64,000 nucleotides of DNA, from assembly GCF_004360155.1 (NCBI RefSeq), contig NZ_SAIS01000010.1, positions 62,001-126,000 on the forward strand, given 5' to 3'. The notes under the pieces were generated by a model. It did no database searches. It had not been told where the DNA came from and saw only the letters and a program-made list of their open reading frames with translations. This document shows positions 1 to 64,000 of the stretch, piece after piece (within the stretch, counting starts at the first letter, position 1; each line of letters begins with the position of its first letter). The position numbers and the translations under genes were made by a program. Source of the stretch: Paraglaciecola marina. GTDB lineage: Bacteria > Pseudomonadota > Gammaproteobacteria > Enterobacterales > Alteromonadaceae.

Positions 1-59
1 CAATGATTGAAGGCTTACGTAGTGATATTACTTTAGGTGTAGATTTCGTTAAAGGTTAA
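1..59 (+). CDS. mdh: Malate dehydrogenase, C-terminal end (partial)
   Basis: Only the last codons are present; the reading frame has codons beginning at base 3 and ends at TAA 57-59. The visible tail MIEGLRSDITLGVDFVKG resembles the C-terminus of E. coli malate dehydrogenase (a Met-Leu-Asp-Thr-Leu-Lys-Lys-Asp-Ile-Ala-Leu-Gly tail) in spacing and residues. The enzyme interconverts malate and oxaloacetate with NAD in the TCA cycle. In E. coli mdh lies beside degS, and degS/degQ appear at the other end of this window, which supports the call. The identification rests on about 18 residues, so it is probable rather than certain. Confidence 0.7.
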   Translation, partial: MIEGLRSDITLGVDFVKG

Positions 60-74
60 TTAATCTTTAGAAAG

Positions 75-103
75 AAAAAACCAGCGAGCTCGCTGGTTTT
101 TTT
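75..103. terminator. Bidirectional rho-independent terminator after mdh
   Basis: A perfect 16-base palindrome, CCAGCGAGCTCGCTGG at 81-96, is flanked by six A on the left and seven T on the right. It can end transcription of mdh (+) and of the convergent DUF2726 gene (-). Confidence 0.9.
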
Positions 104-122
104 ATGCCTTTAATTTAAGTAA

Positions 123-743
123 CTAGGCTGGAACAACTGGATTTCTAGGTACAGTCTTGTTGGTTCTAATAGGGCGAGTTGGCCTAGGTTGCCCCGTTAA
201 TTCATTGGTTAATGAATTCTTCCCCTGAGTAGTAGGAGGGCTTAGCTGTTTCAATTGTGGTTTTGGTAGTTTAGTGTAAATACAATCTCGTATATTTGCA
301 GCTGTATAACCAGCCCGTACCTTAATTCTTACATGGGGAATGTGAGCCGCATCTAATGCACCACTTACAAAAAAGTCTCTTTGGCTCTTATAGCCTTCCT
401 TACCTTTTAGGTGTACTAAGTCGATTGCCATTACCGGCGACATATCACTCTTAGAACATAAAACGAAATCTAAATGTTTGCTGCTAGCTCTGGTGGTGGC
501 ACTAACACTGGTTTTTCTGTTAGTGCTTTGGCGCACACTTAAAATATCACTCATTTTTACGCGACATAGAATTCTGTATTCGTTGCCAACGGCTTCATCT
601 ATTAGAGATAGAAATGTGCGCTCCACAGGAGTAAACAAATTTCCTTTCTTCTGAAATGGAAAAGCAATGCCTGGTTCGTTAAGTTTCATTGCGGCTACTG
701 CTACTATTATCAGTAGCATCATTAATATAATTCCAAGTTCCAT
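123..743 (-). CDS. DUF2726 domain protein with N-terminal membrane anchor
   Basis: The N-terminus is a hydrophobic segment (MELGIILMMLLIIVAVAAM). It is followed by a DUF2726-type domain: FTPVERTFLSLIDEAVGNEYRI near residue 37, then a core with FDFVLC-like and AIDLVHLKG strands and a VSGALDAAHIPHVRI stretch. The fold resembles PD-(D/E)XK-like or topoisomerase-associated domains, but the molecular role is unknown. The tail is basic and Pro/Thr-rich, probably disordered. The start chosen is the ATG at 743 because GGAGAG lies a few bases upstream; an upstream in-frame TTG at 761 has no comparable site. It is monocistronic and convergent with mdh across a shared terminator. Confidence 0.75.
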   Translation of the reverse strand: MELGIILMMLLIIVAVAAMKLNEPGIAFPFQKKGNLFTPVERTFLSLIDEAVGNEYRILCRVKMSDILSVRQSTNRKTSVSATTRASSKHLDFVLCSKSDMSPVMAIDLVHLKGKEGYKSQRDFFVSGALDAAHIPHVRIKVRAGYTAANIRDCIYTKLPKPQLKQLSPPTTQGKNSLTNELTGQPRPTRPIRTNKTVPRNPVVPA

Positions 744-873
744 GATCTCTCCAAGAGCCAATGTCGGTTTTTTGACAAACGTTTGTTGTTACTTGGATAA
801 GCAAAGAGAGTGCCAATGAATTAGAAACAAATAATGGCACATCTAGAAGCTAGGAGGGTTAAGTAAGGGTTAC

Positions 874-1260
874 CTAAATACTTGATTTAACTAAAATATC
901 AACCTGACTTCCGGTGCCGTCTTTAGAAATGATAACTACTTTTTCACCATGCTCATATTGTAAAACGATTCTACCTTTCAACATCTTTTCATCTTCAGCT
1001 TCACCAAGCTCTTGAAGATAAAAGTCTTTCGTAGCTTGTTGGCCACTTACGGCGAAGTAAGACAAACTTGCGGGTAATTTAGTGTCAAATAATTGGCAAA
1101 ATTTCGCGTTTGGATAGAGGGGTAAAGTGTGAAAGTCAGCAGGGCAAATCTTGCTTACAGTTGGAGTAACATGTTTATCTATTGATAGCTCGTCTGCAAT
1201 TAAATTGCTTGAAGTTACCATCATAAGTAAGCTGGTAGATTTTAGAATATATTTTAACAA
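874..1260 (-). CDS. Small exported protein of unknown function
   Basis: I do not recognise the family. The likely start is TTG at 1260, because AGGAG lies 8 bases upstream. Translation from there gives a short basic n-region (LLKYILKS), a hydrophobic stretch (TSLLMMVTSSNLIA) and a plausible signal peptidase site before DELSID. The mature part, about 105 residues, has two cysteines (SKICPADF and AKFCQLFD) that could form a disulfide in the periplasm. It ends in a beta-rich stretch (GRIVLQYEHGEKVVIIS). Starting at the first in-frame ATG (1356) would add 32 residues and hide the signal peptide. It is divergent from the DUF2937 gene. Confidence 0.55.
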   Translation of the reverse strand: MLKYILKSTSLLMMVTSSNLIADELSIDKHVTPTVSKICPADFHTLPLYPNAKFCQLFDTKLPASLSYFAVSGQQATKDFYLQELGEAEDEKMLKGRIVLQYEHGEKVVIISKDGTGSQVDILVKSSI

Positions 1261-1367
1261 ACACGTATCTCCTAGGATGTCCTTTTGCTTACTATAGAAG
1301 TTCATCAGGTTAGCAGCAAGGCAATTCAGTTGTGTAAAGGTATGCTGGCTGGGCAATGAGTATAATT

Positions 1368-1895
1368 ATGAAAAAACTATGTATAGATTATTTAAGGCTG
1401 ACTTTGTTTTGTAGTGGTTTATTGATAGGTATTCAGGTACCTGCCGTAGTGGACCAATATGAAAAACGAGTGGATGCGCAATTGACAGAAGCACAGGCTA
1501 TTCTTGCTGGGTTTCAACAAACTGCAGAACGTTATTTTCAAGGTGATATACAAGCTCTTTTAAAGCATTATGAGTTAAGTGAAGATGCTGTGTTTAGACA
1601 TGATGCCCAAAATATTCGTTATATCACTGAGCGTGTCAGTTCATTAGAGGCAGAGCAAAATGCCTTGTTACAAAGTGCGATTCACCGTGTGTTTCATGTG
1701 TTAGTTACTCCCGAGCGGGAGACATTTAGACAAACCATGGAACAATACAGTTATATGATATTAATTGACCTTCAAGCCCTAGTTTGGGGGGTACTATTTG
1801 GGTTTTTAAGTGCCACTTTAGTTGAGGGGATATTACATCTATTTGGGTATTGTGTGATGTGCCTTAGGCCACATAAACATAAGGATAATACGTGA
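1368..1895 (+). CDS. DUF2937 family membrane protein
   Basis: A protein of about 175 residues begins with a membrane segment (YLRLTLFCSGLLIGIQVPAVV) and a family-typical VDQYEKRVDAQL stretch. A helical middle follows, with a second membrane segment near the C-terminus (ALVWGVLFGFLSATLVEGIL) and a basic tail. This matches DUF2937, a family of unknown function common in gammaproteobacteria. An ATG at 1356 is also in frame; 1368 is preferred because the hydrophobic segment then starts normally and a GAG lies about 7 bases upstream. Its stop overlaps the GTG of the next gene (GTGA, 1892-1895), suggesting translational coupling. Confidence 0.7.
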   Translation: MKKLCIDYLRLTLFCSGLLIGIQVPAVVDQYEKRVDAQLTEAQAILAGFQQTAERYFQGDIQALLKHYELSEDAVFRHDAQNIRYITERVSSLEAEQNALLQSAIHRVFHVLVTPERETFRQTMEQYSYMILIDLQALVWGVLFGFLSATLVEGILHLFGYCVMCLRPHKHKDNT

Positions 1896-2186
1896 TTTTA
1901 GAGCAAGCGATATTAGATATTATTCCTGGCAAACAGCAAGAGTTTGAGGATGCGTTTAAACAAGCACAAATCATTGTTTCGTCTATGGGGGGGGTATATT
2001 GACCATCAATTACAAAGGTGTCTTGAAAAAGATAATCGTTATTTATTGTTGGTGCGGTGGCAAACTATAGAAGACCATACATTAGGTTTTAGAGGATCTC
2101 CTGAGTATCAGCAATGGAAGGCTTTATTACATCATTTTTATGACCCCTTTCCTGAAGTTGAGCATTTTCAGCTTGTACAAGTTTAA
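1892..2186 (+). pseudogene. ABM (antibiotic biosynthesis monooxygenase-like) domain gene, frameshifted at a G8 tract
   Basis: Reading from GTG 1892 gives [20 protein letters not shown], a typical ABM ferredoxin-like start, then SSMGGVY and a stop at 2009-2011. The other half ([13 protein letters not shown] ... [12 protein letters not shown] ... [13 protein letters not shown]) continues in another frame to TAA 2184-2186. Removing one G from the eight-G run at 1987-1994 joins the halves into an intact protein of about 97 residues. ABM proteins are small, usually dimeric, and often of unknown substrate. The break could be a true pseudogene, a phase-variable tract or a sequencing error in the homopolymer. 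It overlaps the DUF2937 stop by 4 bases. Confidence 0.8.
1987..1994 (+). repeat. G8 homopolymer at a frameshift
   Basis: Eight consecutive G on the + strand sit exactly where the ABM-domain frame breaks. Seven G would restore one continuous reading frame. Confidence 0.9.
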
Positions 2187-2486
2187 AGTCAGAATTGGAG
2201 CTGTATTTATTCAATTGACTTTATTAGAAGTAACTTAAGATTGAAGGCTAACGTTAGCCGGTTCAATAAAGTGTTTTCTGTTTTCACTCTAGCCATTTAG
2301 GAAAGCATTTATTTTAGTTGTGCATTAACTATTCGTTCGTTTCAGGGTCTCTACTTTGAAGCTTTAGAGGTGCTCGCAATTCTAATGTTAGGACGTTAGA
2401 ATTAGTGCTAAATTAAGATAAACTGACCTTATTGCTGTTGACCTTAGCGTCACTACTTTCTTCTCGTAGGAATACTTATCAATCAA
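2187..2486. other. 300-base non-coding leader before the pigment cluster
   Basis: No convincing ORF is present. The stretch holds a perfect 8-base-arm inverted repeat at 2378-2403. A weak promoter-like pair (TTGAAG 2356-2361, 18-base gap, TTCTAA 2380-2385) has its -10 element inside the left arm. It is the only sizeable upstream region of the ten-kilobase biosynthetic operon, so control is likely exerted here. Confidence 0.6.
2378..2403. promoter_or_regulatory. Perfect inverted repeat, candidate operator for the APE operon
   Basis: Arms AATTCTAA (2378-2385) and TTAGAATT (2396-2403) are exact reverse complements separated by 10 bases. This spacing suits a dimeric regulator binding two major grooves. 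It lies 83 bases before the first biosynthetic start and is not followed by a T-run, so a terminator is unlikely. No regulator gene is visible in the cluster. Confidence 0.45.
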
Positions 2487-3821
2487 ATGGACTCAACTTT
2501 TTTTAAATTAAACTCTTCACAACTAAGTTTTATTCGCCAAGGTCAAAGTGCGGCTAGTTGGGCGGGAATTGTCGTTAAATACCAAAATATTTTTTCTGCC
2601 CATGCCGCTGAAAAGTGGCTCCTAGCTGAATCTGACAGCTTTGTGTTTTCAGCATTATTCTATGCGCTTTTGGCTTCAGGAAAGTCAGTGGTATTGCCAC
2701 AAAATACTCAACCAGAACATATAAAACAGGTGAAGGAATCGGTTGGTGCTAGTGTGGGGCCGGGTAGTATATCGCCTACCTATCTATCCGATTTGGATAC
2801 CAAGCCAAGCTCAGGGATAACCTTAACTATTCCAGCAGAGTCTGAAGTGTATTTTTATACTTCTGGCTCTACAGGTGTTCCTAAAATTATTGTTAAGCCA
2901 TTTAAGTTGTTACAAAGAGAGGTGGATGCATTAGAGGCTAAATTTTCTGAGCAAGTTAAAGGAACCGTATTTGTATCAACTGTTCCACATCAGCATATTT
3001 ACGGCTTGCTCTATAAAATTTTATGGCCTATGAGTAAAGGTCACAGCTTTGTTCCCCAAGGATTTGAATACCCAGAACAAATGGCTAATCAAATTGCACA
3101 AGATGATTGTAGAAGTGCGACTATTATATCTAGCCCTGCACAATTGCAGCGAATGGTCGCAGACAACCCCTTACTAGCTGTAAAGGATAAGGTAACCAAC
3201 ATCTTTTCTTCTGGAGGCCCGTTAGATGCAAAGAAAAATTTAGAATTACAAGATGTTTTACAATGCACTCTAATAGAGGTTTTTGGTAGTACAGAAACTG
3301 GCGGAATTGGTTGGCGGTGTCGGCAGTCAATTCAAGATGAGGACTGGCATACCTTTAATGAAGTCAATATCTCTTACCAACACAATAGTGATTTATTAGC
3401 CATATCTTCATCTTATATTAATGAGCCTATTTTTAATGCAGATGACCGTGTTGAATTAATAGATGCTAGTCGGTTCCGAGTCTTAGGACGAGCTGATAGT
3501 GTGGTAAAAATTGAAGAAAAAAGAGTCTCGTTAGATGAAGTGCAAGCAAGGCTAAAACAACACCCATTTGTGGACGATGCGTTTGTGGTGGTAGTTGGTT
3601 CAGAGCGGCGCAAGTTGGCAGTGTTAATTGTCTTAAATGATGCAGGGTTAAAGGCCCGTGAAGGGGGTAAAAAAATTGAATTGGATAGGCTATTTAAAGG
3701 TTTTTTATCTAACTGGTATGAAGCTGTTTTACTGCCAAAAAAATATAGATATCCAGTTGAATTACCCTATAATGCCAGAGGAAAATTGAGTAGGCGAGAA
3801 GCGGAGTCTTATTTTGAGTGA
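2487..3821 (+). CDS. apeH: ApeH-like AMP-dependent aromatic acid ligase
   Basis: A 444-residue ANL-superfamily adenylating enzyme. The P-loop-like A3 motif is YFYTSGSTGVPKIIVK (near residue 127). It has an FGSTETGGIG motif near residue 266, a D-R hinge region (FNADDRVEL, then RVLGRADSVVKI) and a C-terminal catalytic lysine region (LPYNARGKLSR). The protein is shorter than acyl-CoA synthetases but typical for aryl-polyene AMP ligases, which adenylate an aromatic starter acid and load it onto an ACP. It is the first gene of the + operon and overlaps the next start by 8 bases. The natural substrate is presumably a coumarate- or benzoate-type acid; this is inference. Confidence 0.85.
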   Translation: MDSTFFKLNSSQLSFIRQGQSAASWAGIVVKYQNIFSAHAAEKWLLAESDSFVFSALFYALLASGKSVVLPQNTQPEHIKQVKESVGASVGPGSISPTYLSDLDTKPSSGITLTIPAESEVYFYTSGSTGVPKIIVKPFKLLQREVDALEAKFSEQVKGTVFVSTVPHQHIYGLLYKILWPMSKGHSFVPQGFEYPEQMANQIAQDDCRSATIISSPAQLQRMVADNPLLAVKDKVTNIFSSGGPLDAKKNLELQDVLQCTLIEVFGSTETGGIGWRCRQSIQDEDWHTFNEVNISYQHNSDLLAISSSYINEPIFNADDRVELIDASRFRVLGRADSVVKIEEKRVSLDEVQARLKQHPFVDDAFVVVVGSERRKLAVLIVLNDAGLKAREGGKKIELDRLFKGFLSNWYEAVLLPKKYRYPVELPYNARGKLSRREAESYFE

Positions 3822-4164
3822 AGATGTATATCATGGAGATATATTAACTAAAGAGTTAGCTGAGGAAGAGGTTAAATTGGAGCTTAAAATTCCAGAGAAT
3901 CTTTATTATTTTCGAGGTCACTTCCCATCAGCTCCCGTACTCCCTGGTGTCACTTTAACCCATTGGGTAATGGAATACTTAGCAGAATATTTTGATGTTG
4001 ATCCCGATAAATTTGTGGGCTTAAGCGCATTAAAGTTCCAGATTATCATTCGTCCAAATTATGAGATATCTCTGCATTTAAAAAGAATCAATTCTAGTAA
4101 ATATTCCTTTAGCTATAGTTCTGTACATGGGCAGCATGCCTCGGGCAAGGTGTTGTTTAAGTGA
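3814..4164 (+). CDS. apeI: ApeI-like hotdog 3-hydroxyacyl-ACP dehydratase
   Basis: A 116-residue FabA/FabZ-like hotdog protein. It shows the family signature FRGHFPSAPVLPGV (residues about 33-46), with the catalytic His in GHFP. In known APE systems a short dehydratase of this type pairs with ApeP to dehydrate 3-hydroxyacyl-ACP intermediates during polyene extension. The start is a TTG at 3814 inside the end of the AMP ligase gene, with GGAG 8 bases upstream. The stop overlaps the GTG of the glycosyltransferase gene by 4 bases. Confidence 0.83.
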   Translation: MSEDVYHGDILTKELAEEEVKLELKIPENLYYFRGHFPSAPVLPGVTLTHWVMEYLAEYFDVDPDKFVGLSALKFQIIIRPNYEISLHLKRINSSKYSFSYSSVHGQHASGKVLFK

Positions 4165-4901
4165 CGTCTCAGTACTGTATTGTGATCCCTAATTATAATC
4201 ATGGGGATGTGATTGAAGACACTATTGCGAGTCTTATTGAGTTTACACTGCCCATCATTTTAGTGGATGACGGCAGCGAACCTTTGACTCAGAAGGTGCT
4301 TTCAAAAATTGATGAAAAATATGCTGAAGTGGTGTTGTTACGTAGAGATAAAAACGGTGGTAAAGGTGCAGCTGTTAATACTGGCCTTGTAAAAGCCTAT
4401 GAGATGGGTATGACCCATGCTTTGCAAATTGACGCTGACGGACAACATGACTTAGCAGACGTTGACACTATGCTGGCTGAGTCTAGAAGTAATCCCAAAG
4501 CGTTAATTAGTGGTAGGCCAATCTACGACGATAGTATTTCAAAAAGCCGTTATTATGGCCGCTTTATCACTCACTTCTGGGTATGGATCGAAACCCTCTC
4601 TTTGCAAATAAAAGACTCAATGTGTGGCTTTAGAGTTTACCCATTAGAGGCATATGCAGAGTTAATCAAACAAGTTAAATTGGGAACTCGCATGGACTAT
4701 GACATTGAAGTTATGGTGCGCTTATTCTGGCAAGGGGTAAATGTAAGGTTTATTGCCACTAAGGTACATTATCCTGAAGGTGGGGTTTCCCACTTTAATG
4801 CGCTGCAAGATAATTGGTTAATCTCAAAGATGCATAGCAAACTTTTTTTCGGCATGTTGGTGCGTTTTCCTGCATTGCTTTTTAGACGCAGTAATAGGTA
4901 G
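4161..4901 (+). CDS. Family 2 glycosyltransferase (N-terminal half of ApeJ-type function)
   Basis: A 246-residue GT-A fold enzyme. It starts with YCIVIPNYNHGDVIEDTI, has VDDGS near residue 37 and the metal-binding DADGQHD near residue 93. A C-terminal hydrophobic stretch (KLFFGMLVRFPALLF) may associate with the membrane. It resembles dolichol-phosphate-mannose-synthase-type GT2 enzymes. In many APE clusters glycosyltransferase and acyltransferase domains are fused; here they are adjacent separate genes. The GTG start overlaps the preceding TGA. The sugar donor and the acceptor lipid cannot be told from sequence. Confidence 0.8.
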   Translation: MTSQYCIVIPNYNHGDVIEDTIASLIEFTLPIILVDDGSEPLTQKVLSKIDEKYAEVVLLRRDKNGGKGAAVNTGLVKAYEMGMTHALQIDADGQHDLADVDTMLAESRSNPKALISGRPIYDDSISKSRYYGRFITHFWVWIETLSLQIKDSMCGFRVYPLEAYAELIKQVKLGTRMDYDIEVMVRLFWQGVNVRFIATKVHYPEGGVSHFNALQDNWLISKMHSKLFFGMLVRFPALLFRRSNR

Positions 4902-4903
4902 TC

Positions 4904-5896
4904 ATGGAACAAAATCAACATTGGTCAACACTGAAAGAGCGTGGCAGCATGTTCGGTATTCAATGCCTAGTTTTTATCTACAAGGTCTTTGGCAAAGGGC
5001 TTTTTCAAGTATGTTTGTTTCCTGTGATGCTTTATTTTTATTTTACTGGGCGTATTGCAAGGCACGCCATTAAAGATTATTGGATACAATTAGAAACCAC
5101 TCGTGGCGTCACACCATCTAAAGGTTATAGGTTACATCGCCATGCATTTAAGGTGTTTATTTCCTTCGGATTAGCGATTGTGGATAAGTTCGATGCCTGG
5201 TTAGGTAAAATTCATATTGAAGACATTGAAATCATGAATTCTGAGGTTTATAACAAATTAACCTCCAGCCAAGGGGCCGTAATCTTAAGTGCCCACTTAG
5301 GTAATATGGAAATATGTCGGGCTATTTTTAGCTCTGGTGAAAATAAGAAAAAACTCAACGTTATTACTTACAACGAGCATGCGCCCTCATTTAATAATTT
5401 TCTCAAAAAAATTAATCCAGATGCCGCAATAAATTTTATTCATGTGAATAACTTTGGGCCTGATGACACTATTATGTTGAAACAGAAAATAGATGATGGT
5501 GAAGCAGTGGTTATTTTTGCAGACCGTACTTCAGTGAATAACCCAAACAGTGTTAATTTTGCCCCTTTCTTGTCTAAACCTGCACCCATAGCTATTGGGC
5601 CCTTTGCCTTAGCTACAATTATGGAATGCCCCGTATTTTTTATGACATGTATAAAAAACTCAGAAAAGGGAAAGTATCAAACTTACATTGAAGAGTTTGC
5701 TGAGCCCACTAAAGTGAAGCGAAAAGAGCGTAAAGAGTATTTTCAAATGTTGATGGAAAAGTATACCGATAGATTAGGTTACTATTGTTTACAAGAACCT
5801 TATCAATGGAACAACTTTTTTGATTTCTGGCGTGCTAACGAAGCAGAAAACCCTAACCAACCAAAACAAAAAATAGATAAAGCGGGAGTAAGCTAA
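4904..5896 (+). CDS. LpxL/HtrB-like lipid acyltransferase
   Basis: A 330-residue protein has an N-terminal hydrophobic segment (FQVCLFPVMLYFYFTG). A catalytic HX4E motif is visible in SAHLGNMEICR (about residues 129-139), followed by an FADRTS block and a C-terminal YQWNNFFDFW typical of pigment-cluster acyltransferases. LpxL-family enzymes move acyl chains from ACP to a lipid acceptor at the inner membrane. It starts 2 bases after the GT2 stop and directly precedes the ammonia-lyase. It could acylate a lipid anchor with the aryl polyene, or build that anchor. Confidence 0.82.
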   Translation: MEQNQHWSTLKERGSMFGIQCLVFIYKVFGKGLFQVCLFPVMLYFYFTGRIARHAIKDYWIQLETTRGVTPSKGYRLHRHAFKVFISFGLAIVDKFDAWLGKIHIEDIEIMNSEVYNKLTSSQGAVILSAHLGNMEICRAIFSSGENKKKLNVITYNEHAPSFNNFLKKINPDAAINFIHVNNFGPDDTIMLKQKIDDGEAVVIFADRTSVNNPNSVNFAPFLSKPAPIAIGPFALATIMECPVFFMTCIKNSEKGKYQTYIEEFAEPTKVKRKERKEYFQMLMEKYTDRLGYYCLQEPYQWNNFFDFWRANEAENPNQPKQKIDKAGVS

Positions 5897-7447
5897 ATGG
5901 AGTCAGGCTTGAATAAAGTGTGTTTGGGTTCAAATAAGATCTCTATTGAAGATGTCGTGAGAATTGCAAAGTCTGGTACACAAGTTGTGTTGTCTGAAGA
6001 TGAGCTTTTTCGGAAAAGAATCGACCAAGGCGTAAAGTTTTTAGATAAATTGCTAGAAGAAGACGGACATATCTACGGGGTTACAACGGGATATGGTGAC
6101 TCTTGTACCGTAGAAGTACCCTTGACACTGGTTGGTGAATTACCTATTCATTTAACACGGTTTCATGGTTGTGGATTAGGTGAATTTTTTAGTGTTGAAG
6201 AAGGCAGAGCAATATTAGCTGCTCGCTTGATATCCCTATCTCAAGGTTTTTCTGGAGTTAGTTGGGACTTACTAAACTTACTCGTGGCTATGTTAAATCA
6301 AAACATTATTCCGGTTATCCCTCAAGAGGGTTCTGTGGGGGCAAGTGGCGATCTTACACCTTTATCATATGTAGCGGGAGCCTTGATTGGTGAGCGAGAT
6401 GTTTACTACCAAGATAAAATAATGCCAAGCTCCGAAGCCTTTAAATTAGCAGGGCTTGCGCCAATTACGCTGCGCCCTAAAGAAGGCTTGGCCATTATGA
6501 ATGGCACAGCAGTAATGACTGCTTTAGCTTGTCTAGCCTATGACAGAGCCACTTATTTAGCGAAATTAATGGCAAGGATAACAGCCTTATCTAGTTTGGC
6601 ATTGAAGGGTAATAGCAACCATTTTGACGATATCTTATTTAGTGTGAAGCCTCATCCTGGGCAAAATCAAATTGCTGCGTGGATTCAACAGGATCTCAAT
6701 CATCACTCTCATCCACGTAATTCACAACGGCTACAAGATAGGTATTCTATTCGTTGCGCCCCCCATATTATTGGTGTGTTGCAGGATAGCCTGCCTTGGT
6801 TCCAAAGTATGATCACCAATGAGCTTAATAGCGCTAACGATAATCCCATCATAGATGGAATTGGTGAGCATGTTTTGCACGGTGGGCATTTTTATGGTGG
6901 CCATATTGCTATGGCGATGGACTCGCTAAAAAATTGTGTTGCTAACTTAGCTGATCTAGCTGATAGGCAAATTGCCACTATGGTTGATGTAAAAATGAAT
7001 CATGGTTTGCCTTCTAACTTGTCTGGTGCTAAAGGCGAAAGAAAGTTTATCAATCATGGTTTTAAAGCAATACAGATTGGCTGTTCAGCTTGGACCGCTG
7101 AAGCATTAAAGTTAACTATGCCAGCTAGTGTGTTTTCCCGTTCAACCGAATGCCATAACCAAGACAAAGTAAGCATGGGAACCATAGCTGCTAGAGATTG
7201 TTTGCGGGTTTTACAATTAACTGAGCAGGTTATTGCAGCTACTTTACTGGCTTCAGTGCAGGGGGTGTGGTTGCGTATTCGAAGTGGAGAGCTTCAAAAG
7301 GCGTCATTAACCACAGAAATGACAAGCATGTTAGATGATATTAGTGAGTTCTTTGAGCTCATAGATGAAGACCGTCCTACTGATAAATTGCTACGTCAGA
7401 CAGTTGAGTTTGTACAACAACAAAAATGGTCTTTATATGAAAGCTAA
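5897..7447 (+). CDS. Aromatic amino acid (Tyr/His-type) ammonia-lyase
   Basis: A 516-residue MIO-cofactor lyase. The MIO tripeptide is A149-S150-G151 in EGSVGASGDLTPL. The catalytic Tyr is Y60 in IYGVTTGYG, and NGTAVMT and NSANDNP-like blocks are present. Such enzymes remove ammonia from Tyr, Phe or His; in flexirubin pathways a tyrosine ammonia-lyase makes 4-coumarate as starter. By my alignment the selectivity pair falls at F89-H90 (TRFHGCG), unlike His-Leu in Rhodobacter TAL or Ser-His in histidase, so the substrate is uncertain. It overlaps the thioesterase start by 11 bases. A catabolic histidase is unlikely because no hut genes are nearby. Confidence 0.85.
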   Translation: MESGLNKVCLGSNKISIEDVVRIAKSGTQVVLSEDELFRKRIDQGVKFLDKLLEEDGHIYGVTTGYGDSCTVEVPLTLVGELPIHLTRFHGCGLGEFFSVEEGRAILAARLISLSQGFSGVSWDLLNLLVAMLNQNIIPVIPQEGSVGASGDLTPLSYVAGALIGERDVYYQDKIMPSSEAFKLAGLAPITLRPKEGLAIMNGTAVMTALACLAYDRATYLAKLMARITALSSLALKGNSNHFDDILFSVKPHPGQNQIAAWIQQDLNHHSHPRNSQRLQDRYSIRCAPHIIGVLQDSLPWFQSMITNELNSANDNPIIDGIGEHVLHGGHFYGGHIAMAMDSLKNCVANLADLADRQIATMVDVKMNHGLPSNLSGAKGERKFINHGFKAIQIGCSAWTAEALKLTMPASVFSRSTECHNQDKVSMGTIAARDCLRVLQLTEQVIAATLLASVQGVWLRIRSGELQKASLTTEMTSMLDDISEFFELIDEDRPTDKLLRQTVEFVQQQKWSLYES

Positions 7448-7868
7448 ACCCATAGTTAGCGTTAGCACTGAAATGGAAGTTCAGTTCTATGATGTTGATT
7501 CTATGCGGGTGGTTTGGCATGGAAATTATGTTAAATATTTAGAAGCTGCGCGCTGTGAGTTATTAAAGGCTTTTGACTATAACTATCTTGAAATGGAAGC
7601 CACTGGCTATATTTGGCCGATTGTAGATATGCGTTTGAAATATGTCGCATCTGCCAAATTGAGTGACTTTATTATCGTAGAGGCTAACCTAGTAGAGTAT
7701 CAAAGTAGGTTAAAAATAGAATACGTGATCAGAGATAAAGCCACTGACAAGGTATTAAATAAGGCCTATACCATTCAGGTTGCCGTAGATATTACAAATG
7801 GTGAGATGTTATTTGAAACGCCCCAATGTGTATTGGAAAAATTATCGCCATATATAAATGAATTATAA
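7437..7868 (+). CDS. apeK: ApeK-like 4HBT-family acyl thioesterase
   Basis: A 143-residue single hotdog domain. It carries the 4-hydroxybenzoyl-CoA-thioesterase/YbgC signature YDVDSMRVVWHGNYVKYLEAAR near residues 17-38, with the catalytic Asp in VDSM. It probably hydrolyses or edits acyl-ACP/CoA intermediates of polyene synthesis. The ATG at 7437, inside the ammonia-lyase end, is chosen over the longer frame from 7365 because the domain begins right after it. Confidence 0.8.
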   Translation: MKAKPIVSVSTEMEVQFYDVDSMRVVWHGNYVKYLEAARCELLKAFDYNYLEMEATGYIWPIVDMRLKYVASAKLSDFIIVEANLVEYQSRLKIEYVIRDKATDKVLNKAYTIQVAVDITNGEMLFETPQCVLEKLSPYINEL

Positions 7869-7903
7869 AAATAGCTTATGGTTTTAAAGACGGAGTAGGG
7901 AAT

Positions 7904-9148
7904 ATGAGTAATACAGAAGCCTGTGATGTAGTCATAATAGGAGCTGGTCCAGCTGGTGCTATTGCAGCCGCTATTTTAGCTAATAAAGGTTGGAATACCA
8001 TAGTCGTAGAGCGTGAGGAGTTTCCTCGCTTTTCAATAGGTGAAAGCCTTTTGCCACATTGTATGGAATTTGTGGAGCAAGCGGGTTTGTTAGATGGGCT
8101 GCTTAAACATGCCTCTGAACTGCACTTTCAATATAAAAACGGTGCAGCTTTCTACCGTAAAGGTGAACGTTCAGATTTCAACTTTGAGCAAAAATTCTCT
8201 GAAGGGCCAGGTACTACTTTTCAAGTTAAACGAGCAGCATTCGACAAGTTATTAGCAGACGAAGCAGCTAAAACAGGTGCTGACTTTAGATACAAGCAAA
8301 CTGTTCAATCAGTAACTAATGACGTCGAAGGTGCCTGCTTAGAAGTTAGCACCGAGCAAGGTAGCTACCAGTTAAACGCCAAGTTTATGTTGGATGCCAG
8401 CGGTTTTGGGCGGGTGTTACCTCGGATGTTGGACTTAGAGTTACCCAGTAACCTTAGCAACAGAAAAGCAGTATTTACTCACTTTAAAGATAATATCCCT
8501 AAGAACGCCAATTTCGACCGTGAAAAAATATTGATCACTGTACACCCTGAAATTGCTGATGTGTGGTATTGGTTAATTCCCTTTTCTGACGGTACCTCAA
8601 GTATTGGTGTGGTAGGACGCCCAGAGTGCTTCGACGAGTCTCAAAGTTGTGAGCAGCAGTTACTCAAGTTCATACATGACGACGACAATTTAGGTGAGCT
8701 ATTAGCCACGGCAGAAGTGTTACAACCAGCCCGAGTGATTGGTGGTTACTCTGCTAGTGTTAAATCCTTGCATGGTCCTAGTTTTGCGTTACTTGGTAAT
8801 GCTGGAGAATTCTTAGATCCGGTATTTTCATCTGGTGTGACTATAGCTATGCGCTCTGCAGCATCAGCTGCCACACTACTAGATCGTCAATTATCAGGGG
8901 AAACTATCGACTGGCAAACTGAGTATGAAGTCCCATTACGTAAGGGAATTGAAGTATTCAAAACCTTTGTTATGTCTTGGTATGACACTAGCTTTCAAAA
9001 TGTAATTTTTTTCCAAGATGAAGAGTCAGAGGTTAAGCCTATGATCACTTCAATTTTGGCTGGGTACGCTTGGGATGAAACCAACCCTTTTGTGAAAAGC
9101 TCAACTCGAGGCATTCGTATGTTAACTAAACTATGTGAGGCAGATTAG
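7904..9148 (+). CDS. FAD-dependent halogenase-like oxidoreductase
   Basis: A 414-residue flavoprotein. The dinucleotide motif is GAGPAG at residues 13-18, the family block is SIGESLLPH near 44-52, and a second FAD block is DASGFGR near 164-170. It has WYWLIP at 221-226, fitting the WxWxIP signature of flavin-dependent halogenases. K78 in YKNGAAF lies about where the halogenase catalytic lysine is expected. Members of this halogenase/geranylgeranyl-reductase-like family occur in flexirubin and xanthomonadin-type clusters. It may chlorinate or brominate the aryl ring; a non-halogenating monooxygenase or reductase remains possible. Good upstream spacing (GGAG about 9 bases before ATG). Confidence 0.72.
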   Translation: MSNTEACDVVIIGAGPAGAIAAAILANKGWNTIVVEREEFPRFSIGESLLPHCMEFVEQAGLLDGLLKHASELHFQYKNGAAFYRKGERSDFNFEQKFSEGPGTTFQVKRAAFDKLLADEAAKTGADFRYKQTVQSVTNDVEGACLEVSTEQGSYQLNAKFMLDASGFGRVLPRMLDLELPSNLSNRKAVFTHFKDNIPKNANFDREKILITVHPEIADVWYWLIPFSDGTSSIGVVGRPECFDESQSCEQQLLKFIHDDDNLGELLATAEVLQPARVIGGYSASVKSLHGPSFALLGNAGEFLDPVFSSGVTIAMRSAASAATLLDRQLSGETIDWQTEYEVPLRKGIEVFKTFVMSWYDTSFQNVIFFQDEESEVKPMITSILAGYAWDETNPFVKSSTRGIRMLTKLCEAD

Positions 9149-10336
9149 TTGTATAACGCGACACCTTTATACATTAATGGTATTGGCTTATGTAATCCGT
9201 TAGGTGGCAATGCAGATGAAGTGGCGGCAAATTTATTTGCTGGAACTCAAAGTGGAATGCTATTACGTGAAGATTTACTGCACGAAGGTAAGGTATATGT
9301 TGGGCAAGTGACCATAGACTTACCTGAATTAAGCTCGTTTTCAAAACACTTTCAAAGTCGCAATAACCAATTGTTATTACAGGCCTATAAACAAATTGAG
9401 CCTCTAGTGAATGAGCTTAAACTACAATTTTCGAGTACTCGATTTGGCATTATATTGGGTACGAGCACTTCTGGCATTGCTCAAGGTGAAGAGGCAATGG
9501 GGTATAGACTTGACGCAGAGAGCTTTCCTGATAGCTATGACTATCGTATTCAAGAGTTATCAAACCCTGCTGAGTTTCTGAGTGAATATGCCGAGCTTGA
9601 TGGATACGTTTCAGTAATTTCAACAGCTTGCTCATCTAGCGCTAAGTCATTTATAACAGCGGCAGAGATGATAAGTGCCGGGTTAATAGACGTCGCTATT
9701 GTCGGTGGAGTTGATTCATTATGTGGCATGACAGTAAATGGTTTTAGTGCTTTGGAATCGACATCGGACGGTATTTGTAATCCATCAAGCGTTAACCGTG
9801 ATGGTATCAATATTGGCGAAGCGGCAGCCTTAGCGGTATTGAGTCGTAAAAAGTCAGCCATTAAGTTTTGCTCGGGTGGTGAATCTAGTGACGCTCATCA
9901 TATGTCAGCCCCACACCCTGAAGGTGCTGGTGCCAAAGTAGCAATGCAACATGCATTAACTCAGGCGCAGCTTAATCCTGAAGATATTAGTTACATTAAT
10001 CTACATGGCACAGCTACGCCAAAAAATGATGAGATGGAAGCCATAGCGGTAGCATCTGTTTTTCCCAATGACACTTATGTAAGCTCTACTAAGGGCTGTG
10101 TTGGCCATACTTTGGGAGCTGCTGGGGCAACAGAAATCGCCTTTTGTTATTTAGCGTTACAACATCAAAAAATGCCTCCCCATATTTGGGATGGTGAAAA
10201 AGACTCTGCTATGCCTGAATTAAATTGGGTCAAAGCAGAAAGCCAAATCGAAGGGGGTTTAAAATATTGTTTAAGTAACTCCTTTGCATTTGGCGGAAAT
10301 AATGTGAGTTTAATTATAGGTTTAGAACATGAATAA
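9149..10336 (+). CDS. apeO: ApeO-like beta-ketoacyl-ACP synthase
   Basis: A 395-residue FabF-like ketosynthase with a full catalytic set: C161 in STACSSSAK, His in LHGTATPKND, and His in KGCVGHTLGAAG. In characterised APE systems ApeO elongates the aryl polyene with a chain-length-factor partner (ApeC). The start is TTG 9149, directly after the previous TAG, with GAGG 8 bases upstream. The gene overlaps the next start by 8 bases. Confidence 0.85.
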   Translation: MYNATPLYINGIGLCNPLGGNADEVAANLFAGTQSGMLLREDLLHEGKVYVGQVTIDLPELSSFSKHFQSRNNQLLLQAYKQIEPLVNELKLQFSSTRFGIILGTSTSGIAQGEEAMGYRLDAESFPDSYDYRIQELSNPAEFLSEYAELDGYVSVISTACSSSAKSFITAAEMISAGLIDVAIVGGVDSLCGMTVNGFSALESTSDGICNPSSVNRDGINIGEAAALAVLSRKKSAIKFCSGGESSDAHHMSAPHPEGAGAKVAMQHALTQAQLNPEDISYINLHGTATPKNDEMEAIAVASVFPNDTYVSSTKGCVGHTLGAAGATEIAFCYLALQHQKMPPHIWDGEKDSAMPELNWVKAESQIEGGLKYCLSNSFAFGGNNVSLIIGLEHE

Positions 10337-10784
10337 ATATGCCATAGAAGATGTGGTGCCACATGCTCACCCTATGATTTTGATTGAACAATTAAAAGAG
10401 TTCTGTGAAGACTCTGCTACTTGTTTATTAGAGATTAAAGAACTAAGTAACTTTTATAATCCACAAAAAAAATCGATACCATCTTATGTTGGCTTAGAAT
10501 ATTTAGCTCAAAGCATTGCAGCTTATGCGAATGCCAATAAGGTAGCTGAAGGTGGTGAAGTCGCTCTTGGGTTTTTAGTGAGCGCTCGTAGTTTTAAAGC
10601 TGCGGTAAGTGAGTTTAGATTAGGCATGCAGTTAGAAACTAGAGTTACCAAGCTATTTAAAGAAGAAAATGGTTTGAGTGTCTTTGATTGCTCAATAGTT
10701 TGCGGTGAAGACAAACTAGTTGAAGCTAAAATTAATGTATACGAACCAGAAAATCCTGATTTATATCTGAAGGAGAATACCTAA
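10329..10784 (+). CDS. apeP: ApeP-like hotdog dehydratase
   Basis: A 151-residue divergent FabZ/FabA-like protein. VPHAHPMILIEQL near residues 10-22 supplies the catalytic His, and GLEYLAQSIAAYAN near residues 55-68 supplies the acidic residue on the central helix. In known systems ApeP pairs with the smaller ApeI to form an active heterodimeric dehydratase, and both partners are present in this operon. It overlaps the ketosynthase stop and ends 2 bases before the ketoreductase start. Confidence 0.83.
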   Translation: MNKYAIEDVVPHAHPMILIEQLKEFCEDSATCLLEIKELSNFYNPQKKSIPSYVGLEYLAQSIAAYANANKVAEGGEVALGFLVSARSFKAAVSEFRLGMQLETRVTKLFKEENGLSVFDCSIVCGEDKLVEAKINVYEPENPDLYLKENT

Positions 10785-10786
10785 AA

Positions 10787-11512
10787 ATGTCTAAAAGGGT
10801 AATTGTAACCGGCTCTAGTAAAGGGATTGGTAGGGCAACCGCATTGCGATTAGCAAAAGATGGCTTTGATGTAACCGTACATTGTAAAGGTGACGTTGAG
10901 GCTGCCAATAGTGTGGTAGATGAAATCAAAGTCATGGGGCAAGAAAGTTATTGTTTACAATTTGATGTTGCGAATCGTAGCCAAACTAAAGCTGTGTTAG
11001 AAAAAGATTTAGAAGATAACGGCGCTTATTACGGCGTGGTATGTAATGCGGGCATTACCCGTGACACTGCTTTTCCTGCTATGACAGAAGACGAGTGGGA
11101 TGATGTGGTTCATACCAATCTAGATGCTATTTATAATGTTTTACATCCTTTGACTATGCCTATGGTGCGAACTCGAAAAGGAGGGCGCATAGTGACTATG
11201 GCTTCTGTTTCTGGAGTAATAGGAAACCGAGGGCAAGTTAATTATAGTGCTTCAAAAGCAGGAGTGATTGGAGCCACTAAAGCTTTAGCTTTAGAATTAG
11301 CTAAACGTAAAATAACAGTTAACTGTGTTGCACCTGGTTTAATTGATACAGGCATGACAGATGAGTTACCTATGGATGAAATTATGAAAATGATCCCTTT
11401 AAGAAGAGCAGGGCAAGCTGAAGAAGTCGCTGGAGCGGTATCGTTTTTGATGTCTGAAGATGCATCTTATATAAGTCGACAAGTATTGTCTGTAAATGGT
11501 GGAATGGCTTGA
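10787..11512 (+). CDS. apeQ: ApeQ-like 3-oxoacyl-ACP reductase (FabG family)
   Basis: A 241-residue short-chain dehydrogenase. It has the nucleotide motif TGSSKGIG at 8-15, CNAG at 86-89, and catalytic S140, Y153 and K157 (the last two in YSASK). The closing pattern VNGGMA is typical of FabG. It reduces the 3-oxo group after each condensation, using NADPH, before dehydration by ApeI/ApeP. The ATG has AAGGAG about 11 bases upstream. Its TGA overlaps the next ATG by one base. Confidence 0.88.
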   Translation: MSKRVIVTGSSKGIGRATALRLAKDGFDVTVHCKGDVEAANSVVDEIKVMGQESYCLQFDVANRSQTKAVLEKDLEDNGAYYGVVCNAGITRDTAFPAMTEDEWDDVVHTNLDAIYNVLHPLTMPMVRTRKGGRIVTMASVSGVIGNRGQVNYSASKAGVIGATKALALELAKRKITVNCVAPGLIDTGMTDELPMDEIMKMIPLRRAGQAEEVAGAVSFLMSEDASYISRQVLSVNGGMA

Positions 11513-12738
11513 TGAAAAGAGTTGTTGTAACCGGCATGTCATCTATTACTGCTTTAGGTGAAAACTGGGCAAGCTTCGAGTCGGCTCTTAAAAAGAAAAA
11601 AAATGCCGTTATTCGTATGCCTGAATGGCAAGACGTAAAAGGGCTGCATTCAGATTTAGCTGCTCCCATCTCTGATTTCTCTGTGCCTGAGCACTACACT
11701 CGTAAGAAAACACGCTCAATGGGGCGTCTATCATTAATGGCGACACGTAGCGCTGAGATTGCTCTTGAAGAGAGTCAGTTACTCGGTACTGACGTGTTAA
11801 CTAATGGTGATACAGGTGTAGCCTATGGGTCATCCATAGGTTCAACTCCTCCCCTTATTGGATTTGGAGATTTGTTAAAGCACCATGACATGTCAGGAAT
11901 GACTGCTACCAGTTATATCAAAATGATGAACCATACTTCTGCGGTAAATATTGGAGTATTCTTTGGTATAAAAGGCAGAATACATACCACTAGTTCGGCC
12001 TGTACTTCAGGCTCTCAAGGGATTGGTTATGCCTATGAAGCAATAAAGTTTGGTAAACAAAAAGTCATGGTTGCTGGTGGCGGTGATGAACTGTGTTTAT
12101 CTGAAGTAGCAGTATTTGATACCTTGTTTGCCACTAGTACTAAATTAGAGCACCCAGAGTTAACCCCTAGACCATTTGATGTAGATAGAGACGGATTAGT
12201 CATTGGTGAAGGAGCGAGTACCCTTATCTTAGAAGAAATGGAACACGCTATCGCCCGTGGCGCGCCGATTTTAGCTGAGGTGGTTGGATTTGGTACTAAC
12301 TCTGATGGCTTACATGTTACTCAGCCTAATAATGAGACCATGGCAGTATCTATGCGCCTAGCACTTCAAGATGCTGGGCTATCAGCTCAAGATATCGGAT
12401 ATGTCAGCGCTCATGGTACTGCCACAGGCAAAGGAGATATTGCAGAAACACGGGCCACTAGCAGTGTTATGGGAAGCAATATGCCAGTAAGCTCATTAAA
12501 AAGTTATTTAGGCCATACTTTAGGGGCATGCGGAGCAATAGAAGCTTGGGCGAGTATCCATATGATGAATAACAATTGGTTTGCACCCACAATTCAGCTA
12601 AAGAATGTAGACCCTTTATGCGGCGAGTTAGATTACATTGTTGGTGATGGAGCAGTGATAGAAACTGACTTTGTTATGTCTAATAACTTCGCTTTTGGTG
12701 GAATTAATACGTCATTAATTTTTAAACGCACGGTCTGA
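11512..12738 (+). CDS. apeR: ApeR-like beta-ketoacyl-ACP synthase
   Basis: A 408-residue FabF-type ketosynthase with C164 in SSACTSGSQ, His in AHGTATGKGD and His in KSYLGHTLGACG. In APE pathways ApeR is a second ketosynthase, probably acting at an early condensation. The start is ATG 11512, overlapping the ketoreductase TGA (TGATG); a TTG three bases earlier is also in frame but less likely. This is the last gene of the + operon, followed by a strong terminator. Confidence 0.86.
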   Translation: MKRVVVTGMSSITALGENWASFESALKKKKNAVIRMPEWQDVKGLHSDLAAPISDFSVPEHYTRKKTRSMGRLSLMATRSAEIALEESQLLGTDVLTNGDTGVAYGSSIGSTPPLIGFGDLLKHHDMSGMTATSYIKMMNHTSAVNIGVFFGIKGRIHTTSSACTSGSQGIGYAYEAIKFGKQKVMVAGGGDELCLSEVAVFDTLFATSTKLEHPELTPRPFDVDRDGLVIGEGASTLILEEMEHAIARGAPILAEVVGFGTNSDGLHVTQPNNETMAVSMRLALQDAGLSAQDIGYVSAHGTATGKGDIAETRATSSVMGSNMPVSSLKSYLGHTLGACGAIEAWASIHMMNNNWFAPTIQLKNVDPLCGELDYIVGDGAVIETDFVMSNNFAFGGINTSLIFKRTV

Positions 12739-12770
12739 TCACATCAGGTGCTTTAGATGATTTAAATAAA

Positions 12771-12797
12771 AACGGCCTCTAAAGGCCGTTTTTTTTA
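12771..12797. terminator. Bidirectional terminator between convergent pigment operons
   Basis: Arms AACGGCCT (12771-12778) and AGGCCGTT (12783-12790) with a 4-base loop are followed by a T-run to 12796 and preceded by A-rich sequence. It serves the + APE operon and probably the - DAR operon. Confidence 0.9.
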
Positions 12798-12816
12798 TAG
12801 GTTTTAAAAAAGAGAC

Positions 12817-13404
12817 TTAAAGTCTAACTTCGGTGACGACTCCGTTACCATCAAACTCAACTGCTTGTTTTTTAAATTTATTTAACCAATACATCCAAGT
12901 GTTACTTTCCGTTGAAGATGTAGCATGAATAGGTGGGCGTCCCATAGCGAATAAAATGCCTTCTTTGGTCATGCCCACACTAGGTTTACCTGATTTAATG
13001 CCTTTTTGATCAAGTGCACTCAAAGAATCAACTTTGCTTTTATCACAGGATGTGCCAATAAAGTTAGAGATGTTTTGTAGTAATGACTCACCCGCTTTTC
13101 TAGTGTGCTTGTCCCAAAGGTAAGTGTAAGTTGTGCCGTTATAAATAAACTCAATTTCTTTTTCGCCAATATCTTCAATTTCCACTTTTGAACACATAGG
13201 GATCATCATGCCATCTAGCTGATAATTAACCGCGTAAAGTATTTTTCGTTTGTTGTCAGGGTGCAAATTAACTAGAGTTACCAGCGTGGCACCTTCTTTT
13301 ATTACACTGTTACTGGTATCAGCAGTTGAAGAACAACCTAGGGTGATTGAGCTAATTGCGATAGCTATGGCTAGTATAGATTTGGATTTGGTAAGTAACA
13401 TCAT
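12817..13404 (-). CDS. Outer-membrane-type lipoprotein with BamE/SmpA-like C-terminal domain
   Basis: A 195-residue protein has a lipoprotein signal: basic KSKS, a hydrophobic core, then lipobox ITLGC with Cys near residue 24. Ser follows at +2, which favours the outer membrane. The C-terminal part (KSGKPSVGMTKEGILFAMGRP ... WMYWLNKFKKQAVEFDGNGVV) fits the SmpA/OmlA/BamE fold, which usually mediates protein contacts at the outer membrane. The middle section is unassigned. AGGA stands about 8 bases before the ATG. As the last gene of the dar operon it may help insert or retain pigment in the outer membrane; that role is inference. Confidence 0.72.
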   Translation of the reverse strand: MMLLTKSKSILAIAIAISSITLGCSSTADTSNSVIKEGATLVTLVNLHPDNKRKILYAVNYQLDGMMIPMCSKVEIEDIGEKEIEFIYNGTTYTYLWDKHTRKAGESLLQNISNFIGTSCDKSKVDSLSALDQKGIKSGKPSVGMTKEGILFAMGRPPIHATSSTESNTWMYWLNKFKKQAVEFDGNGVVTEVRL

Positions 13405-13475
13405 TTTTAGTCCTTTTAAAGTTTAGTTAGCGTGCCTCTAATATTTCTATACAGAAAGTAACGGCTAGAGTGGCA

Positions 13476-14498
13476 TTATTTAAGTACAGATAAAGATAAT
13501 AATCTAGTCTGCAATTGTTTCTCCATTTTTGCACACTCTTGCAAAGTCTCAGCAATAGTGTGCAAAGATATGTCTTGGCGCTTTTTACAAAATAACACAG
13601 CTTGCATGGCGAACTCTCGCCATTTATCACCAATTTCTGTGGTTAATTTAGAGAGCTCATAAAGTCTCTCATCACCTGTTAATGCTGATGCTTCGTCTAA
13701 AAAACTGGCATACATAAACCTGAAACCCGCACCACCTGTGCCAATTTCTTCTTGCATCCGCACTATATTGCCTAAATATAAACGGGTGTACTTCATAGGT
13801 TTATGTTCTAGTTTTAGAATTTGTTTGGCAAGGTAATGTATACCTTTAATGCCGAAAAAAGATATGCCTGGAATAGGTAACCCGTACATCATTTTGGCTG
13901 TTTTTCTAATGCTTTTATAAATAAGTTCGTTGAAATCAACCTGTTCTTGGTTATCTTCTAAAACATACATTAGCCCTTTTGGTGCTAGGGCACCTTTAGC
14001 AAACCTTGCTCGTTTGAGATCGTCTGCTGGACATGTGACAACGTCTTCGAACACAGGATCGCTGATCAAGTAGTCACCCTGGCTGTTTTTCCCATAAACC
14101 ACTAAGTTATGAGCGTTAAAATGAAAACGCATATCTTCAGGAAAATAAGGTAACCAATATACAGAGGTTTGCAGCCCTACGCAGCGGCCAAGCTTAAGCT
14201 CGCTATCTAACGCCTCCATGCCCTTTTCTTGATTTGAAAACTTTTGACTATGAACTGTCATTTTCAATTTTTTAGCGACACCTTTGATAATACTTTTAGG
14301 CGGCATGCGATAAGCAATTAATGGCAGCCCATTAATTTTGATAAAGGGTAAATAGGCAAAGGTAAGTGCCGATGCTAGCCCAAAAGCCATGGGTTCACTC
14401 ATGGAAATGCGCCCTTGATTGCTCAACATATTGGCCACAACACCTGTTTCACAGTGTGATGACTGGCGATGTACGAAGGTGTTTTCCATATTACTCAT
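13476..14498 (-). CDS. BtrH-like acyltransferase (BtrH N-terminal domain)
   Basis: A protein of about 340 residues matching the BtrH N-terminal/DUF4872 arrangement. A papain-like core is visible: C16 in SSHCETG, then MSEPMAFGLASALTF. H130 is in NAHNLVVYG and D147 in LISDP, forming a plausible Cys-His-Asp triad. BtrH of butirosin synthesis moves an acyl group from an ACP to an amino acceptor. Beside darA/darB this enzyme is the natural candidate for transferring the ACP-bound aryl polyene to the resorcinol hydroxyl. The start at 14498 overlaps the preceding gene by 8 bases; ATG 14489 is also possible. Confidence 0.75.
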   Translation of the reverse strand: MSNMENTFVHRQSSHCETGVVANMLSNQGRISMSEPMAFGLASALTFAYLPFIKINGLPLIAYRMPPKSIIKGVAKKLKMTVHSQKFSNQEKGMEALDSELKLGRCVGLQTSVYWLPYFPEDMRFHFNAHNLVVYGKNSQGDYLISDPVFEDVVTCPADDLKRARFAKGALAPKGLMYVLEDNQEQVDFNELIYKSIRKTAKMMYGLPIPGISFFGIKGIHYLAKQILKLEHKPMKYTRLYLGNIVRMQEEIGTGGAGFRFMYASFLDEASALTGDERLYELSKLTTEIGDKWREFAMQAVLFCKKRQDISLHTIAETLQECAKMEKQLQTRLLSLSVLK

Positions 14499-14898
14499 TA
14501 TTGTCTTCAATATTGATAAGTTGTCGCATTGATAAAGCAAAAACATCGCAATAAATTTCGAGTTTACGTTGGCTTAATCGATTAAATACTTTTGGTGTTA
14601 AATGGCGCTTCACTTGCCATTGAAAAAAACCACTGACTTGGGAAAGGTTTGGAATATCAAAGCGGTGTTTGTGCATGTGATAAGCTAAAGGAGAAAGCTC
14701 TCCGGTTTTTACTGCCGCTTTTGCCTCTAATGTCAATTGCTGTAAATCTTCAACAGCCATAGACGTAGCAAAACTCTCTACCTCCCAGCCACTCGATTGA
14801 ACACCTGTATAGTGGCCTTCTTTATCTGTGGCATACATTAGCTTTTTATGGCCGTCGTAGGTGGGGCTATTGTCTTGGGGCACCTTATCTTCGCGCAT
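14491..14898 (-). CDS. Small conserved protein of the DAR operon, function unknown
   Basis: A 135-residue soluble protein with no signal peptide or membrane segment. I do not recognise a named family. The N-terminal third (YDGHKKLMYATDKEGHYT) contains Tyr/His/Asp pairs, and the middle (TLEAKAAVKTGELSPLAYHMHKHRFD) is helical and His-rich. The C-terminal half (FQWQVKRHLTPKVFNRLS) looks like a helical bundle. It sits between darB and the BtrH-like gene, overlapping the latter, so it probably acts with them, for example as an accessory subunit. No catalytic motif is clear. Confidence 0.6.
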   Translation of the reverse strand: MREDKVPQDNSPTYDGHKKLMYATDKEGHYTGVQSSGWEVESFATSMAVEDLQQLTLEAKAAVKTGELSPLAYHMHKHRFDIPNLSQVSGFFQWQVKRHLTPKVFNRLSQRKLEIYCDVFALSMRQLINIEDNNE

Positions 14899-14900
14899 GA

Positions 14901-16046
14901 TTACACAACAGTTAATTGAATGAATGCACTGGAAAAACGACCACTTTCAGGAACGTAACAGAGTATCTTTTGGCCGGCTTTTAACTGAGATGAATTAAAC
15001 AGTTCTTCAAGCATGATAAAAATTGATGCTGAGCCAGTATTCCCTTTTTGAGGTAGGTTGGTAAACCATTTCTCAAAGGGCAATTCGAAGTCAATATTGA
15101 CCAAGCTTTGATACACTTTGTCTCTGAAATAGTTAGAAGAGTAGTGGGGTACAAAATAATCGTAGTCACTGGTTTTAAGGTCTCGCTTAGCGATAATCTT
15201 TTTGAGTGTTTCTTCTACGGTGAACTTAACTATGTTTTCGTTTAACAAGCGTACATCTTGTTTCACCGACATAATTGACTCTTGCTCTCTTTGGGCTCCA
15301 CTGTAGGTATTCCAACCTTTAAGTTTGCCATCAATTTTTTCAGCACCCGCATACATACAGGCTTCAAGTTGGTTGGCAAAAGAGTAACTGTCTATCCAGT
15401 CGATACGTAGAGATAAGCCATCGGTATTAGCTTTATCACTCAGTAATGCGGCACCCGCGCCATCAGATAACATCCAGCGTAAAAAGTCTTTTTCAAAGGC
15501 CATTTCAGGGTGGTCGGCTAAGGTATCGATTTTATGTTGATGTTCAGAGTCAAAATTACGAGCATGCATAATGGAAGATGCCACTTCACTGGCCACCACT
15601 ACACTTTGCTTACTTTCACCTGCTTTTATATTCAAATAGGCATATTTAAGTGCGGTGATGCCACATAGACACACCCCTGAAGTTGAAACGATTTCGCAGG
15701 GTGGATTTTTTAACTCACCATGAACCATAGCTGCGTGATTGGGCATTACTTGGTCAGGCATAGATGAAGATGCCACTAGGCTGTCAAATGAGCTTAAATC
15801 AGCGTCATCAGCAAACAAACCTCGAACCGCTTCAGCTGCTAATTCTGCGTTGGTGTAATTTTGCTCGCCAGTTTCTGGATCTATGGCGTAATAACGTTGT
15901 TTAATGCCGTTACTTCTGAGTATCACAGCGCGGGCACGAGATTTTTTATCTCCGATTAGACCTAGGCGTGTTTCCATCTCATTGTTACTAACAGCTTCGT
16001 TCGGAAGGGCTGCAGATAACTTATTAATATAGATGCTGTTTTCCAA
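14901..16046 (-). CDS. darB: DarB-like beta-ketoacyl synthase III
   Basis: A thiolase-fold KSIII of about 381 residues. The active-site region is STSGVCLCGITAL (Cys126/128), the His is in FVPHYSSN and the Asn in KGNTGSASI. Its start IYINKLSAALPNEAVSNNEME matches the DarB family. DarB couples a 3-oxoacyl thioester with an alpha,beta-unsaturated thioester to give a cyclohexanedione. The start chosen is TTG 16046 because AGGAG precedes it and only 4 bases separate it from the darA stop; the ATG at 16094 would overlap darA by 44 bases. The neighbouring darA confirms the pathway. Confidence 0.85.
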   Translation of the reverse strand: MENSIYINKLSAALPNEAVSNNEMETRLGLIGDKKSRARAVILRSNGIKQRYYAIDPETGEQNYTNAELAAEAVRGLFADDADLSSFDSLVASSSMPDQVMPNHAAMVHGELKNPPCEIVSTSGVCLCGITALKYAYLNIKAGESKQSVVVASEVASSIMHARNFDSEHQHKIDTLADHPEMAFEKDFLRWMLSDGAGAALLSDKANTDGLSLRIDWIDSYSFANQLEACMYAGAEKIDGKLKGWNTYSGAQREQESIMSVKQDVRLLNENIVKFTVEETLKKIIAKRDLKTSDYDYFVPHYSSNYFRDKVYQSLVNIDFELPFEKWFTNLPQKGNTGSASIFIMLEELFNSSQLKAGQKILCYVPESGRFSSAFIQLTVV

Positions 16047-16050
16047 ATTT

Positions 16051-16965
16051 TTACTCTCCTGATGGTTCCGCATAGTATTTCTTTTGTGCAACAATTTTTT
16101 TTCTAGTCAGGGGTGAAATTAGCTTTTTAAGTAACGCGCTAATAGGTACCACAGTGAGAATCAATAATATTAAAAAGGTTACGTATACCGAAAGCCCAAT
16201 GGCTCTGCGTTTACTGTCTTGTGGGCCAAGCTTACGTAATATTTTTGACCAAATATTAAAGCTATGGCTGGCGACTCTTTCACTGGCAATCAATTTCTCG
16301 TTTATTTTGACGGCACCTAAACCTGCTAACATGCTTTCTTGCACAGGCTCTGGGTTGAACTCTAAGCGTTGCCTTATGGCTTCGCCAAAACGTTTCGCAT
16401 CAATAATATCTTGCTCGCCCACACCAGCTGGTGGCACCCATGATAAAGGTTTTTTGTTGCCCGTAAGCATCCATAATGGCGTGGCTAAAAAGCTAAAAAA
16501 TGCACCACAATCATCACTTAACACTACGTTATCTACTAATTTAGCGTTCAGACTTCCAAGTAGGCTTTTTACTTTTTCTTGGGCCATTAACCACATTCCT
16601 CGACAACCAATTACGGTCACCACGGGTGTATTGTTAAACAATGCTTTGGCTTGTGCTGATTGTAAAAAAGAAGCAATTGGGATAGATGGCGATAAGAACC
16701 AAACTTGATAGGTCAGGATAATTAAATCATATTCATCATATTGTGGTGTGATGGGGGTTAGTTCTACTGGCTCCATCACAACCGTTTCTGGAAAAATACG
16801 AAAAAACTTTAAAAAGGGCCACGGAAAAGGAAAGGCTACCTTAGGTTTGATTACGATTGTTTCCATCGAGATTTGTTTAGAATCTTCAAGTGGCTGGCAG
16901 ATAGAGTCTTTAATTTTAGACAATTGCCCTGTTTGGGTATAACAAATAGTCAGTATTTTACGCAT
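16051..16965 (-). CDS. darA: DarA-like dialkylresorcinol aromatising enzyme
   Basis: A 304-residue protein with a flavodoxin-like start (ILTICYTQTGQLSKI) and the block DLIILTYQVWFLSPSIPI. Further conserved stretches are VIGCRGMWLMAQEKV and an HN-poor C-terminal membrane segment (YVTFLILLILTVVPISALL). This matches the family named dialkylresorcinol condensing enzyme DarA. In Photorhabdus-type pathways it oxidises the DarB cyclohexanedione to the aromatic resorcinol. It is first in its operon, with a promoter at 17001-17028. Confidence 0.85.
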   Translation of the reverse strand: MRKILTICYTQTGQLSKIKDSICQPLEDSKQISMETIVIKPKVAFPFPWPFLKFFRIFPETVVMEPVELTPITPQYDEYDLIILTYQVWFLSPSIPIASFLQSAQAKALFNNTPVVTVIGCRGMWLMAQEKVKSLLGSLNAKLVDNVVLSDDCGAFFSFLATPLWMLTGNKKPLSWVPPAGVGEQDIIDAKRFGEAIRQRLEFNPEPVQESMLAGLGAVKINEKLIASERVASHSFNIWSKILRKLGPQDSKRRAIGLSVYVTFLILLILTVVPISALLKKLISPLTRKKIVAQKKYYAEPSGE

Positions 16966-16996
16966 GGATTAGCTGATTGTTCCTTCCTCAGTAAAC

Positions 16997-17009
16997 CAGT
17001 ATTATACTG
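16997..17009. promoter_or_regulatory. 13-base palindrome over the darA -10 element
   Basis: CAGTAT-T-ATACTG is a perfect palindrome that covers the TATAAT of the darA promoter. It is a candidate operator, and it could also influence the divergent DUF2141 gene 30 bases away. Confidence 0.4.
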
Positions 17010-17028
17010 AACCATACCTCAATGTGAA
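17001..17028 (-). promoter_or_regulatory. Sigma-70-type promoter of the darA operon
   Basis: On the - strand TTCACA (17028-17023) and a consensus TATAAT (17006-17001) are separated by 16 bases. This places the transcription start near 16994, about 30 bases before the darA ATG. Confidence 0.55.
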
Positions 17029-17038
17029 CTCTTAGTTA

Positions 17039-17521
17039 ATGATGAAAATATCAATTCTTGTAACCAAAATATTCTTATTATGTTTGTTGTTCATGTTAAC
17101 TCTCTCTACTGCTTTTGCTGTTGATATAAAGGTGCAGGTCACTAGTGAAAAACCTAAACAAGCTCAGTTACATATTGAGCTATATAAGCTTGCTAGCGAC
17201 TTAGACTTTAAAGAAAGTTGGCAGCATACAGTTGCTATTGCTAACCATGAATTTGAGATGAATGGGAATCAGAATACACAGTTTTTTATATTGAAAAATG
17301 TTGAGCTAGGTGAAATGTGCGCCCGTAGTTTTGTGGATGTAAATGGTAATAATAAATTAGATAAAAGCCCTACGGGATTGCCTAAAGAACCCGTTGGTTT
17401 TGCTAACAACCCTATTTTAATTTTTGGTGAGCCTTTACCATCTGGGGCTTGTTTTGAGGTTACCCCTATCACAACAGAAATACATATAAAGTTGCAACAG
17501 AAAAAGCGCAATAAATCTTAA
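17039..17521 (+). CDS. Secreted DUF2141 protein
   Basis: A 160-residue protein with a clear Sec signal (ILVTKIFLLCLLFMLTLSTAFA, cleavage near residue 28). The DUF2141 signature is SFVDVNGNNKLDKSPTGLPK followed by EPVGFANNP. The DVNGNNKLD loop resembles a calcium-binding EF-like motif. DUF2141 proteins often accompany carotenoid or pigment genes, but their role is unknown. It stands alone on the + strand between the dar operon and the - strand ketosynthase operon. Its TAA overlaps the stop of the convergent CLF-like gene in TTAA (17518-17521). Confidence 0.78.
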   Translation: MMKISILVTKIFLLCLLFMLTLSTAFAVDIKVQVTSEKPKQAQLHIELYKLASDLDFKESWQHTVAIANHEFEMNGNQNTQFFILKNVELGEMCARSFVDVNGNNKLDKSPTGLPKEPVGFANNPILIFGEPLPSGACFEVTPITTEIHIKLQQKKRNKS

Positions 17522-18126
17522 AACAGAGAGTTAGGCTCCCCAATATCGATAACAAAAGGCGTTGCATTACTAGCATTTCGTATGGCGTCGAAACTAAAAT
17601 TTTCTATATCAGCGATAGCTGTACTCTCAGCATTTTTCGCTAACAGGGCATAACAATTTCTTTCACTTTGAGTTTCTTGCCACAATAAAATAATGACTCG
17701 TTGTGAGGGTTTAGATATTACTTCTATAGAACTGATCAATAAGGCCTTTTCTAGAGCTTGTTTGTCTGCTCCTAAAAATAAATTGCTACCGTGAATATTA
17801 AACTCTTTGGCAATGTAAAAATTAGCGGCATTACCAACAGTAGAAACAAAGTCTAAGGGGCGAATAGATTTTCCTGAATGCCCATCAATAATTAATTTTT
17901 GAACTAACTCAACTGAAAAGTATGGGGCGCAACTTACAAGTGATGAAGTATCTGGGTTGCTAACCTCTAGCTTTAACTTGGCTACCGCAGCTAGTCCTGC
18001 AAGGGTAAAATTATCCATTCTACGCACTGCTACATCAAAATTGGATTTTACTAGTTGCCGTAATTCTTTGTTGTCCATAGAGCGGGGGTGGGTAAAGTGA
18101 GCTTGACGAATAATAGTCAACTTCAT
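17518..18126 (-). CDS. Second chain-length-factor-like ketosynthase half (Ketoacyl-synt_2 type)
   Basis: A 202-residue protein aligning with the N-terminal ketosynthase-like proteins called chain length factors. Recognisable segments are MDNFTLAGLAAVAKL, SCAPYFSVELVQKLII, IRPLDFVSTVGNAANFYI and GADKQALEKALL. No KS catalytic Cys-His-His set is present, as expected for a CLF. It directly follows the third KS gene with an ATGA overlap, so the two probably form a KS-CLF pair. This is in addition to the CLF-like gene at 29915. Confidence 0.7.
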   Translation of the reverse strand: MKLTIIRQAHFTHPRSMDNKELRQLVKSNFDVAVRRMDNFTLAGLAAVAKLKLEVSNPDTSSLVSCAPYFSVELVQKLIIDGHSGKSIRPLDFVSTVGNAANFYIAKEFNIHGSNLFLGADKQALEKALLISSIEVISKPSQRVIILLWQETQSERNCYALLAKNAESTAIADIENFSFDAIRNASNATPFVIDIGEPNSLF

Positions 18127-19223
18127 GCTTGTTCTGCCTTTAAAACGAGGGCTGCATTATTCCCACCGAAGCCACAATGATTGATTAGAATATGTTTGTA
18201 AGTATTAAGCTGCCCAGAAACAGGGGCAAAAGGGAGCATAAGATTTTCATCTTGAGTGTCTGGTACAGGTAAATAATGTGTATTTAATAATTCATCCATA
18301 AGGGCAATTTCAAGTGCGCCGCATGCTCCAAGTGTATGTCCAATATAGGGTTTGAGCGCAATGATGGGAGGGGGGGGGTCAAAAAATTGTTTCAGGCCAT
18401 GGTATTCAGAAACATCATTATTGTAAGTTGCCGTGCCGTGTACTTTAACGAGATCGATATCAGTTAGATGCAAGCCTGAGTTTTCCACCGTGTGTTCTAA
18501 CACGGAATTAATATGACTACCGTCTTCTGCCGTCATAGTTAAACTAGATGTATCACAGGCTGAATATCCACCTAAAACACTAAAGTAGTGTTGGCGCTTA
18601 GGTGGCGTCTTACTTAATAGCAGCGCGCCTATTCCTTCTCCTAACATTAAGCCATCTCTTTGGTATTCGAATGGGCTTATTTTGTTCTCTGATATTAAGT
18701 CTAAAGAGTGAAAGCCATCGAGGGTGAGGTGATTGTAAAACTCACAACCAATAATAATAACCTGCTTTATATTAGTGTTTTCAAGTAAACCTTTACCATA
18801 AAGTAGTGCGTTTATACTTGCCGTACACGCTGTATTAAATACCATATGGCAATGGCTTAACCCAAGTTTACGTTGCAGATGCTCGCTGAGACGATCTATC
18901 TTAGGTACCCAAATATCTGGGTCTGGGCTAGGTTTTATTGTACCAATATCTAACGAAGTTGAACCCAACATTAAAGCTGTGTGTTTAAGGTCTTCTTGAC
19001 TTAAGCCACTTTTATCAATTAATTGACGAGTAACCTTCGTCAGAGTAGTAAACACTCTTGCTTCAGATGAATCGATACTTAAGCTGTGCATACCATAAAA
19101 AGGAACATTTTCTTGGTTAGGCATAGCAACTGAAATATTGGGGCGATCATTAAAAGTTAATGAGTCAGTTGCACTATTGCCGCAAGCTGAGTGAGAAACA
19201 CTAGAGTGAATATAAATTGCCAT
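18123..19223 (-). CDS. Third FabF-like beta-ketoacyl synthase
   Basis: A 366-residue ketosynthase, shorter than the usual 400-410, with catalytic residues intact: C133 in FNTACTASIN, His in VHGTATYNND and His in KPYIGHTLGACG. It lies between its own ACP and a CLF-like gene, with gaps of 2 bases and an ATGA overlap, so KS, CLF and ACP look like a dedicated set. A run of nine C on the coding strand (18370-18378) encodes part of FDPPPPIIALK. It probably extends or primes a chain not handled by ApeO or ApeR. Confidence 0.82.
   Translation of the reverse strand: MAIYIHSSVSHSACGNSATDSLTFNDRPNISVAMPNQENVPFYGMHSLSIDSSEARVFTTLTKVTRQLIDKSGLSQEDLKHTALMLGSTSLDIGTIKPSPDPDIWVPKIDRLSEHLQRKLGLSHCHMVFNTACTASINALLYGKGLLENTNIKQVIIIGCEFYNHLTLDGFHSLDLISENKISPFEYQRDGLMLGEGIGALLLSKTPPKRQHYFSVLGGYSACDTSSLTMTAEDGSHINSVLEHTVENSGLHLTDIDLVKVHGTATYNNDVSEYHGLKQFFDPPPPIIALKPYIGHTLGACGALEIALMDELLNTHYLPVPDTQDENLMLPFAPVSGQLNTYKHILINHCGFGGNNAALVLKAEQA
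18370..18378 (-). repeat. G9/C9 homopolymer inside a ketosynthase gene
   Basis: Nine consecutive G on the + strand (C on the coding strand) lie within the ketosynthase ORF and encode consecutive prolines. The frame is intact at length nine; a change of one base would truncate the enzyme before its last His motif. Confidence 0.85.
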
Positions 19224-19225
19224 CT

Positions 19226-19498
19226 TTATGATTGTTTTACGCTTTGGATGTAATCAACAATACTGGATATTGAATGTAGGTGCTTACGTGATTCTTTTGA
19301 GCCCTCTACTTTTATACCAAAATGTTCTTTTAGTACTAACGCTAACTGTAATGCGTCTAATGAATCTAAGCCAACGTTTGACTTTTTTCCAAAGAGTGGC
19401 TCATCATCTTCTATATCTTCCCATGACAAATCATCTTCTTTGTCACACTCAACTATTATTAGCTGTTTTAATTGTTTCTTTATCGCATCTAATTCCAT
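19226..19498 (-). CDS. Acyl carrier protein (third ACP of the cluster)
   Basis: A 90-residue ACP with the phosphopantetheine serine at S46 in VGLDSLDALQLAL. It has an acidic, four-helix pattern and a longer loop (FGKKSNV) than FAS ACP. It must be activated by a PPTase such as the one at 29163. Its start overlaps the ABC permease stop by 10 bases and its stop is 2 bases before the ketosynthase, so it probably serves that KS-CLF pair. Confidence 0.87.
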   Translation of the reverse strand: MELDAIKKQLKQLIIVECDKEDDLSWEDIEDDEPLFGKKSNVGLDSLDALQLALVLKEHFGIKVEGSKESRKHLHSISSIVDYIQSVKQS

Positions 19499-20640
19499 AA
19501 TAAATCCCTAACTTTACGATTAAATAAAAATGACGCCACACCTAAAGATGCCAAGCTGAAAAGGCAAAGTAGCATAATTTGTTGTACTGAATTATTTGCT
19601 GTGGTGTAAAACATATTCTGTTTGATTAGTTCGGCGGCCCAATACATAGGAGAAAATTGAGCGACTTCACGCAAGCTTGGTGGCATCACATCCAAGGGCA
19701 CCATAAAACCACTTAAAGCAGCTAAGATGATGTTTATACCACCGCCGAGTACGATAGCTTGTTCAAAACTTTTCACTAAAGCTGAAAAAATAGCTGCAAA
19801 ACATACGGCACTAAAACAAATAAATAAGCCCATAGGAATAATATGTAATATTTGGCTGTAGGTTATGGGAGCCGAATCGACCACTAACGGTACTAACCGT
19901 AATCCAATGAAAACTAATACTAAGAACTGAGCCAAGCTAATACAGTAAAATGCAGTTAGCTTTGTAAAAAAGTAAGTGTACATGTTGATTGGGAATGTTT
20001 TTAGGCGTATTAGTGTGCCGCTTTGTTTTTCATTTACCAAAGTGATGGAAATTGGTAATACGATAAAGAATATTCCAAACACTAACCAAGAGGGAATACT
20101 GTAGCTAATAACGGGTAATAAAGATCCTGTTTCAGTTGTTATTAATTCTGATGTATCTGATTGTTTAACAATCTGCTGCATTTGTTGTTCTAAAGGTAAA
20201 TCAGCATCTAATTCTTCGGTTTCCAGCATGTATAAGTGTAACTTTACTCTAGCAAATGATAATTCTAAGTGTTGCTGAATAATAGTTTGCACAGGGATTG
20301 AAGCGTTGGCGCTAAATGTAACAACAAGCAAATTTTTTGCGCGGCTAGTGAATACATTGTCGTTGAAGGTGTGACTGAAGGATAATGTGGCAGTTGCAGA
20401 ATCTGAAGAGTCAGCGAAGTGATACCCTAACTTAGTCAAATATTGGACGTAGAGCTTTTCATGTTGTTGGGGTTGTTGTTCTACATAAATACTAACTGAG
20501 TCAAGCATATCTGACTGACGGCCACTCATGGCAAATGTCATCAGTAACATAAAAGTGACAGGCATGATAAATAACACCGCAATACTGTGCAGGTCACTAA
20601 ATACCACGCGCAATTCCTTTTTAATGCTCTGCAGTATCAT
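19489..20640 (-). CDS. ABC-2 type exporter permease
   Basis: A 383-residue membrane protein. There is one N-terminal membrane helix (SIAVLFIMPVTFMLLMTF), a large extracytoplasmic region to about residue 180, then five helices. ALSGFMVPLDVMPPSLREVAQFSPMYWA is typical of ABC-2 permeases, as is the preceding NEKQSGTL loop. It pairs with the ATPase encoded just upstream (20-base overlap). It likely exports a cluster product or lipid intermediate; substrate unknown. Confidence 0.85.
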   Translation of the reverse strand: MILQSIKKELRVVFSDLHSIAVLFIMPVTFMLLMTFAMSGRQSDMLDSVSIYVEQQPQQHEKLYVQYLTKLGYHFADSSDSATATLSFSHTFNDNVFTSRAKNLLVVTFSANASIPVQTIIQQHLELSFARVKLHLYMLETEELDADLPLEQQMQQIVKQSDTSELITTETGSLLPVISYSIPSWLVFGIFFIVLPISITLVNEKQSGTLIRLKTFPINMYTYFFTKLTAFYCISLAQFLVLVFIGLRLVPLVVDSAPITYSQILHIIPMGLFICFSAVCFAAIFSALVKSFEQAIVLGGGINIILAALSGFMVPLDVMPPSLREVAQFSPMYWAAELIKQNMFYTTANNSVQQIMLLCLFSLASLGVASFLFNRKVRDLLWN

Positions 20641-21559
20641 GGGAGCCCATTAACGTAAGATAGTGATCGGTTAGGGAGTTTTGCCCTAACTGCATGCTGT
20701 GAATACCGACTTCACTTTGTTGTAGCAATTGCATTATTTGCCAAAGGGTTTCATCTTTTTGTACTTGGCATTCTAAGGTGTTTCTCTGACTAATTTGGCA
20801 CCCTGTTAGACGTTCGACTTTTCGTTCAATCGCCTTGGTTAAGGTATGTGTAAATGTGACTTTGAGTAATCTGTTACTCTGTATTTTGTCAAATTGAAAT
20901 GCTTGGCCACCTTTAAGCATATAAATATCATCACAATGTGCTTCAATTTCACTCAGCATATGAGAGGTAAATATGATGGTTTTATGTTGCTTTTTGAGAG
21001 ACTCGATTAGGGCTAGAATAGCTTTTCTGGATACAGGATCTACCCCTACAGTAGGCTCATCTAAATATAAAACTTGTGGGTCTTTGAGTAATGCAATTGC
21101 TAAATTTAAGCGCCTCTTGTAGCCCCCTGATATAGATTTAGACTTTTGTGTGAGTACGTTCTCTAATTGACATTCTTGTATCACTCTTTGGATTGCACTT
21201 TGTTGTTGAGCTGAAATGTAACCGCATAGGCTGGCAAAGTATTCAAGATTTTGCATCACGGTAAGTGGAAAATAGAATGCATATTCCTGAGGAACTAAGG
21301 CTACGTTTTCTTGAATAAAATGCCTTTGATTTACAATATCTTGTTTATCTTTTGTAAAGGTTATAGCACCAGACGAAGGTTGCAGTAATCCAGAAAGAAT
21401 TGATAATAGTGTGGATTTCCCGGCACCATTGGGGCCTATGAGTCCCAAACAGATACCTGAAGGTATAATCAATGAAATGCTTTCTAAAGAGAGCCTTTCT
21501 GCTTCTTTATATTGATAACTAACATTTTTAACTTCTATATCAATCATATTTTCTTGCAT
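20621..21559 (-). CDS. ABC transporter ATP-binding protein
   Basis: A 312-residue ATPase with Walker A GPNGAGKS at 42-49 and signature SISGGYKRRLNLA, where the usual LSGG is ISGG. Walker B is VLYLDEPTVGVDP and the switch His is in FTSHML. The C-terminal extension is that of drug/pigment exporters (DrrA-like class). An internal ATG at 21547 (after AAGAAA) is an alternative start. It forms an exporter with the downstream ABC-2 permease; 140 bases separate it from the preceding gene, so an internal promoter is possible. Confidence 0.87.
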   Translation of the reverse strand: MQENMIDIEVKNVSYQYKEAERLSLESISLIIPSGICLGLIGPNGAGKSTLLSILSGLLQPSSGAITFTKDKQDIVNQRHFIQENVALVPQEYAFYFPLTVMQNLEYFASLCGYISAQQQSAIQRVIQECQLENVLTQKSKSISGGYKRRLNLAIALLKDPQVLYLDEPTVGVDPVSRKAILALIESLKKQHKTIIFTSHMLSEIEAHCDDIYMLKGGQAFQFDKIQSNRLLKVTFTHTLTKAIERKVERLTGCQISQRNTLECQVQKDETLWQIMQLLQQSEVGIHSMQLGQNSLTDHYLTLMGSHDTAEH

Positions 21560-21699
21560 CTATCGCAACGATTTCGTTTTAACAACTAGAATAGAGAAAA
21601 TCATAGAATGGTCATCGTTATATAGTGGTACTTTGAATATTACTCAGTAATGAGCACTCGTATTCCATTACTTGCATGCCAGAATACGAGGAATATTGT

Positions 21700-22131
21700 T
21701 TAAGGCAGAGTAACTAAAGTCGCTTTTAATGCGACTCCGGCGAGGAACTTTCCGGCGCCACACTCAAACTCTGAACTACTTGAAAACTCCTGGTGCTTAT
21801 AGTTCGACTTTATATCGATAACGGCATTCATGCCTTTTTTTAAAGCGCTTTCTTGCAGAGCTTTGATTGCAGAAAGTAAAACCCATTCACAGGCTTCTTG
21901 GTCTGATTTATTAAACGCATTGGTTTTTTTGCTGGTTGTAACTTCACCCCAAGTATTACTTGGTGTTGCATGGGCTTGACCAGCAAAATATACTGGAACA
22001 CTCAATAATGCTTGTTTGGCTTTGGTAGAGCTAAGTAGCGGTTCGATTGGAAATTTTACTCTGTCGTCTCTGGCAAATGCGCTTGATGATATTAATAGGC
22101 AAGATACCAAGCCAGCTAATAATACTTTCAT
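21700..22131 (-). CDS. Small secreted protein with YbjQ-like core
   Basis: A 143-residue protein with a signal peptide (VLLAGLVSCLLISSSAFA) and mature start RDDRVKF. The core WGEVTTSKKTNAFNKSDQEAC ... ALKKGMNAVIDIKSNY recalls the small beta-alpha YbjQ-type fold. Related proteins in pigment clusters have carried misleading excinuclease-type names; no UvrA features are present here. Two cysteines (EACEW and FECGAG) may form a disulfide. AGGA precedes the ATG by about 7 bases. Function unknown; a periplasmic role with the LolA/MMPL export genes is plausible. Confidence 0.6.
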   Translation of the reverse strand: MKVLLAGLVSCLLISSSAFARDDRVKFPIEPLLSSTKAKQALLSVPVYFAGQAHATPSNTWGEVTTSKKTNAFNKSDQEACEWVLLSAIKALQESALKKGMNAVIDIKSNYKHQEFSSSSEFECGAGKFLAGVALKATLVTLP

Positions 22132-22204
22132 TGTTAGTCCTTAATAATAAAAATTTAATACTGAGAAACATGATCACAACATTAAATGCCTTGCTATTCA
22201 ATCA

Positions 22205-22765
22205 TTAATCTAAGGTTTCAATTGTTATTTGGTAATTGTCTAAATGATGAATTAGCTGAGTTATGTGCTTATTTTGTGTAACCGAAAAACTAAGACTCCC
22301 GCTTTCGAAAAATTCGCGTTTAGCGCTGTGACCGTTACTTAACAGAACATCAATGCCTATTAGTCCATTTTTTATATCAACTAGGGGCCAATTACAAAGT
22401 TGATAGTAGGCGAGTAATTGTTGTGCGGGAATATCTGACATTGCTATGCTTTTGCTAACCACCACTTCATCATTTTGTCGCCAAGTAAGTTGAAATAGTT
22501 CAATACCAGATAAGCTAAAACCTACCATTTGAATACTATCTTCAGCTAGTTCGGTTTGTAGCAAAAATTCATGTTGGTTATCTTGCTCTGCCACCTGAAG
22601 TTTTTGTAAAGAAGTGTGGCCCACTAGCTCATCTGGCACGGCTTGAATAAAATAGCTGGCCTGTTCGCTGAGTTTTACTTGGTTAGATTGCAGTTTTAAT
22701 GTATTGCAAGACAATAAACACAGGGTAATAACGAGTAACCCGAAATTAAAAGAATTTGGGCTCAT
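22205..22765 (-). CDS. DUF3261 family lipoprotein (ApeN-like)
   Basis: A lipoprotein of about 186 residues: MSPNSFNFGLLVITLCLLSC gives a lipobox LLSC with the modified Cys at residue 20. The mature part contains FLLQTELAEDSIQMVGFSLSG and LLAYYQLCNWPL, as in DUF3261 proteins that follow MMPL exporters in APE clusters. The ATG at 22765 directly follows the MMPL stop (TAATAATG); a longer frame from 22819 lies inside the MMPL gene and is rejected. It probably acts with LolA-like and MMPL proteins in moving pigment lipid to the outer membrane. Confidence 0.75.
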   Translation of the reverse strand: MSPNSFNFGLLVITLCLLSCNTLKLQSNQVKLSEQASYFIQAVPDELVGHTSLQKLQVAEQDNQHEFLLQTELAEDSIQMVGFSLSGIELFQLTWRQNDEVVVSKSIAMSDIPAQQLLAYYQLCNWPLVDIKNGLIGIDVLLSNGHSAKREFFESGSLSFSVTQNKHITQLIHHLDNYQITIETLD

Positions 22766-22767
22766 TA

Positions 22768-25044
22768 TTATTGGTTCCGCTTTAAGATTGTCGTTGGCAG
22801 GGTGAAGCACAAAGACCACGCTATGATTACCCCTATTAATATAGTTAATCCAAATTGTAAAATCGCGGGGGTACTACTAAATACAAACATGCCAAAGGCA
22901 ATGCCCGATGTGGCGGCTGATAGGCTTATGGCTTTTATTACATGCTGTTGTTTGCCGTGTTCAATTAAAAACACCACATAATCCACAGCTAAGGCGATGA
23001 TCAGAATACAAGCTAACAAGTTAAACAAGGTCACATAACCTAAGAGTAAGTGACTCAAAGCTAAAGAGCTCAGTGCTGTGACTATGGGTATGACAGCAAG
23101 TTTTAAACCTTGTAAATAACCATATCTTAAGGTCATTAATAATAATAAAGCACCGGCGGCTAGCATCAAAAACAACAGTAAATACTCTCGCAATTTTGCA
23201 AGAGCTTCTGAGTATTTTGTTGGTTGGTCAAAGTAATGTACTGGAAAGTCTAATTGCTGTTGCAGAGTTTGTAAAAATTTTGGGTCTATTGGCCCCATGT
23301 AACTTAATATGCCTACTTGGTTACCTTCTTTAGCCGTTATTGCTGGGTAGAGTTTAAGTATTGCTTGAGGTAGCTGCTCTATCGTCATGAAACTGTCTGA
23401 TGAGGCATTGAGGTTTGATACAGACTCAGTCGTCATAAAGTCAGTGATAGGCGTTAATTTTCCTTGTGCTAAACCAAGTTGTAACCACTTAATATTGGCT
23501 TGTTGGGTGTTAATTGAAGGCACCCATTGGTCAATACCGAGTAATTCAAATCCCTCATCATTTATCTTATTAATAGCCAGTCTAATTTGCTCAAAGTGCT
23601 GCAATATTTGTTGCTGGTTGTCGCCCTTGGTATAAATGAACCTTGGGTATTGTTGATTACCTATAATCTGGCTTACCCGTTTCTCATTGTTAACTAGGTG
23701 AGCTGGGCTGCTGTTGAATGCGTTAATGTTATCTTGAAAAAACCAGGTAGGAGCGGCAGCTAAGCAACATAAAATTAGCCCTGCTAATATAACTTTGAAG
23801 CCTTGTGGTTGAAACTCTAGTTCATGGATTGGGGGATGAGTTTCAGGCTTACTTTGCCAAGGCCAATGTACTATCAAGGTTAAAGCTGTAATTATGGTGA
23901 AGGCTAAGCCTGCAACAATAAAAACAGCGACTTGTTGTAATAAAGGAATGGGTAGCAAAAGTAATAGCAAATAGCTGATAATAGTCGTTCCACCACTGAC
24001 GAAAATAGCGGGTGCAATATACCCTCTTAACTGTTTATTTCTAAACCCTGTATATTTAGCTGTTAATAGTGTGTGATACCCATAGTCGACAGCGACACCA
24101 ATCAAGCTTACTGCAAAAACTAACGATAAAATATGGATATTGTCGAATACTAAAGTAAGCGCCAACATACCTGATAGCGATGCACTACCTAGCAATAAGC
24201 TTATACAAATTAAAGGTTGGATACTTCTAAAGCTAACAAGGGTTAGTAGTAATACACCTACTATTGATATCCCGCCGAATAGTTGGGTTTCAAAGCTTGC
24301 TTGAGATGTTATCGCTGCTGAGTGAAACATTAAACCGCTAGATAGAATCTCCATGTTTGGTGTTTGGTAATGAGCCACTAACTTGTCTAGTTGCGCTATG
24401 GTAGCTACCACTGTATCTAATTGAATCGCTGCTTGGTTAAAGTTTAAAAATAATGGGTAATACCTTTTATTTTCATGCTCTATATAGGTAAACCCTTGAT
24501 CTTGTTGCCACCGATTAATAGAGGATTTATCTGCAAACCAATCTGCAACATTAAGAAGAGGCGCTTTATTAATTGTTAATGATACTAGCGGGTTTGAAGG
24601 GGCACTCATTAGACCCATGTAATTGTCTACTATGTGGGAATAATCGTTGTTATTCTTGGCTTTAGTGGCAGCTTGGCTCAAAAAAGCTAAAGGGTAACTG
24701 GAATAAATATTGGCTAACTCATTCACATCAAAGTCTTTGCTAGGTTCAGAGCTAGCTGTTTGAACTAGCCCTGTAGCTAATAGCTGTTCTGCAATTTTTG
24801 TTAAAGTTGTTTTAGACTCTTGATGTTCTTGGTGCTGAATAAGCAATAATCCCTTGGTTTTAAAAGGCTCTGCAGCGGCTTTAGTGAGGTCATTCATTTC
24901 ATCACCTAGGTCTAATACATTGAGTATATTGGCGTCAAAAGTAATGCCTCCAGAAGCTGATTTATAAACCAATGCGCTGGCCATTAGGCTAGTTAGTATT
25001 ACCCAGAGGGTGATGATTAAGCGATTATTTGAAAACGCTATCAC
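22768..25044 (-). CDS. MMPL/RND family lipid exporter (ApeM-like)
   Basis: A 758-residue RND-type protein with two repeats. Each has one helix, a large periplasmic domain and a block of helices (first block about 255-390 starting FGGISIVGVLLLTLVSF, second about 620-750). Conserved VAVDYGYHTLL and LAVDYVVFLIEHGK carry the acidic residues used for proton coupling. It starts at GTG 25044, five bases after the LolA-like stop. In APE clusters this exporter is thought to carry the acylated pigment across the periplasm. Confidence 0.83.
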   Translation of the reverse strand: MIAFSNNRLIITLWVILTSLMASALVYKSASGGITFDANILNVLDLGDEMNDLTKAAAEPFKTKGLLLIQHQEHQESKTTLTKIAEQLLATGLVQTASSEPSKDFDVNELANIYSSYPLAFLSQAATKAKNNNDYSHIVDNYMGLMSAPSNPLVSLTINKAPLLNVADWFADKSSINRWQQDQGFTYIEHENKRYYPLFLNFNQAAIQLDTVVATIAQLDKLVAHYQTPNMEILSSGLMFHSAAITSQASFETQLFGGISIVGVLLLTLVSFRSIQPLICISLLLGSASLSGMLALTLVFDNIHILSLVFAVSLIGVAVDYGYHTLLTAKYTGFRNKQLRGYIAPAIFVSGGTTIISYLLLLLLPIPLLQQVAVFIVAGLAFTIITALTLIVHWPWQSKPETHPPIHELEFQPQGFKVILAGLILCCLAAAPTWFFQDNINAFNSSPAHLVNNEKRVSQIIGNQQYPRFIYTKGDNQQQILQHFEQIRLAINKINDEGFELLGIDQWVPSINTQQANIKWLQLGLAQGKLTPITDFMTTESVSNLNASSDSFMTIEQLPQAILKLYPAITAKEGNQVGILSYMGPIDPKFLQTLQQQLDFPVHYFDQPTKYSEALAKLREYLLLFLMLAAGALLLLMTLRYGYLQGLKLAVIPIVTALSSLALSHLLLGYVTLFNLLACILIIALAVDYVVFLIEHGKQQHVIKAISLSAATSGIAFGMFVFSSTPAILQFGLTILIGVIIAWSLCFTLPTTILKRNQ

Positions 25045-25048
25045 TGGG

Positions 25049-25594
25049 TTATTGACCTTTTTCTTTGGGGTGAGTGTTTGCCTCTAAGTATATATTAGTT
25101 ACGTTTCCATTAGATTCATGCAGGATTATCTGTTGCAAAGCTTGTTCGGTGATTACTAAATCTAAGGTCTGCATAACACTGGATACTTTGGGAGCAATAG
25201 GATCTAGGGTTAACCCTTTACTATTTTCCGAAATTTTAAAATATTGAGTTAACTTTTGAGGATCTCCACTAAAAACTGGTAGTAACATGGCGCTAAAATT
25301 GGCATCAGTCGTAAGCATTTTAAAACTACCGTCCGCTTGCTTTTCTGAAACACCATCTTGGTTGATAAGTAGAAAATTGTTGACCGGTTTAAGGGTATTC
25401 CATACTAAGCCTGTTTCAGGTGAGTAATGGTATTTACCTTGGGTAACAAAAGGTCGACTTAAAGCTGCTAAGTGTTTTTCTTGGATAAAATTACCCTGAA
25501 TGTGCTTTTGGTTGGCCCAAGGAAGTTCAAAGCCATGCAATATCGGGCAATGTAAGGTAAATAAAAAAAGTAATGGTGAGAAAAAATGCCGCAT
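25049..25594 (-). CDS. LolA-like outer-membrane lipid carrier (ApeL-like)
   Basis: A 181-residue periplasmic protein: a signal peptide (FFSPLLFLFTLHCPILHG) then a LolA-type beta domain. IQGNFIQEKHLAALSRPFVT resembles the LolA start and YHYSPETGLVWNTLKP is the conserved second block. It could shield a hydrophobic pigment during transit to the outer membrane. It precedes the MMPL exporter by 4 bases. Confidence 0.82.
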   Translation of the reverse strand: MRHFFSPLLFLFTLHCPILHGFELPWANQKHIQGNFIQEKHLAALSRPFVTQGKYHYSPETGLVWNTLKPVNNFLLINQDGVSEKQADGSFKMLTTDANFSAMLLPVFSGDPQKLTQYFKISENSKGLTLDPIAPKVSSVMQTLDLVITEQALQQIILHESNGNVTNIYLEANTHPKEKGQ

Positions 25595-25622
25595 TTATAT
25601 TCCCTTTTCAAGCCTAGAAACT

Positions 25623-26168
25623 TTAGTGCTTATGTTTTACGGTTTGTCTAATTAACCACTCTGATGCGCCTAGTATGCCCATCAAAATATAAGATATGAT
25701 GCCATTGTATAGAGTCCAAATTTCAATGTCGCTATACAAAGCTGTGTAAAACGAAATACATGCATTCAGTATGAAAAAAACGCACCATACCTTGGTAAAA
25801 AAGCGGGTATAGCTAACGCCATAGTCTGAAAGATTTTTCTTTTTAATGCGTGCAAAACGTTCAATTACAGTGGGGGGATAAATTAAAGAATAGGTAAATA
25901 TTGAGAAAAACATTAAGCTCATGGCGACGGGGTAAAATTTAATACCGTAGTCAGAATTAGAAATCAATGAAAACAATAATAATGTCAGTACTCCACCAAA
26001 TACCAGCTTGAAATGCTTATGTTTACGGGAGCTAGATTTATCTAATACAAATCGTAGAGTTAACAATAAAATGAGTAAAGCCGAGACAATACTAGGGTTA
26101 CAGTATTTAAGGCCAAAATAAGCAATTATTGGATACAGTACAGCCAGAACAGTTAATAGAATAGGCAA
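25623..26168 (-). CDS. COG4648-type membrane protein (ApeG-like)
   Basis: A 181-residue protein with about five or six membrane helices (first ILLTVLAVLYPIIAYFGLKY) and the cytoplasmic motif YPPTVIERFARIKKKNLSDYG. A protein of this type accompanies the ACPs and AMP ligase in most APE clusters; its role is unknown. The start is a TTG at 26168 with GAG 9 bases upstream; the next in-frame ATG would remove the first helices. Confidence 0.7.
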   Translation of the reverse strand: MPILLTVLAVLYPIIAYFGLKYCNPSIVSALLILLLTLRFVLDKSSSRKHKHFKLVFGGVLTLLLFSLISNSDYGIKFYPVAMSLMFFSIFTYSLIYPPTVIERFARIKKKNLSDYGVSYTRFFTKVWCVFFILNACISFYTALYSDIEIWTLYNGIISYILMGILGASEWLIRQTVKHKH

Positions 26169-26238
26169 TTTATGAACTCGCTGAGTCTAGTTGAAAAGCT
26201 AGCATTTTAATCTAGGACTAGTATCGAATAAGTGTGTC

Positions 26239-27036
26239 TTAAGATTCATGTTGCTCATAAACTTTATTAAACTGTGCAAAGTCTTCTCTGTAAGTTTGCT
26301 GGATATCTCTAGTTAATTGACGTACCGACTTACTGATAGTTTCAGCTGGGTAATTACTGGTATCTACTTCGTCTAAAATCACTAATTTCATATGAATCTT
26401 TCTATCTGGGACTTTGTACCAAGGCAAGCCTTTTGTAAGTGCTGGTGGTGTTACTTCTATTAACACTCGCTGAAAATTTTTCTCACAACGCAATGCGATA
26501 TTGGCTGCACCTCTTTTAAAATCAAAATCTGCACCGGGCAAGGTTCGGGTTCCTTCAGGGAATATAATCAGGTTACAGCCTTTTTCCAATGAGGTTTTAC
26601 AATCTGTTATCAAATCTTCTGGATCGGCATTGCTGATGTAACCTGTATTTTTGATGATTCCTCTAGTAAAAACATTCTGTAAAAGTGTCTGTTTAACTAT
26701 GCAGTCGGCGTTTTTGACTATGGATATCAATACCACCACGTCGATAAGAGAAGGGTGATTGGCAATAATTATTTTTCCTTTGACCCTTTTTAAGGCTTCT
26801 ACCCCCTTAGTGTCGACTTTTGTAACCCCCACCACATACATTAGCCAGACAAAACTTTTAAAAGTTAGATGTACCGCATAGCGGCAGGCTTGTTTGCGTT
26901 TTTCTTCATTATTTTTATATCGGATCCTATAAAAAGGTAACCATAATGTAGCAATGATTATGCCCCCAATACCAAAAACAGCGAAGCAAAAGCCAGTGCC
27001 AAATAATCGCCAAATTTTACTTAAAAATATAATCAC
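26239..27036 (-). CDS. PlsC-like 1-acylglycerol-3-phosphate-type acyltransferase
   Basis: A 265-residue membrane-bound acyltransferase. It has an N-terminal membrane segment (FGTGFCFAVFGIGGIIIATLW), the catalytic HX4D in NHPSLIDVV near residue 94, and FPEGTRT near residue 159. PlsC-type enzymes occur in APE clusters (ApeD position) and may acylate a lipid or the polyene ester. The start appears to be GTG 27036 with a weak ribosome site. It follows the FadH-like gene by 31 bases. Confidence 0.8.
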   Translation of the reverse strand: MIIFLSKIWRLFGTGFCFAVFGIGGIIIATLWLPFYRIRYKNNEEKRKQACRYAVHLTFKSFVWLMYVVGVTKVDTKGVEALKRVKGKIIIANHPSLIDVVVLISIVKNADCIVKQTLLQNVFTRGIIKNTGYISNADPEDLITDCKTSLEKGCNLIIFPEGTRTLPGADFDFKRGAANIALRCEKNFQRVLIEVTPPALTKGLPWYKVPDRKIHMKLVILDEVDTSNYPAETISKSVRQLTRDIQQTYREDFAQFNKVYEQHES

Positions 27037-27067
27037 AATATCTATTACTTACTCTTTTGGACCTTTG

Positions 27068-29132
<2,065 letters not shown>

Positions 29133-29162
29133 GAATTTTTGGTTTTTTAAGTTGCAATCTAA

Positions 29163-29852
29163 ATGAAAGAAGTGGGTAAATTCAATACAATAGATGGCTT
29201 TTTAACTGAAAGTACCTATCTATTCTATTGCGATATACAAACATGCACTGTGCAAAATCAAAAAATTTTCTCACGCTTAAACTCTGAAGATTGCGAGCGG
29301 TTTGTGAGATTTAAGAAACCTTTGCGCAAGTATCAGTTTGGTATAGCCCGTTGTTTAGTGAAACAGGTGTTGTTTGAGTATTTCCATATTCCCCTAGAGC
29401 ATCAATATACACTTACGGATTACTGTGAGTGGCGGGTAATAGACACAAACAGAAAGTTTTATATTTCTATAAGCCATAGTAAAAATATAGTGGTGGTGGC
29501 TATATCATTACAGAAACAACCTATAGGCGTAGATATTGAGTTTCAAAAAGAGCGAAATTTCCTTGAGTTAATTAATAGTTTGGGATCAGAAAATGAAAGA
29601 GTTTTATTCCAAAAAAATCCCGATAAAAAACGAATGTTTTATCAATTATGGACAGCAAAAGAAGCCTATATAAAAGCCTTTCAAATGACCTTAAGTGAGC
29701 TGACTAAAGTAGATTTATCGGCGTTAAGTAATAATGAGGATGACCAAGAGTGGCAGATACAGGAGTACACGCTTGAAGAAAATTCATATTTTATGTGTTT
29801 GCTCGCTCATAAAGGAATAAGCGTAACGCTTCAAAAGGTTATTCTGAATTGA
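29163..29852 (+). CDS. Sfp-type 4'-phosphopantetheinyl transferase
   Basis: A 229-residue PPTase with the family motifs in order: KYQFGIARCLVKQVL, FYISISHSKNIVVVAIS, the metal-binding IGVDIEF and the catalytic LWTAKEAYIKAF. It transfers phosphopantetheine from CoA to the serine of ACPs; the three cluster ACPs are the obvious substrates. It is divergent from the FadH-like gene and is the first gene of a + strand operon. Confidence 0.9.
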   Translation: MKEVGKFNTIDGFLTESTYLFYCDIQTCTVQNQKIFSRLNSEDCERFVRFKKPLRKYQFGIARCLVKQVLFEYFHIPLEHQYTLTDYCEWRVIDTNRKFYISISHSKNIVVVAISLQKQPIGVDIEFQKERNFLELINSLGSENERVLFQKNPDKKRMFYQLWTAKEAYIKAFQMTLSELTKVDLSALSNNEDDQEWQIQEYTLEENSYFMCLLAHKGISVTLQKVILN

Positions 29853-29914
29853 ATGTTTGATCCTATATGTACGAGCTCGTAGAATAGCTGCCCCAAAAAC
29901 TAGGAGTATTATAA

Positions 29915-30643
29915 ATGGAATTGGCGTTTCAAATTGCCAAGTGCGTTGCTTGGGCCCCCGGGGTAGAAACTGAGCAAGAGTGGTGTTTATGGCAGGCTGA
30001 AAAACATGATTTTTCATCCGATATTTCTTTGCCAGCTTTAAAAGCCATCCCAGCCATGCAAAGACGCCGACTAAGCCCTTTTGCAAAGGTTAGTCTACAT
30101 TGTGCTTTGGAAGCGAGTGACCATCGACAAGGAGATTTACCTTGTGTGTTTTCATCTCGTCATGGAGACTTAAACCGCACTACCAAACTCATTGAAAATG
30201 TTGCAGCAAAAGAAGATTTATCTCCTACTCAATTTGGTTTATCTGTGCACAATGCCGTTTCTGGTTTATATAGTATTTACACTAAAAATCAGGCGCCTAT
30301 TTCAGCTATTGCCTCTGGAAAGACCAGCTTTATGGCTGGTTTAGTGGATAGTGTGGTGAAATTACATGTAAACCAACTAGACCACATTTTATATGTATAT
30401 ACAGATTTAAGCGTACCTGATTGTTATTCGGGTTACCTTGATACTAACGAGTCTATTGGTATTGGTTTATTGATTCAGGCTAGTGCATTTCAAGGTGAAG
30501 GGTTTAAGTTAAGCAGTGCAACAACTAATCATGCAGTCTTGATGGGTATACAATCTTTAGACTTTCTTAACTTCTATTATGGTGATGCAATAAGCTGGAA
30601 TACTCCTGTAAATAAACAGACTTGGACATTAACAAAAAACTAG
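29915..30643 (+). CDS. apeC: ApeC-like ketosynthase chain length factor
   Basis: A 242-residue protein of the Ketoacyl-synt_2 (chain length factor) type. It carries RRRLSPFAKVSLHCALEA, VFSSRHGDLNRTTKLIE, LSPTQFGLSVHNAVSGLYSI and IASGKTSFMAGLVDS. It lacks a KS catalytic set. In APE systems such a protein forms a heterodimer with the KS ApeO and sets polyene length. AGGAG is 8 bases before the ATG. It sits between the PPTase and two ACPs. The symbol is by analogy with characterised APE clusters. Confidence 0.78.
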   Translation: MELAFQIAKCVAWAPGVETEQEWCLWQAEKHDFSSDISLPALKAIPAMQRRRLSPFAKVSLHCALEASDHRQGDLPCVFSSRHGDLNRTTKLIENVAAKEDLSPTQFGLSVHNAVSGLYSIYTKNQAPISAIASGKTSFMAGLVDSVVKLHVNQLDHILYVYTDLSVPDCYSGYLDTNESIGIGLLIQASAFQGEGFKLSSATTNHAVLMGIQSLDFLNFYYGDAISWNTPVNKQTWTLTKN

Positions 30644-30761
30644 GGCAAAAACTTTGCCAGTCAAAGCACATCGCCACTTTATGATAAGTTGCTAATGCTA
30701 AATTGATTGGTATTATTGGCCTCATTAAAGTTATTCGAATGAAGTTATAAAAGGAAGTGAA

Positions 30762-31019
30762 ATGAGTGATCTTATCCTTGAGATAAAAAACCTGATCATT
30801 GATGCGTTAGATTTGGAAGATGTCACCCCTGATGATATTGAAGATGAGGCACCATTATTTGTAGATGGCCTAGGCCTTGATTCTATAGATGCGTTAGAGC
30901 TAGGTGTTGCCATTAAAAAAGCCTATAAGGTAAAAATTGATGGTAATACTGAAGAGAGTAAAAAGTACTTCTATTCAGTTAAAAGTTTACACGACTTTGT
31001 TTTAAAAGCTCAAAACTAG
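30762..31019 (+). CDS. Acyl carrier protein (ApeE/ApeF type, first copy)
   Basis: An 85-residue ACP with the attachment serine S41 in GLGLDSIDALELG and a strongly acidic helix I-II loop (EDVTPDDIEDEAP). Good ribosome site (AAAAGGAAGTGAA before ATG). It is followed 13 bases later by a second ACP. Confidence 0.9.
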   Translation: MSDLILEIKNLIIDALDLEDVTPDDIEDEAPLFVDGLGLDSIDALELGVAIKKAYKVKIDGNTEESKKYFYSVKSLHDFVLKAQN

Positions 31020-31032
31020 GATAGAAATACTC

Positions 31033-31278
31033 ATGAATTCAGAACAAATATTATCAATGGTGAAAACCATTTTAGTTGAAGAGTTTGAGATTGAAGAATC
31101 CGATATAGTGCCTGAAGCTAATATATACCAAGATTTAGATATCGATAGCATAGATGTAGTGGATTTAGTGGTTCGGCTTAGAACTGAAACCGGCAAAGTT
31201 ATTGAGCCAGAAAATTTTAAGCAGGTTCGTACTATTGGTGATTTAACCAGTGCTTTAAGCACTATGATGAATGATTAA
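31033..31278 (+). CDS. Acyl carrier protein (ApeE/ApeF type, second copy)
   Basis: An 81-residue ACP with the attachment serine S39 in QDLDIDSIDVVDLV. It differs from the first ACP in helix II (VVDLVVRLRTETG), so the two may dock with different enzymes, for example the AMP ligase versus the elongating KS. Adjacent paired ACPs are usual in APE clusters. Confidence 0.9.
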   Translation: MNSEQILSMVKTILVEEFEIEESDIVPEANIYQDLDIDSIDVVDLVVRLRTETGKVIEPENFKQVRTIGDLTSALSTMMND

Positions 31279-31304
31279 CGAATTGGTTTTAGCCTAAGAT
31301 ATCT

Positions 31305-31961
31305 ATGAATAAGACCCTAACACTGGACATTGTCTCTGATGTGTCATGCCCTTGGTGCATAATTGGCTACAAAGCTCTAGAACAGGCCCTAACTAACCTT
31401 TCTTCAGAAATTGATGCCACTATTACTTGGCAGCCTTTTGAATTAAACCCTCACATGGCCCCTGAAGGACAGGAAATAACAGAGCACATCACTCAAAAAT
31501 ATGGCATTAGTGTTGAGCAAGCGGCTGAAAATCGTGAAGCTATTGTGCAGCGTGGCTTATCCGTTGGATACGAGTTTGGTGAACGCCGCGGTGGAGGCAT
31601 GATTTATAATACATTTGATGCCCACCGTTTACTGCATTGGGCAGAAGAGCTTGGGCGAGAGAAACAAATGGAATTAAAATTAGCCCTGTTTGATTTGTAT
31701 TTTAAAGAAAACGGTAACCCAAGTGACTTTGAGCAATTATTAATTGTGGTTGATAAAGTGGGGTTAGATGTTGCAGAAGCCAAAGCTATTTTACACTCAG
31801 ATAAATTTATGGCAGAAGTGCGAAAGCAACAACAGCATTATCAGGCAGCGGGCATCAGTTCAGTCCCCGCGGTGATTGTGAATAATAAACATCTCATCAG
31901 TGGTGGACAACCAGTTGAAATATTCGAAAAGGCTTTAAAGCAAATAGCAGACGAAGAATAG
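31305..31961 (+). CDS. DsbA/FrnE-family thiol oxidoreductase
   Basis: A 218-residue thioredoxin-fold protein without a signal peptide. It has the CXXC motif CPWC at the end of strand one (DIVSDVSCPWCIIGYKAL), an alpha-helical insertion, and the cis-Pro region AAGISSVPAVIVNN. It belongs to the FrnE/DsbA-like group, also annotated near polyketide genes. It starts 26 bases after the second ACP and ends at a strong terminator, so it may be co-transcribed with the pigment genes or be an ordinary cytoplasmic stress enzyme. Confidence 0.82.
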   Translation: MNKTLTLDIVSDVSCPWCIIGYKALEQALTNLSSEIDATITWQPFELNPHMAPEGQEITEHITQKYGISVEQAAENREAIVQRGLSVGYEFGERRGGGMIYNTFDAHRLLHWAEELGREKQMELKLALFDLYFKENGNPSDFEQLLIVVDKVGLDVAEAKAILHSDKFMAEVRKQQQHYQAAGISSVPAVIVNNKHLISGGQPVEIFEKALKQIADEE

Positions 31962-31984
31962 TTCTTTATCCTTATGCATAAACT

Positions 31985-32020
31985 AAAAAAGGATGTAAGC
32001 CAAAACTTACATCCTTTTTT
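31985..32020. terminator. Bidirectional terminator between pigment operon D and gltD
   Basis: Arms GGATGTAAG (31991-31999) and CTTACATCC (32006-32014) with a 6-base loop, flanked by A6 and T6. It is the right boundary of the cluster. Confidence 0.92.
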
Positions 32021-32043
32021 GTTAACCGCTATATAGCTATTAG

Positions 32044-37936
<5,893 letters not shown>

Positions 37937-38483
37937 AATGTTCACTCCTTCAATATTCGACTGGGCAGAAATTTGTATATTTATACTGCCAATTATAAAT
38001 GCAAAGCACGAGCAGGATATGAAACGTCCTCATACTTCTAGTGCTTACTTTATGCTGTATTTGTTCTTGGGGATACCAGTCGAGTATCGAATATTTATCT
38101 TAAGCAGGAGGTACAAAATACCGAGTATCATTTTATAAATCAATTATCATCTAATCGGGAATTTATTATTTTTGTGAATTTAATGTTCTAAATTCTTTTT
38201 AATATATAAAAAACAAAAAGATAGGGTGTTTTTTTGGCTTAGTTATATGCTATATAAAAATGTTCGTTTTTGGGTGTTTTTGTTATCAAATAGCGATGTT
38301 TTAGGAATTTAGTTAGTTATATATTATTTATTTTTTAGATATTTATTTAAAAAAAATGAATTTTTAATCAATTTCATTGTCCTTCATCGTTATTTAACGA
38401 GCGCGGAATTATGATCCTTTTAACATTCTTGTTAGCATGTCAGGAACACATAAAGAATTATTTCTAATTTGAGACTTCAAAAT
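37937..38483. other. 547-base divergent intergenic region between gltB and arcB
   Basis: Very AT-rich, especially 38160-38400, with poly-A and poly-T tracts consistent with a curved promoter region for both genes. The motif GAGTATC occurs at about 38092 and again at about 38122, but no extended repeat is clear. A 66-codon ORF at 37938-38138 lacks a ribosome site and family resemblance. I see no RNA gene. Confidence 0.6.
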
Positions 38484-40829
38484 ATGCCAGAATCCACTTC
38501 CGTTGAACCTTGGGCAATTCGATTTGCACAACTAATTAGACGTTTTGGAGCTATAAAAGCCGCCACTATATTTGTTATTTTTACATTGCTTTTCAATTTT
38601 GCAGGTTCTTATTACATCAGAATATGGATAGGAAATCCTGTCCATGCTGAAGATTTCATTAGTGCGACTTTATTAACTCTGCTGAGTGCCCCATGGGTGC
38701 TTTGGTACTTTTTCCAGTTAGTTAAAAAACTAGAGCAATCTAGGGCTAGTTTGGCAGGTGCAGTGGAAGAGCTAGAGCGTTTACGTAAAGATGATGAAAT
38801 ACTCAATCGCACCTTACAAAATAATATTAAGCAACTAAATCATGAAATTGAACAACGCAAACAAGCCCAACTAGAGCGTGAAAGCGTATTTAGTGATTTA
38901 GAACGGGAAATTGAAGATAAATCAGATAAAGAGCAACAGGCGTTACGTTTGTCTACTTTGCTACGCTCTATTATCGATGCCTCGCCAGATTTAGTTTATT
39001 ACCGAAATGAAGAAGGTCGGTTTGCGGGGTGTAACCGTGTCGCTGAGCAAATGACAGGTAAAACTGAACAAGAGTTAATAGGCTTAACCCCCCATGAGGT
39101 TTACGACGAAGAGTTAGCCAGGCAAGTTGTAGCAAGTGATCATAAGGTACTTGATAACAACGAAAGTATTACCGAAGAGTTATGGTTACGTTTTGCTGAT
39201 GGACGTCGTGGCTATTTTGAAATGCGTAAGGTGCCGTTTTACGGAGATGGTAACGTGCGCTTAGGGCTTTTGGCTTTTGGTCGTGATATTACTGAACGTA
39301 AAAAAGCTGAGAACCTGGTAGCAAAAGCCAGTAAAGATAAAACCGCCTTCATTGCCACTATCAGTCATGAATTACGTACGCCTTTAAATGGCATAGTTGG
39401 TTTAAGTCGAATGTTACGTGATACCAACCTTACCAGTGAGCAATTTGCTTGGGTAAGTACGATTTATGCCAGTGGTATAACTTTAGGTAATATTTTTAAC
39501 GATATCATTGACTTAGATCGTCTAGACCGGGATAGATTAGAGTTATCTCTAAAAACTGTTTCATTGAACGATTTTACTTCTGAACTTGGCAGTATTATTG
39601 AATTATTAGCTGACGATAAAGAACTTACGTTTGTGGCTAAAGTTTACGATCCATTGCCTGCATTGGTCGAAGTAGACGGCACTCGCCTGAGACAAATATT
39701 ATGGAACCTCTTGTTTAATGCCGTTAAGTTTACTCAAAAAGGTACAGTGTCTTTAGAAGTTAAAGCTGAGCCTATTGATGCTGAAACTAGCAAGGTTACC
39801 TTTCATGTTCGCGATACAGGGGTAGGGATCCCTCAGAAAGAATTAGATAAAATCTTTGCTATGTATTACCAAGTTGATTTACCAGAACATCAAAGTGCTA
39901 CAGGTACAGGAATTGGCTTGGCTATCTGCCAAGAAATGGTGTCACTAATGAATGGTAAAATTAGTGTAAGTAGCGAAATTGGAAAGGGAACGTGTTTCAC
40001 TGTTGAGTTGCCTCTAGCAATCAGCAAAAAACCTATTCAGGTCGAGTCTTTAAAAGTCACAGGGTTACAAATTCTACTGGTTGAAGATATTGAATTGAAT
40101 GTCATGGTGGCTAAAGCTCTATTAGAAAAATTAGGCCAATATGTCGATGTTGCCATGACAGGTAAAGAGGCTATCGATAAAGCTAGAAATAAAGAGTATG
40201 ACCTAATTTTATTAGATATTCAGCTGCCAGATATGAATGGTTTTGAAGTGGCTAATGTACTTCACGAAGAGTCGTTAGTAGAGCAAACTAGTATAGTTGC
40301 GTTAACGGCAAATGTGATTAAAACCCGCCAAGAATATTTAGAAAACGGTATGGATGATGTTATCGCTAAGCCTGTTAAAAAGAGCCGTATTATTGAGGTC
40401 TTTAATAGCCTTTTCTGTGAACAGCCGATTGAGCCACACCAACCTAGAGAAGAGCCAAAGAGAGAGGAGCTAAATACATTTTTAGACTTAGAGTTATTAC
40501 AAATGTTAGTGGATACTATAGGTCATGAAATGGTCCGCACCAGTGTGAAAGTCTTCCAAGAAAACATGCCAGAATATATGGATATTTTACAACTTAGCTT
40601 GAGTGCCGATGAAAAAGATGAAGTCTGCTCTCAAGCCCATAAAATTAAAGGGGCAGCAGGTTCGGTTGGTTTAGCTAGAGTGCAAAAAATAGCAAACGAA
40701 ATTCAGCAAGGGGATCATCCTGCATGGTGGCAAAATGTGCACGATTGGGTTGATCAACTTAATCAAGCGGCAGAGCAAGATATGCAAAAGCTAGACAATT
40801 GGTTGAGTAAACAAGATATAGATGATTAA
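38484..40829 (+). CDS. arcB: Aerobic respiration control hybrid sensor kinase ArcB
   Basis: A hybrid kinase of about 781 residues. Two membrane helices (about 25-45 and 60-80) are followed by a coiled coil and a PAS domain (SIIDASPDLVYYRNEEG). HisKA has the phospho-His H295 in ISHELRTPLNG, followed by the HATPase (NAVKFTQ, DTGVGIP, GTGIGLAI). The receiver has D578 in LLDIQLPDMNG, and the C-terminal HPt has H719 in AHKIKGAAGS. ArcB senses quinone redox state and signals to ArcA by a His-Asp-His relay. ATG 38484 is preferred over a TTG at 38469. Its place next to gltB matches E. coli. Confidence 0.93.
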   Translation: MPESTSVEPWAIRFAQLIRRFGAIKAATIFVIFTLLFNFAGSYYIRIWIGNPVHAEDFISATLLTLLSAPWVLWYFFQLVKKLEQSRASLAGAVEELERLRKDDEILNRTLQNNIKQLNHEIEQRKQAQLERESVFSDLEREIEDKSDKEQQALRLSTLLRSIIDASPDLVYYRNEEGRFAGCNRVAEQMTGKTEQELIGLTPHEVYDEELARQVVASDHKVLDNNESITEELWLRFADGRRGYFEMRKVPFYGDGNVRLGLLAFGRDITERKKAENLVAKASKDKTAFIATISHELRTPLNGIVGLSRMLRDTNLTSEQFAWVSTIYASGITLGNIFNDIIDLDRLDRDRLELSLKTVSLNDFTSELGSIIELLADDKELTFVAKVYDPLPALVEVDGTRLRQILWNLLFNAVKFTQKGTVSLEVKAEPIDAETSKVTFHVRDTGVGIPQKELDKIFAMYYQVDLPEHQSATGTGIGLAICQEMVSLMNGKISVSSEIGKGTCFTVELPLAISKKPIQVESLKVTGLQILLVEDIELNVMVAKALLEKLGQYVDVAMTGKEAIDKARNKEYDLILLDIQLPDMNGFEVANVLHEESLVEQTSIVALTANVIKTRQEYLENGMDDVIAKPVKKSRIIEVFNSLFCEQPIEPHQPREEPKREELNTFLDLELLQMLVDTIGHEMVRTSVKVFQENMPEYMDILQLSLSADEKDEVCSQAHKIKGAAGSVGLARVQKIANEIQQGDHPAWWQNVHDWVDQLNQAAEQDMQKLDNWLSKQDIDD

Positions 40830-40860
40830 TTTTGTATGCTTGGAGCAGGAGTGTTTTTAG

Positions 40861-40884
40861 AAGAGGGCTAATGCCCTCTTTTTT
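40861..40884 (+). terminator. Rho-independent terminator after arcB
   Basis: Arms AAGAGGGC (40861-40868) and GCCCTCTT (40873-40880) with a TAAT loop, ending in six T. Confidence 0.9.
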
Positions 40885-40922
40885 ATTGCAATAGTAAAGC
40901 TGATCTATGCTAATTAGGTTTA

Positions 40923-41783
40923 CTAACGTTTAGCTTTCGCTAATATCACCAACAAAATACCACCAAGTATAACGGTAGTTGAAATAGCCAAGTGCATATC
41001 TATTGGTTCATTCACTAACAGGATACCACCGGCTGCAGCCCAAATTGGTACAGATAATTGACATACGGCAGCAATACTAGGGGCCAAATTGGGTAACACT
41101 AGATACCAGATAGCATAACCTACACCTGATGCCAAAGCGCCTGATGCAATTGTATATACCCAGCCCATTGGGGTTATTGATAATCCAGAGTTTACTAAAA
41201 TAAACGCTAACCCCAATAAACTAATTGGCATAAGGCGTAGAAAATTACTCGCAGTGTCATAAAGAGGCTGCTTTGACTTTGAGCCAACTATGCTATAAAA
41301 CCCCCATGCGACGCCTGCAATAGCCATTAATATACAGCCTACTAGGCTCGGTTTTTCTAATTCAGGTAGTACAAAATATACAAACCCAGCCACTGACAAT
41401 AACACCCCAATATGCTCTTGTAAGCCCATGCGAGAGCCATTTAGCCAAGCTTTGAACAACATAGTGAACTGCACACAGGCAAATAGTATTAAAGCCCCTG
41501 TAGCTGTGCCTAAGGATACATAGGCGTAAGAAAACCCGGCGGCATAGATAAACAAATACAAAGCTCCAGCGTAACTACCATAGTTAGTCATTTGTGTGAG
41601 CTTTATTTTATTTTGAAGGAGAATGATAACTGCCAACACAAGGGAGGCAGAAATTAAACGAATTACTGTAAAATCTAAAGGGGGGACTTGCTCCGAATTA
41701 AGAGCAAGGCGGCAAAATACTGAGTTTGCAGCAAACGCGAATAATGCAATTAGCGTAAGTGGTATCGTTTTTGTGGTGTTCAT
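40923..41783 (-). CDS. EamA-family (DMT) transporter
   Basis: A 286-residue protein with ten predicted membrane helices in two EamA repeats (first LTLIALFAFAANSVFCRLAL, second starting near VGCILMAIAGVAWGFYSI). DMT proteins export or import small metabolites; the substrate cannot be told. It lies 6 bases downstream of mgtE on the same strand, so it is likely co-transcribed. Confidence 0.82.
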   Translation of the reverse strand: MNTTKTIPLTLIALFAFAANSVFCRLALNSEQVPPLDFTVIRLISASLVLAVIILLQNKIKLTQMTNYGSYAGALYLFIYAAGFSYAYVSLGTATGALILFACVQFTMLFKAWLNGSRMGLQEHIGVLLSVAGFVYFVLPELEKPSLVGCILMAIAGVAWGFYSIVGSKSKQPLYDTASNFLRLMPISLLGLAFILVNSGLSITPMGWVYTIASGALASGVGYAIWYLVLPNLAPSIAAVCQLSVPIWAAAGGILLVNEPIDMHLAISTTVILGGILLVILAKAKR

Positions 41784-41789
41784 TTATAC

Positions 41790-43145
41790 CTACATTAATA
41801 ACCAAGTAGCCGTTCCTAGAAAGGCGAAAATACCTACTACATCGGTTATAGTTGTTAGAATTACACTACCGGCTAGGGCAGGATCTATTTTTAATTTTTT
41901 CATGATCATGGGTAAAGTCACGCCGGCTAGACCAGCGGCGATCATATTAATCATCATTGCAAAAGCTATGACAGCTCCTAACATGAAATCTTGCTTCCAA
42001 ATTGCTATGACTGACGCTATGAGTACGGCCCAAATAATGCCATTAAAAAAGCCAATGGCTAATTCTTTGCTAATCAACCATCTTGCATTAGCAGAGCTAA
42101 CATGGCCCAGCGCCATCCCCCTAATGACTAAGGTTAAGGTCTGATTGCCTGCCACACCGCCCATACTAGGTACGATAGTGTTTAGAATAGCTAGCACAGC
42201 TAATTGGCTTAAGGTTGCTTCAAACATATCACTGACTGCAGCAGCCATTAATGCCGTAAATAAATTTACGCCCAACCAAATAGAACGGCGCTGAGTACTT
42301 TTTATTACAGGGGCAAAGGTATCTTCTTCATCATCTAAACCTGCCATGCTCATCATAGAATGCTCAGCGTCTTCACGAATGATATCAACCACATCATCTA
42401 TGGTAATTCGACCTACCAGTTGATTGTTTTTATCCACTACCGGTGCTGACAGCCAATCATAACGTTCAAAAAGGTTAGCGACTTCGCCATCATCCATGTC
42501 CACAGGTATGGCTTCGGAATCTTTGATTAAGTCTTCTACGGGTGTATCGGGAGCGGCAGTAATTAGTTTGGTAATGGCAACGCCACCCATTAGTTTATCT
42601 TCGCGATTTACCACATATAGGGTATCTGTATGTTCAGGAATATTCCCCTTTAAACGCAAATACCTAAGGACTACATCAACATTTATTTTAGGCCTGAGCG
42701 TAATGGTATCTGTATTCATGATAAAGCCAGCAGTATCTTCACCATATGACAAACCTAATTCCGCTCTCTGCCTATCTTGTTCGTCCATGGCGGCTAAAAT
42801 ATCTTGAGATACAGCTTCTGGAAGGCCTCGCAAGGTATCAACAAGATCATCGGTATCCATTTCTTCTAATAGGTCAGATGCCATGTCGGGTTGCATGGTA
42901 TCTATAATGCCATTACGCACATCTTCGGCTAACTCTTCTAGTACATCACTATGTAAATCTGAGGAGATGAGTTGCCATATGTCTAAGCGGTTTCGACTTG
43001 GACTTGATTCCAATAGCAAAGCAATATCACAAGGTTGCAAACGCTGTAATAGTTTTGTGGCTAAATCGTTGTTCCCTTCTTGCAGTGCTTCATTGATTGC
43101 ATGTCTTTGGCTACGAACGCTTTTGGATTCAAAGGTATCTGGCAT
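41790..43145 (-). CDS. mgtE: Magnesium transporter MgtE
   Basis: A protein of about 451 residues. It has an N-terminal acidic helical domain (LEELAEDVRNGIIDTMQPDMASDLLEEMDTDD), a CBS pair (about 135-260) and five C-terminal helices. PSMGGVAGNQTLTLVIRGMALG is the selectivity-region motif of the family. Mg2+ binding to the N and CBS domains closes the channel. ATG 43145 is chosen; a TTG at 43166 is also in frame, and neither has a strong ribosome site. Confidence 0.9.
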   Translation of the reverse strand: MPDTFESKSVRSQRHAINEALQEGNNDLATKLLQRLQPCDIALLLESSPSRNRLDIWQLISSDLHSDVLEELAEDVRNGIIDTMQPDMASDLLEEMDTDDLVDTLRGLPEAVSQDILAAMDEQDRQRAELGLSYGEDTAGFIMNTDTITLRPKINVDVVLRYLRLKGNIPEHTDTLYVVNREDKLMGGVAITKLITAAPDTPVEDLIKDSEAIPVDMDDGEVANLFERYDWLSAPVVDKNNQLVGRITIDDVVDIIREDAEHSMMSMAGLDDEEDTFAPVIKSTQRRSIWLGVNLFTALMAAAVSDMFEATLSQLAVLAILNTIVPSMGGVAGNQTLTLVIRGMALGHVSSANARWLISKELAIGFFNGIIWAVLIASVIAIWKQDFMLGAVIAFAMMINMIAAGLAGVTLPMIMKKLKIDPALAGSVILTTITDVVGIFAFLGTATWLLM

Positions 43146-43416
43146 AGTTGATTTAAAATTCCCCAATGTAGAAGGTTGAAAGGACAGGCTGAAAATAAAG
43201 CGGCTCTGTAATAAATAGTTTAATTGATGAAGGTGTTCTGGTCAGCTGATATTTACGTTCTTTTCAAGTCAATTTGATGAACCTGACTAACTTTAGGTAA
43301 GATAAGAAAAACCTTGAGCAAAATAGTCGGGAGGGCGCAGCCTTATCATCACTTCTAATTTAAATTCACTCGCCATTCTTCTTTTTTATGTCTCTTTATT
43401 TTTTGTATCAGAAGCC

Positions 43417-44253
43417 ATGGGAGATGAAGCATCGAAAATTAATAAAAGTGTCAATGCTTTTGTTGCCCAGGATCCTGTTTCATTAGCCCAGTGGTATCAT
43501 TTAGATTCAAACATCTTGGATGAAACACGCGAGATAGGCGTTTATCTTCCTCCTTCTTATAAAGAGCAACCAGATAAAGATTACCCGGTTATATATCTAC
43601 TAGATGGAGATAAAACCAATTTACTTGGGATGAGTGCAATCGTGGAGTCTTTGAGTACTGATGCACTTGAAAAACAAGTTCCTGAGTTTATTGTTATAGC
43701 TATCCCTAATACTCATAGAGCCAGAGACTTAACTCCTACGGCTACGGATTTAATTTTTAAAGGTAAGGTATTAGCTAAAATTGAAGGCAGTGGTGGTGCT
43801 GACATTTTCCTAAACTTTTTAGAAACAGAGCTACTTCCAAAGATTGATTACACCTTTCGAACTACTGAGACCAAAGTATTGGTAGGAATGTCTTTTGGCG
43901 GTTTATTTGCTGGCCATGTTTTGCTTCATCGCCCTAAATTATTTTCCCATTATCTATTGGCCGACGCTACCTATGTTTGGGATGATAATTACTTGAACCG
44001 TATGCTGCATAAGTCTAAAAATCTATCTTCACACAAAGTAAAGGTATTTATGGCTTTAGCAAATAATGACCATATAGGGGCACATGGTGTTGCCAATCTA
44101 GCTTGGGGTAATGAGTTTTTTGATAATTTACAATCTCAAAGTAATGACACTTTTAATGTCTCGAAGCGCTATTTCCCAAATGAGCGACATGGTACTGTGA
44201 TGATGTTGGCTTGGTATCACGGCTTAATAGCTTTATTTAAAAAATCACCTTAA
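43417..44253 (+). CDS. Alpha/beta hydrolase (esterase D/IroE-like), possibly exported
   Basis: A 278-residue esterase with the nucleophile S159 in VGMSFGGLFAG, oxyanion region YPVIYLLDGD and a C-terminal His in NERHGTVMM. It resembles the putative-esterase family that includes esterase D and siderophore esterases. The frame continues upstream of ATG 43417 to a stop at 43324-43326. It encodes a signal-peptide-like stretch (LAILLFYVSLFFVSEA) but has no ATG, GTG or TTG there. A GGAGGG at 43330-43335 suggests a start near 43342-43348 at a near-cognate codon, which would make the enzyme periplasmic. Its stop is 2 bases from the convergent mscS-like gene. Confidence 0.75.
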   Translation: MGDEASKINKSVNAFVAQDPVSLAQWYHLDSNILDETREIGVYLPPSYKEQPDKDYPVIYLLDGDKTNLLGMSAIVESLSTDALEKQVPEFIVIAIPNTHRARDLTPTATDLIFKGKVLAKIEGSGGADIFLNFLETELLPKIDYTFRTTETKVLVGMSFGGLFAGHVLLHRPKLFSHYLLADATYVWDDNYLNRMLHKSKNLSSHKVKVFMALANNDHIGAHGVANLAWGNEFFDNLQSQSNDTFNVSKRYFPNERHGTVMMLAWYHGLIALFKKSP

Positions 44254-44255
44254 TT

Positions 44256-45293
44256 CTATTTGTCTTCGGGGAGTTCTACTACTTCTTTTAACTCACTGAC
44301 TTTATGCTTAAGCTGATCAATTTCTGCCTCAATAAGTTTGTGTTTTTCTTTTTCAGCATAAACTAGGCTTTCCTTTAGCTGTTCAATTTTTTGCAGCATA
44401 TCGAGTTTCTCTACTTCAATCTGCTGGGCTTGTTCAGCCTTATCAAACACCACATCTTCCGCTGTGGATTCACTTTTAACTTTTTTGAATGCTGGAGAGT
44501 GGGCTATTACCCTTTTAGCATCAGGACCAGCATGCTGACTAACAAAATTAGGAGACATAATTTCAATGTCGTTATCATGCAAACAATCTAACACATGGCG
44601 ATGAAAATTTGAGCGTGCGGTTAATAGATTTTTAATTTCGACCAATAAACCACTTACTTTGTAGCTAACTGAAAAGTCACCTAATTGGGTTACATGAACA
44701 AATGGATCTTCCAAACCGCATTGCTCAGCTGCTTGCATAAGTAACTCATCGATTCGGCTATGATGTAAATCGTAACCTAATGATAATTCGACCGATATAA
44801 TAGTTCCAGAGCGGCGAACAACACTCACTGCTTTATTAATCAACATACTATTGGGGATAGACACTAGCTCGCGAGATTCAGTTTGCACCTCACAGTCAAA
44901 TAAACCTAATTCAGTGACACGACCGAAGGTTTCGTCAATACGAATAAAGTCTCCAGTACGAAAGGGCTGTGTGAAGCGCATTAAAGAGCCAGCTACTAAA
45001 TTGCCAAAAATAGTAGTTGATGAAAATGCTAATAACCCAGACAAAACCAAACCAATCAAACTTAGGATTTGTAACTCTAAGTTTTCTTTCAAGGGTAATG
45101 AGATGACTACACAAATCAAACCCACAAGCATCAATAACAAGAGCACTAGTTGGCGGGTGAAGATGTTTTCATCACCTGTATGTTTGAGCTTATTGAACAT
45201 GAATTTTTGGCTTAACCAAGTCATACAGCCAAAAAAGCATAGGGTTACCAATACAGGTACCCAATCCATCAATAAATTATCACTCAAATCCAT
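44256..45293 (-). CDS. Small-conductance mechanosensitive channel (MscS family)
   Basis: A 345-residue protein. Three N-terminal helices are followed by the MscS pore-beta junction (LAFSSTTIFGNLVAGSLMRFTQPFRTGDFIRI) and the beta domain (IPNSMLINKAV). It differs from E. coli MscS by a C-terminal coiled coil rich in Glu/Lys (about residues 285-340, LDMLQKIEQLKESLVYAEKE). Such channels release osmolytes on hypo-osmotic shock. Confidence 0.87.
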   Translation of the reverse strand: MDLSDNLLMDWVPVLVTLCFFGCMTWLSQKFMFNKLKHTGDENIFTRQLVLLLLMLVGLICVVISLPLKENLELQILSLIGLVLSGLLAFSSTTIFGNLVAGSLMRFTQPFRTGDFIRIDETFGRVTELGLFDCEVQTESRELVSIPNSMLINKAVSVVRRSGTIISVELSLGYDLHHSRIDELLMQAAEQCGLEDPFVHVTQLGDFSVSYKVSGLLVEIKNLLTARSNFHRHVLDCLHDNDIEIMSPNFVSQHAGPDAKRVIAHSPAFKKVKSESTAEDVVFDKAEQAQQIEVEKLDMLQKIEQLKESLVYAEKEKHKLIEAEIDQLKHKVSELKEVVELPEDK

Positions 45294-45367
45294 AGTATCT
45301 CAGTCTTTCAATAGGAAGTTATTGCTTAAAATGCATCTTATCACCTTGCTATCGTGTATCTAGATAA

Positions 45368-45838
45368 TTACCAATGAATTTGCTCCAGTACCATATATAA
45401 ACAATCATCCATGGCAGCTTTCTCTGGATATTCGGCTATAGAAAAGCCAAGTTTACTATAAGCATTGATGGCTTTTGTGTTGTCTGAAAAAACAAATAGT
45501 GAGCAGGATTCAGTGTTTAAATCAGTCTTACCTAAGGTGATTAATTGCTTTATTAGGTGGGCGGCAATGGCTTTTCCTCGAAATTTTGGGTTAACCACTA
45601 ACCTTGCTAAGTGGCATTTTCCAAGCTTAAGGTAATATTGCCCAAATGCTAAAAATTCTTGTTCTTTAGACATCAACGCAAATGAATTTAAGGTATTGAT
45701 ATTTAAATCGCGTTTAAAATTAACTAAATTAAATGGGTAACTAAAATTAGGGCCTGCCCATGTCTTTAGTTCATCTTCATCTTTAAACCAAGACATTAAT
45801 TCAATAGTATTTTCTTCAGAAACATGGGTTAAATACAT
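45368..45838 (-). CDS. GNAT family N-acetyltransferase
   Basis: A 156-residue GNAT protein with the acetyl-CoA loop FRGKAIAAHLIKQLI (the Q/RxxGxG/A region) and the C-terminal strand-helix NTKAINAYSKLGFSIAEYPE. Substrate unknown. Monocistronic, between the MscS channel and the Trp-rich protein. Confidence 0.8.
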   Translation of the reverse strand: MYLTHVSEENTIELMSWFKDEDELKTWAGPNFSYPFNLVNFKRDLNINTLNSFALMSKEQEFLAFGQYYLKLGKCHLARLVVNPKFRGKAIAAHLIKQLITLGKTDLNTESCSLFVFSDNTKAINAYSKLGFSIAEYPEKAAMDDCLYMVLEQIHW

Positions 45839-45888
45839 AATCAGCCAATGGTTAGGTCAACTAAAATTAAGGTAGTTAGGAGTAGTAA

Positions 45889-46104
45889 TTATGATTTCCA
45901 ACCTTGTAACCAAACTTCTCGGTTTTTAAGCTGAGTCCAATCAATACTTTCAGATCGTTTTGATAAGATTGCTTCGATTAGGCAATGTATGAGGTTGCCA
46001 TTTTCATCAAACTCTACCTCTGTAATCAAGAAGTGTTTTTCTTTGTTTCTAGGCTTAACTGCAGTCCACTTACTATTGAGCAACTTTCTAGGATTAAGAT
46101 TCAT
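45889..46104 (-). CDS. TIGR02450 small tryptophan-rich protein
   Basis: A 71-residue protein. NPRKLLNSKWTAVKPRNKEKHFLITEVEFDENG and SIDWTQLKNREVWLQGW match the TIGR02450 family, with three or more tryptophans and alternating basic residues. Function unknown. Confidence 0.8.
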   Translation of the reverse strand: MNLNPRKLLNSKWTAVKPRNKEKHFLITEVEFDENGNLIHCLIEAILSKRSESIDWTQLKNREVWLQGWKS

Positions 46105-46155
46105 TACTTTAGATTTCCAATTACCTCTCCAATTAACAGGTGAGAAATTATACGT

Positions 46156-46431
46156 TTATTCATCTTCATTAAAACAAGTGGCGACTAATACCTCCACAGC
46201 ATCGAGGGCCTCTTTAGCATCTTTACCTTCGCTCACAAATCTAATTTCTTTACCTTGGTTTCCTTCGAGCATCATTAGGCCTAATACACTATTCGCTGAG
46301 GCTGTTTTCTCGCCTAAATGCAGGGTGATTTCTGCATCGAATTTATTGGTAAGTTGCACAAGTTGTGTGGCTGCTCTTGCATGTAATCCCAACTTATTCA
46401 CTATAAGTAGGTTTTTTTCAAATGTAGGCAT
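46156..46431 (-). CDS. ptsO: HPr-like phosphocarrier protein NPr
   Basis: A 91-residue HPr family protein with the phosphorylated H17 in LGLHARAATQ and the conserved Ser region ANSVLGLMML. In the nitrogen PTS it passes phosphate from PtsP to PtsN. It is 17 bases downstream of rapZ, in the order ptsN-rapZ-ptsO seen in E. coli (where it is npr). Confidence 0.93.
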   Translation of the reverse strand: MPTFEKNLLIVNKLGLHARAATQLVQLTNKFDAEITLHLGEKTASANSVLGLMMLEGNQGKEIRFVSEGKDAKEALDAVEVLVATCFNEDE

Positions 46432-46448
46432 AGCTGGTTTTCTCCAAC

Positions 46449-47294
46449 TTAACGATTAAGCTCACGATGTCTTATTTGAACATCTGGGTGAGAGTCGGTA
46501 AAGGTCTTGGCTAGCATTTCTGCTACATAAACTGAACGATGTTGGCCGCCAGTACATCCAATAGCAATAGTAACGTAACTGCGGTTATTACGTTCTAAAT
46601 GAGGTAACCAAGTAGATATCAGGTTTTGAATTTGCCAAATAAATTTAGTGACGATTGGTTGTGACCCCAAAAATATTTGTACAGGGGCATCCAAACCTGT
46701 GAGGTGTTTAAGGTCTGGTTCCCAATGTGGGTTGGGGAGAAAACGCCCATCAAACATATAGTCAGCGTCTTTTGGGGTACCGTGTTTAAATCCAAAAGAT
46801 TCAAATACTAAGACCAATCTAGAGCTTTTTTTACCTAAGATTCTTTCTCTTACTAGTTCAGCCAGCTGATGTATTGATAGTTGGTCTGTATCTAAATATA
46901 AATCGGCTCGTTCTGCTATTGGGGCAAGCAATTGGCTTTCAGCCTGAATAGCTGCAGATAACGATTTATTTTGCTTTGAAAGAGGGTGCAAGCGCCTAGT
47001 TTCACTAAAACGCTTTATTAGAATGTCATCACTGGCATCTAAATAAAGAATCGTCATATTCCAAGATGGTGGTAAGTAGTTGAGTATTTCTACTAATTCA
47101 TTTGGGTCTTTAGGTAAGTTTCGTACATCAATACTTACAGCAACTTGATCATATTCATCAACTACAGTGTGAATTAAGGTGGGCAGTAGATTAACTGGGA
47201 TGTTGTCTACACAGTAATAGCCTAAGTCTTCTAGGGAACGTAACACTACTGATTTACCTGAACCCGAACGGCCACTGATGATGATAAGTTTCAT
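46449..47294 (-). CDS. rapZ: RNase adapter protein RapZ
   Basis: A 281-residue P-loop protein with Walker A GRSGSGKS at 8-15 and the conserved C-terminal [14 protein letters not shown]. In E. coli RapZ presents the sRNA GlmZ to RNase E and so tunes GlmS synthesis. Its ATG shares one base with the ptsN stop (TAATG), indicating coupling. Confidence 0.95.
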
Positions 47295-47737
47295 TATACT
47301 ATAGCCTTGAATAGTTCTTCATCTGAGGTTGCAGAACGCATCTTTTTTAAGGTTTCTTTGTTAGTGAGTTTTGCGGCTATCGCCGATAAGGTTCCTAAGT
47401 GTTCAGAAGCTTTTTCGGTTGGAACTAAAATCGCAAAAAACACATCGACAGGAGCGTTATCTATGGCTTCATAATCGATAGGAGTTTCACTAGTCACAAC
47501 TATGGCAATGACTTCTTCGAGGTTTTCAAGTCGCCCATGGGGTAAAGCAATACCATTACCAATTCCTGTGCTGCCCATTTTTTCTCGGCACATTAGGCTA
47601 GATAAAATGGTGGCCTGATCAATCTCTAATATGTGCTGAGTAGCAATATCACTGATACGTTCCAGAATTCTTTTTTTACTTGCACCCTGAACTGCACATA
47701 TGGTGCAGTCAGGGTGAAGGATATCTTTAATTTCCAT
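47294..47737 (-). CDS. ptsN: Nitrogen PTS EIIA protein
   Basis: A protein of about 147 residues with the phospho-His H67 in GIALPHGRL. It receives phosphate from NPr and regulates potassium and nitrogen metabolism. ATG 47737 is preferred over a GTG two codons earlier. It is part of the rpoN-hpf-ptsN-rapZ-ptsO operon. Confidence 0.94.
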
Positions 47738-47770
47738 TAGCACATTCTAATTATTGTCACGAATTTTAGA

Positions 47771-48058
47771 TTAGTGGCGTTGTTGCTTTTCCTTGTACTT
47801 TAACACCTGTCGATCGAGTTTATCTATTAATCCATCAATTGCTGCATACATATCTGTATGTTCTGAAGTGGCAAAGACCTCAGTACCACTGAGATGTAAT
47901 GTGGCTTCGGCTTTTTGGCTAAGTTTTTCTACATTTAAAATCACGTGTACATTATTAATGTGATCAAAATGTCGTTCTAATTTAGTGAATTTTGTGTCTA
48001 CGTAGTCCCTCAAAGAATCTGTAATATCTACATGATGACCGGTAAGGTTAATTTGCAT
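47771..48058 (-). CDS. hpf: Ribosome hibernation promoting factor
   Basis: A 95-residue short-form HPF: MQINLTGHHVDITDSLRDYV is the conserved start and YAAIDGLIDKLDRQVLKYKEK the C-terminal helix. It binds 70S ribosomes in stationary phase. It follows rpoN on the same strand. Confidence 0.94.
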   Translation of the reverse strand: MQINLTGHHVDITDSLRDYVDTKFTKLERHFDHINNVHVILNVEKLSQKAEATLHLSGTEVFATSEHTDMYAAIDGLIDKLDRQVLKYKEKQQRH

Positions 48059-48083
48059 ATCGCCTTTTCCTTCTTTAATTCGC

Positions 48084-49586
48084 CTATAACAGGCTCTTAC
48101 GTTGATTTGACGGGGGGATCATTAATGATTCCCGGTATTTTGCGATTGTTCGCCGTGCCACCATAATTCCTTGGTCGGCCAACAATTGAGCAATTTTACT
48201 ATCACTTAATGGTTTACTGGGCATTTCTGCTGCGACTAACTTCTTAATTAAAGCGCGTATAGCAGTAGAAGAACATTCGCCACCTGTTTCTGTGGCAACG
48301 TGGCTTGAGAAGAAGTATTTAAGCTCAAATATGCCGCGGGGAGTGTGCATATATTTTTGAGTAGTTACCCGTGAAATGGTGGATTCATGCATGTCGACCA
48401 TTTCGGCCACATCGTTTAATACCATAGGTTTCATCATTTCAGGGCCATGTTCAAAAAAGCCCATTTGTTGTTGTACTATACAGTTAGATACTTTCAGTAA
48501 GGTGTCGTTACGGCTTTCAACGCTTTTAATGAACCACTTGGCTTCCTGTAGGTGAGATCGTATAAACTGGCTGTCAGATGAGCTTTTGACACTTTTACTC
48601 ATGGCTGCATATTGCTGATTGACATTGAGCTTTGGCAAACTGTCTGGATTGAGCTCTACTGTCCAACGACCGTTCTTTTTGGCTACCGATACATCTGGAA
48701 TAACGTACTCTGACTCACCTGTTACTATGGCTGTGCCTGGTCTTGGGTTCAGGGTTTGTAATAAACGCATAGCTTCACGTAATTCGTCTTCTTTCATGCG
48801 AGTCTTACGCATTAAGGTACGATAATCTTTACTACCGATTAAATCACAGTAATCAGCAATCAACATTTTAGCTTCTTCTAGCCAAGGTGTGTCTGGTGCA
48901 AATTGTCTTAGTTGAATTAGCAGACATTCCTGTGCGCTACGTGCTCCAGACCCAATTGGGTCAAACATCTGGATACGCTTAAGTACAACTTCAACTTCAT
49001 CTAGTTCAATTTCTTCGTCATCCATACTTGCAAGTACTTCCTCAGTACTAATAGTTAGATAACCAGCTTCGTCTATGGAGTCGATAATTGCCATGGCTAT
49101 AGCTATGTCGGTTTCACTAAAGTGAGTTAAGCGCATTTGCCACAATAAATGATCTTGAATATTGTCTGTGGTTTCCCCTTGGAATATTTGATCGTCGTCG
49201 CTTATGGAGCCTGAGCTCGAAGAAGACGATGAAGGTGCTGGAGCAGATGATGCGCTGAGATACTCGTCCCAAGTGCTGTCTAGGGGCAAATCTTCTGGGA
49301 TGTCATTATTTTGTAGGGCATCGCCAGCTTCTACACTGTCAACGTTTACATCTTGTTGCTCGGCTGCTTTCTCAGCGCTATCAGCGGAGTGATTCGTCTC
49401 AAGAGCTTTATCGCCATTGGAGCTTTCGGGTTGCTCATCAACCTCAAGTAGTGGATTAGAATCAAGAGCTTCTTGAATTTCCGTCTGTAAATCCAAAGTA
49501 GACAGTTGCAACAGCTTAATGGCTTGCTGCAGCTGAGGTGTCATTGTGAGCTGTTGGCTAAATTTTAACTGTAAAGAGGGTTTCAT
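48084..49586 (-). CDS. rpoN: RNA polymerase sigma-54 factor
   Basis: A 500-residue sigma-54. The Gln/Leu-rich activator region I is [20 protein letters not shown] at the start. A variable acidic region II contains a serine run ([12 protein letters not shown]). The core-binding and HTH domains ([20 protein letters not shown]) and the RpoN box [10 protein letters not shown] near the C-terminus follow. It directs transcription from -24/-12 promoters with AAA+ activators. It precedes hpf and ptsN as in E. coli. Confidence 0.96.
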
Positions 49587-49641
49587 TCACTTCTTATATT
49601 TAATGTAATGTATTTATCAGCCGCGTTAATTAATGTGTTAA

Positions 49642-50367
49642 CTATAGCCTGAATTGCTCACCTAGGTATACATCTCTTACACGTTGATTACTTAAAACTT
49701 CTTCCGCCGTACCCGACGCAATTAATTCTCCGTGACTAACAATGTAAGCTTTTTCGCATACATCTAAGGTTTCTCGCACATTGTGGTCTGTTATTAATAC
49801 ACCTAAACCACGATCTCGTAAATGTTGAATTATGACTTTAATATCGTTAACTGATATAGGATCAACACCTGCAAAGGGTTCATCCAGTAAGATGAAGTCT
49901 GGATCAGCCGCTAAGGCTCTAGCTATTTCAACTCGCCGCCTTTCACCACCAGATAGGCTCATACCTAAACTATTACGAATGTGATTGATATTAAACTCGT
50001 CGAGTAGAGCATCCGCTTGTTGTTCTCTTTGTTCTTTAGATAATTCTTTGCGAGTTTGTAGTATCGCCATTAAGTTTTGAAATACGGTTAACTTTCTAAA
50101 GATTGAGGCTTCTTGTGGAAGGTAACCTATACCTTGCCTAGCTCGAACATGCATGGGTTGCAGGGTTAATTCTTGTTGATCTATGTATATATCACCTTTG
50201 TCCAAAGGGACTAAGCCTACAATCATATAAAAAGTAGTGGTTTTTCCGGCACCGTTTGGTCCTAACAATCCCACTATTTGTCCCGTCGATACTTCAAGGC
50301 TTACATCTCTTACCACTTGGCGAGATTTGTATGACTTTGCTAAATGGCTAGCTTTTAATAGGGCCAT
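49642..50367 (-). CDS. lptB: LPS export ABC transporter ATPase LptB
   Basis: A 241-residue ATPase with Walker A GPNGAGKT, signature [15 protein letters not shown] and Walker [14 protein letters not shown]. It powers the LptB2FG extractor that removes LPS from the inner membrane. Its ATG overlaps the lptA stop by one base. Confidence 0.95.
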
Positions 50368-50915
50368 TAAGGTTGTTTATCCTGCTGTTTTTTCGTTTTA
50401 GTTTTTTCTTTAGTGACAGGTTGAAAGGTTGTGATTACAGGTACACTTCCTTTCTCATCACCTTGAGCAATAATTTGTTCAAGTTCCATATTGAACACGA
50501 TAGACTCGCCTTTTACGCTACTTGCGTTTTGTTCTATTTCGGCGCCACCAGATAAGGATAAAGCTCTGGTTTCTCTTTGATATTCAATTCTGTTTGCCTT
50601 GGCAGTAACTATACTGCCATCTTCTTGTTGTTGCGAATATTGGGCAGGTTTACCTTTGGCAATGAATATTTCTTTACCATCGCCGGCGCTTGCATCTATT
50701 TCTAACTCATCCGCTTTTAATTCTAAAGTACCTTGCTTGATGACAACATTGCCTTCATGAAATGCTTTTTTAGCTATACCGTCTGCTTGCTGGTACAAAG
50801 AAGACAACTCAATCTTCTGATTAAAGTCATCCTTGCCGGCTAGACACTGCGCCGAGAATATCGATGCCGCTATAAAGCTAGCGAGATGCAGAAGGTTGAT
50901 AAACGGTTTTGACAT
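50367..50915 (-). CDS. lptA: LPS transport periplasmic protein LptA
   Basis: A 182-residue protein with a signal peptide ([20 protein letters not shown]) and an OstA-type beta-jellyroll ([15 protein letters not shown]). It bridges LptC and LptD across the periplasm. The C-terminal tail is basic and Lys/Gln-rich. It overlaps the lptC end by 38 bases, as also happens in E. coli. Confidence 0.92.
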
Positions 50916-51444
50916 GATTAAGTAGCTCGTATCTTTGGGTTTCTAGGTTTGCGGTAAAGCCATTACTATTAATGACATAATTTGGACCAACAATTTCTAC
51001 AGCTTGATCTGAATACATGGTTTTGTCGGTTAAATTGACTTCAATAAAATTAGTACGAATAGTTTGCACATATCCTTCTTTATTTAAACTTGTCACTCTT
51101 ACATCTGTTTCGAATTGTAGTCTTTGATCCTCGTATAGCGTCCCTTCTTTTGCGTCGACTTGCCAAGAATGTAACGTTTGGGCATATAACAAATAACTTG
51201 GTTGCTTAAATAGTGTGAAGCCTAATAAGTCATAGTTTTCCATTTTTTCTGCATAGACTTGGTGATTAATTTGACCGGATTTATCATATAGCGTGCTTTT
51301 CATTTTTTGTGCTTGGTAGTTGGGGATCCAAGCTTCTTCAGTTTCCGGTAAATTTTGTTGTTTATCTTCTTTCAACCAACTAGGTAAGACGAGCCCCAAA
51401 GCTAAGCTAAACAACACTAAAATACATACAGTCAAACGACTCAT
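50878..51444 (-). CDS. lptC: LPS export protein LptC
   Basis: A 188-residue protein with an N-terminal membrane anchor (LTVCILVLFSLALGLVLPSWL) and a periplasmic jellyroll (NYQAQKMKSTLYDKSGQINHQVYAEKM split over the first strands). It takes LPS from LptB2FG to LptA. Its ATG overlaps the kdsC stop by 4 bases. Confidence 0.92.
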   Translation of the reverse strand: MSRLTVCILVLFSLALGLVLPSWLKEDKQQNLPETEEAWIPNYQAQKMKSTLYDKSGQINHQVYAEKMENYDLLGFTLFKQPSYLLYAQTLHSWQVDAKEGTLYEDQRLQFETDVRVTSLNKEGYVQTIRTNFIEVNLTDKTMYSDQAVEIVGPNYVINSNGFTANLETQRYELLNHVKTVYQPSASR

Positions 51445-51992
51445 ACACTAGCGCCATGAATATTGGTGAGTTGTCCTTTAGTTAATAGGATTAAATCGCA
51501 TATCTCTCTCACCGCACCAAATCCGCCTTTGGTGCGTGTTACGTAATGGGCCTTATTTGCAACTAATGGGTGGCCATCATTAACACAAACATTAAGCTTG
51601 GCAGTGTTAAACATACCTAGGTCAGGCATGTCGTCACCAATTGCGACTGTTTCGTCAGCAGTAATTGATAACTCTTTTTGCAACGCTTCTAGTGCAGGTT
51701 GTTTATCTTCACAGCCCTGCAATATATGTGTAACCCCTAACGCTGTCATTCTGTTTTCAACCATCTTTGAGCGGCGTCCGGTAATGACAACTACATGAAT
51801 ACCTACATTTAAGAGTGCTTTGACACCATAGCCATCACGGGTATGAAAAGCTTTTAACTCTTCACCGTTTTGTCCCATGTAAATACGTCCATCGGAGAAA
51901 ACGCCGTCGACATCACAGGCTAGTAATTTTATGGTAGACAGTTGCTCAAATAGTTGACTATTTAATTGTCCGTATGGGGTATCAATAGCCAT
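51441..51992 (-). CDS. kdsC: 3-deoxy-D-manno-octulosonate 8-phosphate phosphatase
   Basis: A 183-residue HAD phosphatase: the nucleophile motif DVDGVFSDG, motif II VITGRRS, Lys in CEDKQPALE and motif IV AIGDDMPDL. It releases phosphate from KDO-8-P in LPS synthesis. It is two bases downstream of kdsD. Confidence 0.95.
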   Translation of the reverse strand: MAIDTPYGQLNSQLFEQLSTIKLLACDVDGVFSDGRIYMGQNGEELKAFHTRDGYGVKALLNVGIHVVVITGRRSKMVENRMTALGVTHILQGCEDKQPALEALQKELSITADETVAIGDDMPDLGMFNTAKLNVCVNDGHPLVANKAHYVTRTKGGFGAVREICDLILLTKGQLTNIHGASV

Positions 51993-51994
51993 GA

Positions 51995-52960
51995 TTAAAT
52001 TATTCCTGCTTGAAGCAACAGTTGCATATTAATAGCTCCCACTGGTTTATCATCTGAGTCGATTACAAATAATGAGTTAATTTTATGTTGTTGCATTAAT
52101 TTTAGTACTTGGGCTGCTAACATCTCTGATGATGCTGTAATACTATTCTTGGTCATGATGTCTTTTATCTGCACCCGATGTACGTCTATTCTATCGTCTA
52201 ATACACGTCTAAGGTCGCCATCTGTGAAAATGCCGAGTAATTTTCCAGCATTATCTACTACTCCCGCCATACCTAGAGCTTTTTTAGAAATTTCTAATAA
52301 CACTGTACTTAAAGTCTGCTCTGGCGACACTAAAGGTAAGGCTTCTTCTTTTACCATGATATCGTCAAGCTTCAATAACAACCGTTTCCCTAAAGAGCCA
52401 CCCGGGTGAGACATGGCGAAGTCTTCAGAAGTAAACCCTCTTGCATCTAATAAAGCAACAGCTAGAGCGTCACCCATAACTAGGGTAGCTGTGGTGCTAG
52501 AAGTAGGAGCTAGGCCAAGAGAGCAGGCTTCTTTTTCGACCTTTACGCAAAGTTTAACATCGGCATATTTGCCTAAGGTACTATTCACATTGGCTGTCAT
52601 AGCAATAATTGTTACACCGAGGCGCTTTACCACTGGGACTAAAGCTAATAGTTCTGCAGTTTCTCCAGAGTTAGAAATAGTTAACAGTATGTCTTGCTCA
52701 GTCAGCATGCCCAAGTCGCCATGGTTGGCCTCAGCTGGATGCATAAAAAAGGCAGGGGTTCCAGTACTGGCGAGGGTAGCTGATATTTTATGACCAATAT
52801 GACCGGATTTACCCATACCCGACACTATTACTTTACCCTTGCAGCTCATAATAAGCTCACATGCTTTAGTAAAGTCATCATCAATATATTGAGTCAATTG
52901 CTCAATAGCTTGAGTTTCAATTTCTAATACTCGTAGCGCAGATTTTTTAAACTTTGTCAT
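51995..52960 (-). CDS. kdsD: D-arabinose-5-phosphate isomerase
   Basis: A 321-residue protein with an N-terminal SIS domain (VSGMGKSGHIGHKISATLAS, HPAEANHGDLG, SNSGETAELL) and two C-terminal CBS domains from about residue 205. It makes arabinose-5-phosphate for KDO. It is in the LPS operon yrbG-kdsD-kdsC-lptCAB. Confidence 0.95.
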   Translation of the reverse strand: MTKFKKSALRVLEIETQAIEQLTQYIDDDFTKACELIMSCKGKVIVSGMGKSGHIGHKISATLASTGTPAFFMHPAEANHGDLGMLTEQDILLTISNSGETAELLALVPVVKRLGVTIIAMTANVNSTLGKYADVKLCVKVEKEACSLGLAPTSSTTATLVMGDALAVALLDARGFTSEDFAMSHPGGSLGKRLLLKLDDIMVKEEALPLVSPEQTLSTVLLEISKKALGMAGVVDNAGKLLGIFTDGDLRRVLDDRIDVHRVQIKDIMTKNSITASSEMLAAQVLKLMQQHKINSLFVIDSDDKPVGAINMQLLLQAGII

Positions 52961-52968
52961 GTCTATGA

Positions 52969-53925
52969 TTAACTAAACAATAAAAATTGATAAGCACCAA
53001 AACAAGCCAGTAAGCATAAACCTTCCACCCGGTTAATTCGTCTGGAGCCTCTAAAATTAAAACTAAATATTATCAGCAAAACAGTTAACCCAAGCATAAC
53101 GTATCCATCTCTACTGGCTGCATTACTGTCTATTGTTCCAGGGGAAATCAGGCCAGGCATTGCGAGTACCGCTAAAATATTAAATATGTTTGAACCAATG
53201 ATATTACCTAAGGCCAGATCGTCTTCATTTTTGAGCACCCCTGCAATACAGGCTGCTAGTTCTGGTAAGCTAGTGCCTATCGCAATAATAGTGAGACCAA
53301 TCACTAATTCACTTAAACCGAAATATCTAGCTATGATTTCAGCAGAACCCACCATAAAGTGAGCACTTAGTGGTAATACTATCATGCCAACGATAACCCA
53401 AAAAATGGCTTTGCTGGTAGTCACATTTGAGGGAATTTCATTTTCAGTTTCAGGCTCTAAGGGATCGCCTTTGTCCATATTTAATGACATCCAAGTCAAC
53501 CCACCAATTGTGACAAAAAAGAGCATGATAAGAATTATTCCTTCGAAACGTGTGAGTACGAAATCAGAAAGGAAATAAACTGCCATTACACACACTAATA
53601 ACAGGATTGGCATTTCTTTTTTTAGGGTACTTGAAGCAATTGATAAAGGCTTCAGTAGGGCTGTTAAGCCAAGAACTAAGGCTATATTGGTGATGTTGGA
53701 GCCAAGGGCGTTGCCAACAGCGGTATCGGCTACGCCATTAAAAGATGCTGTTGCAGCAACCATTATTTCTGGTGCTGATGAGCCCATCGCTACAATTGTT
53801 AAACCAATAATCATTGGCGAAACACCAATGTTTTTGGCTAAAGCTGAAGCGCCGTAAACAAATCTATCTGCTGCCCAACTCAGAACAACTAACCAAACTA
53901 AAAAATAACCGGCTTCTAAAATCAC
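52969..53925 (-). CDS. yrbG: Calcium/sodium antiporter YrbG
   Basis: A 318-residue CaCA-superfamily exchanger with two inverted repeats. The alpha-1 motif is AMGSSAPEIMVA with GNALGSNITN, and the alpha-2 motif is AIGTSLPELAAC with GNIIGSNIFN. It has ten or eleven membrane helices. It is first in its operon and divergent from mlaF, as in E. coli. Confidence 0.93.
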   Translation of the reverse strand: MILEAGYFLVWLVVLSWAADRFVYGASALAKNIGVSPMIIGLTIVAMGSSAPEIMVAATASFNGVADTAVGNALGSNITNIALVLGLTALLKPLSIASSTLKKEMPILLLVCVMAVYFLSDFVLTRFEGIILIMLFFVTIGGLTWMSLNMDKGDPLEPETENEIPSNVTTSKAIFWVIVGMIVLPLSAHFMVGSAEIIARYFGLSELVIGLTIIAIGTSLPELAACIAGVLKNEDDLALGNIIGSNIFNILAVLAMPGLISPGTIDSNAASRDGYVMLGLTVLLIIFSFNFRGSRRINRVEGLCLLACFGAYQFLLFS

Positions 53926-54161
53926 ACAAGCTCACTTCTATTAGTAATACAATTCAAACGCTATAATAGTTAATTGTCTCAAAAAGCAATTGCTTTGCAT
54001 ATGGAGTTAGTAATAAATATTTTGCAACTTTTCTTTCTTGGTGTTGGTCTAGTAGTTGAATAAATCAAGGTTACACATCAGATTTGGGGATTAAATTCTA
54101 GGATTCTAATGTTTAACCTGTTTGGCCTTTGAGACAATTTCAAAATAGAGGAAAGAATTTA

Positions 54162-54242
54162 ATGAAAATGAATACACTTTGTTACTTTTTCTCTTTGTTA
54201 TTCAATACAGAAAGCGAATACAATAGCCCTCTAGTTCAGTAA
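54162..54242 (+). CDS. Possible small ORF upstream of the mla operon
   Basis: A 26-residue ORF beginning MKMNTLCYFFSLLFNTES, with GAGGAAAG about 7 bases before ATG. The N-terminal half is hydrophobic. It could be a small membrane peptide or a leader peptide, but its length allows chance occurrence and it overlaps a promoter-like element. Confidence 0.25.
   Translation: MKMNTLCYFFSLLFNTESEYNSPLVQ
54195..54224 (+). promoter_or_regulatory. Candidate promoter of the mla operon
   Basis: TTGTTA (54195-54200) and TACAAT (54219-54224), spacer 18, about 62 bases before the mlaF ATG. Confidence 0.4.
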
Positions 54243-54286
54243 TAAACGTAAATACATCTACTTAAAATTGGAATACTGCTAAATCA

Positions 54287-55087
54287 ATGGAAAACTTGAT
54301 TGAAATAGACAATCTTACCTTTAGTCGTAGTGGTCGTATAATATACGACGACATATCACTGCGCATAAAAAAGGGCAAAACGACGGCTATAATGGGGCCC
54401 AGTGGCATAGGTAAAACCACTATGCTGCGTTTAATGGGGGGGCAGTTAACCCCAGACTCCGGTGATATTAGGTTTAAAGGGGAATCTATTCCTAATATTA
54501 GCCGCCGTAGATTATTTGAAGTACGTCGCGAAATGAGTATGTTATTTCAAAGCGGTGCACTTTTTACTGATATGACAGTGTTCGATAATATTGCCTTTCC
54601 ACTAAGAGAACATACCAAACTCACAGAAGCTTTGATCCATACGGTTGTGATGTTAAAGCTTCAAGCTGTTGGCTTGCGGGGAGCAGCAAATTTAATGCCT
54701 GCAGAATTATCTGGAGGTATGGCTCGTAGAGCCGCGTTAGCGAGAGCTATTGCATTAGATCCTGAGTTAATCATGTACGATGAACCCTTTGCTGGGCAAG
54801 ATCCCATTTCTATGGGGGTGTTAGTTAAATTAATTAAAGCTTTAAATGATGCTTTGCAATTAACAAGTGTTGTGGTCACTCATGATGTCACAGAAGTGTT
54901 AACTATTGCAGACTATATCTATATCTTGGCCGAAAAAAAGGTAATAGGTAGTGGTACACCAGAAGAAATTAAAAACAGTGATTCGCCACTCGTCCAGCAG
55001 TTTCTGCAGGGGCAAGCTGATGGCCCAGTTCCTTTTCATTATCCTGCAAGTTCAATCGAGGAAGCGTTCCTAGGCGGTGAACTATGA
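54287..55087 (+). CDS. mlaF: Phospholipid ABC transporter ATPase MlaF
   Basis: A 266-residue ATPase with Walker [10 protein letters not shown], signature [15 protein letters not shown] (near 144) and Walker [14 protein letters not shown]. It drives retrograde phospholipid transport that keeps the outer membrane asymmetric. Its stop overlaps the mlaE ATG (ATGA). Confidence 0.94.
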
Positions 55088-55863
55088 ATTGGCTGATAAC
55101 TATTGGCGCAGCGACAATTGAGCGTTTTAGTTTGTTTGGTAGAGCCACCTTAATGTTAATCGGGGCTATTCTTGCTAAACCTCAGCCTGTAAAAATGTTC
55201 CCCTTGCTGATTAAACAAATCCATGTGGTAGGCGTGCAGTCATTACTTATTATTGTGGTGTCTGGTCTGTTTATTGGCATGGTAATGGCGTTGCAAGGGT
55301 ACACCATATTAGTGGGGTACGGTGCCGAAGGGAGTTTGGGTCCTATGGTTGCGTTGTCATTATTACGGGAGTTAGGGCCCGTTGTGACAGCCTTATTATT
55401 TGCTGGTAGAGCTGGTTCTGCTCTGACCGCTGAAATTGGTTTAATGAAAGCAACAGAGCAACTTAGTAGTTTAGAAATGATGGCTGTTGACCCTTTACGC
55501 AGAGTGATATCTCCTAGGTTATGGGCTGGGATTATTTCTATGCCTATGTTGGCATTACTCTTTAGTGCAATTGGGATCTTAGGTGGCCATATGGTTGGCG
55601 TAGATTGGCTTGGTGTAGATGCCGGGAGTTATTGGTCAATAATGCAGTCAACCGTTGACTGGGATAAAGATGTAATCAACGGCGTAATTAAGAGTGTCGT
55701 ATTTGCTTTTGTTATTACATGGATAGCAACGTTTAAGGGGTATGATTCAATCCCAACTTCAGAAGGGATAAGCAAGGCGACAACTGAGACTGTGGTATAT
55801 TCATCTCTAACAGTGTTGGCCTTAGATTTTATTTTAACAGCATTAATGTTTGGTATTGAGTAG
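55084..55863 (+). CDS. mlaE: Phospholipid ABC transporter permease MlaE
   Basis: A 259-residue MlaE permease with five helices and the conserved [25 protein letters not shown] split over helices two and three. It forms MlaFEDB with MlaF, MlaD and MlaB. Confidence 0.94.
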
Positions 55864-55875
55864 AGGAAAATAGGA

Positions 55876-56343
55876 ATGAAATCCAGAAAATCAGAGTTAT
55901 TGGTCGGTATCTTTGTCGTATTGACTATTGCGGCTGGTCTTATGTTAGCGTTAAAAGTGGCTAACGACAGTATGTCCAGTAGTACTGATACATATACCCT
56001 CTACGCCAAATTCGATAATATTGGCGGTCTTAAAGTAAGGTCAGCAGTAAAGGTTGGCGGTGTCACAGTTGGTAGGGTAGATAATATTACCTTAAGTAAG
56101 AATGATTTTACGCCCGTTGTTGAAATGAGTATTTCGACTGAATTTAGTGAATTTCCAGAAACAAGCTCTGTTTCGATTTTAACTTCAGGCTTATTAGGAG
56201 AGCAATATGTAGGCTTCCAACCTGGCTTTGTAATCGATGGTATTGAAAACCTAGCACAAGGTGACTACATAGAAGACACAAAATCGGCATTGGTACTCGA
56301 AGACCTTATTGGTCAATTCTTATTTAGTAGCAATGATGATTAA
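55876..56343 (+). CDS. mlaD: Phospholipid transport substrate-binding protein MlaD
   Basis: A 155-residue MCE protein: one N-terminal helix (LLVGIFVVLTIAAGLMLAL) and the MCE core (FDNIGGLKVRSAVKVGGVTVGRV, as two blocks), then LLGEQYVGFQPG. Hexamers form a hydrophobic channel on the periplasmic side. A GAGGAAAATAG ribosome site precedes the ATG. Confidence 0.94.
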   Translation: MKSRKSELLVGIFVVLTIAAGLMLALKVANDSMSSSTDTYTLYAKFDNIGGLKVRSAVKVGGVTVGRVDNITLSKNDFTPVVEMSISTEFSEFPETSSVSILTSGLLGEQYVGFQPGFVIDGIENLAQGDYIEDTKSALVLEDLIGQFLFSSNDD

Positions 56344-56369
56344 TTTTCAGTAATTAGTGGAGAGATAAC

Positions 56370-57011
56370 GTGACAAATCGATTTTTTAAGGGGCTGGTAG
56401 CGGGATTATTTGCAATCGCTTCAATGACTGCTCAAGCAGAAAGTACTAACCCTTATGCCATGCTTCAAGAAGTAGCCACAATAACATTCGATAGAATCAA
56501 AAGGGAGCATGAAGAAATTCAAAAAGACCCAGAACTTTTACGAAAAGTGATGGAAGAAGAGTTGTTACCCCATGTTGATTATAAGTTTTCGGCTTTAAAG
56601 GTTTTAGGCAAACACTATAAGATAGTACCCAAAGAGCAATTTCCTGAGTATATCAGTGTATTCCGTTCTTATTTGATTACCACCTATGCGTTAGCTATGG
56701 CTTACTACAATGGACAAGAAGTCGAGTTTCAACCAGTGAGAGAAGTTACTGATGAAACCACTGTTACAGTAAGAGCTATAGTCAAAGAGCCAGGAAAACC
56801 CGATATAAATCTAGCCTTTAAATTACGTCAAAATAAGAAAACAGATGAGTGGAAAGCTTACGACATGGTAGCTGAAGGTATTAGTTTGTTATCTACTAAG
56901 CAAGGTGAGTTTGAATCTATGTTACGTAAAGATGGGCTTGATGCTGTAATGGATATGATGAAACAAACCATCAACAAACCTATTAATTTAGAAGCAGCGA
57001 AAAAGGTATAG
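56370..57011 (+). CDS. mlaC: Periplasmic phospholipid carrier MlaC
   Basis: A 213-residue protein with a signal peptide (GLVAGLFAIASMTAQA) and the Tol-Toluene/MlaC fold. ELLPHVDYKFSALKVLG and the stretch YISVFRSYLITTYALA are conserved. It shuttles phospholipid between MlaA and MlaD. The start is GTG 56370 with GGAGAG 7 bases upstream. Confidence 0.93.
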   Translation: MTNRFFKGLVAGLFAIASMTAQAESTNPYAMLQEVATITFDRIKREHEEIQKDPELLRKVMEEELLPHVDYKFSALKVLGKHYKIVPKEQFPEYISVFRSYLITTYALAMAYYNGQEVEFQPVREVTDETTVTVRAIVKEPGKPDINLAFKLRQNKKTDEWKAYDMVAEGISLLSTKQGEFESMLRKDGLDAVMDMMKQTINKPINLEAAKKV

Positions 57012-57015
57012 TGGA

Positions 57016-57333
57016 GTGAATAGTTTCTCTGTATCTGAGTCATCAGATGGACATTTTATTCTTCAAGGTGATTTAAATCGTAATACGGTAACGTCTGCGT
57101 GGAAGAACTCGCTGAGTGACTTGAATGCTAAGCAAGATAAAAGTAACACTGTGTTGCCTATTGTTGATTTAGCAGGAGTGCGTGATGTTGATACGGCAGG
57201 TTTGGCTTGGTTGGTGAATTTGTTGAGACAAAGCAAACAACAACATATCCAGTTTCAGTTAAAAAATGTCCCAGTTACTTTAATTAATCTCGCGAAAATA
57301 AGCGACGTAGATAACTTTTTATCTGTACAATAG
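57016..57333 (+). CDS. mlaB: STAS-domain protein MlaB
   Basis: A 105-residue STAS protein with the core VDLAGVRDVDTAGLAWLVNL. It binds and stabilises MlaF. GTG start at 57016, four bases after the mlaC stop, with GGAG close upstream. Confidence 0.9.
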   Translation: MNSFSVSESSDGHFILQGDLNRNTVTSAWKNSLSDLNAKQDKSNTVLPIVDLAGVRDVDTAGLAWLVNLLRQSKQQHIQFQLKNVPVTLINLAKISDVDNFLSVQ

Positions 57334-57361
57334 CCGCCTTTTTCGCGCTTTAGGAGCGACC

Positions 57362-57619
57362 ATGGATAATCAACAAATTGAAACCCTATTGAAAGAGTCT
57401 TTAAATCTTGCAGAGGTTCATGTTAGTGGTGAAGGTTCACATTTTCAGGTGATAGCTATCAGTGATATTTTTGCTGATATGAGCCGAGTAAAAAAACAAC
57501 AATTTGTATACGCGCCACTTGCGGAACAAATTGCTGAAGGCAGTATGCATGCTGTTTCAATAAAAACCTTTACTGAAGCACAATGGCAACGAGAAAAGTT
57601 GTTTAACCTTCCCCAATAA
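57362..57619 (+). CDS. ibaG: BolA-family protein IbaG
   Basis: An 85-residue BolA-like protein with the conserved VHVSGEGSHFQVIAISD and KKQQFVYAPLAEQIAEG; the His supports Fe-S cluster binding with monothiol glutaredoxin. It lies between mlaB and murA, as in E. coli. AGGAG precedes the ATG. Confidence 0.92.
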   Translation: MDNQQIETLLKESLNLAEVHVSGEGSHFQVIAISDIFADMSRVKKQQFVYAPLAEQIAEGSMHAVSIKTFTEAQWQREKLFNLPQ

Positions 57620-57701
57620 TTCAATTGTTAGTTACAGAGCCAAAATTCAGTTTTCTGACAAAAGCCTACCAACTACCTTTTTGTAGGCATATTTCAATTA
57701 G

Positions 57702-58970
<1,269 letters not shown>

Positions 58971-59010
58971 TTAGCATTGTTTAGCAGTCTGGCTACTTAA
59001 CTTGTTTTTA

Positions 59011-59035
59011 TAAAGAGGTGCTATAGACCTCTTTA
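59011..59035. terminator. Hairpin between convergent murA and degS
   Basis: Arms TAAAGAGGT (59011-59019) and ACCTCTTTA (59027-59035) with a 7-base loop. There is no clear T-run on either side, so termination strength is uncertain, but the position between convergent genes fits. Confidence 0.5.
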
Positions 59036-59060
59036 TAGTTACTACTAGGTAAGCTCAAGA

Positions 59061-60116
59061 TTACTTAAGTTCTGCAACCTGCATGGCTAAATTGAGGAGC
59101 TTGCCGTCTCTGTTTACTTCGATGTCTAAAATGGTACCAGGGGGAGTATCTGTTATGAAATCTAAGGTTTTACGGATATTAGTCGCTGGGCGTCCTCCAA
59201 CTGATACTATCAAATCTTTGACGGCTAAACCTGCCGTTTCCGCTGGAGTTCCGCTGTATACACTTGTTACCAAAATTCCCATGTCGCCCAAGTTATTTGG
59301 CTCTCCTGCAAAGCCTAAGGCACCTCTGGTGACTTTGCCCGTAGAAATTATTTCATCCATGACTTTTTTTGCCAAAGTGTATGGAACCGCAAATGAAACG
59401 CCGTCAACTGATTCTACTCTGTTACGACTAATTCTAGTTTTAAAATTAGCATTGTTTATTCCTATTAGGTAGCCTTCACTATCAACTAAGGCTCCACCAG
59501 AGTTCCCTTCATTAAGCACTGCGTCGGTTTGAATGTAATCAAAATAGTTATTTAAACCATTATTGCTTATTCGGCTTACGATACCTTGGGTGACGGTTTG
59601 CCCTAAGTTGTATGGGTTGCCGACAGCTAAAACAACGTCTCCAACTAATGTTTTTGGATCTTCCATTTGTGGAATCGCATGTAGATTATCTACTGGAATA
59701 CTTAAGACAGCTAAATCTGTAACGGCATCAAATCCAACAATTTGTGCTTCTTCAAGTCGGCCATCTTGCAATGCCACTAAAATGAGTTTTGCGTTAGCAA
59801 TTACATGGTAACAAGTTAATACATAACCGTTTGAAGTCATGATGACTCCAGAGCCCAAACTTGTGCGCTCAACTGCTTGGCGGCGGTTGTATCCAGCGTT
59901 TTCGATATTTTGACTATATATATTAACCACGGCAGGGCCAGATGCGTTAACTGCACTATTAAAGCTCATTTTATTGGTTGAAATAGGCTCTGCAGAGAAA
60001 ACCGCCAAAGGTAAACCCGTTCCTTGGCGTAAATTGGGAACAAGAAAAAGTATGACACAAGCGATCATCACTCCAATGACGATTGACTTAACTATAGAGG
60101 TTATGAATTTTAACAC
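59061..60116 (-). CDS. degS: Envelope stress serine protease DegS
   Basis: A 351-residue HtrA protease: an N-terminal membrane anchor (about 8-28), triad H104 in TCYHVIAN, D134 in VTDLAVL and S206 in EGNSGGAL, and one PDZ domain (ILVTSVYSGTPAETAGLAV). It starts RseA cleavage to release sigma-E. The single PDZ and anchor separate it from DegQ. Confidence 0.92.
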   Translation of the reverse strand: MLKFITSIVKSIVIGVMIACVILFLVPNLRQGTGLPLAVFSAEPISTNKMSFNSAVNASGPAVVNIYSQNIENAGYNRRQAVERTSLGSGVIMTSNGYVLTCYHVIANAKLILVALQDGRLEEAQIVGFDAVTDLAVLSIPVDNLHAIPQMEDPKTLVGDVVLAVGNPYNLGQTVTQGIVSRISNNGLNNYFDYIQTDAVLNEGNSGGALVDSEGYLIGINNANFKTRISRNRVESVDGVSFAVPYTLAKKVMDEIISTGKVTRGALGFAGEPNNLGDMGILVTSVYSGTPAETAGLAVKDLIVSVGGRPATNIRKTLDFITDTPPGTILDIEVNRDGKLLNLAMQVAELK

Positions 60117-60254
60117 GAGAATATTGAACGCTTATTACACCAAGTATCGAACAATAATAACATTGAAGTTATAGCCAAGCTATATCAATTGTTTACAACC
60201 CATTTAGCTGGTTTTAATGAAATAATATTGCTCAAGGGGAAGAGAATTTGGATT

Positions 60255-60278
60255 GCGGTACAGGTGAATCTGTACCGC
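60255..60278. terminator. Hairpin just after degQ
   Basis: Arms GCGGTACAG (60255-60263) and CTGTACCGC (60270-60278) with a 6-base loop, 18 bases past the degQ stop on the - strand. No strong T-run follows on that strand, so it may be a weak terminator or an mRNA 3' stabiliser. Confidence 0.5.
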
Positions 60279-60296
60279 TATTTTATCTTGAGGTTA

Positions 60297-61661
60297 CTAG
60301 CGAATCACTAAGTATAAAGAGGTAAGGCCTCGTTTTACATTTAAAGCAATAACACCTTTTGCATCCTCTAACTCTGCACGAAGCTGTACTACCGTATCTA
60401 CTTTTTTACGGTTAATACCAATAATGACATCACCATTTTTAAGACCAATACTTGCAGCTGGAGCGCGGGCTTCTAATTCAGAAATAACAATACCCTTATC
60501 ACCTTGCTCAGTTTCACCATTGGTTAAGGTAGCACCTTCTAGGGCAGGGTGTATTTCCTTAGCCACTACTGAATTGGTTGAGGCGTCACCTAGCACCACT
60601 TCAACAGTTTCAGTTTTACCTTTACGAATTAGGGTCAACTCTAGCTCAGCTCCAGCTCCTTTACTGGCTACTTTTGCTCTAAGCTCAAGGAAGCTAGTAA
60701 CGGGTTTACCATTGATTTCAGTAATGATATCGCCTGCTTGTATACCACCTTTTTCAGCGGCAGAATCTGGTGATACTTCACTGACAAAGGCTCCTTGGCT
60801 GGCAGATAGGTTCATTGCCTCAGCCAAACCAGAGTCTATGTCATGGCCTAAAATACCTAATAGGCCCCTACGTACTTCACCAAACTCTATAATTTGATCT
60901 ACTAAGCTTTTCATCATATTGCTTGGAATAGCAAAGCCGATACCTACATTGCCACCGTTTGGTCCAAATATAGCGGTATTAATACCAACCAATTTACCTC
61001 TAAGGCTAACTAAAGCACCACCAGAGTTACCACGGTTGATAGCAGCATCTGTTTGGATAAAGTTTTCGTAACCACCTATGTTTAGGCCTGAACGCCCCAG
61101 TGCACTGACAATACCTGAGGTAACGGTTTGGTTTAATCCAAAAGGGTTACCTATGGCTACCACAAAATCACCCACTCTTAATTCGTCTGAATCGGCTAAT
61201 GGTACAGCTGTTAGGTTATCTGGCTCTATCTTAAGTAGTGCGATATCACTTTGAGGATCTGAGCCTAATTTTTTTGCTTTAAACTCTCTTCCATCAGTAA
61301 GTTTTACTGTGATTTGATCGGCATTATCAACCACATGATTATTAGTAACTACATAACCTTCATCGGCATCAATAATGACACCTGAGCCCAAGCCTTTGAA
61401 CGGTCGCTCTTGAACTTGTTCATCAGAGCCACCAAAGAAATGCTTAAACATTTCTGGAACTCGTTGCCTTGAGACTTGCGTGCCTTCAACTGAAATACTG
61501 ACTATTGCCGGTGTAGTGTCTTCTATCATCGGTGCTAGGCTAGGTATTTCATTTTTATCACTAGAAAAAAACGGCAACGCAGCGCTTGCGGTTATATTTA
61601 CAGATAAGCTCATTGTCACAATACATGCGCTTAATACAAAACGATTAATACCTTTTTTCAT
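60297..61661 (-). CDS. degQ: Periplasmic serine protease/chaperone DegQ (DegP-like)
   Basis: A 454-residue HtrA protease with a signal peptide (FVLSACIVTMSLSVNITASA). The triad is H109 in TNNHVVDN, D139 in QSDIALL and S213 in RGNSGGAL, followed by two PDZ domains (about 260-345 and 380-450). Location next to degS and zapG supports degQ over degP. It handles misfolded periplasmic proteins. Confidence 0.9.
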   Translation of the reverse strand: MKKGINRFVLSACIVTMSLSVNITASAALPFFSSDKNEIPSLAPMIEDTTPAIVSISVEGTQVSRQRVPEMFKHFFGGSDEQVQERPFKGLGSGVIIDADEGYVVTNNHVVDNADQITVKLTDGREFKAKKLGSDPQSDIALLKIEPDNLTAVPLADSDELRVGDFVVAIGNPFGLNQTVTSGIVSALGRSGLNIGGYENFIQTDAAINRGNSGGALVSLRGKLVGINTAIFGPNGGNVGIGFAIPSNMMKSLVDQIIEFGEVRRGLLGILGHDIDSGLAEAMNLSASQGAFVSEVSPDSAAEKGGIQAGDIITEINGKPVTSFLELRAKVASKGAGAELELTLIRKGKTETVEVVLGDASTNSVVAKEIHPALEGATLTNGETEQGDKGIVISELEARAPAASIGLKNGDVIIGINRKKVDTVVQLRAELEDAKGVIALNVKRGLTSLYLVIR

Positions 61662-61719
61662 TAACTATCATCTCCAATTAAATACAATACAATGACTATT
61701 TAGCTCGACATAAAGTTCA

Positions 61720-62157
61720 TTACTTCGATTCTTTCTCGGCAACCGCTTCGTTGCCAGAAAATAATCCAGAGCCTTGTGATGCGAAGTCTAGAGGCTGAAC
61801 ATCAGCATCTGGAATATTATTTTTTTCACTTGGGCTGCTATTACGTAGATAGGTAGTGGCATGTTCTCCAAAGTAATTAATAGATCTGCCGTCAGCCCCC
61901 GTAGAATGGTTGATTAGTAGTTGTTCGTAGTCTTCAATTTGTTTGTTTAGCGCTTCACTTTGAGCACTGATTTGTTCAGAGATTCGTTTTGTTTGGTGTA
62001 GATGTTGTGAAGCTTGCTGTGTCATTAATTCTTTAATAGTGAGTTCTTTTTCATCTTCTTTTTTATCACTAACCTGCTTCTCATTGAAATATTTTGCAAC
62101 AAAAAAGCCTATCACCATACCTACAACCAATAACAAAATGCCTACTAACCAATCCAT
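61720..62157 (-). CDS. zapG: ZapG/YhcB (DUF1043) envelope protein
   Basis: A 145-residue protein with one N-terminal helix (WLVGILLLVVGMVIGFFVA), a coiled coil (LTIKELMTQQASQHLHQTKR and on), and a polar tail with RNSSPSEKN. YhcB links cell envelope growth and division. It is divergent from zapE with 234 bases between them. Confidence 0.88.
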   Translation of the reverse strand: MDWLVGILLLVVGMVIGFFVAKYFNEKQVSDKKEDEKELTIKELMTQQASQHLHQTKRISEQISAQSEALNKQIEDYEQLLINHSTGADGRSINYFGEHATTYLRNSSPSEKNNIPDADVQPLDFASQGSGLFSGNEAVAEKESK

Positions 62158-62391
62158 AAAAACTCCTACATTTATTTACTATTGCAAAAAGGCTCAGCTG
62201 TTTAAATTCAAACGGCAGAAATGCCTAGAGCCTAAGAGCAATGTTTGTTTAATATTGTTATTATACGCTCTGCAATTTCAATGCGGTCTTTTTATTTGAA
62301 TTCAAGTGTAAATGAATGATGAAAATATAAGATTCATTCATACACGTTTTCATCTGTAATAGGCATATAACGATAGGAAACTCGGGTAAAT

Positions 62392-63498
62392 ATGTCCACA
62401 CAGACACCTTGGCAAAAATATCAACTTGATCTTCAAGAGCAAGATTTTCAATACGATGCAGCGCAAGAAAACGCAGTAAAAGAATTACAACGTCTCTTTG
62501 AAGAGCTTACGCACCCTGAACAGAAACGTACTTGGCGTATTAAATTACAAAATCGTTTTGGAAAAGGAATGACCAAACCTTCGATACAAGGTATTTATTT
62601 TTGGGGAGGGGTAGGGCGAGGTAAAACCTATTTGGTGGATACCTTCTATGAATGTCTACCTTTTAAAAGAAAAATGCGTATCCATTTTCACCGCTTTATG
62701 CACAGGGTTCATCAGGAAATGCGTGCTTTAGATGGCCAGTCAGATCCTTTAAAAATAATCGCTAAAAAATTTGCAGCTGAAACCAAAGTCATTTGTTTTG
62801 ATGAGTTTTTTGTGTCCGATATAACAGATGCAATGATTTTGGGTACCTTGATGGAGGCTTTATTTGGCCATGGCATTGTATTAGTGGCAACCTCTAACAT
62901 AGTGCCAGATGAACTTTATAAAAACGGTTTACAGCGCGCTAGGTTTTTACCTGCTATTGAGCTAATTAATCAAAATACCCGCATAGTTAATGTTGATAGT
63001 GGCGTAGATTACCGCCTGAGAACCCTACAACAAGCTGAAATATTTCATCACCCTTTAGATGACAAAGCGAATGAAAACTTACATCGCTACTTTAAAGATT
63101 TGGCGCCAGAGAAAGGCACAGAAAACCAATCTATCGAAATAGAAGGCAGGCTGATCTCAGCCATTAATTATGCTGAAGGTGTAGTGATGTTTGAGTTCAG
63201 GGCAGTGTGTGATGGTCCCAGAAGTCAAACAGACTATATGGAGATAAGCCGCTTTTATCACACAGTTTTACTCGCCAATGTAGAACAAATGGGACAGGCC
63301 ACTGATGATATCGCTAGGCGCTTTATAGCTATGGTTGATGAATTCTATGAACGTAACGTTAAGTTAATTATTTCTGCGGAAGTCCCTTTAGAGTCACTGT
63401 ACTCTGAAGGGCAATTAAACTTTGAATTTAGACGCTGCTTAAGTCGTTTAAAAGAAATGCAATCTCACGACTATTTGGCCTTAGAGCATATTCCATAG
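62392..63498 (+). CDS. zapE: Cell division protein ZapE (AFG1-like ATPase)
   Basis: A 368-residue P-loop ATPase with Walker A WGGVGRGKTYL, Walker B VICFDEFFVSD and the sensor region VLVATSNIVPDELY. ZapE acts at the constricting Z-ring under low-oxygen conditions in E. coli. Its neighbourhood with zapG-degQ-degS is the conserved one. Confidence 0.94.
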   Translation: MSTQTPWQKYQLDLQEQDFQYDAAQENAVKELQRLFEELTHPEQKRTWRIKLQNRFGKGMTKPSIQGIYFWGGVGRGKTYLVDTFYECLPFKRKMRIHFHRFMHRVHQEMRALDGQSDPLKIIAKKFAAETKVICFDEFFVSDITDAMILGTLMEALFGHGIVLVATSNIVPDELYKNGLQRARFLPAIELINQNTRIVNVDSGVDYRLRTLQQAEIFHHPLDDKANENLHRYFKDLAPEKGTENQSIEIEGRLISAINYAEGVVMFEFRAVCDGPRSQTDYMEISRFYHTVLLANVEQMGQATDDIARRFIAMVDEFYERNVKLIISAEVPLESLYSEGQLNFEFRRCLSRLKEMQSHDYLALEHIP

Positions 63499-63632
63499 GG
63501 ACTCATTGCAAGTATGTTCTAAAGGGAGGATTGCTTTTGTACTCTGTCTAGAATATCGGTAAAATCAAGATACAAAAGCTAGTTTGAGTTGGTTCGAGCA
63601 ATAGGCTCGTTATTAAAAAAGAGAATAATTTA

Positions 63633-64000
63633 ATGGGAAGAAAGTTCGAAGTTCGTAAGGTCTCCATGGCAAAAACCGCTGGAGCAAAAACCAAGGTATA
63701 TTCTAAATACGGTAAAGAAATTTATGTAGTTGCTAAAAATGGTGGAACCGATCCACAGGCAAATTTATCGTTACGTCGATTGATTGAAAAAGCTAAAAAA
63801 GATCAGGTGCCAAGCCATGTAATTGATAAAGCAATTGATAAAGCCGCTGGCGGCGCGGGTGAAGATTATGTACCTGCACGTTACGAAGGTTTTGGCCCTG
63901 GTGGTTGCATGGTTATCGTTGATTGCTTAACTGATAACAACAATAGAACCATTACAGATGTGCGTAACTGCTTTACTAAAACAGGCTCAAAATTAGGTGT
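63633..64000 (+). CDS. YebC/TACO1-family protein, YeeN-like (truncated by window end)
   Basis: The first 122 codons of a YebC/PmpR family gene run off the window. It starts [19 protein letters not shown] and has [26 protein letters not shown] and [14 protein letters not shown], closer to E. coli YeeN than to YebC. These proteins are linked to translation of proline-rich stretches or to regulation. Confidence 0.85.

Follow-up and report, generated by a model that had tools for sequence, protein, structure and literature searches.

In Paraglaciecola marina, a complete dialkylresorcinol (DAR) module lay within a complete set of aryl polyene (APE) genes in a region of about 29 kb. The region spanned positions 2487 to 31278 of the window (i.e., of the whole 64,000-nucleotide stretch of DNA that was analyzed). 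This arrangement raised the question of whether the two sets of genes make one joined pigment or two separate products and, if the parts are joined, which enzyme joins them. Our reading is that the island probably encodes an outer membrane APE/2,5-dialkylresorcinol ester of the flexirubin/arcuflavin kind, with DarH as the joining enzyme. The reading is built on gene content, reading frames, motifs, the fold similarity of DarH, and gene co-occurrence.

The 33 proteins of the span were scanned with Pfam, a set that covered its ORFs of at least 75 aa apart from nine that overlapped larger ones. The genes assigned to the polyene were as follows.

2487..3821, + strand: AMP ligase, PF00501 at 65 bits; putative aryl starter activation (ApeH/FlxY role)
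3814..4164, + strand: ApeI-like dehydratase, PF22818 at 42 bits
7365..7868, + strand: acyl thioesterase (4HBT), PF13279
9149..10336, + strand: ketosynthase (KS) 1, NF006618 at 510 bits (cut-off 407)
10329..10784, + strand: ApeP-like dehydratase, PF22817
10787..11512, + strand: ketoreductase (KR), PF00106
11509..12738, + strand: KS 2, NF006587 at 702 bits (cut-off 470)
29163..29852, + strand: 4'-phosphopantetheinyl transferase (PPTase), PF01648
29915..30643, + strand: APE chain-length factor (CLF), ApeC role, PF13723 at 170 bits
30762..31019, + strand: acyl carrier protein (ACP), PF00550
31033..31278, + strand: ACP, PF00550

The polyene PKS core expected of an APE-DAR cluster (ligase, KS, CLF, KR, dehydratases, and ACP) was present. 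The ligase was the single AMP-binding protein found among the 33 proteins, and its top NCBIfam match, the 4-coumarate-CoA ligase model TIGR02372, reached 118 bits, under the cut-off of 335. The CLF was the sole PF13723 match in the genome, and Cys-His-His motifs were found in all three ketosynthases of the cluster (starting at 9149, 11509, and 18123). All of the genes that an earlier note on this DNA had named were present with intact reading frames, and their coordinates held. The genes of its full APE set were there too, but among those that it counted, a ketosynthase, a CLF, and an ACP belong to the DAR module. It had overlooked the aromatic ammonia-lyase, the halogenase-type flavoprotein, the ABC transporter, DarG, and DarH, as well as an OYE-type reductase, a family 2 glycosyltransferase (GT2), and two acyltransferase-like proteins.

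Two of the overlooked genes bear on the aryl head of the predicted pigment.

5897..7447, + strand: aromatic amino acid ammonia-lyase (PAL/TAL class), PF00221 at 538 bits
7904..9148, + strand: FAD-dependent halogenase-type protein, PF04820 and others

The lyase contained an MIO motif (ASG149-151), the switch residues F89-H90, and Gln422. Under the switch-residue rule, which we took from an excerpt of PMC3992019, F89 is of the Phe type. An ordinary HutH was ruled out because the protein scored under the HutH cut-offs (399 bits with the histidine ammonia-lyase model NF006871, cut-off 524) and had Gln at motif 2. The lyase also fell outside the strict flexirubin definition, with 326.6 bits against the FlxA tyrosine ammonia-lyase model NF053541 (cut-off 700). 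In all six clusters of the genus, the lyase gene and those for the ligase, ApeI, GT2, acyltransferase, and thioesterase formed one run. The lyase points to a head derived from phenylalanine or tyrosine, of which it is the proposed source. In the case of the halogenase-type protein, the nearest solved chains were 3nix (344 bits) and then PltA (135 bits). Its sequences GAGPAG, WYWLIP, KNGAAF, and FLDPVFSSG matched all four motifs (GxGxxG, WxWxIP, the catalytic Lys region, and FxDPxFSxG) that we take to mark FAD-dependent halogenases, and the protein may chlorinate or brominate the head. Pfam detected no methyltransferase in any of the 33 proteins, which agrees with the earlier prediction of a non-methylated head; however, that prediction had left out the lyase and the halogenase-type enzyme. 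The same scan found no XanB2-type chorismatase domain, the mark of an arcuflavin-type polyene start, in the cluster.

The DAR module occupied the middle of the island.

13476..14546, - strand: DarH, proposed polyene-to-resorcinol O-acyltransferase, NF053550 at 484 bits (cut-off 300)
14491..14898, - strand: DarG, DarH partner, NF053536 at 178 bits (cut-off 70)
14901..16094, - strand: DarB, resorcinol-forming KSIII-type synthase, NF005293 at 583 bits (cut-off 450)
16051..16965, - strand: DarA, putative aromatizing partner of DarB, placed upstream of and overlapping darB
17518..18126, - strand: DarK, CLF-like protein; 35-sequence profile against KS N-domain chain 7f28_A, E 1.5e-07
18123..19223, - strand: DarJ, DAR-module ketosynthase, PF02801, with Cys-His-His motifs
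19226..19498, - strand: DarC, DAR-module ACP, PF00550
19489..20640, - strand: ABC-2 permease, PF12698
20621..21559, - strand: ABC ATPase, PF00005

We used the NCBIfam names throughout; the NCBIfam DarH (BtrH-like) is darE in Azoarcus, where darH denotes a PilT domain gene. By annotation and gene place, positions 13476 to 21559 held the content of the arcuflavin-type dar locus (darA, B, C, D, E, F, I, J, and K), including the ABC exporter pair at 19489 to 21559. The darA-darB pair typical of APE-DAR clusters was present, with DarB assigned by score and DarA by place; DarA had no Pfam or NCBIfam match, and neither did DarK when searched alone. DarB contained the Cys, His, and Asn motifs and exceeded the cut-off of the broader StlD/DarB model NF005293, while falling under that of the strict dialkylresorcinol model NF053539 (499.8 bits, cut-off 550). 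DarG likewise scored under the flexirubin DarG model NF053545 (138.3 bits, cut-off 170). Among the best 80 of at least 565 DarH relatives, the surrounding loci contained DarG in 78 cases, DarA homologues in 72, DarJ in 61, and DarK in 56. Where both flanks extended about 10 kb (49 named DarH loci), DarJ was found in 43 and DarK in 41. Two loci (L092 and L158) had DarH and DarG without DarJ, DarC, or ABC genes within 10 kb, and two others (L130 and L157) had a DarG-DarH pair with no DarA-DarB in the 10 kb upstream, L157 having only 2.5 kb of downstream sequence.

DarH contained the domains PF14399 and PF16169, and C32, H146, and D163 were invariant. A DarH profile searched against PDB sequences gave nothing meaningful (only helical repeat designs and an apolipophorin), and no plasmid match was found at E 1e-30. 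The AlphaFold model of DarH matched the folds of the papain-fold carrier-protein acyltransferases AziU3, CtaG, CcbD, and BtrH at 10 to 15% sequence identity. AziU3 is presumably one of these carrier-protein acyltransferases in role, and we take CcbD to be a condensing enzyme, a role supported by PDB titles that name CcbD-PCP complexes. None of the four enzymes is known to have a resorcinol as its acceptor. In an excerpt of a 2015 article, the function of CcbD was described as not yet known (PMC4351081). A shared fold is no proof of the DarH substrate. By score, DarH belongs to the BtrH-related acyltransferase model NF053550, and its modeled fold points to a carrier-protein acyltransferase. For the step that joins the polyene to the resorcinol, we consider DarH a strong candidate.

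The remaining genes were assigned to export, envelope, and accessory functions.

4161..4901, + strand: GT2, PF00535
4904..5896, + strand: lysophospholipid-acyltransferase-like protein, PF03279, barely above cut-off
12817..13404, - strand: lipoprotein-like protein with BamE-type domain, PF04355 at 27 bits (cut-off 23)
17039..17521, + strand: DUF2141 protein, PF09912
21700..22131, - strand: small protein recurrent in APE clusters, no family match
22205..22819, - strand: DUF3261 protein, LolB-like, ApeN role, PF11659
22768..25044, - strand: RND/MMPL-type exporter, ApeM role, weak RND matches under cut-offs
25049..25594, - strand: LolA-like chaperone, ApeL role, PF03548 at E 1.7e-04, slightly under cut-off
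25623..26168, - strand: membrane protein, likely ApeG by gene place in other loci
26239..27036, - strand: 1-acylglycerol-phosphate-acyltransferase-like protein, PF01553
27068..29086, - strand: OYE/FadH-type flavin reductase, PF00724 at 281 bits

The BamE-type gene adjoined DarH in all five other clusters of the genus, and the small protein at 21700 to 22131 had homologues in three APE loci without DAR genes (L073, L074, and L082). Homologues of the putative ApeG lay immediately downstream of two ACPs in L073 and L074, which is also where E. coli ApeG is placed, directly downstream of the two ACPs (excerpt of PMC8253772). The LolA-like protein reached 42.9 bits with the flexirubin LolA2 model NF053544 (cut-off 125), and none of the 25 NCBIfam models listed for the reductase reached its cut-off.

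The cluster gene set was found again in five other Paraglaciecola genomes, with the exception that darA was split in one (G014); because the set recurs in this way, the cluster is not due to chance. In comparisons with G014 and G002, dN was far below dS, which was saturated or at least 1.35. The window had no Rfam or tRNA match, and one open-licence library of papers had no match for Paraglaciecola with "arylpolyene" in that spelling.

The earlier note had stated that APE and DAR genes are usually separate in gammaproteobacteria, which proved too strong: the picture was mixed, and the linked share of the resolvable cases ranged from one third to two thirds, depending on sample and distance. 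Specifically, a class sample of 369 genomes included 18 with DarH over cut-off, six of them on short contigs, and DarH and the APE CLF were at most 30 kb apart in 8 of the 12 resolvable cases. An order sample of 252 genomes (two in common with the class sample) included 12 with DarH, and the distance was within 30 kb in 5 of 10, counting three on different contigs as apart. Among the 49 named loci with flanks, 16 had at least two core APE genes and 33 had fewer. Excerpts of PMC3949708 report DAR clusters in 16 of 39 genomes with polyene genes, nine of these within or beside the polyene genes. Three genomes with DarA-DarB only each carried a PF13723 CLF as well; because DarB tracks the CLF there too, the APE link does not single out DarH. 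Neither CLF nor DarB was seen in one order-sample genome with DarH (G497; 88% complete, 600 contigs), and three class-sample genomes (G034, G122, and G159) had DarH-like matches under cut-off without DarB, with a CLF only in G122. The P values computed for co-occurrence take no account of relatedness among the genomes. These distributions suggest that DarA, DarB, DarG, and DarH spread together among Proteobacteria and their relatives, partly beside APE genes.

Could the island instead encode two products that share a location by coincidence, namely an APE lipid like those of E. coli and Xenorhabdus and, separately, free dialkylresorcinol? All of the glycosyltransferase, acyltransferase, and transport genes known from lipid-linked APE clusters were present (excerpt of PMC8253772), and a DarA-DarB-only locus is known in a genome with a separate APE cluster (G219). 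We nevertheless consider this improbable, since the window has the extended module of DarG, DarH, DarC, DarJ, DarK, and ABC genes, the DarH fold suggests a carrier-protein acyltransferase, and the same module in Azoarcus yields a product read as an ester, with free DAR not detected according to excerpts of PMC3949708. It is very improbable that the lyase feeds DarB rather than the polyene and thereby gives an aryl resorcinol, even though DarB belongs to the StlD/DarB family and F89 is a Phe-type switch residue. In Photorhabdus, a lyase product does pass to a DarB-type enzyme to give a stilbene-like aryl resorcinol. The six-of-six gene run that ties the lyase to the polyene genes argues against such a route here, as does the lyase-started polyene of flexirubin clusters (excerpt of PMC3992019).

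A different possibility, which we judge somewhat unlikely, is that the ester is real but is formed by DarJ-DarK acting as a C-O bond former, by the lysophospholipid-acyltransferase-like protein, or by a FlxW-like ligase. KS-like enzymes that form C-O bonds exist (nonactin), and DarJ and DarK were frequent in the best 80 DarH loci noted above. A ligase-like protein, FlxW, has been proposed for flexirubin (excerpt of PMC3992019). On the other hand, DarH and DarG occurred without DarJ, DarC, or ABC genes nearby in L092 and L158, acyltransferases were also present in the APE loci without DAR genes (L073, L074, and L082), and a single AMP ligase was found in the cluster. The APE-DAR ester remained our best reading. 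Its DAR half would come from the entire arcuflavin-type module, predicted acyltransferase included. Two statements offered for the ester in the earlier note, on separation and on the head, needed the revisions given above.

For this ester, we infer the following reactions and product. Phenylalanine or tyrosine would be converted to cinnamate or 4-coumarate by the ammonia-lyase and loaded onto an ACP by the AMP ligase. The polyene would then be extended by the ketosynthase, CLF, KR, and ApeI/ApeP dehydratases, with the ring perhaps halogenated by the halogenase-type flavoprotein, and DarB and DarA would build the dialkylresorcinol. DarH, with its papain-fold Cys-His-Asp residues, would accept the polyene on Cys32 from an ACP (possibly DarC) and transfer it to a resorcinol hydroxyl, which would give the ester. 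Transport to the outer membrane would involve the RND, LolA, and DUF3261 proteins and the ABC exporter. The predicted pigment is most likely yellow-orange and membrane-borne. Since it has also kept the genes that lipid-linked APE clusters have for a glycosyltransferase and acyltransferases, the cluster could make an additional sugar-lipid APE. A bolder combined claim, that DarH is the missing flexirubin-type ester synthase acting by Cys-dependent O-acylation of the resorcinol and that the pigment is of an undescribed class with a halogenated cinnamate head lacking a ring hydroxyl, from a Phe-type lyase, seems to us unlikely.

As the earlier note had said, APE-DAR esters are a known kind of pigment, represented by flexirubin and arcuflavin (excerpts of PMC3992019 and PMC3949708), and the Paraglaciecola hybrid cluster is a further case of it. 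Novelty of the hybrid itself was ruled out by published clusters in which APE and DAR genes are joined, and which we liken to ours by description: the hybrid APE-resorcinol clusters of the gammaproteobacterium Pseudoalteromonas, in which the three hybrid-bearing strains were yellow-orange (excerpt of PMC9966250), and APE-DAR V1 to V3 of marine Pseudomonas (excerpt of PMC10165715). Neither excerpt gives a chemical structure. The E. coli CFT073 APE cluster shares the type II PKS core, CLF, two dehydratases, and RND/LolA/DUF3261 transport, but it has the methyltransferase ApeB, for which no counterpart was found in our cluster, and its gene table as excerpted lacks a DAR module, an ammonia-lyase, and a halogenase-type gene (PMC8253772).

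Flexirubin-type pigments are widespread and serve as taxonomic markers. In excerpts of PMC3992019, the clusters of the Bacteroidota Chitinophaga pinensis and Flavobacterium johnsoniae start the polyene with a lyase and a ligase, as proposed here, and share darA-darB, LolA-like, exporter, and acyltransferase genes; the product is an APE-DAR ester whose heads differ in methylation and chlorination, that of C. pinensis being methylated. Our lyase, LolA, and DarG, however, scored under the flexirubin-specific NCBIfam models. The DAR module was the same as that of Azoarcus sp. BH72 (darA, B, C, D, E, F, I, J, and K), matched by annotation rather than by sequence comparison, and Azoarcus likewise has polyene genes, a halogenase-like gene, a glycosyltransferase, acyltransferases, and LolA (excerpts of PMC3949708, as for the statements on Azoarcus below). 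Its dar module includes a predicted acyltransferase, and arcuflavin was shown to be an APE-DAR hybrid by MS and feeding and interpreted as an ester. In arcuflavin, a XanB2-type enzyme supplies the head, a 3-hydroxybenzoate whose methyl group derives from methionine, whereas our cluster encodes an ammonia-lyase and the search of it for a methyltransferase found none; the Azoarcus locus also has PHD/PilT-type genes (its darG and darH), none of which were found in the window. The available excerpts on flexirubin and arcuflavin do not show the enzyme that joins polyene and resorcinol, and the addition made here is a candidate for it, DarH. The Azoarcus genes lie in three loci, whereas here they form one cluster, and because this cluster is compact, has one DarH gene, and belongs to a marine genus, it opens the joining step to test.

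Pfam scans of the 33 proteins encoded between 2487 and 31278, together with NCBIfam scans of 20 of these, bore out the gene list of the earlier note, which had described an aryl polyene (APE) set enclosing dialkylresorcinol (DAR) genes. Beyond that list, the scans identified an aromatic ammonia-lyase, a halogenase-type flavoprotein, an OYE-type reductase, an ABC exporter, DarG, and DarH. The main features were as follows:

2487-12738 and 21700-31278, polyene part
13476-21559, DAR module
13476-14546, minus strand, DarH, candidate polyene-to-resorcinol O-acyltransferase (NCBIfam naming; darE in Azoarcus)
14491-14898, minus strand, DarG, its partner
17518, 202-aa protein, a chain-length factor (CLF)-like ketosynthase N-domain by profile comparison
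27068-29086, OYE/FadH-type reductase

Given the DAR module at 13476-21559, a single ketosynthase, CLF-like protein, and ACP (out of three, two, and three, respectively) belonged to the DAR side. The Cys-His-His motifs were kept in the three ketosynthases, as were the Cys, His, and Asn motifs in DarB, and the same cluster was present in a Paraglaciecola arctica A3R16 contig. The OYE/FadH-type reductase occurred in all six clusters of the genus but was absent from the three DAR-free APE stretches examined (L073, L074, and L082).

The ammonia-lyase had the MIO triad, Phe89-His90 at the switch, and Gln422. By a rule quoted in PMC3992019, Gln at this position indicates the PAL/TAL class; the same source stresses that specificity is not readable from sequence and describes FlxA as a TAL with a HAL-like switch. 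Halogenase motifs were kept in the flavoprotein and in all eight checked homologues longer than 300 aa; because two of these came from the DAR-less APE clusters L073 and L074, the flavoprotein was not hybrid-specific. No methyltransferase turned up among the 33 scanned proteins of the cluster.

Among the 22 genomes of the genus, DarH and DarB exceeded the NCBIfam cut-offs in the same 6, and the APE CLF (hereafter CLF) was present in these and 2 more. A seventh DarH match (G017) fell far under the cut-off, and a second DarB-like protein in G014 also scored below its cut-off. In G014, darA appeared as three overlapping pieces (L075 end and L076 1-2776) and an additional 446-aa ORF lay between darK and DUF2141, so its DAR part may be inactive. 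The class sample comprised 369 genomes: DarB and DarH were over cut-off in 21 and 18 of them, and CLF, counted at E values up to 1e-10, was found in 86. CLF accompanied DarB in 21/21 genomes (Fisher P 6.5e-15) and DarH in 18/18 (P 9.3e-13), with relatedness ignored in both tests. Four sub-cut-off DarB-like proteins all occurred without CLF or DarH, and DarB was missing alongside all three sub-cut-off DarH-like matches, of which one co-occurred with CLF. In an order sample (n=252; CLF in 115), all 11 genomes with DarB over cut-off had DarH and CLF; DarH exceeded its cut-off in 12, namely these and the fragmentary genome G497, which lacked both CLF and DarB. Two sub-cut-off DarB-like proteins in this sample lacked CLF, with no DarH there at E 1e-60.

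We also surveyed the best 80 of at least 565 DarH relatives in named genomes, some of whose loci were shortened by contig ends. Hosts among these 80 included Pseudomonas, Vibrio, Photobacterium, Rheinheimera, Pasteurellaceae, Neisseria, Sulfurimonas, Variovorax, Dechloromonas, Hirschia, and Desulfobulbaceae. In the 80 loci and in the 49 with full flanks, respectively, we found DarG (78 and 49), DarB (75 and 48), DarA (72 and 48), the ABC ATPase (70 and 46), the permease (69 and 46), DarC (66 and 46), DarJ (61 and 43), and DarK (56 and 41). In the two DarG-less loci, only 0.2 kb (L140) and 0.8 kb (L127) of sequence preceded DarH. The dar genes and DarG-DarH were seen in nine loci (L107, L113, L116, L119, L147, L151, L152, L161, and L169) from records titled Aggregatibacter, Conservatibacter, Rodentibacter, Avibacterium, Neisseria, and Frischella. 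Two MAG loci titled Deltaproteobacteria and Syntrophaceae (L130 and L157) carried DarG-DarH and several ketosynthase genes, with DarA-DarB not found within 10 kb upstream; their gene content may reflect other DarH acceptors.

Three genomes (G125, G219, and G242) had DarA and over-cut-off DarB and no DarH, and BLAST and profile searches found no other DAR module genes in the 20 kb examined. In PMC3992019, Chitinophaga DarA-DarB expressed alone yielded DAR. Together with the DarH-locus counts, these results indicate that DarG-DarH act after DAR formation. Co-occurrence with APE cannot alone single out DarH, because the same three genomes also had APE CLF. We consider an APE-DAR ester the likely product of the cluster; that DarH makes it is somewhat less likely than the ester itself, although still favored.

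The earlier note had held that APE and DAR pathways are usually separate in gammaproteobacteria. In the class sample, DarH and CLF lay within 30 kb in 8 genomes and on different contigs in 4 (DarH at least 27 kb from both contig ends); in 6, contigs shorter than 23 kb left linkage unresolvable. For the 12 DarH genomes of the order sample, 5 were linked, 2 had the genes on a single contig but separated by more than 1 Mb, 3 had them on different contigs of unrecorded length, 1 lay near a contig start, and 1 lacked CLF. Two or more core APE genes were present in 16 of 49 named DarH loci (at least 20.9 kb). Thus, linkage was common but not the rule, and "usually separate" needs qualifying: the pathways were linked in a third to two thirds, depending on sample and distance.

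The cluster sat between DUF2937 and DsbA genes (flanks 1356-2186 and 31305-31961), which were neighbors within 1 kb in 12 of the 20 other genomes having both. A small ABM gene adjoined DUF2937 and also lay between the two genes in three of six intact sites checked (G002, G012, and G018). Because several congeneric genomes keep this neighborhood contiguous, the cluster was read as an insertion; the annotated proteins include no integrase, and the window gave no tRNA hit. The ABM reading frame broke at an eight-G run (1987-1994), which could reflect either a genuine frameshift or an error in sequencing. Comparison of L075-L078, L089-L090, and L172-L181 with 2487-31278 revealed one block order in the window and G014 and another in G002, G004, G007, and G020, the two being circular permutations with strands kept. 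The same genes flank the cluster in G007 and G014, which differ in block order. Either a tandem duplication followed by loss or an excision and reinsertion event might have produced the permutation.

The main value of the cluster is that the ester-forming step becomes testable. The DAR module had the same content as Azoarcus darA, B, C, D, E, F, I, J, and K, as listed in table 1 of PMC3949708 and matched by annotation and place. The APE-DAR cluster in the window is real and intact, and it is a further example of an already known kind.
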